DNA of 64,000 nucleotides from Hexactinellida sp. DTS-2022. Its lineage: Eukaryota; Porifera; Hexactinellida. The notes beneath the pieces are model-generated. The model ran no database searches, was not told the DNA's origin, and saw only the letters and a program-made list of their open reading frames with translations. The stretch is from assembly GCA_028753945.1 (NCBI GenBank), contig JAPNXP010000003.1, forward strand, positions 4,960,001-5,024,000. Direction: 5' to 3'. Shown in pieces: positions 1 through 64,000 of the stretch; position 1 is the stretch's first letter; the number at the start of each line of letters is the position of its first letter. The position numbers and the translations under genes were made by a program.

Positions 1-1473
1 TTATTTCAAATATACTCAAGTTTTATTGGAGTATTCCAAATATACTCAAGTTTTATTGGATTATTGAAACTAGTATGGAAATCCCCAACCACAAAAAATA
101 TTTATTTGTACAATCTGCTCGTCTGCTCTACGCGCGTCCTTACAACTTGTACTCGGGTCTACTCCCTCGCTTGTATTTAAAGCATCTCCTTTTCAAATTG
201 AATGTCGTTCTTGATGAGTGGCCGCTAGCTGTCTATTTATATCCGTTCATCCTTGCTACAGGTTTATATAAGGACAGATTAAATAATTTGGATATTTATG
301 CAAATTTGAACAGATAATTTTCTAGATATTAAAGCTCGTCCGTGTATAATAATATACCAACTCCAAATATAAAATTAAATATCACTAAGAAACTGTACCA
401 GTGGACCCCTAACTTTGGGATGTGGAGAAGTTATTGTATTGATTGATAATAATTTGAAATCAAATAACACAATGGGATGTTAGAAATGTATGGCTAGACA
501 GACAGTAACAAATAACTGATTAGATGACTGAACTTCCTCTCGATCAATTAGATTACTGTCTCAGTATTCATTCTATAATGCATCTTAACATTTGACAGAC
601 ACTAAAGAATTCAATTATACTAATTGAATGCTAGCTGCTAATCTATACTGGAGCAACCCTCGAATTTAATTGGCTAAAGGTTTTGACACCTTTTGTGATA
701 GAAGATGTGAATATTTTTTTAGATATTGAACTAGTTTGTACCAGGCTTGTCAAAAGGTCAGGTCATGACCTGACCTGACCTGACCAGACCTTTGAGTGAC
801 CTGAACCTATTTTCTGAATGCCTTGACCTGACCTGACCTGACCTGAACCTAATCTTGCATGATTTTGACCTGACCTGACCTGAACTGAACTATTTTGACC
901 TGAATTGACCTGAAAATGACCTGAAAATGACCTGAAATTGACCTGAGAATGTGAAAGACCTGACCTGACCTGACCTGTATGAATTTTTTTCCACCAAGAC
1001 CTGACATGACCTGACCGTAAATATTGTATATAAGACCTGACCTGACCTGACCTGACAATGCGGGACCTTTTGACAAGCCTGGTTTGTACATACAGTATTC
1101 CCCACCCCACTGAAAAATTTTAGGTCTGTAGCTTTTACAAGTTCCTCAATCTATTCTGAACAAACACACAAACAAACAAACACAAAACATTGTGATTTAA
1201 TCTATAAGATAGACTAAATATAGCCTTTCTAAACTTGAGTAGATCTGTGGATTTACTGAAAAGTTGAGTAGATTTGGAATTTATTGAAAAAACTTGAGCA
1301 GAATTGGAATTATTCTGAAAAACTTGAGTAGAATTGGAATTATTTTGAAAAACTTGAGTAGATTCGGAAAGATCTAGTTTTATATTTGAGTATCAGTAAA
1401 AGTTGAGTATATTTGGAATTTTTTTAAAAACTTGAGTATTTTTGGAATTTTCCCGATAATCAAGGTTACACTG
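1..1473. mobile_element. Right part of a TA-flanked element with terminal tandem repeats
   Basis: The right end reads as the complement of CAGTGTAACCTTGATTATCG and is followed by TA at 1474-1475, as in pogo/Tc1-like elements. About 30-bp tandem units containing AAACTTGAGTAGAATTGGAA run inward from it (about 1226-1460). The same unit appears inverted at 1-60, so the window opens inside the opposite terminal region. The left end lies outside the window. A short ORF at 75-317 matches nothing I recognise. A hAT MITE is nested at 742-1081. Confidence 0.55.
742..1081. mobile_element. hAT MITE with a TGACC satellite interior
   Basis: The termini are CAGGCTTGTCAAAAGGTC and its exact complement. The flanks are identical 8-bp duplications GTTTGTAC (734-741 and 1082-1089), which identifies a hAT-type insertion. 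Almost the whole interior is tandem TGACC/TGACCTGACC in one orientation. The Arg-Ser-Gly-Gln-Val ORFs on the minus strand are only translations of this satellite. Confidence 0.85.
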
Positions 1474-1574
1474 TAGTAGTCTAATTGCATGCCAAGAGTT
1501 AATGAGAATATAAACATATAAGCCAGCTGTATACACACGCTACATAATGGTATGCAGGTTGTTATTAATACAAG

Positions 1575-4500
1575 TCACATAGGACTCCACTGCGTATTGA
1601 ATTCATCTAGGGCTCGCGCTCTCTCCTCGCTGGGAATATCGCATCTGTCTATAACTCTGATGTGAGGGACAGCCTGTATTAGGGCTGTTGTATAGTTTGC
1701 CTTACGAGAGATGGGATTGTTAATGAAGCTGACCTCGTTGAGGAATGGGAGATCGGTTAGCTTAGCTAGTTCCTTCAATTCGTGTATCCTGTTGTTAGCA
1801 AGGAATAGTCTGTGAAGCGAGACCAGCCCACTCAGGTCTGGGAGGAATTTGAGACGATTCTCTTCAAGATGGAGTTCTAGAATGTTCTTTAAGCTAGTCA
1901 GGTCTTTCTCAGCAATATATTTAACCTTATTTCTATCAAGCACGAGCTCTATCAAGGAGGGAAACTCCTCGAAACCTTCCAGAGTGCTTACGTCATTGTT
2001 CTGCAGGAAGAGAGCCTTGAGGGAGGGCAGTCTGTGCAGCTGTAGCGGACTCAGCTTTGCGATTCCATTGCTAGCTAGCTGCAGCACGTGCAGGCCTGTG
2101 AGCACTGGGTATACGTCGATGTCGTGTGTGGCATCTAGTGACGTTATTCTGTTGTTGTTGACACAGAGTATCTTCAACAGATTCAGCTCGAGGAGACCCT
2201 CCAGACTAGTCAGCTGGTTATTCTCCAGATTCAAAGAGCGCAGGTTGTCCAGTGCCTCGATGGGGTCTAAGTCAAACGACTTTATATTCTGGTTTACTAG
2301 ACTCAGCTCTCGGATGTTGGAGAAGTTGCTGTGCCCAATGCGCTCTGAGATAGTACTCAGAGCTAGCTTGCCTCCATACATCTCTCTGGCCTGAATCAAC
2401 TCATTCGTCTTAACCAACTCGTCGTTAAAACAACGAATGTTCGGAAGATGGAAGAAGCAAAAGTATCTAATGTTTCTATTCTTCTCCAATAAATCTATTC
2501 CGGAAATGTTGAGTACTATCAGTGAGGTGTTCTGCTTGAGGTAGAGTATTTCTCGCTGGGATTGAATTGGGTTAGCGATGAGTGACAGGTCCAATAAGGC
2601 AGTGTACGCATTTGAGTTCTGTAGAGAGGTCACCATGTTGTGGTTAAGCACGAGAGATATGAGATTAATGTGTTTGGAAGGGAAGCGGGGAAGAGAAGTG
2701 ATCCTGTTGAAAGAGCAGGAGAGATCTTGTAGGTTAGGGAGTGCGTCCAGTCCTTGTATCGTGGTTAGACAGTTCCAGTCTAGGTTTAATTCTATGAGAC
2801 TGATGCAGTTGGAGAGACCGTGTAGAGAGGTTAGCGAGTTGTGCGATAAATCGGCGTGTCTGAGATTGGGCAGGTTAAAGTCAATGGGGAGAGCTTGCAC
2901 ACCTCTGCCCTGTAGACTCAATGTGGTGATAGCAAGATGCCATTTGTAGTCATGCGTTGTTATGGAGGACTTGCTGTCGATGGGAGAATAACTGAAAAGC
3001 GTTAAATCTGTCGAGTGAATAGTGCTAACGCATTCCTGAGGCAACTGAGGGTTGTGCTCATTGAATACATAACTAGTGATAACGCTAAACTCCTCAACAG
3101 GAGTCGTATTGAATGTTCGTAAGTCTGGGAAAGAAACGAGAGTTTGCAGAACAACCCAGTTGTCTAACTCTATCTGTTTAGCCGTAATATCTACAGCTTG
3201 TGTTGGCAGTGAGAACGGATTCATGTAGAGGGACAGGTCCCAGAGGGCGGGCGTGGCTATCTTGAGACGCGACAGTGTAGCGGTTATATCCGTAATCTTA
3301 TTCCAGCTCAAGTTAAGAGTTCTGATGGAGGAGTGAGGCATGAGCTGGTCCATGCACTGGATGCAGTTATGACTGATATCCAGGTACTGCAGCTTGCACG
3401 CGAGGAGGTCCGACACGCTAGCTATCCTATTGGAAGCTAAACAGAGGGCGGTGAGGTTGGGGAACTGAGTGAGAGAGCTGAAAGACTCAATACCGCAGGC
3501 AGGCAGGTAGAGAGAGGTTATACTGCTGGGGTTCATAGAGCTGGCAGTCTGTAGAATATCGCGTAGACATATGGGCACTGGAAACTCAATGGAGTTAAGT
3601 GGTGAGTATATTGTATTGAGGATCTCTTCATTAACGCTTACATGTAGGGTAGTGGTGGTGTTGGGGGAATTTATTGACTTTAGAGTAGCATGTTTGTGTA
3701 TATTGACAAGCTCCTGTGTGTCCGTATTCATTTTGTATTCGAAGGAGATTAAGTACTCGGGGACTATCAGGTCTCTGTCGGGGATTAGGAACAGTCGCTG
3801 ATCGTCGCAGTAGCAGTCTGGGACGAATTCTTCTGTGTCAGAGAACTTAGAAATAACCGCAGAGTCGTATAGATTGAAATCTACCTGTTTCGCCTCGGAG
3901 ATGTGCCTCAGCTGCTTAGCACGCCCTAGAAACACTTTGCACAGAATGGCATGTCCCTGGCTGACACCAGATTTCCTCGTATTGAATGCCAACCTCGGTA
4001 AATCAGCCTCATACACAGAATGAGACAACACAAAGTAATCCAAATGTTTGCTTCTGTCCGTCCTAGGCAGTCCATCCTGGCAGAAAGCTGCGTGCATTCG
4101 CGACTGGTCTACATCAGCACTCGACTGTAGGAACAGATAGTCTACGGTAGACACAGTGTTCTGGTTAGGATTCGGCTCGGATTTAGTGCGCTGATTCCTC
4201 CCAGCCATCGCAAGCAGTTTGTGCTCAAACCTAGCGTGCAGGGGAGGGTTCTTAACCTGGTGCACAGAGTGTGCGGCTATCCCTCTAACCCCCAGCTGGT
4301 GCACCCTGTCAGGGGGCGAGGGGGCGAGTAGCTCCAAGCATGCCTTGTACCAGTCCTGTTGTTGGGCACCAGGAATAAACTCGATGTTCCCAGCTGTCGA
4401 GAACTCCAGCTCGAGTCGACTGAGTGAGAACCGGAACGTCTCAGCTGCTGAAGTCACAGCCAGCCGACACGTGGTCTCCAGTCTGGCGATTACGTCATCC

Positions 4501-5528
4501 ACACACGTCAGGAACGCATCCAGCTTTCCTCTTACGTTAGACTCGTCTGCGCTAAACAGCGCGTTGTCAAAATCCGCAGTAAAGATGGAACGAGTGACGT
4601 CATCTTCTAGAGACTCCAGAACCGCCAGGTCTGCTACGGCCGTGTGTCTCAGCGCAGAAGCGCGAGCTGTCATTGACTTCTCCGTGTCAAACAGCTGCTG
4701 TCTGAAATTGCGAAATTGTTCAGCTAACTTCCGCAATCGAAGCTTATAGTATAGTTTCTTATTTTCAATTATTTCTCTCGCAGTCTTGACGAGTTTCTCT
4801 GAGACAGGGAAGGTGTCGAGGTATTTTAGGCGGGGAAAATGGAACAAGACCAAAGTTGTGTAATTCCGCATTTTCGCAAGAGGGCATGATGAATACTGGG
4901 CATCAGCAAGGCTGAGAGAGGTGAGAAAAGCCGCGGTTTTCAACTCCTTAAGAGCATCGAATGTAATGATAGGGTTGCCGGATAAGTTGAGCGCAACTAA
5001 ACTAATATTCCCGAGTAAGGACTCCCCTATACTCGCTATGTTATTATTAGCAAGATTGAGTTCCAACAGTTCTTTCAAGTTGTGCACCCCCTCTATTCTA
5101 CTGATGCAGTTATCCGCGAGAGAGAGCGTCTTCAGTCGGCTGAGGTGTTGTATGTTCTCGATTCGAGATATCCTGTTTCCGTACAGGTAGAGATGCTGCA
5201 GCTTCTTGCACTGCTCCAAGCCTTCTATCTTATCTACGCCAGTCTCGCATATCCATAGTTCCCGGAGCTGTAAGCAGCTCCTAAGGCATTCTATGCGGCT
5301 AACATTCTGGTTGAGTATATAGAGATAGGTTAGGTTTGGGAACAAATGGTAGCCGTACATAGCCGGCACCCCGAAGAAGAAGATCTCGAGTTGAGTCACG
5401 TCCGGAAAGAGAGGGGGCTCTTCTTGTGCCGGGGCCTGCTGGGGAATACCGTTTGCATGGAGAAGCTCTGATAATAGTTTACTGTTGGAAAGTGTTTCTT
5501 CTTCCATGGTTAATACACACCAACTCAC
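1575..5528 (-). CDS. LRRC9: LRRC9-like leucine-rich repeat protein, single exon
   Basis: A 1317-residue frame closely resembles leucine-rich repeat-containing protein 9, which is about 1450 residues in vertebrates. SDS22-type repeats (LxxLxLxxNxIxxIxxL) occupy roughly residues 45-240, 650-790, 865-1020 and 1080-1300. Residues about 240-465 are helical and charged. Residues about 465-600 (GHAILCKVFLG ... VPEYLISFEY) resemble the C-terminal part of a PARP catalytic fold, but no H-Y-E triad is visible. Two starts are possible, Met1 and Met8 (MEEET); Met8 is near the repeats and equally plausible. LRRC9 is found in ciliated animals and is poorly characterised, so a role in cilia is inference. The absence of introns is odd, because vertebrate LRRC9 has many. 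It lies downstream of zinc-finger unit VII on the same strand. Family identity is fairly sure; orthology needs a tree. Confidence 0.85.
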   Translation of the reverse strand: MSWCVLTMEEETLSNSKLLSELLHANGIPQQAPAQEEPPLFPDVTQLEIFFFGVPAMYGYHLFPNLTYLYILNQNVSRIECLRSCLQLRELWICETGVDKIEGLEQCKKLQHLYLYGNRISRIENIQHLSRLKTLSLADNCISRIEGVHNLKELLELNLANNNIASIGESLLGNISLVALNLSGNPIITFDALKELKTAAFLTSLSLADAQYSSCPLAKMRNYTTLVLFHFPRLKYLDTFPVSEKLVKTAREIIENKKLYYKLRLRKLAEQFRNFRQQLFDTEKSMTARASALRHTAVADLAVLESLEDDVTRSIFTADFDNALFSADESNVRGKLDAFLTCVDDVIARLETTCRLAVTSAAETFRFSLSRLELEFSTAGNIEFIPGAQQQDWYKACLELLAPSPPDRVHQLGVRGIAAHSVHQVKNPPLHARFEHKLLAMAGRNQRTKSEPNPNQNTVSTVDYLFLQSSADVDQSRMHAAFCQDGLPRTDRSKHLDYFVLSHSVYEADLPRLAFNTRKSGVSQGHAILCKVFLGRAKQLRHISEAKQVDFNLYDSAVISKFSDTEEFVPDCYCDDQRLFLIPDRDLIVPEYLISFEYKMNTDTQELVNIHKHATLKSINSPNTTTTLHVSVNEEILNTIYSPLNSIEFPVPICLRDILQTASSMNPSSITSLYLPACGIESFSSLTQFPNLTALCLASNRIASVSDLLACKLQYLDISHNCIQCMDQLMPHSSIRTLNLSWNKITDITATLSRLKIATPALWDLSLYMNPFSLPTQAVDITAKQIELDNWVVLQTLVSFPDLRTFNTTPVEEFSVITSYVFNEHNPQLPQECVSTIHSTDLTLFSYSPIDSKSSITTHDYKWHLAITTLSLQGRGVQALPIDFNLPNLRHADLSHNSLTSLHGLSNCISLIELNLDWNCLTTIQGLDALPNLQDLSCSFNRITSLPRFPSKHINLISLVLNHNMVTSLQNSNAYTALLDLSLIANPIQSQREILYLKQNTSLIVLNISGIDLLEKNRNIRYFCFFHLPNIRCFNDELVKTNELIQAREMYGGKLALSTISERIGHSNFSNIRELSLVNQNIKSFDLDPIEALDNLRSLNLENNQLTSLEGLLELNLLKILCVNNNRITSLDATHDIDVYPVLTGLHVLQLASNGIAKLSPLQLHRLPSLKALFLQNNDVSTLEGFEEFPSLIELVLDRNKVKYIAEKDLTSLKNILELHLEENRLKFLPDLSGLVSLHRLFLANNRIHELKELAKLTDLPFLNEVSFINNPISRKANYTTALIQAVPHIRVIDRCDIPSEERARALDEFNTQWSPM

Positions 5529-5573
5529 TCAGCTAACTAAATCTAGTGTAGTGAGCAAAGTATTTATCATTTC

Positions 5574-5735
5574 AAGTAGAACCTGCATAATCCAATCCGA
5601 CCCTCTATATTCCGGAATTCAGCAGAACCGACACTTTTTCGGACTATGAATTAGAGCCTACATAATCCGACAATTTGGCAATCCAACATTTTCCCTATCC
5701 CAACTGTATTGTATTAGACAGGTTTTACTATACTG
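5574..5735. mobile_element. Eroded pogo-like MITE upstream of the LRRC9-like gene
   Basis: The left edge reads CAAGTAGAACCTGCATAATCC-like and the right edge is the complement of CAGTATAGTAAAACCTGTC, giving weak inverted ends. Internal copies of CATAATCCGAC suggest subterminal repeats. No clean TA duplication remains. It lies just upstream of the LRRC9-like start, in its probable promoter region. Confidence 0.4.
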
Positions 5736-5935
5736 AAGTATAATCGGCACAATCCAAACAATTAAATATAACAATTTAAGAGAATACAGTGGTTAATTAA
5801 TAACAAATATGGTCATTTGAATCGCAAAAATAAAGTGAAAATCAAAAAGCAACAAATTTTCATTCACTAAATAGAATGTTCATAATTTAGTTATTTAGAT
5901 AGCTAATAGTACTAGAGCGAACACCTACCGTGCTT

Positions 5936-6237
5936 CTAATTAATAGAAATCTGTTTGGCCTTACAAGTGTCTCCGAAAAGTTTATTGTGGCTTCTGAGTT
6001 TCTTAAGATCAGTAAATTCTCTCGTACAGTACGCACAAGTATATAATCTTCTTCCAGCAAATCTCTGCTTGCAACTGCCTTTATACCTCCCAGTGTGAAG
6101 CTGAATAGCGTGATAGGAATACCCTAATGCTCTCTTGCAACAAGGACAATAGTAGGGAGTACTGTCCTGTTCGGTATTTCTCGTAGACACAGGAATTGTA
6201 TCAGTAATACTTTGCACTCGGTATGGTATGTGTGCAC
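5936..6237 (-). CDS. Exon A7: terminal exon of zinc-finger unit VII, two C2HC fingers
   Basis: The exon opens after a polypyrimidine-AG acceptor (TTTTCAG|GTGCAC) with two bases completing a codon (phase 1). It runs through a Ser/Thr-rich linker (IPVSTRNTEQDSTP) to two fingers, C-x2-C-x13-H-x7-C and C-x2-C-x12-H-x7-C, and stops right after KQISIN. A donor-like GTAGGT follows the stop, as in A4, so the exon may once have been internal. D2 (271 bp), B5 (366 bp) and A7 (302 bp) sum to 939 bp, or 313 codons with the stop, so the frame closes exactly. It is probably a nucleic-acid-binding protein; no named family is recognised. Confidence 0.65.
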
Positions 6238-6763
6238 CTGAAAAGATATTAGGTTATTACTGAAATTATAATCCATTTGATTCATGTCAGTGTATATCTA
6301 CAGTGTTTTGTCATTCTACCAAGGCTTATTAATTGTATTTATTATCAAGTGTATGATTAAACTTTCTACTCTTGTAAAGAATATTTCATATACTATGTAC
6401 ATAACGTTTATGCCACCAGTGAAAGTTTAACTTGTCTAAGGACATTTCTCTCAAATAAATGACAAAAAATGAAGGAAATAAAATGCAATTGCAAACAAAT
6501 GTCCTTAGATTACTAAATTAATGAAGGGCGAATTTTTTATGAGCCTCTTCTTTAATACTATTCGGACAAACAAACACAAAATATAGATATATGCCAACAA
6601 ATTTGAAATTTGAACCCGGCTTCACAAAGGTGAATCTTTGATGTATATATGATTTAATGTATTTTCAGTGTCTGAAAATACATTAAATAAGGTGTTGGCC
6701 CATATATAAGTAATCCATAAAGGATATAATTCAAACAAACACAACTATAATGTAATAACTTAC
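6238..6763. other. Intron between exons B5 and A7
   Basis: This is bounded by a GTAAGT donor next to B5 and a TTTTCAG acceptor next to A7 on the minus strand. It holds a HINE-like 5-prime remnant (complement of TCCGGACAAACAAACACAAA near 6560-6590). The same intron layout recurs in the other units (30.8-31.1, 49.15-49.4 and 56.0-56.3 kb). No gene is seen in it. Confidence 0.55.
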
Positions 6764-7129
6764 TGGAGTTATATTTCTCTCTATCAATTGAGATCTGCTT
6801 TGCCTTACAAGAATTGCCAAAGTCTTTGTAGTGTTTTTCAAGAGTAAAGATTTGAAGAAATTCTTGTTTACAAATCTTACAGCCGTACAAAGGTCTGCCA
6901 ACATCATTCCTGCAATTTCCCTTATACATCCCAATATGATGTTTGAGATTCTTAATAGAAAAGCCTAATCCTCTGCCACAGTCAGGACAATAATAAGGAG
7001 CGTTATCTTCATGAATTACCAAATCATTAGGCGACTGTATTGTGGAATTTAACGTGGAATTAGATTTTGTTACATCCATACTTTGTTTTGGTGTCAGCAT
7101 GTTTGAACTGCCACTGCTCATTGGAATCT
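6764..7129 (-). CDS. Exon B5: middle exon of zinc-finger unit VII, two C2HC fingers
   Basis: Acceptor CTATCTACAG precedes a phase-1 start, and donor CTCCA|GTAAGT leaves one base, so the exon is symmetric (1-1). It encodes a polar N-terminal stretch (Met, Ser and Asn rich), then two fingers, CPDC-x13-H-x7-C and CKIC-x12-H-x7-C, ending KAKQISID. It is nearly identical to B1 at 56469-56834. No frame lesion is visible. A transposon foldback (7184-8758) fills the intron towards D2. Confidence 0.65.
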
Positions 7130-7435
7130 CTGTAGATAGCAAGAAATTGAGTTTCATATTAATTCTTAAACATCAATACTATGCAGTAGAATCCCGCTAT
7201 AATCTGGTCGTTGAAATCCAAAAATGGGTCATACTAGAAAAATTCATACAAAGCGTTTTTTAGTTTCACTATAAGCACAATTTTTCGTAGAATAGCATAT
7301 CCAAAATCCGCTAAAATCCGTTTTGGGTAAACATTTTATGTGGGTGGGAGTGTCGGCCTTTTCATAGTAAATCGCCGATATTTCCGTAACTAACCTTCTC
7401 AAATCAAATTTAATCAAATTATCATAGGCGTAGCA

Positions 7436-7537
7436 CGCGGTCCGGCTGGTCAGGACCAGTTTTCATTTGCTGTAACTACATTATATAGGAGGGTCAAGTT
7501 TGGCCGGACCACTTACCAGATCCGTGCGACACCCCTG
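7436..7537. mobile_element. Small hAT MITE inside the foldback
   Basis: The ends are AGGCGTAGCACGCGG and the complement of CAGGGGTGTCGCACGG. They are flanked by ATTATCAT (7428-7435) and ATTATGAT (7538-7545), an 8-bp duplication with one change. The opposite foldback arm shows the uninterrupted sequence. It is shared with copy 2, so it predates the segmental duplication. Confidence 0.6.
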
Positions 7538-7602
7538 ATTATGATCACCATATTTGTACTCGGCGAAAAATTTCCAGCAATTTGATATATCACATCACCA
7601 TA

Positions 7603-8044
7603 CAGTGGAACTCGCTTAGTACGTACTCGGCTTAAGACGTACTCTCGGATATTACGTACTGTTCGCTAATAACCGATTTCCTCTCCTATCTCATCCAGTA
7701 TAAATGATTCGGTTAATATGTACTCGGATAAGACGTACCTCGGATAATACGTACCAATTTATATTCCCAAGTAAACTAAATTTATGTATTTTAATTCGGT
7801 TAGTACGTACTCTAGAAAGGTATCAGCAGAACTCGGTTATTATTTGGTTTAAGTAAGCAGGTGACAACTAAAATACATTAACCATATCATTAGGTATGTT
7901 ATTACTTGTATACCATACATCTTATTCATATCATTGAACAAGTCAGTATTTCAACTTGTGGAATAGCCATACGGATAAGACGTACCTCGGTTAGTACGTA
8001 CTTTTTCTTGTCCCCAGGTGGTACGTCTTAACCGAGTTCTACTG
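7603..8044. mobile_element. TA-flanked pogo-like MITE, copy-1 specific
   Basis: The ends are CAGTGGAACTCGCTTAGTAC and the complement of CAGTAGAACTCGGTTAAGAC, flanked by TA (7601-7602, 8045-8046). The interior repeats TACGTACTCGG-like motifs. The duplicate locus near 57325 has an empty single TA, so the insertion is later than the duplication or was lost from the other copy. Confidence 0.8.
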
Positions 8045-8293
8045 TATTTGGATGAATTTTCCTTACCAACGCTGGAATTCAACTCCACTTGTATAATTAT
8101 ACACATAACGACCCTCTAGACGTGATTGATCTGAAAATCTTCAATCTTAAGGTATATCTAGAATAATTACGTCAAATCGCGTTTTAGAGGGTCGTTATGT
8201 GCATAATTATACAAGTGAAAATGGAATGTTGTCACATTCCTGATGCATTCCAGCGTTGCTAAGGAAAACTCATCCAAATATGGTGATGTGATA

Positions 8294-8479
8294 CAGTCGA
8301 CTCCGCTTAATAGAGTCACCTCGGGACCAGGTTGTTTTGACCCGATTAAACAAAGAAACCGATAAAACCGAAAATATTGTAAGCCAAATTGTAATTCTGT
8401 CTTATAATTCATGTGAAATTTTGACCCGATTAAACGGAGAAACCGATTAACCGGTGGCTCTATTAAGCGGAGTTGACTG
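8294..8479. mobile_element. TA-flanked pogo-like MITE, copy-1 specific
   Basis: The 22-bp inverted ends begin CAGTCGACTCCGCTTAATAG and differ at one position (CAGTCAACTCC on the right). TA dinucleotides flank both sides (8292-8293, 8480-8481). A different MITE sits at a neighbouring TA in copy 2 (57577-57761). Confidence 0.85.
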
Positions 8480-8758
8480 TATATCAAATTGCTGGAAATT
8501 TTACGCTGAGTACAAATATGGTGATTATAAGCTGACTAGATTTAATTGAGAAAGTTAGTTACGGAAATGTCGGCAATTTACTATGAAAATTCCGACACTG
8601 CCACCCACATAAAAAAATTCCTCAAAACGGATATCGCGGATTTTGGATATGCTATTCTACGAAAAATGGCGGTCTAGTGAAACTAAAAACGCTTTGTATG
8701 AATTTTTTCTAGGTTCAACCATCCAACGACAAGAAAAAATACGTACACCATCGGACAG

Positions 8759-9342
8759 TAAAAATATGTTTTACTCAGTATCCCGAATTAGTATTAACTG
8801 ATGTAATTTGAATTGAAAAGTTTTCGAGGGGGGCTGAAATAGTGTACCTACAATGAATCAACCGGAAATTTATACTGTTGTATGCAGGGCCGGACTAAGC
8901 AAGGTATGTTGAGGCCTAAGCTAAATGAGTGTCGGAGGCCCTACCCAATGAGTTTTATAGGTGTAACTAAAATACCGGGGAAAGGAACCAAGGATTGTAA
9001 TTTCGCTTAAAAAAAGTGGCGAATACAATAGAAAGAGGAGCTAAGCACTGAAAAGAGAGGATGAACACCTTTCCTAAATACAAGTTAGTAACGCCCAGTC
9101 GGGTATAAGAATGCAGTAACATGTACAAGCTACATAATGTCAATTAAGTGGGTTCGGACATCAATACAGCTACAGTTACTTAAAGAATATTCTAATTAAT
9201 GGATGTTGACTGTACATACAAGTGACTCCGGTAAAACGAATTCCCGGAGAATACGAACAAATTTAGACGGTTGATGCATTAACGAGAGTCTACTGTTGTA
9301 TTTGTATAATTATGGCCTAGAATGTGTATACACTATACTTAC
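8759..9342. other. Intron between D2 and B5, distal part
   Basis: This is mostly unclassified AT-rich sequence shared with 58033-58619. A hAT-like left end (CAGGGCCGGACTAAGC) lies at 8886. A small pogo-like remnant lies at about 9220-9293, with ends CAAGTGACTCCGGTAAAACG and the complement of CAGTAGACTCTCG. No gene is seen. Confidence 0.45.
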
Positions 9343-9613
9343 TGGGAGTTAGAGAGTTATAGCGCCTGTGAATGCTCTCATCTGCGGGAGAGGGACCCTC
9401 TGAGTCCGTATCTCCCCTCTCTTCATCAGTGTCCCTACAGTACTCCAAATAACCCATTCTGAATGTGTCATAGAATGCCCGCTTCTTCTCGGGAGAGAAA
9501 GTCTCCGGCTTTATGGAATGTATCAGACGGAAATGAGATATCATTTGCGCGCCCGTTTTGAGAACCAGTCCTTCGCACCTGATGCATTCAAATGTTTTTC
9601 TGTATCGACGCAT
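9343..9613 (-). CDS. Exon D2: initial exon of zinc-finger unit VII
   Basis: ATG at 9611-9613 starts a frame of 90 codons plus one base, ending at a CTCCCA|GTAAGT donor (phase 1), compatible with exon B5. It encodes one classical-type finger (FECIRC-x13-H-x4-H, about residues 8-31), a basic stretch (SPEKKRAFYDTF) and an acidic Asp/Glu/Ser tail. It aligns loosely with the start of the C-type exons (SHFxxxH ... FS/LS), so C and D are probably alternative versions of the same first exon. The start codon lies about 32 bp from a MITE edge (9646), so its upstream sequence is transposon-derived. It is nearly identical to D1. Confidence 0.6.
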
Positions 9614-10249
9614 TTAAGCGATCGGTTTGCTAACATAGAACAATACAGTCAAGTCTGCTTATTGTGAACAATAATTCGTTTGCTTAATATGAGCATATTT
9701 TTATAATGAACAGCCTATGCAGGGACGTCGCCACGGGGGGGCATAGGGGGCAATGCCCCCCCCCTGGTAAAACATGTTGTAACTATTTCATTCCTCTGAT
9801 ACTTCCCTGTACGAGGCTCAAATTTCCCCTGTACATTGGCCAAGAACCCTGGACACCCAAATATTTTTCTCGCTCGCTCCGCTCGCTCGTCTAAGATGTA
9901 AATCTACACTAAACATGAAATGAATTACACCATGGCCTACTTAATACACGGCTATATATGTCGCCGAGTTAGACATAAAACAAAGAGGCCAGTTTCTAAT
10001 TTTCATTCTAAGATAAACTATGCCTCCTATTGTTGTTATTTGGGTTGTATATGGGGTAATCAACCATTGCGAGTCCACTAGAACCACTTTTGAGAATCTC
10101 AGATTTGTGGTTAAGCTATTTAGGCGCCATTTAATGATGACACCACAAATATACAACAATTTACAATTCGAGTCTAGAAAACTACAAGAAAATGAAAATA
10201 ATTTGCTAATATACTTAGAATACATTTTCCGAATATATAATGAGAATGA

Positions 10250-11560
10250 ATATCTGTATATTAAAAGCGGAATTGTTGTGTGTGTGTGTGTGGGGATGTT
10301 TGTCCAGAATTAATTGGAAAGACTACAAGTCCCAGAAAGCTGAAAATTTGTATACAGGGGTAATTTTGTACTGCGACAACGATCTATTGGTTTTTGAAAC
10401 AAATAACGGGATTATGACGTCACAGTTGCGAAAAACAGATATTTTGTACTAGCTTCCCAATTTTGCTCCGATCTGTAGAAAATTCAAATCATTAGATGTA
10501 CACTAAATTTCTACACCTGATAGCAGTTCACGAATTCCCATTTTACTTCTGATTGTGACACAATTAATTAATTAGTCCCTGCACTAATCAACCATAAATA
10601 GTGTATCGTACCAACACAGGTATAGCAAAGTGCAAAATCGATTTTCGATTGTGTTCTATTGCAAACAATTCAAGTAAGAGTGATTAACGAAAGTTATTAG
10701 TTCCCAAATGTAGCATATTATTCTTAGCACTATGTGGGTGATCTGATTTGTTTGGTTAGCAAGAATGCACTCGAGTAGTTAACTTCTCTGATGCATTGTT
10801 TATTTATTACACCTATATTGGCTTCCTATTAATAAGACAATTAATGGAATTACGTAATTTCCAACCTATACTGAAATTATGAAATTAATTAAGTAGTTGA
10901 TTCATCAAGGATTTAGGATCTGTCTAATTATGAGATTGATATGTTTATTATTACTATCAATTAAATCAAATATTTTACAACCCTGGATTTAACCTCTGCA
11001 TAATAATGGTTTAATGGTGAGAATAAGACCGCGAAGCGGTCTTATTCTCATCTTTAAACCATTATTATGCAGAGATTAAATCCAGGCTAAGTAAATTACT
11101 TTGCAATATAATATACTGAAATAAATAATTGCTTATAATTTATCAGCTACGGGTTTCAATTTATTTGAGCTAACAAGCTAACCTTTTAATGGAGCTGAAA
11201 TGAGCTACCTTAATTAAGAATTATTGAGCCAATATCATATATTATTAACTAATAATTAATAACTAATAAGTAATGAGAATAACATACATAACACATCATT
11301 TCCCAAACAGATTACATTAACGAATCACAACCCAGAATGAATTTAAGCGCGCGTTAAGTAGTGTGTGTAATATACTGGTCACAGGTTAATTTATTTATTA
11401 TCAATATTACTGTCTTTTAGAGGAGGGAAAGGCCGCGAAGCGGCCGTTAATTGCATCACGTAGTGCCTAACACGAACGAACAAAGGTCGCGAAGCGACCT
11501 TTGTGAGAGAGTGATCCGTCGCGAAGCGACCGAGACCGAAGGGCTCGTATATATAAACCA
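10250..11560 (+). mobile_element. HINE-like (Helitron-derived) element
   Basis: The 5-prime part reads TTGTTGTGTGTGTGTGTG then GTCCAGAATTAATTGGAAAG. The 3-prime end carries the hairpin GTCGCGAAGCGAC followed by GAGACCGAAGGGCTCG. These are dispersed end sequences seen many times in this window. No coding region was found. The assignment to Helitron-derived non-autonomous elements is inferred from the end hairpin and from helicase remnants nearby. Confidence 0.55.
10983..11086. repeat. About 50-bp-arm palindrome
   Basis: TGGATTTAACCTCTGCATAA pairs with its complement across a centre GACCGCGAAGCGGTC, giving a near-perfect cruciform-capable palindrome. Related copies lie at 44583-44695 (complete) and 13478-13535 (truncated). 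It appears to be an internal module of the HINE-like element. Confidence 0.75.
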
Positions 11561-12098
11561 GCAATTATATACGTTTTAATATTGTCGAAATTGTAAGTTG
11601 TAATTCGGATACTACTTGTATTTTTAGCATGTGGTTGACATTCTAATTTATAAAAAAAATTAGAATGTCAACATTTTGTGATTTAGTAGCCTTTGGGGTT
11701 TAAAATATATCCCTATTTAGTATTCCTATTATAAAATTATTAGAAAGTAGGAAGTAACCGAAATTTATGATATTTGACATTTTTTCATTTTACCAAAAAT
11801 TCTTACCGTCATCATTAAATGGCGACTAAACAGCTTAACTATAAATCTGAGATTCTCAAAAGTGGTTCCATTGGACTCGTAATGGTTGATTATTCACATA
11901 CAACCCAAATAACCACAATAGGAGGCATAGTTTATCCTAGAATGAAAATTAGAAACTGGCCTCTTTGTTTTTGGCCTTTCGGCGACATATATAGCCGTAT
12001 ATTAAGTAGGCCATGATTACACCTACCCAATCTATGTATTATGTTTGTCAACATATACATGCGATCATGTTATTTAGTCTTATTCAGTTTGACATAAA

Positions 12099-12610
12099 CA
12101 GAGCATTAAGCGCTCCTAGTTTTTTGGAGCGCGCTCCCGCTCCGCGCTCCTAATCATAAAAAGGAGCGGCGCTCCTGTTTTCGCTCCTCCGAAAAAAAAG
12201 GAGCGTACACCCGCTCCCGCTCCTGAAAAATTGGAGCGCGCTCATTTTGCGCTCCTTTTTCACACCTTTCAAAATGAAAAAAAAAATGTAAATCGTCAGA
12301 ATTACGTAGTTTTTAGGGAAAAAATATAAAATTTGGTGATTTTCAGAAATTTTTTATCTCGTAACTCTCCAATTCACATTTTGCTTCAATCTTGATGAAT
12401 TATGGACATAATTAGGAAATTATCTGTGAATAAATGTACTAGATGTTTTGCAACAATCTAAGAAAAAAGGAGCGCGCTCCTCAATAATTGGAGCGGCGCT
12501 CCACCTCCCGCTCCACAATTTTACAAAGAGCGCGCTCCAGGCTGCGCTCCTGAAAAATGGAGCGCGCACCAGGAGCGGCGCTCTTTGGAGCGCGCTCCTT
12601 TAATGCTCTG
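12099..12610. mobile_element. hAT MITE with a GGAGCGCGCTCC interior
   Basis: The ends are CAGAGCATTAAGCGCTCC and the complement of CAGAGCATTAAAGGAGCGC. They are flanked by exact GACATAAA (12091-12098, 12611-12618). Clusters of the self-complementary motif GGAGCGCGCTCC occupy both ends, and an AT-rich centre separates them. Confidence 0.88.
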
Positions 12611-13689
12611 GACATAAATCAAAATTATCACTTAGGAACGGAGAAAATTTGGAAATATTCACAGAGAATCCCTGTACACTTGAATAGGGTGTTAATTTAC
12701 CAAAAACAAACTTCTACAGTTTAGGATTTAGGCATTTTTAGGTATTATTCGACAGACAGACAATAATTTTCCAAACTAGAAATTCATATACAAATTTATT
12801 ACATCCCTGTACGTCTGGACAGAAAAACCAAAATACGTGTAGTTGAAATCCCTGTACGGTTGACAGGAATGGTCTGTTAGTAATCAGTTGCGTATTATAG
12901 GATATTCCCAGTTATTTTGGCAATTTTGCTACTAACATCTAATCAACTGTTTTACAAACCAAATACATCTAGATTCTTTTACTTTAGACATGTTACCTGT
13001 CAAAATTGACTTTGAACTGTCATTATAGTTAGTAGTTTTTAAGCTGTAATATTACCGAGGGTTGCAAAATTATTGTTGGTGTTTTAATTTTTCAAGGCTA
13101 CATTCATACTTTGCAGAACAATAAATTAAAAAGGTTCAACCTCATCGCCTAGTTTTTGGTAACGTCAACTACTAGATCTAACACCAATAGAATGTTTGCC
13201 CCCCCCCCCTGGCAATTTCTATGCCCCCATAGGTGAAAAATCCTGGCAACGTCCCTGAGCCTATGGTCTCAATTTAAAACTTCCAGGTGATTGAGTTGAG
13301 TTCGCTTATTAGGAAGTTTCTCTATATGAACACAATTTTTGACTATTAATGTTCATAATAAAAGAACCTGACTGAAATAGAAATCAATTCATATTTGTAT
13401 AACAATAAATGAAGTTAAATGGATTCCACTAGATTCCACCATTCAGTCAACCCTTGATTATCTATATTCTGCTGCTGTTTAACCTCTGCATAATAATGGT
13501 TTAAAGGTGAGAATAATACCGCGAATAATTAATTCGATAATATACCAATAGTCAAAAGTTAAAAAATTTAAACCACTGGACTATTAAAATAGTATTACGA
13601 ATGCTAAACCTTGTTAAAATACAATTTTACCGTTTGACTATTAACATAGAGAGACTTACTGAGTTTGTGAGCTAATATCACCTCAAAGT

Positions 13690-13815
13690 AATGTGATTTT
13701 TACAACTCAGCTGTTGGGAAATATTCCCCTATACATCACATACATTCATATTTCATACTTAGCATGCTGCATTTATAAACGTGCAGTCAACAAACTACGG
13801 CGGCTTAATTAACAA
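13690..13815 (-). promoter_or_regulatory. Relic Cprime first exon and TATA-like block, spacer VI-VII
   Basis: The block contains the complement of CAGCTGTTGGGAAATATTCC and a TTTATAAA box beside GCAGCATGC, as in the other spacers. Only degenerate reading frame remains. A GTAAGT-type donor match lies near 13669 on the minus strand. Confidence 0.4.
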
Positions 13816-13934
13816 TATTAATTTGATAAAATAAAAGTGATTTCAGAGAAAACAAAGTGAAGTTCAAATAAGCAACAAATTTTAAATTGCCAAATAGATT
13901 GTACATTATTTAGATAGCTAATAGCACTAGAGCA

Positions 13935-14250
13935 AAAACGTGCCGTTCTTCTCATTAAAAGAAATCTGTCTGGCTCTACAAGTGTGTCCGAAAGTTTGTT
14001 GTGGCTTTTGAGATGGGAAAGTTGAATAAATTATTTGGTACAATACTTACGAGTACAGTATAGAATCTTTTTCCAGTAAGCATCTCCTACAACGCCCTTT
14101 ATACTTCTCTTTATGATACGGGAAAGAGTAAAGGGAATACCCTAATCCTCTCTTGCAACAAGGACAATAGTAAGGAGTACTGTCCTGTTCAGTATTTCTC
14201 GTAGACACAGGAATTGTATCATTAAAGCTTTCGCTGTGGTATGTGTTCAC
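13935..14250 (-). pseudogene. Exon A6: frameshifted terminal exon of unit VI
   Basis: The acceptor and linker (IPVSTRNTEQDSTP) match the other A exons and the first finger is complete. The frame is then lost near 14050-14090, so the second finger's CxxC region is scrambled. Downstream bases again match other A exons (CARQISF-like). Unit VI also lacks exon B; its initial exon C4 lies more than 10 kb upstream. Confidence 0.65.
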
Positions 14251-14289
14251 CTGAAAATAGATTAGGTTATTTCTGAAATTATAATCCAT

Positions 14290-15068
14290 TTGATTGATGT
14301 CAGTGTATATTTACAGTGTTTTGTCATTATACAAGGCTTATTAACTGTATTCATTATCGAATGTATGATTAAAATTTCTACTCTTGTTGAGTACATTTCA
14401 GATATGTACATAACATTATGCCACCCTGAAAATTTAACTTGTCTAAGGAGTTTCCTCTCAAATAAATGACAAAAATTAAGAAAATAAAATGCAATTGCAA
14501 ACAGAATGTCCTTAGATTACTAAATTAATGAAGGGCTATTCTTATATGAGCCCTTCTTTAATACTATTCGGACAAACAAACACACAAATAAACAAACAAC
14601 AATAGAGTTTTAATAATATAGATATATGCCTGCAACATTCAGGATCATTTCACAATATGGTGAATAATTATTGTGCATTCATTGAATATTCGTTACCCAG
14701 TTTACTTAATAGAATAAGATGTACAAAGGTAAATACTAAGCAATAATCAATCTGTCCCAATAACTACTATCTACTGGGTAACGAGTAAAAAAAGGACAAG
14801 CAGAAACATTCTCTAGCTACATTCAGATTTTATTAAATCCGATTTTATTAAAATTTCTATCCTTTCAATATTTCAACAACTTTTCAATCCGAAGACTGTA
14901 TTTGAAATCAACAAGTTACTTTTAATCTTATTAACCTGAAGACCATTTCGCAATAAGGTGAGTAATTTACTTAAAATTTATTGTGCAATTCCTAGATATA
15001 AGATATACGTAGCCGGATAGCCCGCAAATTAATTTAACGTTGTTGCTAATTTTCATTCAAATTAATCT
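14290..15068. other. Unit VI intron remnant and unclassified sequence
   Basis: 14290-14635 matches the conserved intron 5-prime to other A exons, ending in a HINE-like terminus (GGACAAACAAACACACAAAT). 14640-15060 is AT-rich with a short inverted GTTACCCAG/CTGGGTAAC pair. No gene is recognised. Confidence 0.4.
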
Positions 15069-15683
15069 ATGTGTAAGGATCTAAAACATATAAATACAAT
15101 TCATCTGAAACAATGTAATATAATACGAAAAATACTAATGATGTCCATAAAAATGGAAACAACAAATTCAACAAGAAAAGGCCCTATCCTTACCAACAGC
15201 AAAGACCCTAGCCCTGCCAACACAGGCCCTATCCTTACCACCAGCAAAGGCCCTAATCCTGCCAACACAAGCCCTATCCTTACCACCAGCAAAGGCCCTA
15301 ATCCTGCCAACACAGGCCCTAACATTACCACCAGCAAAGGCCCTAGCCCTGCCAACACAAGTCCTATCCTTACCACCAGCAAAGGCCCTAACCCTACCAA
15401 CACAGGCCCTATCCTTATCACCAGCAAAGGCCCTAACCCTGTCATCAACTCAAGTCCTAACCCTGCCATCAACTCAAATCCTAAAAAATGGAAAAACAGG
15501 AATAGAGGCAGGAGAGGGGGGCCCACAGTCAACCAGCAGCTGGCATTTAGAATGCTGGATGTTTTGGACAAGGTGCTCAAGGTAATTTACAATATGTCAT
15601 TGTAACTATTATGGTAATTAATATTTATTTCCCCCTATTTTTAGCCAAAACAGTTTAAGAAGAAGAAGAAGAGAATAGTGTAA
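15069..15683 (+). CDS. Hypothetical two-exon Gly/Pro/Ser/Thr repeat protein
   Basis: Exon 1 (15069-15581) encodes a basic start, then about five to six imperfect 15-residue repeats (GPILTTSKGPNPANT type), then a basic Lys/Arg/Gly stretch (NRNRGRRGG) and LAFRMLDVLDKVLK. A GTAATT donor at 15582 and a TATTTTTAG acceptor ending at 15644 mark a 63-bp intron. Exon 2 (15645-15683) adds PKQFKKKKKRIV and a stop, in frame (phase 0). The Lys-rich tail could be a nuclear signal. There is no signal peptide and I recognise no family. The repeat region is a 45-bp minisatellite, so low-complexity non-coding sequence is an alternative. The neat intron and stop argue for a gene. The first Met is not certain. 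Confidence 0.45.
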
Positions 15684-17040
15684 ATAGTGTAAATAGTAAT
15701 AAATAACACTTTGATAATTATAAGATTAATATATTACTAATGAAATCAGTATAATGAAATTTGCATAATAATAAGTTTTAAATTAGAGGGAATAGTAATA
15801 GAGCATAATAAGGCTTCAACAGGTACATAATTTGTTCGCATATATTACTAACCAACTTTATATCATTATTAAAGCCAAAATCTCCTAAAGAACTAACCTA
15901 CTGCGTATCAAATAAACGAATAACACAATCAGCAGCACTCTTAAGTTCCTATCTACGGGGTACCGAGTCAACAGAAGCACAATCAGCAACAACTTCCATA
16001 TCCATAGGTGCCACTCTAAGGGGGAGGGGCTGGTAACACGAGTGGCTCGCAGTAGACTCTTAGTAGTTTTGCTGTGTAAACCCTCCAGGGGATTGGAAGT
16101 ACAATTGTGTAAACAATTATAGTTTTGATTCAAGTGGTATTCATGTTCTATTATATAATGTTTCAATCATGTACCATCTATTCAATTAATACTCTGATTA
16201 ATTTACTTTCAGTGGTTATACTGGGATAGGCAAATATGCTAATTGCAAATTTGGAATCTCGAGTGCAATACAATCATGTAACCAATATTATACATTATAT
16301 GTTGTAACATAAGTATCTTGCGATAGTAATAAAGTAAAAATCTTTTGAATTCACGTCATTTTAGTTAATATCCATGAAGTGACATAAGTGTATCTTCCAC
16401 GTGCCACGTGTGGCACAAGTGGCACAAATGGGAATGTGGCTGTAATTCATTTGAAAATAAACTTAATGATTCGAAATTATGCACAGTCTGGGGTAAATAT
16501 CCAGTGTCCTGGAAATTTTTGAAGTAAGTAGTGGGAATTTAATTGCATAGGTTGGCAGTTATAATATGATTATTCATTATCTCAGAAAAATACATATTTC
16601 TGATAAGTCAGTCATTTTAAATTATATCGAAAATTTGTATTCTTTTATTGCTCGAGTTTACATTATATTAACCATATAAATCGGGTCGATATTCTGTCAA
16701 TTGTGTCAAAATAAGTGTGCTTTTAGTATAGTACAGTGGTTCTCTACCTCTTCAATAATCCGGACCCCTTGTAGTAGTAAAAAGTCTGTTACGACGGAAA
16801 CATGACTAATTCATATAATAATATTGTCGTGATAGGTTACAAAATGCTAAGATAAATGATTTCATTTTTAAAGCCATTGAAATATATTTGGCAAATTATT
16901 ATGCTAAGTTTCTGGTTAAACCTTGTGGGGCTTTACTTGATTTTGTGTTTAATTTATAGTTTGGTATAATAACGATATTATTTTGTAATATACACGTATA
17001 CGTAAACCAAATGATATCATCAATCCAGTAATTCATTTAC
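15684..17040. other. Non-coding AT-rich stretch
   Basis: No gene is seen. A CACGTG-rich inverted stretch lies at 16395-16430. A hAT-like left terminus CAGTGGTTCTCTACC lies near 16735, similar to the end of the hAT element at 44935, but no partner end was found. Confidence 0.35.
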
Positions 17041-17384
17041 CAAATATTTTTCTCGCGAGCTACGCTCACTCATAATATACAAAGGAATTAATAGCAATTG
17101 AATCTCCAGTGCCTTACAAACTATAAATCCCGGGATAAATATTGTCGTAAGCTAAGCACCATTTTTGTTGAGCAAACTCAATCATTTTCGAAGGTCATAC
17201 AGGTAGAATTCAACCCATATATATTTACTAACTAATTAGCGTTCAGTTAGAATTCTCATTTTGTTTTGTAAATTATTAATAAGGTATCAATGGATCCTTG
17301 AGTCAATGGATATTATAGTTACTATTTGAGAAAAGGAGCTACCATGACAGTCTCGATTCTAAAATTCCAAAGCTAACAGATCAA

Positions 17385-17830
17385 ATATATCTTTAGAAAT
17401 AATATTTTAAATAATCAATTATTAGTTCCAGAATTTACTATTCTAAAATAGCAAAAATACCAAAGGTACCCGAACTAAGTCTTAAGAAATAGTCTTATTT
17501 ATAAAAATGAACTAACTGATTATTAATTCCAGAAAATCTTCAATCTAAAATGGTTACATACCAAAGCTAACAGATCAAATCTATCTCTAGAATAAATAAT
17601 TTAAAACTGATTATTAATTCCAGAAATTCTTCATTCTAAAATGCTAACAGTTAACAGAACTAATTAATCTTAAGAAATAATGTCTGATTTATACTGTATA
17701 AATTAATTAACTGATTATTAATTTCAGAAATTCTTCATTCTAAAATGCTAACATACCTAAGTTAACAGAACTAATTAATCTTAAGAAATAATGTTTAAAG
17801 TATTAATGAATTAAAAGTTCTAGAACATTC
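17385..17830 (+). repeat. Degenerate tandem repeat, about 115-bp unit
   Basis: About four diverged units share AAATGCTAACA, CAGAACTAATTAATCTTAAG and GATTATTAATTCCAGAAA motifs. There is no coding potential. Confidence 0.6.
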
Positions 17831-18094
17831 TCTATTTACTAAAGTTACAGTACTACAAATTAATCTTACAAAATTTTATTGCGAAAAACTCCCACGTGAC
17901 TGGAGGTTAAAGGTCTAAATAAATTTGACCCAACTTTCACTTTCAATAGAAACTGAATTAAGTTTCAGTTTCACTGAAATATTCCTAGACTTTAGAGTGT
18001 TTAACAAAGTTAAGTACTTGAAGTAACTAATAAATGGTGCCAGAACAGTCTCAATTCCAAAATACCAAACCAATAGAACAAAATTATTACTTAT

Positions 18095-18190
18095 TAGGTT
18101 TAGTGAGTAGTAAGGGCGCATAGCGGGCGGCAACTTGAGGTGTGTAGCAGCAATACGTCGCAAAGCGACAGAGAACTGAAGGGCTCGTAA
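18095..18190 (+). mobile_element. HINE-like 3-prime end
   Basis: A GTCGCAAAGCGAC hairpin is followed by AGAGAACTGAAGGGCTCG, a variant of the dispersed 3-prime terminus. A second terminus (TCGCGAAGCGAACGAGACCG) lies at 18745-18780. Confidence 0.5.
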
Positions 18191-18244
18191 TTATTGCTTG
18201 CAACGGTGAAGTTAAAAAACAAATAATAATACAGATATTTAAAC

Positions 18245-18704
18245 CAGGGAATGAAAGGTTCATGAACGAACTTATTGAACTTGAAATGAACGCAGGACTT
18301 TTAAGGGGTTCACGCTGAACGAACTGAACGAAGGAACTGAACGAACTAAACTGAATATTGATAAATTATAAATACTGAATCATTAATCAATACGTAAATA
18401 TAAATAGATCACTACAAAAATAAAAATATAAATAGATCACTAATCATATCTGCTTGCAATACCTAATAACCACCCAACTCATCTGAACTGAATGAATTGA
18501 ACGAACAGAAAGAATTAATTGAACGAACAGAACGAACGAACTGAACGAATTAATTGAACGAACAGAACGAATTAATTGAACGAACAGAACGAACGAACTG
18601 AACGAATTAATTGAACGACTGAACGAACGCGGGTCAGCCCGTTGAACGAACTGTGTATCAATTTGAGATGAACTGAATTGCGTTCGTCAACCTTTAATGC
18701 CCTA
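18245..18704. mobile_element. hAT MITE with a GAACGAACTGAACGAA interior
   Basis: The ends are CAGGGAATGAAAGGTT and the complement of TAGGGCATTAAAGGTT. The flanks are ATTTAAAC and ATTTTAAC (one mismatch). Most of the interior is a GAACGAA/CTGAACGAA tandem array. Confidence 0.75.
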
Positions 18705-18789
18705 ATTTTAACGAATGTATCTAGACCGCGTAACAGCTAAGTGATCCATCGCGAAGCGAACGAGACCGAAGGGCTCGGTACATTTATAT

Positions 18790-18952
18790 TACATTCCAAT
18801 CTAGGGGATTAAAAAATCTAAAATTTCAGCTGTGCAGACAGCATTTTCTTGTGGAGGCACTATCAGTCATTGAACCACCAAATATAGAACCTCCAATGAA
18901 AATGCAGTTGACACATCTGTAATTTTAGATTTTTTAATCACTTAGAGCTATA
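18790..18952. mobile_element. Small inverted-repeat MITE with TGGAGGCACTAT core
   Basis: The arms GATTAAAAAATCTAAAATT pair with each other around a TGTGGAGGCACTAT core. Related copies occur at 28135-28262, 36980-37065 and 49925-50020, each close to the same longer dispersed repeat (TGTGCAATTAAGTGAATTTT). Confidence 0.55.
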
Positions 18953-19429
18953 GAGGGTGTAAATTATGTGCGATCAAGTGACTTTTCATGCTTCTCAAAA
19001 TGTGACAAAGACGTCAAAACTTGGTGAGGAGTGATAAATTTTGCCTGGAAACCTAAATTCGTTGTCGGGTGCCAAAAGTTATTATATGCCAAAATAAGAT
19101 TTGGAAACCGTCCAGTTTCTTCAATCAACTCGGAACAAAGAAACAAAAATATACGCACACAATGTCACACACAAATATATATATATAACGGTTTGTGTTT
19201 TGATAGTATAGATATAAATCTTTGTGTTTTAATAGTATAAATATATCTAGAAAAAGAGCCTTTTCGGACACTATAAAGTGCATGGGTGCTGAAACTCTCC
19301 TACGCCAAGGCGGGTGTAACTTTTATATTCAAATGTGAATGGTCAAAAACAATGCGTAAAATTGAATGCTCAGGTCCCCAAAAGCATTTGAATGATTCAT
19401 GAAAATACCGTCATAACCTTTTACAGGTC

Positions 19430-19765
19430 CAGGGTTTCATCTATACCCCCTCAGGGGGGGTTAGCCCCCCTGAAATTCTTTTGAGAAAAAGGACCCCTGA
19501 GATATATTTCTGACCCCCCTCTCAGGGGGGGTTTAATTACCTCTCAAAATGTGTTATCAACCACTTCCTTAGGAACAAGCTTTTGTTTTACTGAATAGTT
19601 ATCATTTCCTGATTTAAATAATTATTTACTTAATTATATTTATGATAATATGGTTCAGTAAACATTTGTAGCGTTGGATAACTTTCACAATTAATGTATA
19701 TTAGTATATAGCGAAATGTAGATTACCCCCCCCCCCCATTGAGGTAAACCCTAGATCCATCACTG
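19430..19765. mobile_element. hAT MITE with CAGGGGGGGTT motifs
   Basis: The ends are CAGGGTTTCATCTATACC and the complement of CAGTGATGGATCTAGGG, flanked by exact TACAGGTC (19422-19429, 19766-19773). The interior has poly-C blocks repeating CCCCCTCAGGGGGGG. Confidence 0.75.
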
Positions 19766-20324
19766 TACAGGTCTTGAATTTTTTAGATCTGATAATTTTA
19801 TCTCAAGGTTCTCGACCATTTCGCGCGTCGTTTGGAACTGGTTTAAACTATTTACGACTACAGGTTCATATCGACGTGCTGTGCTACAGACATAGACTAC
19901 TTAATACTATGGACTGTCGACTCTCAATCTCGGGTCTTCAAACTCGGGTCCATTGTTATCTCTAGAACTATTAAGTGTATTGATATTAAATGTATTATTG
20001 TTGAATAGGAAGTCGTATATGGTGATGCCATTGGTCGTATTGGCATATCTCAAATATATCTGGTTTTTGAGTTTTGCGGTTTTCACACCTTTCCATATAT
20101 GGTAAAAATGTTGAAAACTCGGAATCAGTTAAAGTTAGACATGAAGAATGTATTATGGGCGAATGGGAAGTTGTATATAGGGAGTTTATTAACCCTATTG
20201 GATTATCTTAAATATTTCTAGTTTTTTAGTTTTGTCGTTTATGACTAATCTATATTTTATCCATATTTACTTAATATTTTTGAGTTTTTAGTTAGCTATT
20301 TACTAGCCACGTTTCAATCCAAAG

Positions 20325-23041
20325 ATGCCCAGACGTTGTGCAGCATTTAATTGTCGAGGGAATTATAGTCGTAAACCTTACTCGCAATTAGTTAGCTTTC
20401 CATCAAATGAAAACGAAAGAAAAACTTGGATTGGTGCAATGCCCAATAATCCACAAACTTTAATTGGAAGAAAGGAAATTTGGATATGCGCTTCACACTT
20501 TGACTGCGATTGGGTAAAAACAAGAGGAGGGAAACGTCCTGCTAAGCCACCTACTATATTACCTGGTGTTCCCAAATCATGCATGAAACAAAGTAAAACC
20601 ATCCCAAGACCTACTAAATTTGCAACATCTTATGCAAGAAAGAAAATGGGAGAAAATTTGTTAGAAAAACTCGATAAAATCAACAATTATCAGAACTTTG
20701 TTAATTCTATTGCATCACATGCATAGGCGTCGTAAATGCAAAGGTCAATCCTTCGGGCCGCCCGGAAATTCCGGGTAATGTCCGGGTAAACTCGGAGTAT
20801 AGTATTAGTAACATAGGGACAATCCCTTCGGCCCGCCCGGACATGTCCGGGCACCCGGGCGGTTTACGACGCCTATGATCACATGTTACTAATTTTCGTT
20901 TTATTAATAACGGAAAGGATTTAACCATGTTTATGACTGACACACTTGGTAAAAAAGTTGTCCAATTTTTACATTTCCGAGAAGTCGAATCCACATTTGG
21001 ATATTTACAACTCATATTGGCAGAAAAAAATGGATTTGAAGTGCCCAACAACAAATTTGATTTACAAAAGAATAACTTTCTACATAAATGGTCACAGTTG
21101 AGCAATATAATATCTGTAATGAATTGTTATCATCCATCAAATAAGGACTATTTATCAAAAGCTATGAAAGAGCTTAACAAAATTGAAGAATTACAAGATT
21201 CACCGAACTTTCAATTCATTCTGGGACAATTGGACCTCCTTTTGCCACAAGTTAAAGGACGCCGTTATACTAAGCATATCGTTATCCTTGCAGCCGAGTT
21301 ACTTTGCATATCACCAGCAGCATACAGGTTGTTAAGAAATTCTAAAACCATTACACTACCAAGAGAAAAATTAATTCGAGAGTTAATGTCAAAATCATAT
21401 CAAGACAACAATTTGGAGAAACTTTTTGAAACATTGAAGCCACAACAACGTTTGGTAAACATATTATTTGACGAGGTCAAACTTAAAAAAGCAATGCGTT
21501 TTACTGGGGGGCATGTAGTTGGTCATGCAGCTAACAAACCAGAAGAACTTGCAACTTCAGCATTAGTAATTGAATTAATATGTCATTATGGTGGACCAAG
21601 GTACATCATAAGAATTATTCCTGTAACATGCCTAAAATCTTATCAATTAAAAGAAATGTTATTGGAAGCTGCTTTTGTCGTAAGAAAAAAGGGGGGACAC
21701 ATTATTTCATTTATCTGTGACAATTGCCCTTTAAACCAGCAAACTTATATTCAACTTGGTGGCCCCGGAAGAGTTTATTTACAACCAGATGGACTACAAG
21801 TATTTCTTGTTTATGACTTTATCCATATTTTTAAGAATATAAGAAATAATTGGATTACCGAAAAACTTAAAGAATTATCATTTACAGTAAACAAAAAAGA
21901 CTATGTTGCATGTTGGGATGATGTTATCAAACTTTATCATGAAGATAAAAAAAACCCAATTCGACTTACCAAATTATCTAACTGTTCTGTTCATCCAAAA
22001 CCACTACAGCGTCAAAGTGTACCATTAGTTTGCCAAGTTTTTAATGATAAAACCCACGCTGCTTTTAAAGCACTCCAATGCAATTTCAATTTTCAAGAAG
22101 GGACACTTGTTTTCATCAATCTTATAACGCAGTGGTTTAAAATGATGAATGTTAAAGATAAATTCTCCTGCTTTCGACTTAAAGATGAATCTCGTGCTCC
22201 TTGGTCTGATAATTGCGGAAGTTTTGATGCTTTGCAAAAAATCTGTGAAGTAATTTCAAGTTGTAAATGGACTGGTGGGCGGGAACGGAAAAAGAAGTTG
22301 ACTAAATTCACTGCTGAGGCATTTGTGACTACAACCATTAATAATATAGCTGCATCTAAATATCTGTTGGAAAATTATGATTTCCAATATATTCTTCCTT
22401 CTATATTTTCTCAAGATCCTCTAGAAAAGTTTTTTGGTCAGGCTAGACAGCGTTGCGGCGGAAATTATTACATCGATATTGAAGATGTATTATCAGCTGG
22501 AAAAACTCAACACGTTCACCAATTAATAAAATATGACATAATTCCCCATGGCACTACTGGTAGAAATTGTTCGGTCTGTGACTCAGATATTGAAGAAACT
22601 GACATACAACTACTACATGAGTTGAGTGTCGAAGATACACAAAATTTGCTAAATTCAAGTGATTCATTAAAACATAAAGTTGTTTACATTGGTGGATTTT
22701 TAGTTCATAAGCATGGACAACCTGATGTTGATGAAGGAGAGGTATCATCAGAATTTTTAAACGAGCTTAATCGAGGTGGGCTATCAATACCCACTTTAAA
22801 TACAGTCTTTTTTGTTCATTGTGCAATAACTGCTCACGAAAACATTCCTGAATGTAGACGAAATTGTACCATATACTTCAAAAAACTTTTATCATATATT
22901 GATGCACCTATTTCCCAAAATGAGAATGCATGCCAAACAGCAACCAACGTTGTATACAAGGCATATGTATTAAATAATAGTGACACTGAGAGAGAATTAG
23001 GTTGCTTGAGACGCAAGGAAAAGTTTTCTAATAACACTTAG
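20325..23041 (+). pseudogene. THAP-domain P-element transposase split by a MITE
   Basis: The first block (20325-20721) begins with a THAP zinc finger: C5-x4-C10-x44-C55-x2-H58, conserved Trp35 and Phe25-Pro26, and a PPTILPGVP tail resembling AVPTIF. The second block (from 20886) holds the P-transposase RNase-H-like region (LFDEVKL, FICDNCPLNQQ) and the conserved DPLEKFFGQARQRCGGN motif. A 156-bp MITE plus one 8-bp duplication (164 bp) separates them and brings a stop directly after SHA. 164 is 2 modulo 3, and the two frames differ by exactly that amount, so the pre-insertion gene was one frame of about 850 codons, close to THAP9 and P transposases. No other lesion was noticed. A downstream Met at 20927 could start a THAP-less protein. 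Confidence 0.88.
20722..20877. mobile_element. MITE inside the P transposase gene
   Basis: The 15-bp perfect inverted ends are CATAGGCGTCGTAAA, flanked by exact ATCACATG (20714-20721, 20878-20885). The interior is GC-rich with CCCGGACATGTCCGGG motifs. The CATAG terminus and 8-bp duplication fit a P-type or hAT-type non-autonomous element. Confidence 0.88.
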
Positions 23042-23689
23042 TATTCTCAATCCTAAGAATTCATTATACATACGTATTTTTCATTTTAATTACTTTTTAT
23101 CAAAGAATTGTTATGTGAATATATTTACCCTTGCATTTATTATTAGTTAGTTCCGTCTAACATTTATTTTAGTCTCTTTTTAGCTTAAGTATAAAATATA
23201 AATCTATTTTAATGAAAGATAACTAAAACTGCGACTATAAACAAAAATCTACAATCGGTTCCGAGTTATTAAGATTATTACCATATTAGGAGTGCGAAAA
23301 GGAAAAAAACAAAAAAACTAGAAATATTTAAGATAATCCAATAGGGTTAATAAACTCCCTATATACAACTTCCCATTCGCCCATAATACATTCTTCATGT
23401 CTAACTTTAACTGTTTCCGAGTTTTCAACATTTTTACCATATATGGAAAGGTGTGAAAACCGCAAAACTCAAAAACCAGATATATTTGAGATATGCCAAT
23501 ACGACCAATGGCATCACCATATACGACTTCCTATTCAACAATAATACATTTAATATCAATACACTTAATAGTTCTAGAGATAACAATGGACCCGAGTTTG
23601 AAGACCCGAGATTGAGAGTCGACAGTCCATAGTATTAAGTAGTCTATGGCTACAGACAACAATCCTTAGTAGTATACATAGATATATAT

Positions 23690-23910
23690 AGATAGATATA
23701 ATAATTGTCCTAAACAAGTTCGCACTAGTGGGAAGTCTGTTTTAGCAACTAAAGTGCGATGCAGCGCAACAGTAATAGTAATTATTAGTGCACAAAGATC
23801 TGGGCCGGACCTATTTTGGCCAGCTAGGACCAATTTTTCGTGACATTTCATATATAAATAATACACTATTAATTATAAAAAGTTTTGTGAATCTAAATTG
23901 GAGCCCCATA
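23690..23910. repeat. Dispersed repeat (GTTCGCACTAGTGGGAAGTC)
   Basis: This matches 31430-31690 over its length, including a TTTTGTGAATCTAAATTGGAG tail. No coding capacity or clear termini were found. Confidence 0.5.
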
Positions 23911-24130
23911 CAGGGATATGACTGAAATAGGATGGCAGGTGGAGTTAGAATAAACCAAGTTGAAATTTATTACACCATAAATTGTTAGAATAAACCGAGT
24001 TAGAAAAAACCGATAGAAATTAAGTAACAACGAATTAAATAATAAAGGCAGTAAATTCGTTAGAAAAAAAACTATAGATAGAATAAACCAGAATAACCAC
24101 GTGTTAGAAAATCCCGGTTTCAAATGTATA
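23911..24130. mobile_element. Eroded pogo-like MITE (AGAATAAACCG family)
   Basis: Repeated TTAGAATAAACC and a right edge CCCGGTTTCAAATGTA match the family of 57577-57761. Eroded right ends of the same insertion occur at about 41390 and 52640, next to other C units, so it predates duplication of the C region. Confidence 0.45.
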
Positions 24131-24557
24131 TAAATATTTGTAATAATATTATAGAACATTAATGAGGAAATTCTCTTAGGAGAACAAGGTCGCGTGACGG
24201 GCGTTAATTCCGTAGCTTAGAATCTAAAACGAACAAACGAAGGAAGCCGGCCTTAGCGAGAGAGTAATCCGTTTTGAAGAGAACAAAAAGCAAAAGGCTA
24301 GAAAATATCAAACTACGTATTAAACTATTATTTCTAAAGATAGAAATTACAGAATCGACAATCTTCGTTCTATATCGTGGTGGATAATTAAAGTAAATCA
24401 AACAAACTTTATCCAACTTAGTTAAAATCAAATCTCGAAATAGGAGATGGAAATACACTTAAAATGCAAGCTAGGATTTTAAGGTCAAACATAGTTGGTA
24501 ATCACACTAATTATCAAAACGTACAAGTTAATATTATAAAAAATTGCATCACTGTAC

Positions 24558-25370
24558 CTGTTTGGATTAGGTGTTCTACATTGTTGATAGACATCTGCCA
24601 GGTTTTACAGGTATCACCAAACTTTGTGTTATGTGCCTTGAGAGACCATAGACTAAGATAATCAGTTTGGCAATAAGGACAGGTATAGAATGTTCTCCCA
24701 GAATTAACTCGTTTACAAAGACCTTTACTCTTGTCAATATGAAGCCGTAATTACTTAATGAATATCCTTTTCCTTGACCACAATCTGGGCAATAATAAGG
24801 GCCACTGTGTTCTTTCCTAATTGATTCGTCCTGTGACAACAATGTTTTACTATTTGTTGGTAATTCTTCTCCAGAGTCAATGCCTGTCATATCCATGGAC
24901 TCATTAGGTTCTGTTATGTGGGTCGGTAAACAATCGGATGAACTGGTGGCATCATCTGCAGGAGGAAACTCCTTCATTGTATCATCAGTTCCTCCTTCAT
25001 CTATTGTAAAACTAGAAACTTCTGTAATAAATGGATATCGTTCTTTAATCAGGTCTAAAGTCATAGCTTGTGATACATCTGGTACGTTTACTACATCGGC
25101 TGAATTGCACTCCACACTGATATTCGATCCTACATCTAACTCATCGACGTATTCTGTATCAAGAATATCATCCTCAGTCAAATGACTATTTCCAGCCTGT
25201 TTCTGTGGATCACTTTCTTGTACAGATTTAAAGTAACTATCAGAAATCTTTTTATTATAAACAGAAAGTTGTTCTGCATTGATATTGTGTTTCTCTTTGG
25301 ATTTCATCAGTTGAGTTGTCTCGAAATATTTCTCTCTCCATTGAGACACTAGCCACTCAATCAGTGACAT
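24558..25370 (-). pseudogene. Exon C4: frameshifted initial exon of unit VI
   Basis: This is the C-type first exon with the acidic region (LTEDDILDTEYVDELDVGS, SADVVNVPDVSQAMTLDLI) and the first CPDC motif. A one-base deletion in the finger region (near 24750) shifts the frame, and a second change follows, so the fingers are lost. A 2-bp deletion after the usual ATG (homologous position 25341) places an upstream ATG (25370) in frame instead. Donor CAAACAG|GTACAG is intact. The next exon B is missing from this unit. Confidence 0.7.
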
Positions 25371-25424
25371 TTGAATATACTGAAAGTAATTACGTCAGAA
25401 TGCTGCTAATGAATGCGTCAATCC

Positions 25425-25835
25425 TTTATAGATTCTCAAAAGTGGTTCCATTGGACTCGCAATGGTTGATTACCAGGGTTGCCGTGGGTATGGGAATGGG
25501 AAAATTTTTTTAGCCTATGGGAATTCCCACATGTGGGAATCCTGTGGGAATCCTATGGGAATTCCCACATGTGGGAATCCTGTGGGAAACCTATGGGAAT
25601 CCTATGGGAATCCTATGGGAAATCCTGTGGGAATCCTATGGGAATTCCCACAGAAATCCTGTGGGAATGGGAATGAAAATTCCCTTCCCACGGCAACCCT
25701 GTTGATTACCCCATATACAATGCAAATTATGCCAATAGGAAGCATAGTTTAGTTTGGAATAAAATTACAAACAGGACTCTTTTTTGTTTAATGATTCGGT
25801 AGCATGTGTAGCCGCATATATAGTAGGCCAATAAG
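25425..25835 (+). mobile_element. Arm copy of the inverted-repeat element
   Basis: TTCTCAAAAGTGGTTCCATTG to TATATAGTAGGCCA repeats the right arm of the element at 9931-12015 at lower identity. It is interrupted by the hAT MITE at 25474-25701. No opposite arm is nearby. Confidence 0.6.
25474..25701. mobile_element. hAT MITE with a TGTGGGAATCC interior
   Basis: The perfect ends are CAGGGTTGCCGTGGG, flanked by exact TTGATTAC (25466-25473, 25702-25709). The interior alternates TGGGAATCCTATGGGAAT and GGGAATTCCCAC in tandem. The small Trp/Gly/Asn-rich ORFs here are satellite translations. Confidence 0.9.
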
Positions 25836-25899
25836 CAAGTTACAATTTGGTTACAAATTCGTTATACCTTGGTGCAATTGGTTATAACTAATTATATAT

Positions 25900-26045
25900 T
25901 TACGCAAACTTGTCTCTCTCAAAATGTGTTTTATAAACTCGGCTGTGGGGAAATATTCCCCACACACCCTATACATTCATACTTAGCATGCTACATTGTA
26001 ACAATGTTAAATGTGCAGCGAACCAACTACGGCGGCTTAATTAAC
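25900..26045 (-). promoter_or_regulatory. Relic Cprime first exon and upstream block, spacer V-VI
   Basis: This contains the conserved TATTTCCCCACAGCCGAG and TTATAAAACACATTTT relics of the Cprime exon, and GTGCAGCGAACCAACTACGG upstream of it (plus-strand view). It is a regulatory candidate because the block is kept in every spacer. Confidence 0.4.
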
Positions 26046-26158
26046 AATATGTATTTCAAAAAACACTAGTGATTCAGAGAAAACAATGTCAAGATCAAAT
26101 AAGCGATAAATTTTTATTCGCTAATATAGAGTCTTAATAATCTAGATATCTAATAGCA

Positions 26159-26484
26159 TTAGAGCGAAAACATTTCGTGTTTCTCATTAAGGGAGATCTG
26201 TTCGGCTTTACAAGTGTCTCCGAAAAGTTTGTTGTGCCTTTTGAGAAGGGAAAGTTTAATAAATTCTTTCGTACAGTATGTACAACTATAGAACCTTCTT
26301 CCAGCAAATCTCTGCTTACAACAGCCTTTAAACGTCCCAGTGTGATCCTGGAAATCGAAATAGGAATACCCTAATCCTCTCTTGCAACAAGGACAATAGT
26401 AAGGAGTACTGTCCTGTTCAGTATTTCTCGTAGACACAGGAATTGTATCCGTAATGCTTTGCACTCGATGGGGTATGTGTGCAC
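26159..26484 (-). CDS. Exon A5: terminal exon of unit V, two C2HC fingers
   Basis: The acceptor ends TTTTTCAG|GTGCAC (phase 1). The linker VSTRNTEQDSTP is followed by fingers CPCC-x13-H-x7-C and CTYC-x12-H-x7-C. The frame stops 11 residues past QISLN. The donor-like site kept in A4 and A7 is mutated here (GAAATG), which supports terminal-exon use. Upstream B4 is intact, but the unit's first exon carries two MITEs. Confidence 0.6.
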
Positions 26485-27102
26485 CTGAAAAATAGTCATT
26501 TCTGAAATTATAATCAATTTGAGGTAAGTCAGTGGTTTATCGCAGTGTTTTTCGAATTCTACAAGGCTTAATAACAAAGGTGAATTTTTGATGTAAAATG
26601 ACCCTGTCAGCGTCTGAAAATAACATTAAATAAGGTGTTGGCCGATACATAAGTAATTCCATAAAGGACATACACTCAAACCACCCTATTACGGGCACTG
26701 TCGTCCGGAGGATACCCGTAACTGGGAATTTTCCCGGACCTCAGAAATGCAATGGATACTACATTTCCAAATCCAGTCTATAGTCTCTAGTCCATATTTC
26801 CAAGATTCTTTCAAAAATCAAAAACTGTGTTTTTAACGAATTGTGGATAAATTTAGATATGTATTTGCAGGTATTTGTCATATAATTTTTCATTAATTAA
26901 ACTACACTATAGGTTAAATGAATACACATATAGCTTCGCGTTACACCAATAAAGGTTGAGGGAGGTACCCAAGGTATTATACAGGAGTAGAATTGAACAC
27001 TCCTAACTGTAACTGAGAGGTTCGGAACCCGTAACTGAGAGGTTCGGATCTCGGAGGTTTGAGAGTATTCAAACAAAACACAACTAAAAGGTAATATCTT
27101 AC
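26485..27102. other. Intron between B4 and A5
   Basis: An unclassified stretch at about 26680-27060 contains CCCGTAACTGGGAATT and the duplicated ACTGAGAGGTTCGGA, probably a decayed transposon. No gene is seen. Confidence 0.35.
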
Positions 27103-27444
27103 AGAAGTTATATGTTGCTTTATTGATTGAGATCTGCTTTGCCTTACAAGAATAGCCAAAGTCTTTGTAGTGTTTTTCAAGACTACAGATTTTAAGAAAT
27201 TCTTGTTTGCAAATCTTACAGCCGTACAATGTTCTGCCAGCATCATTCCTGCAATTTCCCTTATTTAATTCAATATGACGTTTGAGATTCTTAATAGAGT
27301 AGCCTAATCCTCTGCCACAGTCAGGACAATAATATGGATCTTTTTCTCTCAATAAACAATATTGTGAGACCAGGGAAACCAATGACTGATTATTTGTCGG
27401 TGAGTAGTTAGTCGAGTTTATTATAGATTCTGATATATTCCCAT
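27103..27444 (-). CDS. Exon B4: middle exon of unit V, two C2HC fingers
   Basis: Acceptor TTTTATTTGCATTTTAG and donor CTTCT|GTAAGA give a symmetric phase-1 exon of 342 bp. After an Asn/Ser-rich lead (DGNISESIINS) come CPDC-x13-H-x7-C and CKIC-x12-H-x7-C, then KAKQISINK. No lesion is seen. A pogo-like MITE sits only about 33 bp upstream of the acceptor. Confidence 0.65.
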
Positions 27445-27477
27445 CTAAAATGCAAATAAAAACTATACAGTGGAACC

Positions 27478-27651
27478 TCCACAAACGGGGTGCCAGGGAC
27501 GCAAGGTCTTAGCCACCCCGATTCCCCATTTCTGCCGATTCTCCGTTTGTGGAGGTTCATTTATGTGGGACTAGGAATTTGCTTCATTTTTTTAAACCCA
27601 ATTTTCAGAGGATCCCCGTTTCCACAGGCCCCGTTTGCGGAGGTTCCACTG
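27478..27651. mobile_element. TA-flanked pogo-like MITE
   Basis: The ends are CAGTGGAACCTCCACAAACG and the complement of CAGTGGAACCTCCGCAAACG, with TA on both sides (27476-27477, 27652-27653). Confidence 0.85.
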
Positions 27652-27780
27652 TAGTAAACTTTTGTTATATAAATTTCAAGCTCAAGGGGCCTCGAAAAGT
27701 TTGAATTATTTCGAATTAAGCAGGCGTCGCAAATAGTAGCGCTGAGAACTGAAAAGAAATTCGAACAGAAATAGTTCATA

Positions 27781-27952
27781 CAGTGGTGTTAGCGTAAAAG
27801 CAAGTCGCATTTTGCACGAAATTTCCTTGCTAATAGGCGAGATTTCTATTAGAGGAACAAAATCAAGATTAATTTCTCGCTTGGAGACTAAAATAACTTA
27901 CTAATAGAGCAACATTGTTATAATGGCAATTGCTATTAGGCGAACACCACTG
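27781..27952. mobile_element. TA-flanked pogo-like MITE
   Basis: The ends are CAGTGGTGTTAGCGTAAAAG and the complement of CAGTGGTGTTCGCCTAATAG, with TA at 27779-27780 and 27953-27954. CTAATAG is repeated internally. Confidence 0.82.
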
Positions 27953-27999
27953 TATCGTCTTTAGACCGTGATTATAATTGTAACTGAATTTAAACAAAT

Positions 28000-29016
28000 T
28001 ATATTGTAGTTCGTAGCGAAAATTAGTAGACATAGTTAGTGCGGTTATCGAAGATTATCAACGAGGTACAATACATTTAGCATTGTATGTATACATGCAA
28101 CAGAAATAAAATAGTGGTCAACTTGACTAGAAAAAAAATCACAAATTGCAGCCAGTGCCGACGCATTTCCCTTGGAGGCACTATATTTTGTAGTTGGGTA
28201 ACAAGTAGTGCCTCCAAAGGACAATGCTGTCTGCACAGCTGCAATTTTGGATTTTTCGCCATGTCATCATCAATATGAAGGTGTTAAACCATTTCAGAAA
28301 GATGTTTCGGAATGTAACGACCCTTATTGAGTTGGAAGTTTCTTTTAGCTCAATTCATTTCAGAGATATTCAAGTTTCAGTAGAATATAATAGGTGATGA
28401 GTCAGCATTTTTATGTGCGTGTTGGGAGTTCACCCAACACCAACCAACCCATTCAAAATATATAATTATCAAAATTGTAAAACACATTTTTTGACGATGT
28501 CATCACCTCAAGGTGTCAAGACTCATTTTTAGAGGTGTTACGTGACATAAGGATCAATTAATTAATTGGAAGTTTGTTTATATCTTGTATCATCTCTGAG
28601 ATTAATGCTATTTATCAAATTAGTATAAATACTTATTAAATAATTAATAATTTAACACCAATTTCAATGTCAACTTTACTTTTATATTAAGTTTAATTAT
28701 TTGTCATAAAGAGTAAATTAAAAAATTTAGATACCAAATTTCAATTCCGTACATTCGATGACCCCTAATAAACAAATTGGAAGCATCTATATAAGTCAAA
28801 ATAAGACTGAAATCGTCAAAAATCGTGACCCCAGGTGCACATCTGTAACCCATGAGACACCTATCCTGAAAATTGGGAATCTTAGTTAATAAAATTCTGT
28901 TCTGTGGAGAGGATACGGACCAAAATACCAAGGCAGTAAGATTAGAACTGGGCCACTATACCATAGTATATTCGGCACAGTTAAAAAGTTTAACTAATAG
29001 TAGCATATAAACTTAC
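28000..29016. other. Spacer/intron with dispersed MITE and AT-rich DNA
   Basis: 28135-28262 is a copy of the GGAGGCACTAT inverted-repeat MITE. The rest, including the intron downstream of exon Cprime, shows no gene. Confidence 0.4.
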
Positions 29017-29093
29017 ATTGAGTTAGTGAGCTAATATCAGAGTAACTGGTAATAGCATAATCTGTAGGGGATAACTTTATACTACCTATACTC

Positions 29094-29328
29094 CAGGCCT
29101 TCATCTGGGTGCGCGGCGCGCACCCAGGAGTGCGTGATTTTAAGGAAAATGCTGGAAGGGTGCGTGAAATTGGAATTAATTGGGTGTGCAGTGCGCACCC
29201 AGAGTATTTTTAATACTAAATTTGGTCTTTTTTTGGTAAATATGCTATTTTTGGTTTATTTGGGTGCGCGATTGTAAAATAAACATTTCCTAGGGTGCGC
29301 GGATCTCTTAGGGCTAGATGAAGGCCTG
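29094..29328. mobile_element. hAT MITE with a TGGGTGCGCG interior
   Basis: The 13-bp perfect ends are CAGGCCTTCATCT, flanked by exact CTATACTC (29086-29093, 29329-29336). GGTGCGCG/GCGCACCC motifs recur inside. It is inserted in the coding part of exon Cprime. Confidence 0.9.
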
Positions 29329-29681
29329 CTATACTCCCATTATTTTGCATCCGAATACCAAAAACTTCATCCCCAATAGAATCTGAATATATTTCTGTAA
29401 TCAGGTCAGTAGACAGATCTACTCCAGGTAAGTTAGCTGCATCAGCGGAATTGGATTCCACACAGAGATCTGGTATCTCCTCTAACGCATCAAAGTACTC
29501 AGAAGAACCATTCCTGTACAGCTGACAATCTCCCTCCAGCTCCTGTGTCCCATCCACTCGTACTCCAAAGCAAACCTCGTGAACCTCTCCATCCTTAGTG
29601 GACAGTTGTTCAGGACAGATAGCGTGCTTCTCTGTGAAATGTGATTTTATAAACTCGGAGTTGGGCAATATTCCCCTACAC

Positions 29682-29948
29682 CAACGGCGGATTCCTGGGA
29701 AGGCATGGGCGGGCAACTGCCTCCCCTAGTTTTTCAACATTAGAATAATTGAAATTAATTAGTGAACAAGAAAGATAATATAATTTATTGGAAATTCTAA
29801 TAGGATGAACATGTATTAGCTAGCATGGAAAATTATAGTTTGGTATGTGGACTGTCTACTGTGTAGTATTCTATAATGAATCAAAAAGTAGCTCTGATAA
29901 GTTCAATTTCCCCCCCCCCCCAAGAATTGTTTAAAGAATCCGCCACTG
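29682..29948. mobile_element. hAT MITE of the CAGTGGCGGATTC family
   Basis: The left end is CAACGGCGGATTC and the right end the complement of CAGTGGCGGATTC, flanked by exact CCCTACAC (29674-29681, 29949-29956). It sits near the start of exon Cprime. Relatives lie at 40733-41080 and 52303. Confidence 0.85.
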
Positions 29949-29956
29949 CCCTACAC

Positions 29957-30015
29957 ACCCCATACATTCATACTAGCTACTGCATTTATAAACGTGCAGC
30001 GAACAAACTACGGCG
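29957..30015 (-). promoter_or_regulatory. TATA-like block before exon Cprime
   Basis: On the minus strand GCTGCACGTTTATAAATGCA precedes the first ATG by about 27 bp. The same block with GCAGCATGC recurs at 13.8, 26.0, 35.7, 43.6 and 55.45 kb. Confidence 0.45.
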
Positions 30016-30416
30016 GCTTAATTAACAATATTAATTTGATAAAACACAAGTGATTTCAGAGAAAACAAAGTGAAGTCAAAAAGCAACAAATTTTCTTCGC
30101 TAAATAGAATGTTAATAATTTAGATAGCTAATAGCACTGTTGTATGACGGTTTACTTACCATGACAGTTTACTTACCTCTATTACTATAACCATATTTAA
30201 CTATGGATACTTTCGATCCATGACGGTTTACCTACCGTCTTTGCAATGGCTTCACACTTTATACTTCCTATTACACATCCAGCACTTATAAGGATTCACA
30301 TCTCAAATTCTAATTGGAAAATGTCATTGTGGCCCAAAATATCTATTGCTAATATGGAAATTATTAGATGATATGTTGATGCAATGTCAAATTATGAAAT
30401 TAGAATTAGAATTGCA

Positions 30417-30772
30417 CTATAGCAAAAACGTACCGTGTTTCACATTAAGAGAAATCTGTTCGGCCTTACAAGTGTCTCCGGAAAGTTTATTGTGGTTTCT
30501 GAGTTTCGAAAGATCAGTAAATTCTTTCGTACAGTACTTACAAGTATATAATCTTCTTCCAGCAAACTTCTCCTTGCAACTGCCTTTATACTTCCCATGG
30601 TGATCCTGTAAAGCGTAATAGGAATACCCTAATCCTCTCTTGCAATAAGGACAATAGTAAGGAGTACTGTCCTGTTCAGTCACCAATTCATTAGTAGGGT
30701 GTACTGTTGTTCTTATCGTAGACACAGGAATTGCATCCTCAAAGCTTTGGACTCGATGTGGTATGTGTGCAC
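30417..30772 (-). CDS. Exon A4: terminal exon of unit IV, two C2HC fingers
   Basis: A phase-1 acceptor (TTTTCAG|GTGCAC) is followed by a longer linker (TVHPTNELVTEQDSTP, shared with A3). Fingers CPYC-x13-H-x7-C and CKYC-x12-H-x7-C end QISLNVKHGTFLL and a stop. A good donor CACG|GTACGT lies just before the stop, so splicing onward cannot be excluded. Unit IV has no exon B in the expected interval. Confidence 0.55.
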
Positions 30773-31099
30773 CTGAAAATATATTAGGTTATTTCTGAAA
30801 TTATAATCCATTTGATGAGGTCAGTATTTATCTACAGTACAGTGTTTTGTCATTCTACAAGGCTTATTAATTGTATTTGTTATCAAGTGTTGATTAAACT
30901 TTCTACTCGACTCTTGTTGAGAACATTTCAGATATGTACATAACATTATGCAACCCTGAAAGTTTAACTTGTCTAAGGAGTTTCCTCTCAAATAAATGAC
31001 AAAAAATGAAGGAAATAAAATGAAAAATGCAAACAGAATGTCCTTAGATAACTAAACTAATGAAGGGCTCATTTTTATACGAGTCCTTCTTTAATACTA

Positions 31100-31426
31100 T
31101 CCGGTATTTAACATTGTGATAGAAACCAACTTCAAAATGTTATAATGAGTAAACAAGTATGCTGAAAACGAATTTCGCATTTACAAATTACTAATATGTA
31201 AATTTATTATTTTGGTTCAGTAAATAGATAACATATTTATTAAAATTCAAAATGAAGCTAGAGACTAGCTTCCAACGGGTAATATAGGTAAACAAGTAGG
31301 TATGCTGATTTCGAATCATTTGTTTCAAATTTTTTAGTTAAATATATATTGTATATTAAAAATTTCGAGACCGCGTAGGGGTTGAGTTATTCATCGCGAA
31401 GCGACTAAGACCGAAGGGCTCGTATA
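31100..31426 (+). mobile_element. Short HINE-like element with two minisatellite units
   Basis: It has ATAGGTAAACAAGTATGCTG-type units (compare 59663-60782) and ends at a TCGCGAAGCGA hairpin with GACCGAAGGGCTCG. Confidence 0.55.
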
Positions 31427-31429
31427 TAA

Positions 31430-31690
31430 TAATTGTGCAATACAAGTTCGCACTAGTGGGAAGTCTGTTATAACAACTTTAGTGCGATCTAACAATAATA
31501 ATAAATATTAATGCACAAAGATATGGGCCGAACCTATTTTGGTCAGTAGGGCCATTCTTGGAAAGGCAAAATTGGTCCCGAACCATTTTTGACCCGGACC
31601 AAATTTATCGTGACTTATGCATATATAAATCTTCCACTATTGCTTATAAAAAGTTTTGTGAGTCTAAATTGGAGCCAGTACAGGGATACG
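31430..31690. repeat. Dispersed repeat, second copy
   Basis: Matches 23690-23910 (GTTCGCACTAGTGGGAAGTC through TTGTGAGTCTAAATTGGAG). It adjoins a HINE-like terminus here too. Confidence 0.5.
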
Positions 31691-31934
31691 TCTATATGTT
31701 ATGTCGATTTTGTCAAATGTCGATTTTACAAAATCAACATGAATCAACTTCTCTGCCAAGGTGTGGAATGAGGGTAAAGCCATGCTTAACTGAGTAAGCA
31801 TGTAGCACATAAAAAGATAACCAGGCTATAAATAAAGTGTCTTGTATGGGTATTTGAAACGCTCGGGCAATTTTAAGTGTGGGTTTACAAATTCAACAAT
31901 TAAAATTTGTCGATTTTATAAAATCAACCGTGAC

Positions 31935-32700
31935 CTTCGCTATATAAGGCCTTACTACTCCTCCGAACCATGGATTACTTAAAGGCCATTGATTATTAGC
32001 TGACATATCTTTATCTCAATAGCTAGTAATGACAGACCTGAGAAATGCATTATTATAATATAGGAAGCTAGGAACATTATATCAAGGCATACATAACACC
32101 CTTTAGAATTGTAATATATCACCATTTGATTACGTAATCGCTATTTTTCGTGGAAATTATCGTGTTTTTATAGCCAGCTTTTAACATAGTTAAACGCGGT
32201 ATAAATGTTCAAAATTGGAACATGAGGATGTCCATAACTAGTTGAATGAAATATATCGAAATTATAAATGGAATGTTGACACATTCCTCGGTTGCCAGGG
32301 AAATGCATATTTCTTAAAATGAGCCTTAACTCAAAAACTATCTATTTTATGTAACTATGTTAGTACTGATCTATCCGCAATTGGTAACTTCCTATTCATT
32401 GATAATACATTTTCTAGGCCTAACTTCAATAATCTTTGAGATAATGAGCGTATTACCATATAAAGAATTAAGTGCTAATAATCTCATTATCTCAAAGATT
32501 GTTGAATCACAATTCTAAAGGGTGTTATGTATGCCTTGATATAATGTTCCTAACTTCCTATACAATTATAATGCATTTCTTAGGTCTGTCATTACTAGCT
32601 ATTGAGATTAAGATATGTCAGCTAATAATCAATGGCCTTTAAGTAATCCATGGTCCAGCAAAATCTACTAAATAGTAAGGCCTTATATAACGAAGATCAC
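31935..32700. mobile_element. Foldback element with about 240-bp arms
   Basis: 31945-32130 (TATATAAGGCCTTACTA ... GGTGTTATGTATGCCTTGAT as complement) pairs with 32510-32695. An inner short palindrome (CTCATTATCTCAAAGATT) lies near 32430-32500. A diverged copy in reverse orientation is at 38700-39330. Confidence 0.7.
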
Positions 32701-32830
32701 GAATCAACATATTTATTAGTTGATTTTGTAAAATCGACATTCTGAAATATCGATTTTACTAAATCAACATTTCAGATTGTCGATTTTCAAAATCAATTAA
32801 TAAAAAGAAATTACTTATATAGAGCTCAGC

Positions 32831-32993
32831 CAGGGGCGTGCTGGCCATACATGGCAGGCGGGAATCCCGCCCGGACTCCCAGCCCGGACCACTCGGAAAG
32901 TTGCTTTACGTGGGCCCGTAGGGCCCCCGAAAAATTCGGAGTAGTATTAAGGCCTTAATCCCGCCTGGGCCCCTTGGACCCAGCACGCCTCTG
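32831..32993. mobile_element. hAT MITE
   Basis: The ends are CAGGGGCGTGCTGG and the complement of CAGAGGCGTGCTGG, flanked by exact AGCTCAGC (32823-32830, 32994-33001). The interior is GC-rich with GGCGGGAATCCCGCC. Confidence 0.88.
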
Positions 32994-33222
32994 AGCTCAG
33001 CTCTAGTAGAGTTCAGTTTTTCAGTATGTGTATTCAGGCACTGAGAAAGGTAATTTTTTCCCAACTTTGAAATTGACCTTTAGAAAGTAAGCCTGGGCTT
33101 TTAGTATGGGAAAAAAATCTGAACTCTACAAAGCTCAGCTCTATATAAGCATTCTCTAATAAAAATATGTTTATTTTACAAAATCGACATTCTGAAAATA
33201 GTTGATTTTATAAAATAAACTA

Positions 33223-33505
33223 CAGTACACCCTCGCTAATCCGAACAGGAGAAACCAAAATATGCTTCTAATAAATGTGGGAAAAAATCGTAAATTGCAA
33301 TGGAAGTATAAAAAGTAAGTATCAGACAAGTATTTTTAAGGAGTACACAAGATGTTTAGTGCGGATTAACAAGGTTTGTACAAGTTTGGTTCGAATTATC
33401 GAGATTCTCATTTATACATGCCCATAGAAAATGCATTATTTCACTAATCCGAACAGAAGATTTTTGAATCGGAACACCTCTGTTCGGACTAGCGAGGGTG
33501 TACTG
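33223..33505. mobile_element. TA-flanked pogo-like MITE
   Basis: The 26-bp ends begin CAGTACACCCTCGCTAATCC with one mismatch between sides. TA flanks at 33221-33222 and 33506-33507. Confidence 0.88.
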
Positions 33506-33728
33506 TATTTACAAAATAAGTTCAGTTTGTATGTTGATTTTACAAAATCGACATTTTGGATGTCGATATTGTAAAATCGACATAAGTTCACATAACATAT
33601 ACTTACAAGTACAAAGCGCTAAATGGCAACAGTATTTAGTGCTTAAGGTCAAAAGACATGATTCGAATATAGTCACACTAATCTTCAAAACGTACAGTTA
33701 ATATTATTAATAAATTGCATCACTATAC

Positions 33729-34514
33729 CTGTTTGGATTAGGTGTTTTAGATTGTTCAAAGATATCTGCCAGGTTTTACAGGTATCACCAAACTCTGTGT
33801 TATGTCTCATGAGAGATTTGAGACTAAGATAATCAGTTTGACAATAAGGACAGGTATAGAATGTTCTCCCAAATTATGTCGTTTACAAAGACCTTTATTC
33901 TTGCCAATATGAAGCCGTAAAGTATTCAATGAATATCCTTTTCCTTGACCACAATCTGGGCAATAATAAGGAACATTGTCTTCTTTCCTAATTAATTCTT
34001 TCTGAGACGATAATCTTTTACTATTTGTTGGTAATCCTTCTCCACAGTCAATGCCTGTCATATCCATGGATTCATTAGGTTCTGATATGTGGGTCAGTAA
34101 ACAATCGGATGAACTGGTGGCATCATCTGCAGGAGGAAACTCCTTCATTGTATCATCAGTTCCCCCTTCCTCTATTGTAAAACTAGACACTTCTGTAATA
34201 AATGGATATCGTTCTTTAATCAGGTCTAAAGTCATAGCCTGTGATACATCTGGTACGTTTACTACATCGGCTGAATTGCACTCCACACTGATATTCGATC
34301 CTACATCTAACTCATCTACGTATTCTGTATCAAGAATATCATCCTCAGTCAAATGACTATTTCCAGCCTGCTTCTGTAGATCACTTTCTTGTACAGATTC
34401 AAAGTAACTAACAGAAATATTTTTATTATAAACAGAAAGTTGTTCTGCATTGATATTGTGTTTCTCTTTGAATTGCATCAGTTGAGTTGTCTCGAAATAT
34501 TTCTCACACTCCAT
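33729..34514 (-). pseudogene. Exon C3: frameshifted initial exon of unit IV
   Basis: From ATG (MECEKYFETTQ) the acidic region and first finger (CPDC-x13-H-x7-C) are intact. A one-base deletion relative to C2 near 33870 then shifts the frame, losing the second finger's Cys pair. Donor AAACAG|GTATAG is intact and phase 1. The exon is 786 bp against 787 in C2. It could be a sequencing error, so the lesion should be confirmed. Confidence 0.7.
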
Positions 34515-34573
34515 TGAGACACTAGCTACTCAATCAGTGACATTTGAATATATTGAAAGTAAACGCCCAGAAT

Positions 34574-34647
34574 GCTACTAATGAATGCGTCAATCCTTAA
34601 TATATTGACGCGTCAATATATTAAGGATTGACGCATTCATTAGTAGC
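34574..34647. repeat. Perfect 74-bp palindrome upstream of C3
   Basis: Two 37-bp arms starting GCTACTAATGAATGCGTCAA meet with no spacer. It lies about 60 bp upstream of the C3 start codon. Shorter, imperfect versions sit at the same place before C1 (54558-54606) and C2 (42690-42740). A partial duplicate is at 34785-34822. Confidence 0.9.
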
Positions 34648-35030
34648 AGGGGCCCCCTGAAATTCTTACTATCCAAATAAACTTCCTGAATATATGGTTT
34701 TCCGACTAATCAAGTGGTAAAGTAAATATAAACAAGAACAAGAAAATAAATGAATAGAGAAGTTGTATTTGTTAATTAAAATGCGTCAATCCTCAATATA
34801 TTGACGTATTCATTAGTAGCAGGGGGGGGGGGAATTCATAAATCCAAACAAACTCTGCTGAATATACATATGGTTTTCCTACTAATCAAGTGGCAAAGTA
34901 AATATACACAAGAACAGGAAAACAAACGAATAGAGAGTTGTATTTTGTTAATTCAATTTTTGCGTAATTTTAAACAAGAAAACTTGTTATATTTTAAAAA
35001 GTTGTCCGACGCGTGGTTGTAATCTTCAGG
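34638..35030. repeat. Tandem duplication of about 180 bp upstream of C3
   Basis: CATTCATTAGTAGCAGGGG, AATCAAGTGG and AATAGAGA blocks occur twice in direct order. Only one copy is present before C1 (54.6-54.8 kb). Confidence 0.6.
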
Positions 35031-35499
35031 AGAGGATCCAGAAAAATTTCCATTTACACAGCAGCGTAATTTTTCCAGAAGGGAGATAACCCGTGACAAA
35101 ATTTAATATGATAAACAATGGAGCGAGCGAGTGAAAACCATCAAGAAAAGTTGTTTATCCGAAATTAGATTAATCGAACATGCCCAGTGGTTCCCGTTCC
35201 TAACCAATACATCGTGGTCTATGTATCGCGAGACTTAGGTTATCCGAGAAAAGATTCTGCAAGCCTAGATGTAGTTGAGATCGCTCACAAGCGCCTAAAA
35301 TACTCAATTTGTATTACGCCTATGGGAGCATCTCGTCACATACGACTGAATGAAACCCTGGCTATCAGAACCTTTTGGACTTGTCCTAACGGGTCCGGTA
35401 ATAGAGGTTGCATTTAATTGAAACGAAAAATATCCCGAGGAAATATGAGAGAACACTATTGAGATTTTTCTTGAGTCACACTTGCATCAGATACTAACT

Positions 35500-35760
35500 A
35501 TATAGGCGCGGCCCGCAAGGCTGAAATACCCACTCTATGTGCGGGAATCGGGCCTAGCCCCGCCTTCCCGCTATGGTTAGGCCACTGCCTACACCACCGT
35601 AATTAGCCTATGCTTGTTTTTCTCTGAAATGTGATTTTATCAAATCGCCAGTTTGGAAATATTCCCTACACACCTGATACATTCATACTTAGCAGTTAGC
35701 ATGCTGCATGTATAAACGTGCAGCGAACCAACTACGGTGGCTTAGTTAACAATATTAATT
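35500..35760 (-). promoter_or_regulatory. Spacer III-IV: relic Cprime exon, TATA-like block and small GC-rich insertion
   Basis: 35505-35615 is a GC-rich repeat (GGAATCGGGCCTAGCCCCGC) also found at 43360-43470 and 55250-55360. It cuts off the relic frame (IKSHFREKQA). The TATA-like block TTTATA lies near 35710. Confidence 0.4.
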
Positions 35761-35881
35761 TGATAAAACACTAGACATTTAGAGAAAACAAAGTGAAGAT
35801 CAAATAAGCAATAAACGATCATTCGCTAAATAGAATGTTAATAATTTAGATAGCTAATAGTATGGAAGCGAAAACTTCTTA

Positions 35882-36228
35882 TTAAGCGACTTTCAGATTC
35901 TCATTAAGGGAGATCTGTCTGACCTTACAAGTGTCTCCGAAACGTTTGTTGTGGCTTCTGAGTTTCGGAAGATCAGTAAATCCTTTCGTACAGTACTTAC
36001 AATTATATAATCTTCTTCCAGCAAATCTCTCCTTGCAACTCACTGTATACTTCCCAGTGTGAATCTGGAAAGCGAAATAGGAATACCCTAATCCTCTCTT
36101 GCAATAAGGACAATAGTAAGGAGTACTGTCCTGCTCAGTCACCAATTCATTAGTAGGGTGTACTGTAGTACTTATCGTAGACACAGGAATTGTATCGTTG
36201 ATGCTTTGGACTCGCTGTGGTATGTGTG
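35882..36228 (-). CDS. Exon A3: terminal exon of unit III, two C2HC fingers
   Basis: The acceptor TTTTCAG|CACACA lacks one codon found in other copies but keeps phase 1. Fingers CPYC-x13-H-x7-C and CKYC-x12-H-x7-C end QISLNENLKVA and a stop, with no donor before it. C2 (787), B3 (342) and A3 (347) sum to 492 codons, so frames were compatible before the B3 nonsense change. Confidence 0.6.
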
Positions 36229-36620
36229 CTGAAAAGATATTAAGTTATTACTGAAATTATAATCCATTTCATTGAGGTCAGTGTATATATATACAGTGCA
36301 GTGCTGGACAAATTAGGTGGTTTGGTGGCATTAGCAACCAAACATCTTTCTTAAGCCACCAAATTTTTCTTTGGTGGCTTAATTAATCCACCATAAAATG
36401 TGGATTATTTGACTTTGTGTAGATTATATTTTTTCGTTCCATTAATTGTTATTCACAATAGTGTTGTTTACAGCATTATACGTTTGTTAAGCCATAAGTG
36501 GTTTGTTAAACCGGCCGTTGTTTATTCTTATATAAGTAATCCATAAAGGACATAACCCATATATAAGTAATCCATAAAGGACATAATTCAAACAAACACA
36601 ACTAAAAGGTAATAACTTAC

Positions 36621-36962
36621 CGAAGTTACATCGATCTCTATCCATTGAGATCTGTTTTTCCTTACAAGAATTGCCAAAGTTTGTATAGTGTTTTTCAAGC
36701 CTGCAGAATTGAAGAAAATCTTGTTTACAAATCTTACAGCCTTACAAAGTTCTGCCAGCATCATTCCTGCAATTTCCCCTATATCTCCTAATATGACGTT
36801 TGAGATTCTCAATAGAGTAGCCTAATCCTCTGCCACAGTCAGGACAATAGTATGGATCGTTTTCTCTCAATAAACAATATTGTGGGACCAGGGAAACCAT
36901 TGACTGATTATCTGTCGGTGAGTGGTTACTCGAGTTTATTATAGAATCTGATATATTTCCAT
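36621..36962 (-). pseudogene. Exon B3: middle exon of unit III with nonsense codon
   Basis: Acceptor, phase, length (342 bp) and first finger are normal. The conserved Tyr codon before the second CxxC is TAA (near 36747), so the second finger is not translated. Donor CTTCG|GTAAGT is intact. Confidence 0.75.
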
Positions 36963-36964
36963 CT

Positions 36965-37260
36965 AAGATGTAAATAAAAAATATAAAATTAGGGTACGCC
37001 GACAGCATGTTCCTTGGAGGCACTATCTTTGGGTGGTTTTTTGTTTGATAGAGCCTCCAAAAGAAAATGCGATATTAAATGCCTTAATCAAGGTGTCAAA
37101 CCATATGGGAAGGTAACTACCCTAATTGCGTTGGAGTTTCATTCTAGCTCACTTCATTTATAGTAACTAGCACGCTTCGCTTGCTAGGTCGCTTCTCGGC
37201 AGAACACAACCACACACACCTACCTCGCGGTTGGTTGTGGTTTATAAACTTCTAACATTT
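36965..37260. repeat. GGAGGCACTAT MITE copy and dispersed repeat
   Basis: This matches 49915-50200 and partly 28135-28300. It continues with TAGCACGCTTCGC and an ACACACCTACCTCGCGG hairpin region that leads into the Helitron remnant. Confidence 0.5.
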
Positions 37261-38030
37261 ATTATAAAGCGTTAATAGGCCTAATGTAGTAAATTTTAAC
37301 AATATGAAATTTTAATCTGGTGTGACCAACGTGTCCGCATCACTAATGCACATGTTTCATCAAATTTTAAGATTTCTATCTCTTAGCAGCTCTTAGAGGG
37401 ATCGAATTATGTGCAATTAAGTGAATTTTCATGCTTCTCAAATTTTGTCAATGACGTCATAACTTGGCGAGGTGTGATAAATTTCTAGTGGAACCCACTA
37501 TTTGTTGTCGGGTGCCAAAAGTTGCCATTATATGTAAAAATCAGAGGAACAATTATTCGCGAGATCGGGACTTTATCCGACAATTTTTGACCACAATCTT
37601 TAAAATAACGCCAAAGTCGCCAATATGGCTGTTATGCTGCCCCACTATTAGAGAAAAAATCCGAATCCGAGATCAATCAAATCCAAGATCATTGCATCAG
37701 TGCAGAGTTTGCTGACCTTGAAGAACATCTCGAGCTATACAACATCGTAAAATACAATTGATTTATGAACCGTACGGTGCTCCAAACAAGAATTCTTCAT
37801 GTGTGAAGGATGCTGATGCACACAAAATTTCCAAAACGCTTAGTGGAGGAAACACAGTGTGGTGAGACTGATATCCCATGTACCGAAGAAGAGCACCTGC
37901 TGAAGGTAGGTGATCAGCAGCCGTACGACAAGGACAACTGGGTCAGGTGACGTTGATAACAAATGGGTAGTCAGCTAGTCCTTTGCTGTGCAAAACCTTT
38001 AATGGACATACCAACATAGAGTTTTGCAAC

Positions 38031-38584
38031 CAGTGTTGTAAATCAAATCAAATATTTCAAATATTTGATTTGATTTGATTTGATTTAAGAGAACTTGAAT
38101 TCTCAAATGATTTGATTTGATTTGATTTGAAATTATTTGAATCCTCAAATGATTTGATTTGATTTGATTTGAAAATATTTGAATTCTCAAATGATTTGAT
38201 TTGATTTGATTTCAAATTATTTCAAATCATTTTCAAATCATTTTCGAATCATTTTTCCAATCATTTTCAGATCATTTTCAAATAATATTCGGTAAACATT
38301 TTCAAATCGTTTCCAAATCGCTTTAGTATAATTTCACTTCATTTTCAATTCAATTTCAAATATATAAGATCATTTTCAAAATTTCTATACGTTTTGACAG
38401 TGATTCAGAAATGATTTGAAAGTTTCAAATATTTCAAATATTTGATTTGATTTGATTTGATTTGATTTGAAATGATTTGAAATCTCAAAAGATTTGAAAT
38501 GATTTGATTTGAAATAATTTTAAATCTAAAATGATTTGATTTGATTTGATTTGAGAAAAAAAAAAAGATTTATTTACAACCCTG
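38031..38584. mobile_element. hAT MITE with a TTTGATTTGA interior
   Basis: The ends are CAGTGTTGTAAATCAAAT and the complement of CAGGGTTGTAAATAAATC, flanked by exact TTTGCAAC (38023-38030, 38585-38592). The interior is tandem ATTTGATTTGATTTG, with a less regular CATTTTCAAAT middle. Confidence 0.9.
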
Positions 38585-38699
38585 TTTGCAACTGAATCAA
38601 ATCCATCAAATATGTTTGCAAATATATTAATAAGAGTACATATCAGGTGGTATTCTCACTTGATTAATAGGGAAGGGATGAAATACTGTAACTGAATTT

Positions 38700-39330
38700 C
38701 AACACGTACGTTCATTTTATCGAAAAATATATCGAAATTATAAATGGATAAATAATCTTTGAGATAATGAGTCATTACCTAATAATGAATTAAGTGTTAA
38801 TTATCTCATTATCTCAAAGATTATTGAAGTTAGGCATTGAAAATGTATTATCGATGAATAGGAAGTTACCTATTCCGGACAGATTAGTACCAGCCTAGTT
38901 TACATAACATTTATAGTTTTTGAGTTATGGCACATTTTAGGAAATATACATTTTCCATGGCAACCGAGGAATGTGTCACATTCCATTTATAATTTCGATA
39001 TATTTTATTCAACTATTTCTGGGTATAACCATGTTCCAATTTTGAACATTTATAACGCGTTTGACTATGTTAAAAGTATGCTAGAAAAACAAGATAATTC
39101 GCAACCAAAATTACCATAACGTCATCAGATGATGACATATCACAATTCTGGAGGGTGCTATGTATACCTGGATACCATATTCCTATATAGTTATAATACA
39201 CTTTTCAGCTGTATCATTGCTAATTATTGGAATATGGATCAATTCTCCATTTTTCAATGAACTTTAAGTATTCCATGGTACACAAATTTTCGCTTAGCAA
39301 GTCAGGCCTTGTATACCGAAGGCCACGACC
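38700..39330. mobile_element. Diverged foldback-family copy, reverse orientation
   Basis: It matches the loop and one arm of 31935-32700 as complement (AGGAATGTGTCACATTCC, TCTCATTATCTCAAAGATT). The second arm is missing or too diverged to see. Confidence 0.6.
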
Positions 39331-40732
39331 GTCACGTAGTAAAATATATTTAGCTGAACAATTTATTAATCATATTTTCATCAATATCGTTCCTATTTAA
39401 GAGGATATTGCGAATTTAGTGTTATGATGAAGTAATAGAACAAAAATATGGAATTGACCATATTTGGGTGTGACCACGCCTTTTTGCCAAAATTAGGGCG
39501 GGGAGTGAGTTTTTGAACCTTGAAATTGTCATTTTTGAATTCAGCGCCAAAAGATTGTGTTAGATACCAAATTTAGAGACTAAAAATACAGAATTGACCA
39601 TATTTTCAGTCATACAATGTTTAGCCTAAGCATTTTTGACTGTGGTTTGGCTTTGTCGCGTCCGGTAATATAGTAGTTCGTGGCGATACCAACAGTTATG
39701 CATCTCAGCAATCATCAGGAAAATGGCCAAAGTATCTATTTCACAGAAGAGACATTACATCAATAAATATAAAGTTCCCACCAATACCACACTTGTTGCA
39801 TTTTCCCAAGAAGAGAACTTTTCCTGAAGTATACTCTATGTGGAAGTCCCAAAGTAATACACCTCGGGACAGAGTAATAAAAGTTTAAACTACGAACCCA
39901 AGGAGCAGCGGTAGAAGGATTTCAAGAAATCAAGGCAAGTGATGCAATTGGGAGAGTTTATACAGTCCACCCCAATAACTACGAATGATTCTGTTTGAGG
40001 CTGCTTCCACCCATTTCAACAATTGAGAACTGTGAGTGGTCGTGTTTATCCGACTTACAGAGTAGCATGCAATGTGTTGGTCTTTTGGAAGATGATTCTC
40101 ACAGGAATGATACCTTATCATAAGCTGCTACGACTGATTCTTCGTCAAAGCTTAGATACCTATTTGCCATCATGTTAGCAACATGTGGACTATCGCCCCA
40201 ATTGCAAATCGAGAAATCTTGAAAGAAACAAATTACTGCATTGACCTTTTGGAGTCGTATATTCAAGACAATGACCTCTGTTAGTGCCAGATCAAGCCAC
40301 TGGATATGTCAGGATGAAACTAACTGTTCAAGAAGATAGAGATGGAGCACCAATAATGCTACCTCGAAACTTAGATGCACCAAAATTGTGTAATGGTACA
40401 ACACTTACAGTGAAATGCCTCACGTATTGAGGCCATAATTTTAACGGGAGCAGCCAATAGAGATGTCATCATCCCAAGAATTCCACTCACGCCAGGGGAT
40501 ATGCCATTCGAATTCAAAAGACTTCAATTCGCGATTAAATTAGGTTTTGCGATGACATCAACCTGTATGCTGGGTGCTCTAGAATTGGATCCAGCCCTAA
40601 TCACCACATTTTAGCGATTGATGGCAAAACGATTAATGTTGTATATCCCAAAGCTTTGAATAAAGTAAATATACTTATATTAATGTATCTATCTATATCT
40701 GCTTTTATCATATACGTACGTATACCCACACG

Positions 40733-41080
40733 AAGTGGCGGATTTACCATAGAGCTGGTAAGGCTAATTCCCTAGGCTCACTTCACTATCAGGCCCAGTT
40801 TAGGTAAACTGACCTGGAAATGGGATTGATTAGGGAGTAGAAACTATTTTCATTTTATTTAAACAGAAATTTTAAGGACACTTGACTGTTTATTGAAAAA
40901 AATCGTTGGAGAATTTTCTATTCACTGTTCTGCTCCATATATCACAGTATGGTACATGGGTATGGGAAGAGTTCGTTTGATCTGAATCAATTGTTAGATT
41001 ACAATCTATTTTCAAGGATAGAAAAATTGGCCCAAATAATGACTTAGCCCTAGGCCCACGACAGCCTAAATCCGGCACTG
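40733..41080. mobile_element. hAT MITE of the CAGTGGCGGATTT family
   Basis: The left end is AAGTGGCGGATTTACC (first base changed) and the right end the complement of CAGTGCCGGATTTAGG, flanked by exact CCCACACG (40725-40732, 41081-41088). Confidence 0.85.
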
Positions 41081-41089
41081 CCCACACGA

Positions 41090-41841
41090 TAAAATTATAC
41101 AGTGAATATTAAATTTTGTGAAGGGGCCGAAGGCCTCCGAAAAAAAACCTTCCGCAGGATTTAACAGAAAAGCGCCACCCAAAGGGCGGCTATTTGGCTA
41201 ACATATAAGGTTTGTGTATTAATAGCATAGATACAAAAAATCTTTGTGCTTTAATGAATTATAGGTCATTCGATATTAATTAATTGAACAAATAGTGCAC
41301 ACGACGTGAAATTTAAACGGATATCCTTAGGATAAGCATTTATTGTGACATGACACATGATTCATACTAGAGTAGTTAATTTCAAAATTTCCCGGTTTCA
41401 ACTGTATATAAATATGTGTCATAATATTATAGATGCATTTATGAGGTGTTTCTTTGAGGAGAACAGGATCGTGTCACGGTTGTTAATTCCGAAACTTAAA
41501 GTATAAAAACAACAAAAGAAGGAAGTTAGTCGGTATTTGCGAGAGAATGATCCGTTTTGCAGAGACCAAAAGCAAAAGGCTCGGAAAATATCAAACTTTT
41601 TTTTCTAAAGGTAGAAATTACAAAATCTACAATCTTCGTTCTATATCGTGGTGGATAGATAATTAAGGTAAATCATTCAAACTTCATGCAAATTTGTCAA
41701 AAATAGTTTCTAGAAAGAGGAGATGGAAATAAACACATAAATGTAAGCTAGGATTTTAAGGTCAAATGAGATGATTAGAAAATAATAGGTAATCACATTA
41801 ATTATCAAAACGCACAAGATAATATTAATATAAAACTGTAC
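41090..41841. other. Intron downstream of C2
   Basis: It holds a short GC-rich inverted stretch (41120-41200), a Helitron-like terminus (TTTGTGTATTAATAGCATAG) and the right end of an eroded pogo-like MITE at about 41410. It matches 52420-53700 downstream of C1. No gene is seen. Confidence 0.4.
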
Positions 41842-42628
41842 CTGTTTGTATTAGGGATTTTACATTGTTGATAGACATCTGCCAGGTTTTACAGGTATCA
41901 CCAAACTTTGTGTTATGTCTCTTGAGAGATAGGAGACTAAAATAATCAATTTGGCAATAAGGACAGGTATAGAATGTTCTCCCAGAATTATCTCGTTTAC
42001 AAAGACCTTTATTCTTGCCAATATGCTTCCGTAAATTATTTAATGAATATCCTTTTCCTTGACCACAATCTGGGCAATAATAAGGACCACTGTGTTCTTT
42101 CCTAATTGATACTTCCTGTGACGATAATGTTTTACTATTTGTTGGTAATTCTTCTCCAGAGTCAATGCCTGTCATATCCATGGATTCATTAGGTTCTGAT
42201 ATGTGGGTCAGTAAACAATCGGAGGAACTGGTGGCATTATCTGCAGAAGGAAAATCCTTCATTGTATCATCAGTTCCTCCTTCCTCTATTGTAAAACTAG
42301 AAACTTCTGTAATAAATGGATAACGTTCTTTAATCAGGTCTAAAGTCATAGCCTGTGATACATCTTGTACGTTTACTACATCGGCTGAATTGCACTCCAC
42401 ACTGATATTCGATCCTACATCTAACTCATCTACGTATTCTGTATCAAGAATATCATCCTCAGTCAATTGACTATTTCCAGCCTGTTTCTGTGGATCACTT
42501 TCTTGTACAGATTCATAGTAACTATCAGAAATCTTTATATTACTAACAGAAAGTTGTTCTGCATTGATATTGTGTTTCTCTTTGAATTTCATCAGTTGAG
42601 TTGTCTCGAAATATTTCTCACACTCCAT
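41842..42628 (-). CDS. Exon C2: intact initial exon of unit III
   Basis: The only C exon here with an uninterrupted frame: 262 codons and one base from MECEKYFETTQ to donor CAAACAG|GTACAG (phase 1). Residues about 50-110 are strongly acidic (LTEDDILDTEYVDELD) and include the conserved SADVV ... SQAMTLDLI block. Residues about 185-250 form two fingers, CPDC-x13-H-x7-C and CPYC-x12-H-x7-C. With B and A the protein would have six C2HC fingers behind an acidic region, which suggests a DNA-binding regulator (inference). Its partner exon B3 has a nonsense codon. No obvious acceptor lies just upstream of the ATG, so this is read as the first exon. Confidence 0.68.
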
Positions 42629-42958
42629 TGAGACACTAACTACTCAATCAGTGACATTTGAATATATTGAAAGTAATTACGCCCAGAAATGCTACTAATG
42701 AATGCGTCAATCCTTAATATATTGACTCATTCATTAGTATCAAGGAGGGGCCTGAAAATCATACCATCCAAATAAACTCCGCAGAATATACATAAGGTTT
42801 TCTTAAGAAATGAGACTCGGCCCCCCTACTATCACTTTCTGGCTACAGGCCTGTACCATGCTATTTAAATTATAAACCTATTTTTAGTTATTCACATGAA
42901 TTTCAGATGAAAATCTAGATGTTATGTTGTTCAGAATGTGATTTGAATTTATAGCATC

Positions 42959-43218
42959 CAGAGATGGAACCGGTCGGGATTTTCATGACCCGACCCGACC
43001 GGTGCAGTTGGAAATTTGACCCGACCCGACCGGCCGATCAACCGGTCAATCATAGCTAGCAATAATTTATAAATAATAGAAAACAAATTATGATATTATG
43101 ATATCGAATAGATCATATAGAGATCTCGACCGGCCGGTCAAGGTTCCGACCGGTACCCGACCCGACCCAACCCGACCGGTCGACCGGTGCCGGTCAGATC
43201 CGACCGGTTCCGTCTCTG
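42959..43218. mobile_element. hAT MITE with a CCGACCCGACCGG interior
   Basis: The ends are CAGAGATGGAACCGGTCGG and the complement of CAGAGACGGAACCGGTCGG, flanked by exact ATAGCATC (42951-42958, 43219-43226). GACCCGACCCGACCGGT repeats fill both subterminal regions. Confidence 0.92.
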
Positions 43219-43359
43219 ATAGCATCAAAAATATTATTGTCCCAATTACTCTCCGTCAGCTGGAAAATGGAAAAAAGATTCATCATTGCAACCAATGATG
43301 CCAATAACGGCCTCTCATGCCAAAAATTGGTCAAATCTTAATAGTTAATCCAACCAAAA

Positions 43360-43610
43360 TGAAATACCCACTCCGCAAGGCTGAAATACCCACTCTATGC
43401 GCGGGAATCGTGCCTAGCCCCGACTTCCCCCCTGATTAGGCCACTGCATACACCATCGAAATTAGCCTTTGCTTGTTTTTCTCTGAAATGTGATTTTATC
43501 CAATCGCTTATTGGGAAATATTCCCTAAACATCTAACACATTTATACTTAGCATGTTGCATTTAGAAACGTGCAGCGAACCAACTAAGGCGGCTTAATTA
43601 ACAGAAATAT
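43360..43610 (-). promoter_or_regulatory. Spacer II-III: relic Cprime exon and upstream block
   Basis: A readable relic frame (WIKSHFREKQA) with a nearby ATG, then GCACGTTTCTAAATGCAACATG (mutated TATA-like block). The GC-rich repeat at 43360-43470 truncates it. Confidence 0.4.
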
Positions 43611-43720
43611 TTGATAAAACACAAGTAATTTCAGAATTCAGAGAAAAACAACTGAATGTCAAATAAGCAATAAATTTGCATTCGCAAAATAAAATGTTAT
43701 AATTTAGATAGCTAATAGCA

Positions 43721-44046
43721 TTAGAGCGAAAACACTCCGTGCTTCTCATTAAGGGAGATCTGTTCGGCCTTACAAGTGTCTCCGAAAAGTTTGTTGTGGC
43801 TTTTGAGTTTCGAAAGTTGAATAAATTCTTTCGTACAGTACTCACAAGTATAGAATCTTCTTCCAGCAAATCTCTCCTTGCAACTGCTTCTATACTTCCC
43901 AGTGTGATTCTGGAAAGCGAAATAGGAATACCCAAATCCTCTCTTGCAACAAGGACAATAGTAAGGAGTACTGTCCTGTTCGGTATTTCTCGTAGACACA
44001 GGAATTGTATCATTAATGCTTTGCACTCGGTATGGTATGTGTGCAC
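43721..44046 (-). CDS. Exon A2: terminal exon of unit II, two C2HC fingers
   Basis: TTTTCAG|GTGCAC opens a phase-1 exon with fingers CPCC-x13-H-x7-C and CEYC-x12-H-x7-C. It stops 11 residues past QISLN (KHGVFSL). The former donor is GGAGTG, so splicing onward is unlikely. C1, B2 and A2 lengths sum to a multiple of three (1455 bp). The B2-A2 intron is swollen to 5.5 kb by HINE-like and hAT insertions. Confidence 0.62.
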
Positions 44047-44137
44047 CTGAAAATATATTAGGTTATTTATGAAATTATAATCCATTTGATTGATGTCAGT
44101 GTACAGTGTTTTGTCATTCTACAAGGCTTATTAACTG

Positions 44138-44934
44138 TACGAACCCTTCGGTCTCGGTCGATTCGCGACGGATCACTCTCTCACAAAAGACGCTTCGCGA
44201 CTTTTGTTCGTTCGTGTTAGGCACTACGCGATACAATTAACGGACGCATCGCGGCCTTTTCCTCCCCAAAAGCAATAATATTAATAATGAGTTCACCTTT
44301 GGCTAGTAAATTACACACTATGATTTAATTAATAACCCGTGCCTAAAATTCATTTGGATTGTGATTAGTTACTGTAATTGTTTGGGAAATTATGTTATTA
44401 AGTTATTCTCATTGCTCATTAGTTATTAATTATTTATTAATTAATAGCTCAATAATTCTTAAGGGTAGCTCGTTCAGCTATATTAAAACGTTAGCTTGTT
44501 AGCTCAAATAAATTGAGACCTGTGTTGGTAAATTATACGCAATTAATTTATTTCAGTAAATTGTATTGCAAAATAATTTACCAACTCTGGATTTAATCTC
44601 TGCAAAATAATGGTTTAAAGATGAGAATAAGACCGCTTCGCGGTCTTATTCTCACCATTAAACCATTATTATGCAAAGGTAAATTCAGGGTTACAAAATA
44701 TTTTTTTAAATAGTAATAAACATTTATACATCCCACCATAAACAATTCATTCCTGGGTTAGTGAATTATTTAATTTAATTTATAGGAATAATTAACATAA
44801 TAAATCTCATCGTTGGGCAAAATCCTAGATTACTTAACAGTCTTAACTTAATTCATTTCTAGTAGAAATCCTAGGTTCCATTGATAGTCTTATTATAGAA
44901 TATGTAGGTGTAATAAATAAACAATGCATTAGAG
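44138..44934 (-). mobile_element. HINE-like element, 3-prime part
   Basis: The complement of GAGACCGAAGGGTTCG and the TCGCGAAG hairpin open at 44140. Sequence through 44930 parallels 10740-11560 in reverse, including the palindrome at 44583-44695. The hAT element at 44935 splits it from its 5-prime part (47568-48580). Confidence 0.6.
44583..44695. repeat. Palindrome, second copy
   Basis: CTGGATTTAATCTCTGCAAA pairs with its complement around GACCGCTTCGCGGTC; homologous to 10983-11086. Confidence 0.75.
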
Positions 44935-47559
44935 CAGTGGTTCTTAACCTTTTTTAGCCATTTACCCCTTGTCCTAGGTGAGTAGTGCCCATTTACCTCA
45001 GAGATTTTCTCCTGACAAAATGTTCAATTACGAATGTTTATTGCGCGCCATATATAGTATGTAACAAATTAACACATAAAGTACTATGATATGTGAATTA
45101 GAGAACTATATTATTACTATTTTCTATAAACCAATGACAACTCTTAGTGTGAGCCCTGAAATTGTTTGCTCTTCACCAAAAGCTGAATTCTTGGTAATGT
45201 TGTGGATAGAGACACTCGCATGTCATCTTCGGGGAACAAACTAGAACGTGCTTTCGTCTTCATAGTGACGAGAGCCGAAAAGCCTGATTCGCATAGATAA
45301 GTGGTCACAAAGGGTACGATTACATTGAATGCACGCTGAGATAGTAGTGGATAAGCTTCAATCAAGCTTCCCCAAAATTTTCCTGGTGTCTCCACTTCAA
45401 ACCTGTGCCGAAGAGCTGCTGAAGATTGCATTTCAATCAGTTCATCTTTCCCAGGATCATCATCGTCTACTTCACTCAATTTTGTTATGAAAGGTCTAGT
45501 TATCCAGTCTCCCGTGGAGATCATCCCGATCGAGAAATAATTATTAAAACTACTCTTGAGAGCACGCAAATGGCCAGCTATTTCTTCAATGAGGTCAGCC
45601 GAGACAAAAAAATCTGGACTACAGATACCATCCAGATTAGAAAAAGTAGCAAAATTCTTCTTTTCAATCCGGATTGCCCATAGCTCAAGTTTGGTTTGAA
45701 ATGCCTGCAACTTTTCTGAAGCTTCTAAAATTGTGACGGTGTTACCCTGCATTGCCAAGTTGACCTGATTGAGCAATGCAAATATATCAGACAAATAGGC
45801 CATTGCAGCAATGAATTTAGAATCTTCGAAATGTTCTGACAAAGATGACCCTTTGTCACGAAGAAATATACCCATCTCAACACGAAGATCAAAGATTCGA
45901 GAAAGCATAAGTCCTCGCGAAAGCCATCGCACTTCAGTGTGGTACAACAACACTGAATAATGCGAACCAAGCTCGTCACACAATTTTTTGAAAAGACGAT
46001 GATTCAGAGCACGACTTCGGATATAGTTGACACATTAAACTAATTTGGCCAACACATACTTTAAGTATTGTGGAAGAGTTTTTGATGCCAATGCATGCCG
46101 ATGAAGTACGCAGTGGGTAGAGATCACATGAGGAGCTCTCTTTTTTACTAAAGTGGTGAATCCACTATTAACTCCCATCATTGCTGAGGCACCATCTGTA
46201 CACAAAGATCCAACATTATCCCAAGTGATTGGTTTTGTTCAAAAAATCCCTCCAACTTTTCAAACACGTCGATAGCTTTCGTTGTCGACTCCAGGGATTC
46301 ACACATCAGAAATTCCTCCCTCAAATCTCCTTCATGAATATAACGAGAGAAGACTAACAGCTGCGAAAAGTTTGAAACATCGGTGGATTCATCCAGTTGA
46401 AGACTGATTCTTGAAGGACTCGATCGAATTTCCGCAACAACTTGCTCCCTAATATCAAGGGACATGTCTCCTATTCGTTTTCGAATAGTATCATTGGACA
46501 AAGGAATCTGTTGAATTTTGCGTCGAGCCTCCTCACCAATCATCAACCTCACCATTTCTAATGCACACGGTTTGACGAGAGTCTCACCAATTGTGTGATC
46601 CTTTTTTGCTTTCGCAATTTTAAAAGGTACCGTGTAGGACGCTTCCAGAGCTACTTTATGTTCTGGGAGAAACCCGTGTTTTGCAAGTGTTCCTTCAGCA
46701 CGGATCCGAGCTCTTTTGACCCTGAATTCTTCATTACTGTAGTTGGATTCACTTGGATGACTTGACTGTAGGTGCTGTCTCAAAATGGACGGTTTCAATG
46801 AACCATTTTCTAACACTTTTGAGCAAAAAATGCATTTAGGTTTTTCAATACCATCCAAAACTATGAAATCGAAGCCGAACTGAACATAAGAATCGTCATA
46901 ATTTCTTTTCTTTGACATAACTAGACTAGAGTCTGCAAACTAAAACATTAATAATATAACTCGATTGTTGTATTGTTTGTCCGGATTGTATTAAAGTTAT
47001 AAGGGAATAGAAACCCCACTTATACTTTGAGATAGAGTAACTTCCAAGTGTAAATATAGGTAAACAAGTATACTGATACGATTTTCACAATTAGAAATTT
47101 TTATTATGAATATTTTATTTTTTGTAGTTTACAAACAATTGGTGAAAATTCAAAATGAGCCTGGAAACTCCAGAGGGAATTTTAGATGTTGGAGACAAAT
47201 TTGGCATTTGTGATTCACTTGGGATATAAAAATTATGCTGATAGAACATAATAGTATTAGGAATTTAGGATATATTGATATCCAAACACAGCAGAAAATG
47301 GTCACAAAGAGGCGATTATAATATAATAAGAATAATCGATGGCAAAATAATTAGTAATGTTTTCATAATATGCAGACCATTCTTTTCTAAAAGGAATAGA
47401 GAATTTGAACTCATATTGTGGTCTTATTTTAAATGAGTTGTAGTTTTTAAAAGCACTTCTAGGCTAGTTATCCTAATTTTGTGAGATAATTCTATTTATC
47501 CCCCACCATCGTAAAATTTACCGCTTGGGGGTAAATTTACCCCAGGTTAAGAACCCCTG
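44935..47559 (-). mobile_element. hAT element with decayed transposase
   Basis: The ends are CAGTGGTTCTTAACC and the complement of CAGGGGTTCTTAACC, flanked by exact CATTAGAG (44927-44934, 47560-47567). It is inserted in a HINE-like element whose empty counterpart is readable near 10750-10800. 47000-47500 and 44950-45140 are untranslated flanks. Confidence 0.92.
45144..46918 (-). pseudogene. hAT transposase (SCAND3/ZBED5-like) with frameshift and stop
   Basis: The N-terminus (MSKKRNYDDSY) leads into a BED zinc finger (CIFC ... HLQSSH). The catalytic region begins at LQLDESTDVSN. A one-base loss near 46225 interrupts the CTDGASAM block, and a TAA at 46035-46037 interrupts the frame before EVRWLSRG. 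Then CVLHRHALA-type C-x2-H and a C-terminal dimerisation motif (TYLCESGFSALVTMKTKAR) follow, ending at 45144. Both lesions lie inside an otherwise colinear transposase, so the copy is inactive as read. It could still be recognised by the MITEs' ends, but its own ends differ from most MITEs here. Confidence 0.88.
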
Positions 47560-47567
47560 CATTAGAG

Positions 47568-48580
47568 ACTCTAAGAGCATTCTTGTCAACCAAACAAATC
47601 AGATTGATAGTAATATTATGCATACTTATGTGATTGACGTAAGCTAACTACATCATGAATAGAAATAAACTGATGGAAGCCAAACTGGATTAATCAAGTA
47701 TACAATTTCGGAAATAACGTGGGTGAAGATTAAATCATCAAACCTCAATATGTGCAATGACGCAGCAATTGGAGGTTACATTTTGTTATTGCCTGGCTCA
47801 GATTAAATGCGAAAATTATAAAAATTTCTAGAGACATGCAATAGATTCTGTTTCATAATGTGACAAAATTAATGTCGATTGAACCAAAAGTGTAAGAGCT
47901 GAATCCAAATTAGTTCCCACGTGACGTCACATTCCCATAAATCGGTATACGTGTGTCTCATTGTATGTTGTGTTATCATCTAAAATTGTGGGCGAATCGA
48001 ATAAAAACTGAATGAGTTATCCCCAAATATGTGCGTTTATGACGTCATAATCCCATTATTTCGCTTAGAAAACCAATAGATCGTTGTCAGCATGTAAAAT
48101 TTCCCTTGCATTCCAATTTTCAGCTTTCTAGGACTCGTAGTCTTTCCTATTATGTAATTCTGGACAAACACACACACACACACTTGCACTTTGATAACCT
48201 GTGTAGGTACGATACACTATTTATGGTTGATTAGTGTAGGGACTAATTAATTAACTGTGTCACAATCAGAAGAAAAATGGGAATTCGTGAACTGCTATCA
48301 GGTGTAGAAATTTAGTACACTTCTGCTATCAGGTGTAGAAATTTAGTATACGTGCTTTGAATATTCTACAGATCGGAGCAAAATTGGGAAGCTAGTACAA
48401 AATGTCTGTTTTTCGCAACTGTGACGTCATAATCCCGTTTTTTTGTTTCAAAAACCAATAGATCGTTGTCGCAGTACAAAATTACCCCTCTATACAAATT
48501 TTCAGCTTTCTGGGACTCGTAGTCTTTCCAATTAATTCTGGACAAACACACAAACACACAAAACATGCCTCTTTTAATAT
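47568..48580 (-). mobile_element. HINE-like element, 5-prime part with a duplicated 5-prime end
   Basis: Two 5-prime-type stretches occur in the minus orientation: GACAAACACACACACACACA near 48165 and GACAAACACACAAACACACA near 48545. Each is preceded by the GACTCGTAGTCTTTCC block. The arrangement suggests one element inserted in, or joined to, another. Confidence 0.5.
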
Positions 48581-48584
48581 ATAC

Positions 48585-49140
48585 GAGCCCTTCGGTCTCG
48601 GTCGCTTCGCGACGGATCACTCTCTCACAAAAGTCGCTTCGCGACTTTTGTTCGTTCGTGTTAGGCACTACGCAATACAATTAACGGCCGCTTCGCGGCC
48701 TTTCCCTCCCCAAAAGCAATCACATTAATAATGAGTTTTAGTAGCTCAATAAATTTCAGTTGCACGATAAGAAAGCTCGAATCAAAATAATACTAAAAGA
48801 AAAACAGGCAATAGAATAGACAAATTATTGATTGGTTAAATGAATTTATTTTCAATCAATCAAATTGGAGGCTCAGAAATATTTATATTATGCACAATCT
48901 ATTTGTACTAATTGATGAAATCTGCTAATCCATACTAACAAACCCTCGAATTTAATTGGATAACATATTTTGTCACCTTCAAATGTAAATATTTCTCTTC
49001 AAAAACCAATAGATCGTTGTCGCAGTACTAAATTACCCCTGTATAAAAATTTTCAGCTTTCTGGGACTCGTAGTCTTTCCAATCAATTCTGGACAAACAC
49101 ACACACAAACAAACAAACAAACAAACAAACAAACATAGAT
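48585..49140 (-). mobile_element. Further HINE-like element
   Basis: The 3-prime hairpin end (CGAGCCCTTCGGTCTCGGTC) lies at 48588, and a 5-prime end with CAAACAAACAAACAAACAAA lies at 49100-49135. It is arranged tail to head with the previous element. Confidence 0.5.
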
Positions 49141-49565
49141 AGATAGATTCATTATCGAGTGTATGATTAAATTTCTACCCGACTCTTGTTGAGAACATTT
49201 CAGATAGTATGTACATAATATTTATGCCACCACTGAAAGTTTAACTTGTCTAAGGGTTTTCTTCTCAAATAAATGACAAAAAATGAAGGAAATACAATGC
49301 AATTGCAAACAGAATGTCCTTAGATTACTAAACTAATGAAGGGCATATTTGTATATGAGCCCTTCTTTAATACTATCCGGACAAACAAACACAAAATATA
49401 GATATATGCCAACAAATTTGAAATTTAAATACCGGCTTCACAAAGGTGAATCTTTGATATATATATAATTTAATGTATTTTCATGTAAATCAGGTGTTGG
49501 CCCATATATAAGTAATCCATAAAGGACATAATTCAAACAAACACAATTAAAAGGTAATAACTTAC

Positions 49566-49907
49566 CGAAGTTGTATCTATCTCTATCAATTGAGATCTGC
49601 TTTGTCTTACAAGAATTGCCAAAGTCTTTGTAGTGTTTTTCAAGCATACAGATTTGAAGAAATTCTTGTTTACAAATATTACAGCAGTATAAAGGTCTGG
49701 CAGCATCATTCCTGCAATTTCCCTTATATAACCCAATATGACGTTTGAGATTCTTAATAGAGTAGCCTGATCCTCTGCCACAGTCAGGACAATAATAAGG
49801 ATCTTTTTCTCTCAATAAACAATATTGTGGGACCAGGGAAACTATTGACTGATTATTTGTCGGTGAGCCGTTAGTCGAGTTTATTATAGATTCTGATATA
49901 TTTCCAT
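49566..49907 (-). CDS. Exon B2: middle exon of unit II, two C2HC fingers
   Basis: Acceptor TTTACATCTTAG|AT and donor CTTCG|GTAAGT give a symmetric phase-1 exon of 342 bp. Fingers are CPDC-x13-H-x7-C and CNIC-x12-H-x7-C, then KTKQISID. It has no lesion. It differs from B1/B5 in its lead segment (DGNISESIINSTNG against the Met/Ser-rich lead), so two B subtypes exist. Confidence 0.65.
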
Positions 49908-49914
49908 CTAAGAT

Positions 49915-50200
49915 GTAAATATAAAATATAAAATTACAGCTGTGCAGACAGCATGTTATTTGGAGGCACCATCTTTGGGTGGTTATTTGTTTGATAGTGC
50001 CTCCAAAAGAAAATGCTGTAATAAATGCCTTAATCAAGGGGTTAAACCATATCGGAAGGTAACTACCCTAATTGCGATGGAGTTTCATTCTAGCTCACTT
50101 CATTTAAAGTTAATAGCACGCTTCGCTCGCTAGGTCGCTTCGCGGCAGAACACACCACACACACCTACCTCGCGGTAGGTGTGTGGTTTATATACTTCTA
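49915..50200. repeat. GGAGGCACTAT MITE copy and hairpin-bearing dispersed repeat
   Basis: The inverted-repeat MITE at 49925-50020 is followed by GCTTCGCTCGCTAGGTCGC and the hairpin CCACACACACCTACCTCGCGGTAGG region. It leads into the Helitron remnant. Confidence 0.5.
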
Positions 50201-52260
50201 ACATTGATTAAAAAGCGTTAATAGGCCTATTGTAGTCAATTTTAACAATATGAAATTTTAATCTGGTGTGACCAACGTATCCGCATCATTAATGCACATG
50301 TTTCATCAAATTTTCAGATTTCTATCTCTTAGAGGAAGCGAATTATGTGCAATTAAGTGAATTTTCATGCTTCTCAAAATATGACAATGACGTCATAACT
50401 TGGCGAGGTGAGAGAAATTTCGAGTGGAACCCACGATTTGTTGTCGGGTGCCAAAAGTTGCCATTATATGTCAAAAATCAGAGAAACAATTATTCGCGAG
50501 ATCGGGATTTTGTCCGACTTTTTCCGACAATTTTTGGCCGCCATCTTGAAAATAATATAATTTCGTGATGCCTCCATATCCATATCTTTTGATATTATAT
50601 TTGTCTATGTCTGTGCCAATTTTCATGCTTGTAACAAAAATTGAACAATTCACGCCAAAGTCGCCAATATGGCTGTTATGCTGAAGGGATGAAATACTGT
50701 AACTGAATTCAACACGAACGTTCATTTGTAGCAACTAGGCATTCTGGAGACTTTTCAGCTTTCCGATCCATGAGCAATATCCAACAGTTATGCATCTCAG
50801 CGTTCATCTAGAAAGTGGCCAACGTGTTACGTATCTATTTCACAGAAAAGACATTACATCAACAAATAAAAGGATCCCACCAATACCACACTTGCTGCAT
50901 TTTCCAAATTTGTCAAGAAGAGGACTTTTCCCGAAGTATACTCTATGTGCAAGTCCCAAAGTACTACACCTCGGGACAGAGTAATAAAAAGTTTAAACCC
51001 AAGGAGCAGCGGTAGAAGGATTTCAAGAAATCAAGGCAAGTGATGCACTTGGGAGAGTTTACACAGTCCACCCCAAATAACTACGAATGCCTCTTTTTCA
51101 GCGACGGACCCGGTCGTGTCTGACCTGCACCGGTCAACCGGTCGGATCACTACGGGTCGGGTACCGGTGGAACCTTGACCGGCCGGTCGAACCCTGACCG
51201 ACCCGTTGAGGTCTCTATATGATCTATTCGATATCATAATCATAATTTGTTTTGATTGAATCTGGCTCCAATAGCCCTTGAGAGCATAGTAGTCTTAAAG
51301 GAGGCTTCCATAAATGGTCTATGGCCATAATATTTATTCCTAATGTATATGACATGACACTACAGTAGATTCTTATTCAATTATTTATAAATTGTTGTTA
51401 GCTATGAATGAACGGTCGACCGGCCGGTTGGGTCGGGTCAAATTTCCAACTGCACCGGTCGGGTCGGGTCATTAAAATCCCGACCGGTTCCACCTCTGCT
51501 CCGTTTGAGGCTTTTTCTACATCATGTTAATGGTTCAACCTCATTTCAACAATTGAGAACTGTGAGTGGTCGTGTTTATCTGCCTTACAGAGAAGCATGC
51601 AATGTGATGGTATGTTGGAAGATGATTCTCACAGGAATGATATCTTATCAGAAGCTGCTACGAATGATTCTTCGGCAAAGCTTAGATACATATTTGCCAT
51701 CATGATAGCAACATGTGGACTATCGCCCCAATTGCAAATCGAGAAATCTTGAAAGAAACAAATTACTGCATAGACCAATTGGAGTCGTACATTCAAGACA
51801 CAGAACCTCTGTTAGTGCCATATCAAGCCACTGGATATGTCAGGATGAGACTAACTGTTCAAGAAGATAGAGATGGAGCACCAATAATGCTACTTCGAAA
51901 CTTAGATGCAACAAAATTGTGTAATGGTACAAGACTTACAGTGAAAATGCCTCACGTGATTGAGGCCATAATTTAAACGGGAGCAGCCAAGAGAGATGTC
52001 CTCATCCCAATAATTCCACGCTCGCCAGTGGATATGCCATTCGAATTCAAAAGGCTTCAATTCGCGATTAAATTAGGTTTTGCGATTACATCAACAAGTC
52101 GCAAGCGCAAGGTCAGTCTATAAAGGTAGTCGGTCTCCACCTGTATTTTGGGTGATCTCGAGTTGGATCCAGCCCAAATCTACACATATTAACGGAAGAT
52201 GGCAAATGATTAATGTTGTATATCCAAAATCTTTGAATAAAGTCAATATACTTATATTAA
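50200..52260 (+). pseudogene. Degenerate Helitron helicase remnant 2
   Basis: The best-preserved remnant. FWRLFSFPIHEQYP and VHLESGQRV (50.74-50.83 kb) precede a KASDALGRVYTVHPNN block (51.03 kb) and FQQLRTVSGRVYLPYREACN (51.54-51.6 kb). GAPIMLLRNLDATKLCNGTR (51.87 kb) and a C-terminal VVYPKSLNK (52.2 kb) follow. These are characteristic of Helitron Pif1-like helicases. Stops, frameshifts and a hAT MITE (51099-51498) inactivate it. Confidence 0.85.
51099..51498. mobile_element. hAT MITE of the CCGACCCGACC family inside the Helitron remnant
   Basis: The ends CAGCGACGGACCCGGTCG and complement of CAGAGGTGGAACCGGTCGG lie between CTCTTTTT and CTCCGTTT (6 of 8 match). Remnant 1 shows the uninterrupted site near 39990. 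The centre (51240-51400) holds unrelated inserted sequence. Confidence 0.72.
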
Positions 52261-52302
52261 TGTATCTATCTATATCAGCATCTATCATATACGTATACCC
52301 AC

Positions 52303-52390
52303 GCAGTGGCGGATTTACTATAGAGCTGATAAAGGCTAAAGCCCTTGGCTTACTTCACTATCAGGCCCAGTTTAGGTAAACTGACCTGCA
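52303..52390. mobile_element. Truncated hAT MITE (CAGTGGCGGATTT family)
   Basis: The left end CAGTGGCGGATTTACT and about 80 bp match 40733 onward. The right half is gone. Confidence 0.6.
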
Positions 52391-52887
52391 AATGGGATTA
52401 ATTTGGGAGTAGAAACTAGTTTTGTGTTTTAATAGTATAGAATCTAGATAGAATAAATCTTTGTGCTTTAATGAATTACAGGTCATTAGATATTAATTAA
52501 TTGAAAAAATAGTGTACGCTTCGTCGTGAAATTTTAAGTTTTGCCCCGGATATCCTTAGGATAAGCACTTATTGTGAGATGAGAAATCATGACAGTTGAT
52601 TTCATACTAGTAACTAGTGTAGTTAATTTCATAATTTCCCGGTTTCAACTGTAAATAAATATTTGTTATAATATTATAGATGCATTTATGAGGAGTTTCT
52701 TTTAGGAAAACAAGATCGCGTGACGGTTGTTAATTCCGAAAGTTAAAGTCTAAAAACAATAAACGAAGGAAGTTAGTCGGTCTTAGTGAGAGAGTGATCC
52801 GTTTTGAAGAGACCAAAAGCAAAAGGCTCGGAAAATATCAAACTTTTATTCAATAGATAGAAATTACAAAATCTACAATCTTCGTTC

Positions 52888-53498
52888 CAGTGGCGGCGGA
52901 AGCTAATAAAAACTAGGGGGGCTAACCTGTGTAGCTTCAAATAGGAGAACGAAATATTTGGGCGACATTTATACTCTATGACTATGACTCTATGAGTATT
53001 GTAAATCTTACGATTGGCCACAAAATCACAATAAGTATTCCAAATAAATATTTGCTACATAAGTATATCTATGTATTTACCATTGTTTAAATAATAAATA
53101 TTCCAAAATCATAGCGAGGACTGACATTTCTTTGTCATATTATAGTTTCATAGTGAATGAAGTGATATTACAAAATTTCAATATTCAATTAATTTCTCAG
53201 AACATTCAAATAAATTCAAAAACAACATAAAATAATGTCAATCAATTTTCAAGTCATTTCCAAATATCTAGGTCATTTCCAAATAAATAAAGTATTGAGA
53301 AAACAACATCAACAAATAATACAAAATTGAATATTAAGTGGCTGGTAGACACACTAACGCAGATAGTTACTGAATGTCCTTTACTAGTATTATTTAAATT
53401 AGTATTATGCATATGAGGGGGAAAGTGGGGGGGGGGGGGTGAGCCCCCCCTAATTCAAAAGTAGGGGGGCTCTAGCCCCCCTGCTTCCGCCGCCCTTG
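52888..53498. mobile_element. hAT MITE in the intron downstream of C1
   Basis: The ends are CAGTGGCGGCGGAAGC and the complement of CAAGGGCGGCGGAAGC, flanked by exact CTTCGTTC (52880-52887, 53499-53506). GGGGGGCTAACC-type blocks lie subterminally and an AT-rich centre is present. Confidence 0.88.
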
Positions 53499-53709
53499 CT
53501 TCGTTCCATATCGTGGTGGATAAATAAGGCAAATCAATCAAACTTAAGCCAACTTTGTCAAAAATAGTTTCGAGAAATAGGAGATTGAAATAAACACATA
53601 AATGCAAGCTAGGATTTTAAAGTCAATGACCTGATTCGAAAATAGTAGGTAATCACACTAAGCTTCAAAACGTACAAGTTAATATTAATAATAAATTGCA
53701 TCACTATAC

Positions 53710-54496
53710 CTGTTTGGATTAGGTGTTCTACATTGTTCATAGACATCTGCAAGGTTTTACAGGTATCACCAAACCTTGTGTTATGTCTCTCGAGAGAGAT
53801 CGGAGACTAAGATAATCAGTTTGGCAATAAGGACAGGTATAGAATGTTCTCCCAAAATCTTTAGTTTACAAAGACCTTTAGTCTTGCCAATATGAAGCCG
53901 TAAAGTATTTAATGAATATCCTAATCCTTGACCACAATCTGGGCAATAATAAGGACCAATGTGTTCTTTCCTAATTAATTCTTTCTGAGACGATAATGTT
54001 TACTATTTGTTGGTAATTCTTCTCCAGAGTCAATGCCTGTCATATCCATGGATTCATTAGGTTCTGTTATGTGGGTCGGTAAACAATCGGACGAACTGGA
54101 GGCATTATCTGCAGGAGGAAACTCCTTCATTGTATCATCAGTTCCCCCTTCCTCTATTGTAAAACTAGACACTTCTGTAATAAATGGATATCGTTCTTTA
54201 ATCAGTTCTAAAGTCATAGCCTGTGATACATCTGGTACGTTTACTACATCGGCTGAATTGCACTCCACACTGATATTCGATCCTACATCTAACTCATCGA
54301 CGTATTCTGTATCAAGAATATCATCCTCAGTCAAATGACTATTTCCAGCCTGCTTCTGTAGATCACTTTCTTGTACAGATTCAAAGTAACTATCAGAAAT
54401 CTTTTTATGATTAAGAGAAAGTTGTTCTGCATTGATATTGTGTTTCTCTTTGAATTGCATCAGTTCAGTTGTCTCGATATATTTCTCACACTCCAT
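53710..54496 (-). pseudogene. Exon C1: frameshifted initial exon of unit II
   Basis: MECEKYIETTE and the acidic region match C2. A missing T in a T-run near 54000 (GTTTACT against GTTTTACT) ends the frame before the fingers. A small insertion near 53790 restores total length (787 bp). Finger-coding DNA is still recognisable to donor AAACAG|GTATAG. The homopolymer context makes a base-calling error possible. Confidence 0.7.
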
Positions 54497-54539
54497 TGAG
54501 ACACTAGCTACTTAATCAGTGATATTTGAATATATTCAA

Positions 54540-55370
54540 AGTAATTACGCCCAGAATGTTACTAATTAATGCGTCAATCCTTAATATATGGACCCATTCA
54601 TAGTAGCAGGGGGGCCCCTGAAATTCTTACCATCCAAATAAACTCCTCTGAATATACATATGGTTTGCCTACTAATCAAGTGGCAAAGTAAATATAAACA
54701 AGAACTGGAAAACAAACGAATAGAGAAGTTGTATTTTGTTAATTCAATTTTTGCGGAATTTTAAACAAGAAAACTTGTTATATTTTAAAAAGTTGTCCGA
54801 CGCGTGGTTGTAATCTTCTGGAGAGGATCCAGAAAAATTTCCATTTACACAGCAGCGTAATTTCTCCAGAAGGGAGATAACCCGTGACAAATTTTAATAT
54901 CATAAACATGGAGAGAGCGAGTGAAAACCCTCAAAAAAAGATATTTATCCGAAATTAGATTAACCGAACATGCCCAGTGGTCCCCGTTCCAAACCAATAC
55001 ATAGTGGTCTATGTATCGCGAGACTTAGGTTATTCGAGAAAATATTCTGCAAGCCTAGATTTAGTTAGAGATCGCTCACAAGCGCCTAAAAGAATGAAAC
55101 CCTGGTTATCAGAACCTTTTGGACTTGTCCTAACGGGTCCGGTTAATAGAGGTTGCATTTAATTGAAACGAAAAAAATCCCTCGGAAATATGAGAGAACA
55201 CCATTGAGATTTTTCTGGAGTCACACTTGCAGCAGGTACTAACTATATAGGCGCGGCCCGCAAGACTGAATACCCACTCTATGTGCGGGAATCGGGCCTA
55301 GCCCCGCCTTCCCGCTATGTTTAGGCCACTGCCTACACCACCGTAATTAGCCTATGCTTGTTTTTCTCTG
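54540..55370. other. Spacer upstream of C1
   Basis: Paralogous to 34550-35620, including ACACAGCAGCGTAATTTCTCC and the GC-rich repeat at 55250-55360. It holds the imperfect hairpin at 54558-54606. No gene is seen. Confidence 0.45.
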
Positions 55371-55500
55371 AAATGTGATTTTATCAAATCGCCTGTTTGG
55401 AAATATTCCCTACACACCTGATACATTCATACTTAGCAGTTAGCATGCTGCATGTATAAACGTGCAGCGAACCAACTACGGTGGCTTAGTTAACAATATT
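55370..55500 (-). promoter_or_regulatory. Spacer I-II: relic Cprime exon and TATA-like block
   Basis: A minus-strand relic frame (GDLIKSHFREKQA, then stop) follows a CGTTTATACATGCAGCATGC block. It is the same layout as the intact block at 29957-30015. Confidence 0.42.
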
Positions 55501-55626
55501 AATTTGATAAAACACTAGTGATTTTAGAGAAAACAAAGTGAAGATCAAATAAGCAATAAACTTTCATTCGCTAAATAGAATGTTAATAATTTAGATAGCT
55601 AATAGTATGGAAGCGAAAACTTCCTA

Positions 55627-55946
55627 TTAAGTGACTTTCAGATTCTCATTAAGGGAGATCTGTCTGACCTTACAAGTGTCTCCGAAACGTTTGTTGTGGA
55701 TTCTGAGTTTCGGAAGATCAGTAAATTCTTTCGTACAGTCCTTACAAGTATAGAATCTTCTTCCAGCAAATCTCTCCTTGCAACTCCCTTTATACGTCCC
55801 AGTGTGAAGCTGGAAATCGTAATATGAATACCCTAATGCTCTCTTGCAACAAGGACAATAGTAGGGAGTACTGTCCTGTTCGGTATTTCTCGTAGACACA
55901 GGAATTGTATCCTTAATGCTTTGGACTCGCTGTGGTGTGTGTGCAC
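55627..55946 (-). CDS. Exon A1: terminal exon of unit I, two C2HC fingers
   Basis: Acceptor TTTTCAG|GTGCAC, phase 1. Fingers CPCC-x13-H-x7-C and CKDC-x12-H-x7-C, ending QISLNENLKVT and a stop. D1 (271), B1 (366) and A1 (320) sum to 957 bp, exactly 319 codons including the stop, and no lesion is visible. Unit I is one of two apparently intact genes. Confidence 0.67.
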
Positions 55947-56468
55947 CTGAAAATATATTAAGTTATTTCTGAAATTATAATCCATTTGATTCATGTCAGT
56001 GTATATCTACAGTTTTGTCATTCTACCAAGGCTTATTAATTGTATTTATTATCAAGTGTATGATTAAACTTTCTACTCTTGTTAAGAATATTTAATATAT
56101 GTACATAACATTTATGCCACCAGTGAAAGTTTAACTTGTCTAAGGACATTTCTCTCAAATAAATGACAAAAAATGAAGGAAATAAAATGCAATTGCAAAC
56201 AGAATGTCCTTAGATTACTAAATTAATGAAGGGCGAATTTTTTATGAGCCTCTTCTTTAATACTATTCGGACAAACAAACACAAAATATAGATATATGCC
56301 AACAAATTTGAAATTTGAACCCGGCTTCACAAAGGTGAATCTTTGATGTATATATGATTTAATGTATTTTCAGTGTCTGAAAATACATTTAATAAGGTGT
56401 TGGCCCATATATAAGTAATCCATAAAGGATATAATTCAAACAAACACAACTATAATGTAATAACTTAC

Positions 56469-56834
56469 TGGAGTTATATTTCTCTCTATCAATTGAGATC
56501 TGCTTTGCCTTACAAGAATTGCCAAAGTCTTTGTAGTGTTTTTCAAGAGTAAAGATTTGAAGAAATTCTTGTTTACAAATCTTACAGCCGTACAAAGGTC
56601 TGCCAACATCATTCCTGCAATTTCCCTTATACATCCCAATATGATGATTGAGATACTTAATAGAAAAGCCTAATCCTCTGCCACAGTCAGGACAATAATA
56701 AGGAGCGTTATCTTCATGAATTACCAAATCATTAGGCGACTGTATTGTGGAATTTAACGTGGAATTAGATTTTGTTACATCCATACTTTGTTTTGGTGTC
56801 AGCATGTTTGAACTGCCACTGCTCATTGGAATCT
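56469..56834 (-). CDS. Exon B1: middle exon of unit I, two C2HC fingers
   Basis: Acceptor CTATCTACAG and donor CTCCA|GTAAGT, both phase 1, 366 bp. It carries the Met/Ser/Thr-rich lead, then CPDC-x13-H-x7-C (HIGMYKGNC) and CKIC-x12-H-x7-C. It differs from B5 by only a few codons (YLNHH against NLKHH). Confidence 0.67.
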
Positions 56835-56882
56835 CTGTAGATAGGAAGAAATTGAGTTGCATATTAATTCTTAAACATCAAT

Positions 56883-58032
56883 ACTATGCAGTAGAATCCC
56901 GCTATAATCTGGTCGTTGAAATCCAAAAATGGGTCATACTAGAAAAATTCATACAAAGCGTTTTTTAGTTTCACTATAAGCACAATTTTTCGTAGAATAG
57001 CATATCCAAAATCCGCTAAAATCCGTTTTGGGTAAACATTTTATGTGGGTGGGAGTGTCGGCCTTTTCATAGTAAATCGCCGATATTTCCGTAACTAACC
57101 TTCTCAACTCAAATCTAATCAAATTATCATAGGCGTAGCACGCGGTCCGGCTGGTCAGGACCAGTTTTCATTTGCTGTAACTACATTATATAGGAGGGTC
57201 AAGTTTGGCCGGACCACTTTAATTGTTTGGCCGGACCACGTACCAGATCCGTGCGACACCCCTGATTATGATCACCATATTTGTACTCAGCGTAATCTCC
57301 AGCAATTTGATATATCACATCACCATATTTGCATGAATTTTCCTTATCAACGCTGGAATTCAACTCTACTTGTATAATTATACACATAACGACCCTCTAG
57401 ACGTGATTAATCTGTAAATCTTCAATCTTAAGGTATATCTAGAATAATCACGTCAAATCGCGTTTTAGAGGGTCGTTATGTGCATAATTATACAAGTGAA
57501 AATGGAATGTTGTTACATTCCTGATGCATTCCAGCGTTGCTAAGGAAAATTCATCCAAATATGGTGATGTGATATACAGTTCAAACAGGGTTTTCTAACC
57601 ATTTCTTTTCAGATAAAAATAGTAAGAAAAAACCGATAGTTAGAAAAAACCGATGAAAAATACAGTATAGTTGGAATTTCTTACAAAAGATTGCATTACT
57701 AATAGTTAGAATAAACCGATAAGTTAGAATAACCCGAGTTAGAATAAACCGGTTTCGACTGTTTCAAATTGCAGGAAATTTCACGCTGAGTACAAATATG
57801 GTGATTATAAGCTGACTAGATTTGATTGAGAAAGTTAGCTACGGAAATGTCGGCAAAATTTACTATGAAAAGGCCGACACTGCCACCCACATAAAAAAAA
57901 TCCCCTAAAACGGATATCGCGGATTTTGGATATGCTATTCTACGAAAAATGGCGGTCCAGTGAAACTAAAAACGCTTTGTATGAATTTTTTCTAGGTTCA
58001 ACCATCCAACGACCAGACTAAATACGACACCA
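56883..58032. mobile_element. Foldback element, copy 2
   Basis: Same long hairpin as 7184-8758. It shares the 102-bp hAT MITE, with a short local duplication (TTTGGCCGGACCAC). It has an empty TA where 7603-8044 sits, and a different MITE at 57577-57761. Confidence 0.7.
57577..57761. mobile_element. Pogo-like MITE, copy-2 specific
   Basis: It begins CAGTTCAAACAGGGTTTTCT after TA (57575-57576) and ends CCGGTTTCGACTG. The second TA is changed to TT. Internal TTAGAATAAACCG repeats are present. Confidence 0.72.
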
Positions 58033-58619
58033 GTGGACAGTAAAGAATAAGTTCTACTCATTATCCCAAATTAGTATTAACCGATGTAATTTGAATTGAA
58101 AAGTTTTCGAGGGGGGGTGAAATAGGGTACCTACAATGAATCAACCGGAAATTTATACTGTTGTATGCAGGGGCGCAATAAGCAAGGTATGTTGAGGCCT
58201 AAGCTAAATGAGTGTAGGAGGCCCTACCAATGAGTTTTATAGGTGTAACTAAAATACCGGGGAAAGGAACCAAGGATTGTAATTTCGCTTAAAAAAAGAG
58301 GCGAATACAATAGTAAGTGGAGCTAAGCACTGAAAAGAGGGGATGAACACCTCTTCCTAAATACAAGTTAGTAACGCCCAGTCGGCTATAAGAAAGCAGT
58401 AATATGTACAAGCTACACAATGTCAATTAAGTGGGTTCGGACATCAATACAGTTACTTAAAGAATATTCTAATTAATGGATGTTGACTGTACATACAAGT
58501 GACTCCGGTAAAACGAATTCCCGGAGAATACGAACAAATTTAGACGGTTGTTTGCATTAACGAGAGTCTACTGTTGTATTGTATAATTATGGCCTAGAAT
58601 GTGTATGCACTATACTTAC
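58033..58619. other. Intron between D1 and B1, distal part
   Basis: Duplicate of 8759-9342 with small differences (CAGGGGCGCAATAAGC at 58168). No gene. Confidence 0.45.
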
Positions 58620-58890
58620 TGGGAGTTAGAGAGTTATAGCGCCTGTGAATGCTCTCATCTGCGGGAGAGGGACCCTCGGAGTCCGTATCTCCCCTCTCTT
58701 CATCAGTGTCCCTACAGTACTCCAAATAACCCATTCTGAATGTGTCATAGAATGCCCGCTTCTTCTCGGGAGAGAAAGTCTCCGGCTTTATGGAATGTAT
58801 CAGACGGAAATGAGATATCATTTGCGCGCCCGTTTTAAGAACCAGTCCTTCGCACCTGATGCATTCAAATGTTTTTCTGTATCGACGCAT
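58620..58890 (-). CDS. Exon D1: initial exon of unit I
   Basis: ATG at 58888-58890, one C-x2-C-x13-H-x4-H finger at about residues 8-31, an acidic Asp/Glu/Ser tail and donor CCCA|GTAAGT (phase 1). The coding part is essentially identical to D2. The same pogo-like MITE edge (CAGTCAAGTCTGC) lies about 32 bp upstream of the ATG. Exons B1 and A1 follow in compatible phase. Confidence 0.62.
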
Positions 58891-58996
58891 TTAAGCGATC
58901 GGTTTGCTAACATAGAACAATACAGTCAAGTCTGCTTATTGTGAACAATAATTCGTTTGCTTAATATGAGCATATTTTTAGAATGAACAGCCTATG

Positions 58997-59210
58997 CAGG
59001 GACGTCGCCACGGGGGGGCATAGGGGGTAATGCCCCCCCCCCCCTGGTAAAACATGTTGTAACTATTTCATTCGTCTGATACATCCCTGTACGAGGCTCA
59101 AATTTCCCCTGTACATTGGCCAAGAACCCTGGACACCCAAATATTTTTCTCGCTCGCTCCGCTCGCTCGTCTAAGATGTAAATCTACACTAAACATGAAA
59201 TGAATTACAC
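58997..59210. mobile_element. Left end of the 3.5-kb hAT-type element, copy 2
   Basis: CAGGGACGTCGCCACGGGGG after AGCCTATG-type flank. The right end is not found; copy 2 breaks at 61364. Confidence 0.65.
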
Positions 59211-59540
59211 CATGGCCTACTTACTTAATACACGGCTATATAACATATGTCGCCGAGTTAGGCCATAAAACAAAGAGGCCAGTTTCTAATTTTCATTCTA
59301 AGATAAACTATGCCTCCTATTGTTGTTATTTGGGTTGTATATGGGGTAATCAACCATTGCGAGTCCACTAGAACCACTTTTGAGAATCTCAGATTTGTGG
59401 TTAAGCTATTTAGGCGCCATTTAATGATGACACCACAAATATACCACAATTTACAATTCGAGTCTAGAAAACTACAAGAAAATGAAAATATTTGCTAATA
59501 TACTTAGAATACATTTTCCGAATATATAATGAGAATGAAT

Positions 59541-60910
59541 CTATATTATTAAATCTCGATTGTTGTGTGTTTGTGTGTGTGTGTGTGTTTGTTTGTTTGT
59601 TTGTCCGGATTGTATTAAAGTGATGGGGGAATAGAAACCGCATTTATATATGAGATATAAACTAACTTTCAAATGTTATAATAGGTAAACAAGTATGCTG
59701 AACAGGAATTTCGCGTTTATAAATTTCTCATATGAATATTTGTGTTGTTGTTTACACAAAATAGGTAAACAAATTAATGAAAATTCAAAATCAACCTAGA
59801 AGTTAGCTTCCAAATGTTATAATAGGTAAACAAGTATGCTGGACACGAATTTCGCGTTTATAAATTTCTCATATTAATATTTGTTGTTGTTGTTTAAACA
59901 AAATAGGTAAACAAATTAATGAAAATTCAAAATCAACCTAGAAGTTTGCTCTCAACGGGTATTATAGGTAAACAAGTATGCTGAACACGATTTTCGCGTT
60001 TAAAAATTAATAATATAAATATTTGTTGTTGTTGACACAAATAAGTAAACAAATTAATGAAAATTCAAAATTAACCTAGAAGTTTGCTCTCAACGGGTAT
60101 TATAGGTAAACAATTATGCTGAACACGAATTTCGCATTTATAAATTTATCATATGAATATTTGTTGTTGTTTACACAAGATAGGTAAACAAATTAATGAA
60201 AATTCAAAATCAACCTAGAAGTTAGCTTTCAACGGGTATTATAAGTAAACAATTATGCTGAATACGAATTTCGCATTTATAAATTTATCATATGAATATT
60301 TGTTGTTGTTGTTTAAACAAAATAGGTAAACAAATTAATGAAAATTCAAAATCAACCTAGAAGTTTGCTCTCAACGGGTATTATAGGTAAACAAGTATGC
60401 TGAACACGATTTTCGCATTTATAAATTTATAATATTAATATTTGTTGTTGTTGTTTACACAAAATAGGTAAACAAATTAATTAAAATTCAAAATCAACCT
60501 AGAAGTTAGCTTCCAACGGGTATTATAGGTAAACAAGTATGCCGAACACGAATTTCGCATTTATAAATTTATAATATGAATATTTGTTGTTGTTGTTTAC
60601 ACAAATAAGTAAACAAATTAATGAAATTCAAAATCAACCTAGAAGTTAGCTTTCAACGGGTATTATAGGTAAACAAGTATGCTGAACACGATTTTCGCAT
60701 TTATAAAATTCTAATATGAGTATTTGTTGTTGTTGTTGTTGTTTACACAGATAGGTAAACAAATTAATGAAAATTCAAAATCATAACGTCCCTTTCTACC
60801 ATTTCCATGGTAGAAAGTGTGAGGAGTAAGGCCGCATAGCGGCCGTTAACTTGAGGTGCGTAGTACCGATCTGTCGCAAAGCGACCGAGACCGAAGTGCT
60901 CGTATATATA
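59541..60910 (+). mobile_element. HINE-like element with 140-bp minisatellite
   Basis: It starts CTATATTATTAAATCTCGAT, then a TG/TTTG microsatellite and GTCCGGATTGTATTAAAG. It ends at a GTCGCAAAGCGAC hairpin with GAGACCGAAGTGCTCG. It occupies the same target position as 10250-11560 in copy 1. Confidence 0.65.
59663..60782 (+). repeat. Minisatellite, about eight 140-bp units
   Basis: AGGTAAACAAGTATGCTGAA recurs at about 59683, 59824, 59966, 60105, 60243, 60385, 60527 and 60668. Each unit has TTTGTTGTTGTT and CAAAATCAACCTAGAAGTT. Units vary by a few bases, so this is not a CRISPR array. Confidence 0.88.
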
Positions 60911-61404
60911 TAAACCAGCAATTATATACGTTTTAATATTGTCGAAATTGTAAGTTGTAATTCGGATACTACTTGTATTTTTAGCATGTGGTTGCTTTAT
61001 AATTTTTAAAAATTTTTAGAATGTCAACATTTTGTGATTTAGTAGCCTTTGGGGTTTAAAATATATCCCTATTTAGTATTCCTATTATAAAATTATTAGA
61101 AAGTAGGAAGTAACTGAAATTTATGATATTTGACATTTTTTCATTTACCAAAAATTCTTACCGTCATCATTAAATGGCGCCTAAACAGCTTAACCATAAA
61201 TCTGAGATTCTCAAAAGTGGTTCCATTGGACTCGTAATGGTTGATTATTCACATACAACCCAAATAACCACAATAGGAGGCATAGTTTATCCTAGAATGA
61301 AAATTAGAAACTGGCATCTTTGTTTTTGGCCTTTCGGCGACATATATAGCCGTATATTAAGTAGTCCAAAATATTTTGCTCGCTCGCTCGATGTTCATCG
61401 ATAA

Positions 61405-62270
61405 CATACAGGTTATTATCGTATATGTCGAATAGTATCATCTCTTCGAATAATCTACCCCAAAGTAGCAAATAAATTTATTTGACCCTACCCAGAGTAA
61501 TCTTCTTTTTAGTATATAAGCCCTGCTCTACTTATTAAAGTCGGTTATCTAACGACTTTAATAAAGAAATTGTAACAACATGCATATTCTCGAAAATCCA
61601 CCTAAGATTTTTGTCCGAAAATGACGAAAACAACAATTATCGCATATAAATAAGGTAATTGAAATACTTTCTAAATAGTAATACAGATCTTAGTCACTGT
61701 GGGAAGTGATACACTGAGTTTGTGGTGCCCAGTGGAGCAAATAGGTATCTGAACGGGTGGACCATGGGTAAAATTCCCTGGCGTGGGCAGGTATAAAATT
61801 GGTTGTGACTTTGTGCACGTTTATCATACACCTTTACACCATTTAAGGTTAACATGCAAACTTTCAGATATTTTACCGTTTGCATGATTCGTATCCAACC
61901 AGTTTTTTCAGTTTCTAAAGAATTCCAATTTATTTTCCTAATGATAACGGGGATTCTCTAGATTCCCTGGATTTTCATCGCTAAATACCTGGAAATGGAC
62001 ATTCTATAGTTTCTCTTGAACTATTTGTCATACTTGTTTTCTTCAAGAATAACATTATATGTACACGCAATGCGTATTTATTAATGGCAATATAAGCAAA
62101 TTTAATTTCAAAATTCCCTGGAAAATCGATAAATCCCTATCCCTGGGGAGTTTGTAAGTATGACAAGTTCGTCGTAGCTCCATTGTTTTCATTTAAATTC
62201 TGAAGTGAGTGAAAGTTGCCCCCCAGAAAAATTGGTTGCACCCCCAGTTCGAAAAACCTGGCACCGCGAA
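61405..62270. other. Unclassified AT-rich sequence
   Basis: No gene is recognised. Short GC-rich stretches (TTCCCTGGCGTGGGCAGG near 61775, CCCCCAGTTCGAAAAACCTGG near 62240) may be old transposon ends without visible partners. Confidence 0.35.
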
Positions 62271-64000
62271 TGGGTTTATATGTTTCTAACATTGATTAGA
62301 AAGCGTAAATAGGCCTATAATAGTCAATTATAACAATATGATATTTTAATCTGTGTGACCAATATGTCCGCATCATTAGTGCACGTGTTCTATTATATTT
62401 TCAGATTTCCATCTCTTAGAGGGAGCAGATTATGTGCAATTAAATGAATTTTCATGCATTTAAAAATATGATAACGACGTTATAAGTTGGCGAGGTGTGA
62501 GAAATTTCATAGTGTAACCCACTATTTGTTGTCGGGTGCCAAAAGTTGCCATTATATGTCAAAAATCAGAAGACCAATTATTCGCGAAAGCGGGATTTTA
62601 TCCGACTTTTTCCGACAATTTTTGGCCGCCATATTGAAAATAATATCATTTCGTGATGCCTCCATATTCATATCTTTTTATATAATACGAGCCCTTCGGT
62701 CTCGGTCGCTTTGCGACAGATCGGTGCTACGCACCTCAAGTTAACGGCCGCTGTGCGGCCTTACTCACATTTTCTACCATGGAAATGGTAGAAAGGGACG
62801 TTATGATTTTGAATTTTCATAAATTTGTTTACCTATTTGTGTAAACAACAACAACAACAAATACTCATATTAGAATTTTATAAATGAGAAATTCGTGTTC
62901 AGCACACTTGTTTACTTATAATACCCATTGAAAGCTAACTTCTAGGTTGATTTTGAATTTTCATTAATTTGTTTAGCTATTTTGTGTAAACAACAACAAC
63001 AAATATTAATATGAGAAATTTATAAACGCGAAAATCGTGTTCGGCATACTTGTTTACCTATAATACCCGTTGAAAGCTAACTTCTAGGTTGATTCTGAAT
63101 TTTCATTAATTTGTTTACCTATTTTGTGTAAACAACAACAACAAATATTCATATTATAAATCTTTAACCGCGAAAATCGTGTTCAGCATAATTGTTTACC
63201 TATAATACCCGTTGAAAGCTAACTTCTAGGTTGATTTTGAATTTTCATTAATTTGTTTACCTATTTTGTGAAACAACAACAACAACAAATATTCATATTA
63301 TAAATTAATAACCGCGAAAATCGTGTTCAGCATAATTGTTTACCTATAATACCCGTTGAAAGCTAACTTCTAGGTTGATTTTGAATTTTCATTAATTTGT
63401 TTACCTATTTTGTGGAACAACAACAACAACAAATATTATTATGAGAAATTTATAAACGCGAAATTCGTGATCGGCATACTTGTTTACCTATAATACCCGT
63501 TGAAAGTTAGTTTATATCCCAATATTAATTGCGGTTTCTATTCCCCCATCACTTTAATACAATCCGGACAAACAAACAAACAAACAAACAAACAAACAAA
63601 CAAACAAACAAACAAACACACAAACACACAACAATCGAGATTTAATAATATAGATTTGTATATGTCTGTGCCATTTTCATGCTTGTATCAAAAATTGAAC
63701 AATTCACGCCAAATTCGCAAATTCAGTGCAGAGTTTCCTGACCCTTGAAGAAGATCTCGAGCTATACAACATCGTAAAATACAATTGATTTATGAACCGT
63801 ACGGTGCTCCAAACAAGAACTCTTCATGCATGAAGGATGGCCGATGCACACAAAAATTTCCAAAACGCTTAGTGAGGAAACACAGTGTGAAGAGACTGAT
63901 ATCCCAAGTACCAAAGAAGAGCACCTGCTGAAGGCGGTTTCTCAGCAGCCGTGCGACAAGGACAACTGGGTCAGGTGACTGTTGATAACAAATGGGTAGT
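62270..64000 (+). pseudogene. Degenerate Helitron remnant 3, cut by the window end
   Basis: 62280-62680 matches the non-coding lead of remnants 1 and 2. 63660-64000 matches their N-terminal coding part (LYNIVKYN, ETDIPSTKEEHLLK, VDNKWV) with stops. A HINE-like element (62682-63655) is inserted between, and remnant 2 shows the empty site near 50595. Confidence 0.65.
62682..63655 (-). mobile_element. HINE-like element with minisatellite, inserted in Helitron remnant 3
   Basis: Reverse orientation: the 3-prime hairpin end (CGAGCCCTTCGGTCTCGGTC) is at 62688. About five 140-bp units lie at 62812-63510, then a long CAAA microsatellite at 63570-63620. It faces the related element at 59541-60910, forming a large inverted pair. 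Confidence 0.68.

Follow-up and report, generated by a model that had tools for sequence, protein, structure and literature searches.

The window, by which we mean the whole 64-kb stretch of DNA that was analysed, contains seven zinc-finger gene units on the minus strand, numbered I to VII from right to left (Table 1). Exons A, B and C each hold one finger pair, with A carrying the stop codon, and three types of initial exon were distinguished: C (an acidic tail and a finger pair), C' (the acidic tail alone) and D (short, with one C2H2-like finger). The initial annotation had described A, B and C/D as recurring in the order initial-B-A on a three-exon plan shared by all units. The recurrence, the order and the initial exons C and D were borne out, but C' is a third initial type and no B exon was found in either unit IV or unit VI, so that the plan is one of two or three exons. 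As had been claimed, the initial-B-A joins are in phase 1 at GT-AG sites, and the summed exon lengths of units I, II, III and VII (957, 1455, 1476 and 939 nt) were reproduced. As a mark of open genes, however, these whole-codon sums failed, because unit II carries indels (−1, −1, +2) and six in-frame stops in exon C and unit III carries a TAA in exon B. Units IV (exon C) and V (split C') are broken as well, as is VI in both of its exons, C and A, so that two of the seven units (I and VII) are intact and II to VI are not. Skipping of exon B in unit III would presumably keep C and A in frame, as this exon is symmetric (phase 1-1). The proposed spacing of 0.7–1.4 kb from exon A to the next initial exon was found for five of the six gaps, one of them measured to the approximate limit of C', and not between VI and VII (4.3 kb). 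Taken together, the initial description was confirmed in part, with recurrence, phase and sums standing and openness and the uniform plan not; pseudogenes, the larger array, exon swapping and selection at DNA-contact residues were absent from it.

Table 1. Exons of the seven gene units and an inserted element in the 64-kb window.
Feature	Position	Strand	Remarks
Unit I exon D	58620..58890	-	Intact initial exon with ATG; a single C2H2-like finger seen by eye; donor A|GTAAGT
Unit I exon B	56469..56834	-	Two C2HC fingers; phase 1-1; intact
Unit I exon A	55627..55946	-	Two C2HC fingers and stop; completes intact 957-nt CDS
Unit II exon C	53710..54496	-	Acidic N-terminus and finger pair; frameshifted, six stops
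Unit II exon B	49566..49907	-	Intact
Unit II exon A	43721..44046	-	Intact
Unit III exon C	41842..42628	-	Intact; 262 codons + 1 nt
Unit III exon B	36621..36962	-	Nonsense codon TAA at 36742-36744; symmetric, phase 1-1
Unit III exon A	35882..36228	-	Intact
Unit IV exon C	33729..34514	-	-1 frameshift
Unit IV exon A	30417..30772	-	Intact
Unit V exon C'	29017..29680	-	Acidic, without finger pair; interrupted by inserted element; 5' limit approximate
235-bp element inserted in unit V exon C'	29094..29328	.	Inverted ends; 8-bp target duplication GAGTATAG
Unit V exon B	27103..27444	-	Intact
Unit V exon A	26159..26484	-	Intact
Unit VI exon C	24558..25341	-	Frameshifted
Unit VI exon A	13951..14250	-	Broken: four indels, eight stops in aligned frame
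Unit VII exon D	9343..9613	-	Intact
Unit VII exon B	6764..7129	-	Intact
Unit VII exon A	5936..6237	-	Intact; completes 939-nt CDS

The count of seven units stood within the window, but the array extends far past it: 24 array-type units were modelled, 23 on contig C12 and one on contig C6, of which the window holds seven. The copies found on C12 span a 1.4-Mb stretch, with the main array at 4.966–5.283 Mb, and the genome-wide count of finger pairs is a lower bound, 150 of 252 candidates having been scored. The architectures D-B-A, C-A, C-B-A and C'-B-A were represented, giving four to six fingers per protein. Fifteen of the 24 units were open (13 of the 23 on C12, the one on C6 and one remodelled C'-B-A unit) and nine were not. 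A single long gene with repeated exons was provisionally set aside, as each unit again has an initial exon with an ATG and an A exon with a stop. Several mobile elements, including P-element-like and hAT-like ones, were observed within the array, one of them with near-identical ends. Four TGF-beta domain matches indicate that the host is an animal, 14 control genomes having given none, whereas Wnt genes did not discriminate, the control genomes of that search being silent as well.

The splice sites were found to be retained in the exon copies covered: B exons kept the acceptor AG and the donor GT in 17 of 17 copies each, C exons the donor GT in 19 of 19, A exons the acceptor in 27 of 27, and D exons the donor in all five extracted copies, a sixth copy (C12:5206616) being outside this count. 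The 12 copies of the B6-type exon differed by a mean of 8.6% with 0.49 indels per pair per kb, compared with a difference of about 30% and about 25 indels per pair per kb in their flanks. Most exon types were likewise far less changed than their flanks, the substitution conservation of B1-type exons being no better than that of theirs. The units were found to have exchanged exon A (AU p=0.002), and the downstream part of exon A of unit I matches unit III best. With all modelled introns in phase 1 and B a symmetric module, such exchange would be frame-safe, and unequal exchange between units could swap, drop or add finger pairs with the frame kept. A diverged, compact three-exon gene of 537 codons with the same phase-1 plan, gene X, lies 1.1 Mb away. 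Exons A and B each align to its exon 2, which suggests that both may derive from a doubling of that exon; the tree did not resolve A from B (A-clade support 25). Exon 3 of gene X and the B6-type exon have a similar-looking N-terminal part. An ancestral exon order of C-A-B was set aside, since the tree does not unite B with exon 3 of gene X.

The ligands of the A, B and C fingers follow C-x2-C-x12/13-H-x7-C, except for a small number of length variants among the first fingers, and differ from the canonical C2H2 pattern, C-x2-C-x12-H-x3-5-H. FOG- and MYT1-type C2HC fingers likewise have Cys as the fourth ligand, but their H-to-C spacing is shorter than the H-x7-C found here. Pfam scans at E up to 1 were conducted for seven exons (two A, two B, C, C' and D) and two whole proteins. 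Against the zf-C2H2_4 cut-off of 27 bits, a whole C-B-A protein scored 28.8 and gene X 31.9, with single exons falling below it, and the finger profile matched solved C2H2 fingers in the PDB, namely those of Aart (2.1e-10) and PRDM9 (5.3e-7), these best solved matches being DNA-binding fingers. With this cut-off passed and solved C2H2 fingers matched, the family is best read as C2HC-ligand members of the C2H2 superfamily. As to the beta-beta-alpha fold, in an AlphaFold model that was poor (mean pLDDT 53) the helices begin where expected, and the second finger forms short strands and a helix (block pLDDT 60–76), which overruns the last zinc cysteine. The same scans of the seven exons and two whole proteins gave no match to KRAB, any other known silencing domain, ZAD or MYT1-type fingers at E up to 1, zf-C2HE remaining below its cut-off (E 0.05); nothing in NCBIfam exceeded its cut-off, and exon D had no convincing relative (one match, E 0.6). 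The earlier statement that no named family with this architecture was recognised thus failed at the superfamily level, and it held insofar as no family with this exon plan appeared among the papers listed in literature searches.

Variation was found to cluster at positions −1, 2, 3 and 6 of the helix, which canonically contact DNA, a numbering that is less sure for these fingers because of their C2HC ligands and the noncanonical x13 spacing in finger 1. By NG86 counts for each exon type, dN/dS at contact positions versus the rest was 3.64 versus 0.66 in A, 2.18 versus 0.34 in B and 1.75 versus 0.92 in C. A purpose-written codon likelihood with eight preset contact codons gave omega values of 5.1 (A), 1.27 (B) and 7.15 (C) at contacts and 0.3–0.9 elsewhere, with likelihood ratios against omega=1 that were significant for A (38.7) and C (13.2) and not for B (0.67). 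Before codons were counted, broken rows were left out (3 of 27 for A, 2 of 17 for B and 6 of 19 for C), together with one further C row that has a four-residue insertion. Tree-based tests can be misled where paralogs undergo gene conversion, a problem that comparison of sister pairs reduces but does not abolish. In 13 sister pairs, taken from A and B with no C pair included, the contact/rest replacement rate was 3.46 (Fisher p 4.9e-8), and the ratio for the control, the non-contact helix positions, was 0.64 (p 0.93); pN/pS in this control was above 1, at 2.06, a value resting on one synonymous change. Three of the 13 pairs (one A, two B) had no contact change, the most variable column of exon B was a non-contact one, and some non-contact columns were fast, namely 23 (exons A, B) and 31 (exons A, C). 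As judged from these sequences, positive selection on positions −1, 2, 3 and 6 is demonstrated for exons A and C, and it is a new result of this analysis.

We consider it probable, at about 0.74, that the seven units in the window belong to a tandem multi-exon cluster encoding zinc-finger proteins of DNA-binding type whose specificity is diversifying, resembling KRAB clusters but without KRAB. The proteins would act in the nucleus, the residues at −1, 2, 3 and 6 would read DNA, and new copies would be retained since they bind new sequences. The previous interpretation was supported in part; its claim that a putatively lineage-specific family is expanding, instead of one protein having been domesticated, is supported, as to the expansion, by one cluster and one moved unit, constrained exons and the number of open units.

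KRAB genes carry a long finger array in one exon, which is absent here: the fingers are C2HC with H-x7-C, two to an exon, in two or three separate exons that make up four to six per protein. PRDM9 is encoded by one gene, in which a methyltransferase part is joined to a long array of C2H2 fingers; its fingers are among the best PDB profile matches, but the present locus is a gene cluster without a methyltransferase-type Pfam match. Insect ZAD zinc-finger clusters, like the present array, are an invertebrate tandem expansion, but the array proteins have no ZAD match; the two insect sets considered next (Drosophila, Anopheles) are presumably ZAD genes. In Emerson and Thomas (2009, PMC2604467), vertebrate KRAB/poly-C2H2 clusters are described as lineage-amplified, with positive selection focused on base-contact residues, and Table 2 reports selection for the vertebrate expansions and N/S for the Drosophila and Anopheles sets. 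Diversifying selection on contact residues is thus already documented for vertebrate clusters, and the two insect sets tested in that study showed none. PMC3126818 reports positive selection on the contact residues of PRDM9 in primates. The likeness of the present array to the KRAB/poly-C2H2 clusters lies in clustered genes with positive selection at contact residues, a feature found among paralogs in exons A and C and not significant in B.

Mammalian zinc-finger genes that target jumping genes show similar positive selection on DNA-reading residues, and it may be possible, compatibly with the reading preferred above, that the targets are mobile elements of the host genome in an independent counterpart of the KRAB defence. 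Tandem expansion, contact-site selection and turnover follow the vertebrate poly-zinc-finger pattern described in PMC2604467, and the array itself contains several mobile elements, including the one with near-identical ends; the Pfam scans, however, yielded neither KRAB nor another known silencing domain, and meiotic drive or recombination control would explain diversifying selection equally well, so that these targets are on balance doubtful. It can be suggested only tentatively that a non-vertebrate animal independently built a KRAB-like recogniser from C2HC pairs, shuffled phase-1 two-finger exons and driven contacts, most likely against mobile elements.

It is unlikely that the helix face diversifies for recognition of RNA or protein, for example a fast-changing partner or a pathogen protein, since selection falls on those positions with which DNA-bound C2H2 fingers contact bases, the other helix positions vary less than the remainder of the pair, and the best solved relatives are DNA-binding fingers; against this, DNA binding of the family is a prediction, the acidic C tail fits either use, exon B had no significant positive selection, and in other families C2HC fingers are protein binders. 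A decaying gene graveyard, in which relaxed selection and conversion among tandem copies produce a replacement excess by chance, would accord with five of the seven window units being broken, the exon exchange and one shifted reading common to five C copies. This is very improbable, as relaxed constraint would bring omega near 1, in contrast to 5–7 at the eight preset codons and 0.3–0.9 elsewhere, most exon types are conserved far above their flanks, and open units number 15 of 24. Amplification of a domesticated mobile-element or viral protein with its element is scarcely credible and was set aside: P-element-like and hAT-like elements do lie inside the array, but the finger-pair copies found are not dispersed (one C12 stretch and one C6 unit, with 150 of 252 candidates scored), the genes are multi-exon, no transposase was among the Pfam matches of the exons, and no related viral protein was found (0 of 26 pattern matches confirmed).

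A tandem cluster of diversifying DNA-binding-type zinc-finger proteins therefore remains our preferred reading. Such a clear signal from the small genome of an animal, in fingers whose fourth ligand differs and whose exons are two-finger modules, would indicate that a race of this kind evolves repeatedly and out of different starting parts, and sister copies that differ at few helix residues offer a natural experiment for a C2HC recognition code.

The initial annotation had placed recurring exons on the minus strand of the window, and these were recovered both as direct-repeat families and in tblastn searches that used A, B, C, and D as queries. Exons A, B, and C each encode one pair of C2HC fingers, A being terminal; the initial exon is C (pair plus acidic tail), C' (acidic, without the pair), or D (short, with one C2H2-like finger). 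In the genome searched (112.4 Mb, 18 contigs), the window is positions 4960001-5024000 of contig C12, and the array reaches beyond it to 5.283 Mb, on the minus strand throughout. Four TGF-beta domains encoded in this genome point to an animal host. The copy count of the first genome-wide search is a lower bound because 150 of 252 candidates were scored; all were scored in three further searches. The remaining matches of the first search, on several contigs, mostly cover the query's first ~35 residues, N-terminal to the finger, and have the appearance of a dispersed repeat.

Positions of the exon copies and their relatives (bare coordinates are window positions)
Feature	Position	Strand	Details
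Exon A	5936, 13951, 26159, 30417, 35882, 43721, 55627	minus	n=7 in window; tblastn
Exon B	6764, 27103, 36621, 49566, 56469	minus	n=5 in window; tblastn
Exon C	24558, 33729, 41842, 53710	minus	n=4 in window; tblastn
Exon C'	~29.0-29.7 kb	minus	C-related; n=1 in window; tblastn
Exon D	9343, 58620	minus	n=2 in window; tblastn
Small array	C12 4.058-4.070 Mb
Diverged relatives	C12 3.886-3.929 Mb	plus
Gene X	C12:3886026-3887893	plus	three exons, introns 76 and 178 nt, GT-AG, phase-1 joins, 537 open codons
Broken exon D copy	C12 4.014 Mb
One D-B-A unit	C6 1.032-1.035 Mb

Splice sites were found at exon B (acceptor AG and donor GT, both 17/17), at the exon C donor (GT, 19/19), at the exon D donor (5/5 extracted copies), and at the exon A acceptor (TTTTCAG or TATTTCAG, 27/27), and the phase-1 junctions claimed previously hold for the joins in modelled units. 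On C12, 13 of 23 modelled units were open from ATG to stop; together with a remodelled C'-B-A unit (1140 nt) and the D-B-A unit on contig C6 (969 nt), 15 of 24 array-type units were open, a count that leaves out a C'-B-A set near 4.06 Mb as well as orphan exons (a C exon at C12:5029898, a D exon at 5206616, and one B and one A exon near 4.069 Mb). A further unit, at C12:5217504, is free of stops but has no ATG in the alignment. The whole-codon exon sums reported for units I, II, III, and VII were reproduced, but II and III contain stops and are not open genes; two of the seven window units (numbered right to left) are open, namely, unit I at 957 nt and unit VII at 939 nt. Unit V is broken by a 235-bp element splitting exon C' (29094-29328), which is non-autonomous-looking with 13-bp inverted ends and an 8-bp target duplication, and which is absent from the exon C' copy at C12:5096355-5096826. 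Five exon C copies (window 24558 and 33729; C12:5168331, 5253236, and 5266587) run into one common shifted frame (GEHSIPVL...), as would be expected had a single frameshift spread via duplication or conversion.

Other elements lie within or beside the array. A P-element-like transposon (19888-23651) with 346-nt inverted arms, 99% complementary, separates the C exon of unit VI from its A exon, carries plus-strand frames for a THAP domain (20307-20726) and a TNP-like transposase (20879-23041), and looks recent. Minus-strand hAT-like pieces (45144-46939) inside the second intron of unit II include a BED-like finger frame (below cut-off) and a dimerisation-domain frame (just below it). A Pif1-type helicase fragment (51686-51976; Pif1_2B_dom 2e-9) is perhaps a Helitron remnant. 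Adjoining the array on the minus strand is a 1317-codon open frame (1575-5528) for a leucine-rich-repeat protein (LRR_4 1.4e-51), which may be LRRC9-like. Satellite units of ~142 bp form two inverted blocks ~2.2 kb apart (59566-63606), and tandem repeats of 45 bp (15134-15492) and 42 bp (38021-38599) are also present.

Exons were compared with their flanks, flanks with unfetched bases being dropped. With flank figures biased upward where insertions leave neighbours non-homologous, B6-type exons, one of two kinds of exon B (n=12), differed by a mean of 8.6% with 0.49 indels/pair/kb, all from one broken copy, against ~30% and ~25 in flanks of 150-180 nt; C exons (n=19) by 6.2% with 2.1, of which 28% were multiples of three (flanks: 15-31% and 16-27); the 24 open A exons by 12.3% with 1.7 (flanks: 20-27% and 28-30); and D exons (n=5) by 1.6% with zero against 4-22% and 13-18. 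The A-exon indels were all multiples of three, partly because three broken copies were left out. In B1-type exons, the other kind (n=5), substitutions were no lower than in flanks (4.1% vs 3.9-5.1%), and indels were 1.1/pair/kb vs 2.7-3.9.

The B1-type exons of five D-B-A units separated from all other B exons (bootstrap 100), and the A exons of these units formed no clade, a forced clade being rejected (AU p 0.002). Unit I is a chimera: its exons D and B are ~99% like those of unit VII, its exon A is 88-91% like that of VII, and from within A onward its similarity to unit III is 95.6% across 788 bp; the crossover point is not exactly placed, since one BLAST break sits at an indel inside A. 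Exon 1 of gene X, a diverged solo gene, has 41-45% identity to open array C exons and clustered with the C exons of the array (100 by ultrafast bootstrap). Exon 2 of gene X grouped with a second diverged copy (95); A and B had no firm position in this tree. Because A and B both align to gene X exon 2, they may derive from doubling of an exon of this type, with exon 3 lost.

We then considered the contact positions (helix -1, 2, 3, and 6 of both fingers, counted back from the zinc-binding histidine). Averaged over columns, entropy at contacts vs the rest was 1.75 vs 0.45 in A (24 pairs; permutation p 1e-5), 0.85 vs 0.25 in B (15 pairs; p 0.002), and 0.78 vs 0.23 in C (12 pairs; p 0.004). The five most variable of 65 exon A columns are all contacts; the top column is non-contact in B and contact in C, where the second is non-contact. 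Pairwise dN/dS at contacts vs the rest was 3.64 vs 0.66 (A), 2.18 vs 0.34 (B), and 1.75 vs 0.92 (C). A codon model on a tree built from non-contact codons gave contact omegas of 5.10, 1.27, and 7.15 for A, B, and C (rest: 0.77, 0.32, and 0.91), with likelihood ratios of 124, 26, and 48 against equal omegas and 38.7, 0.67, and 13.2 against a contact omega of 1, indicating positive selection in A and C; in B, change at contacts was raised yet not significantly positive. A few non-contact columns were likewise fast in this model. In 13 sister pairs (9 A, 4 B, 0 C), a test with little tree dependence, the contact replacement rate per site was 3.46 times that of the rest (p 4.9e-8; pN/pS 3.03 vs 0.55), with contact changes absent from three pairs; non-contact helix positions, as a control, gave a rate ratio of 0.64 (p 0.93) and a pN/pS of 2.06 that rests on one synonymous change. 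Outside the finger pairs, dN/dS was 0.72 for the acidic C tail (n=8), 0.28 for exon D (n=5), and 0.64 and 0.48 for the N-termini of B6 (n=10) and A (n=14); the B1-type exon gave 0.73 (n=4). By these sequence measures, diversifying selection is strong on the expected DNA-reading residues in two of the three finger-pair exons.

Whole proteins passed the Pfam zf-C2H2_4 cut-off, which single exons missed, and Pfam scans of both gave no match to KRAB, ZAD, or BTB. A profile of 11 window sequences matched DNA-binding C2H2 proteins in the PDB, the top matches being Aart, a designed protein, and PRDM9. The AlphaFold model from this alignment was weak (mean pLDDT 53, pTM 0.33); its helices begin at residues 41 and 77, which correspond to +1 of each finger and agree with the numbering, and helix 2 extends to 101, beyond the final zinc-binding cysteine, a departure from known fingers. 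The exon C tail is acidic (38 Asp/Glu vs 12 Lys/Arg in 181 residues), and exon D is neutral (15 Asp/Glu vs 16 Lys/Arg in 90 residues).

According to Emerson and Thomas (PMC2604467), contact positions are positively selected in vertebrate poly-zinc-finger expansions, with no positive selection at contacts in the Drosophila and Anopheles sets; PMC3126818 describes such selection in PRDM9 and in paralogs of recent origin in primates, contact residues otherwise tending toward conservation between orthologs. The family was undescribed among the matches listed, mostly non-subscription literature, on clusters of C2HC genes, zinc-finger expansions in sponges, and selection at contact sites in invertebrates. 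The recurring exons are read here, from genomic sequence, as a modular, exchanging zinc-finger cluster, which is predicted to work like the KRAB zinc-finger class, yet is not a member of it, and for which a putative role in defence against mobile elements is plausible.
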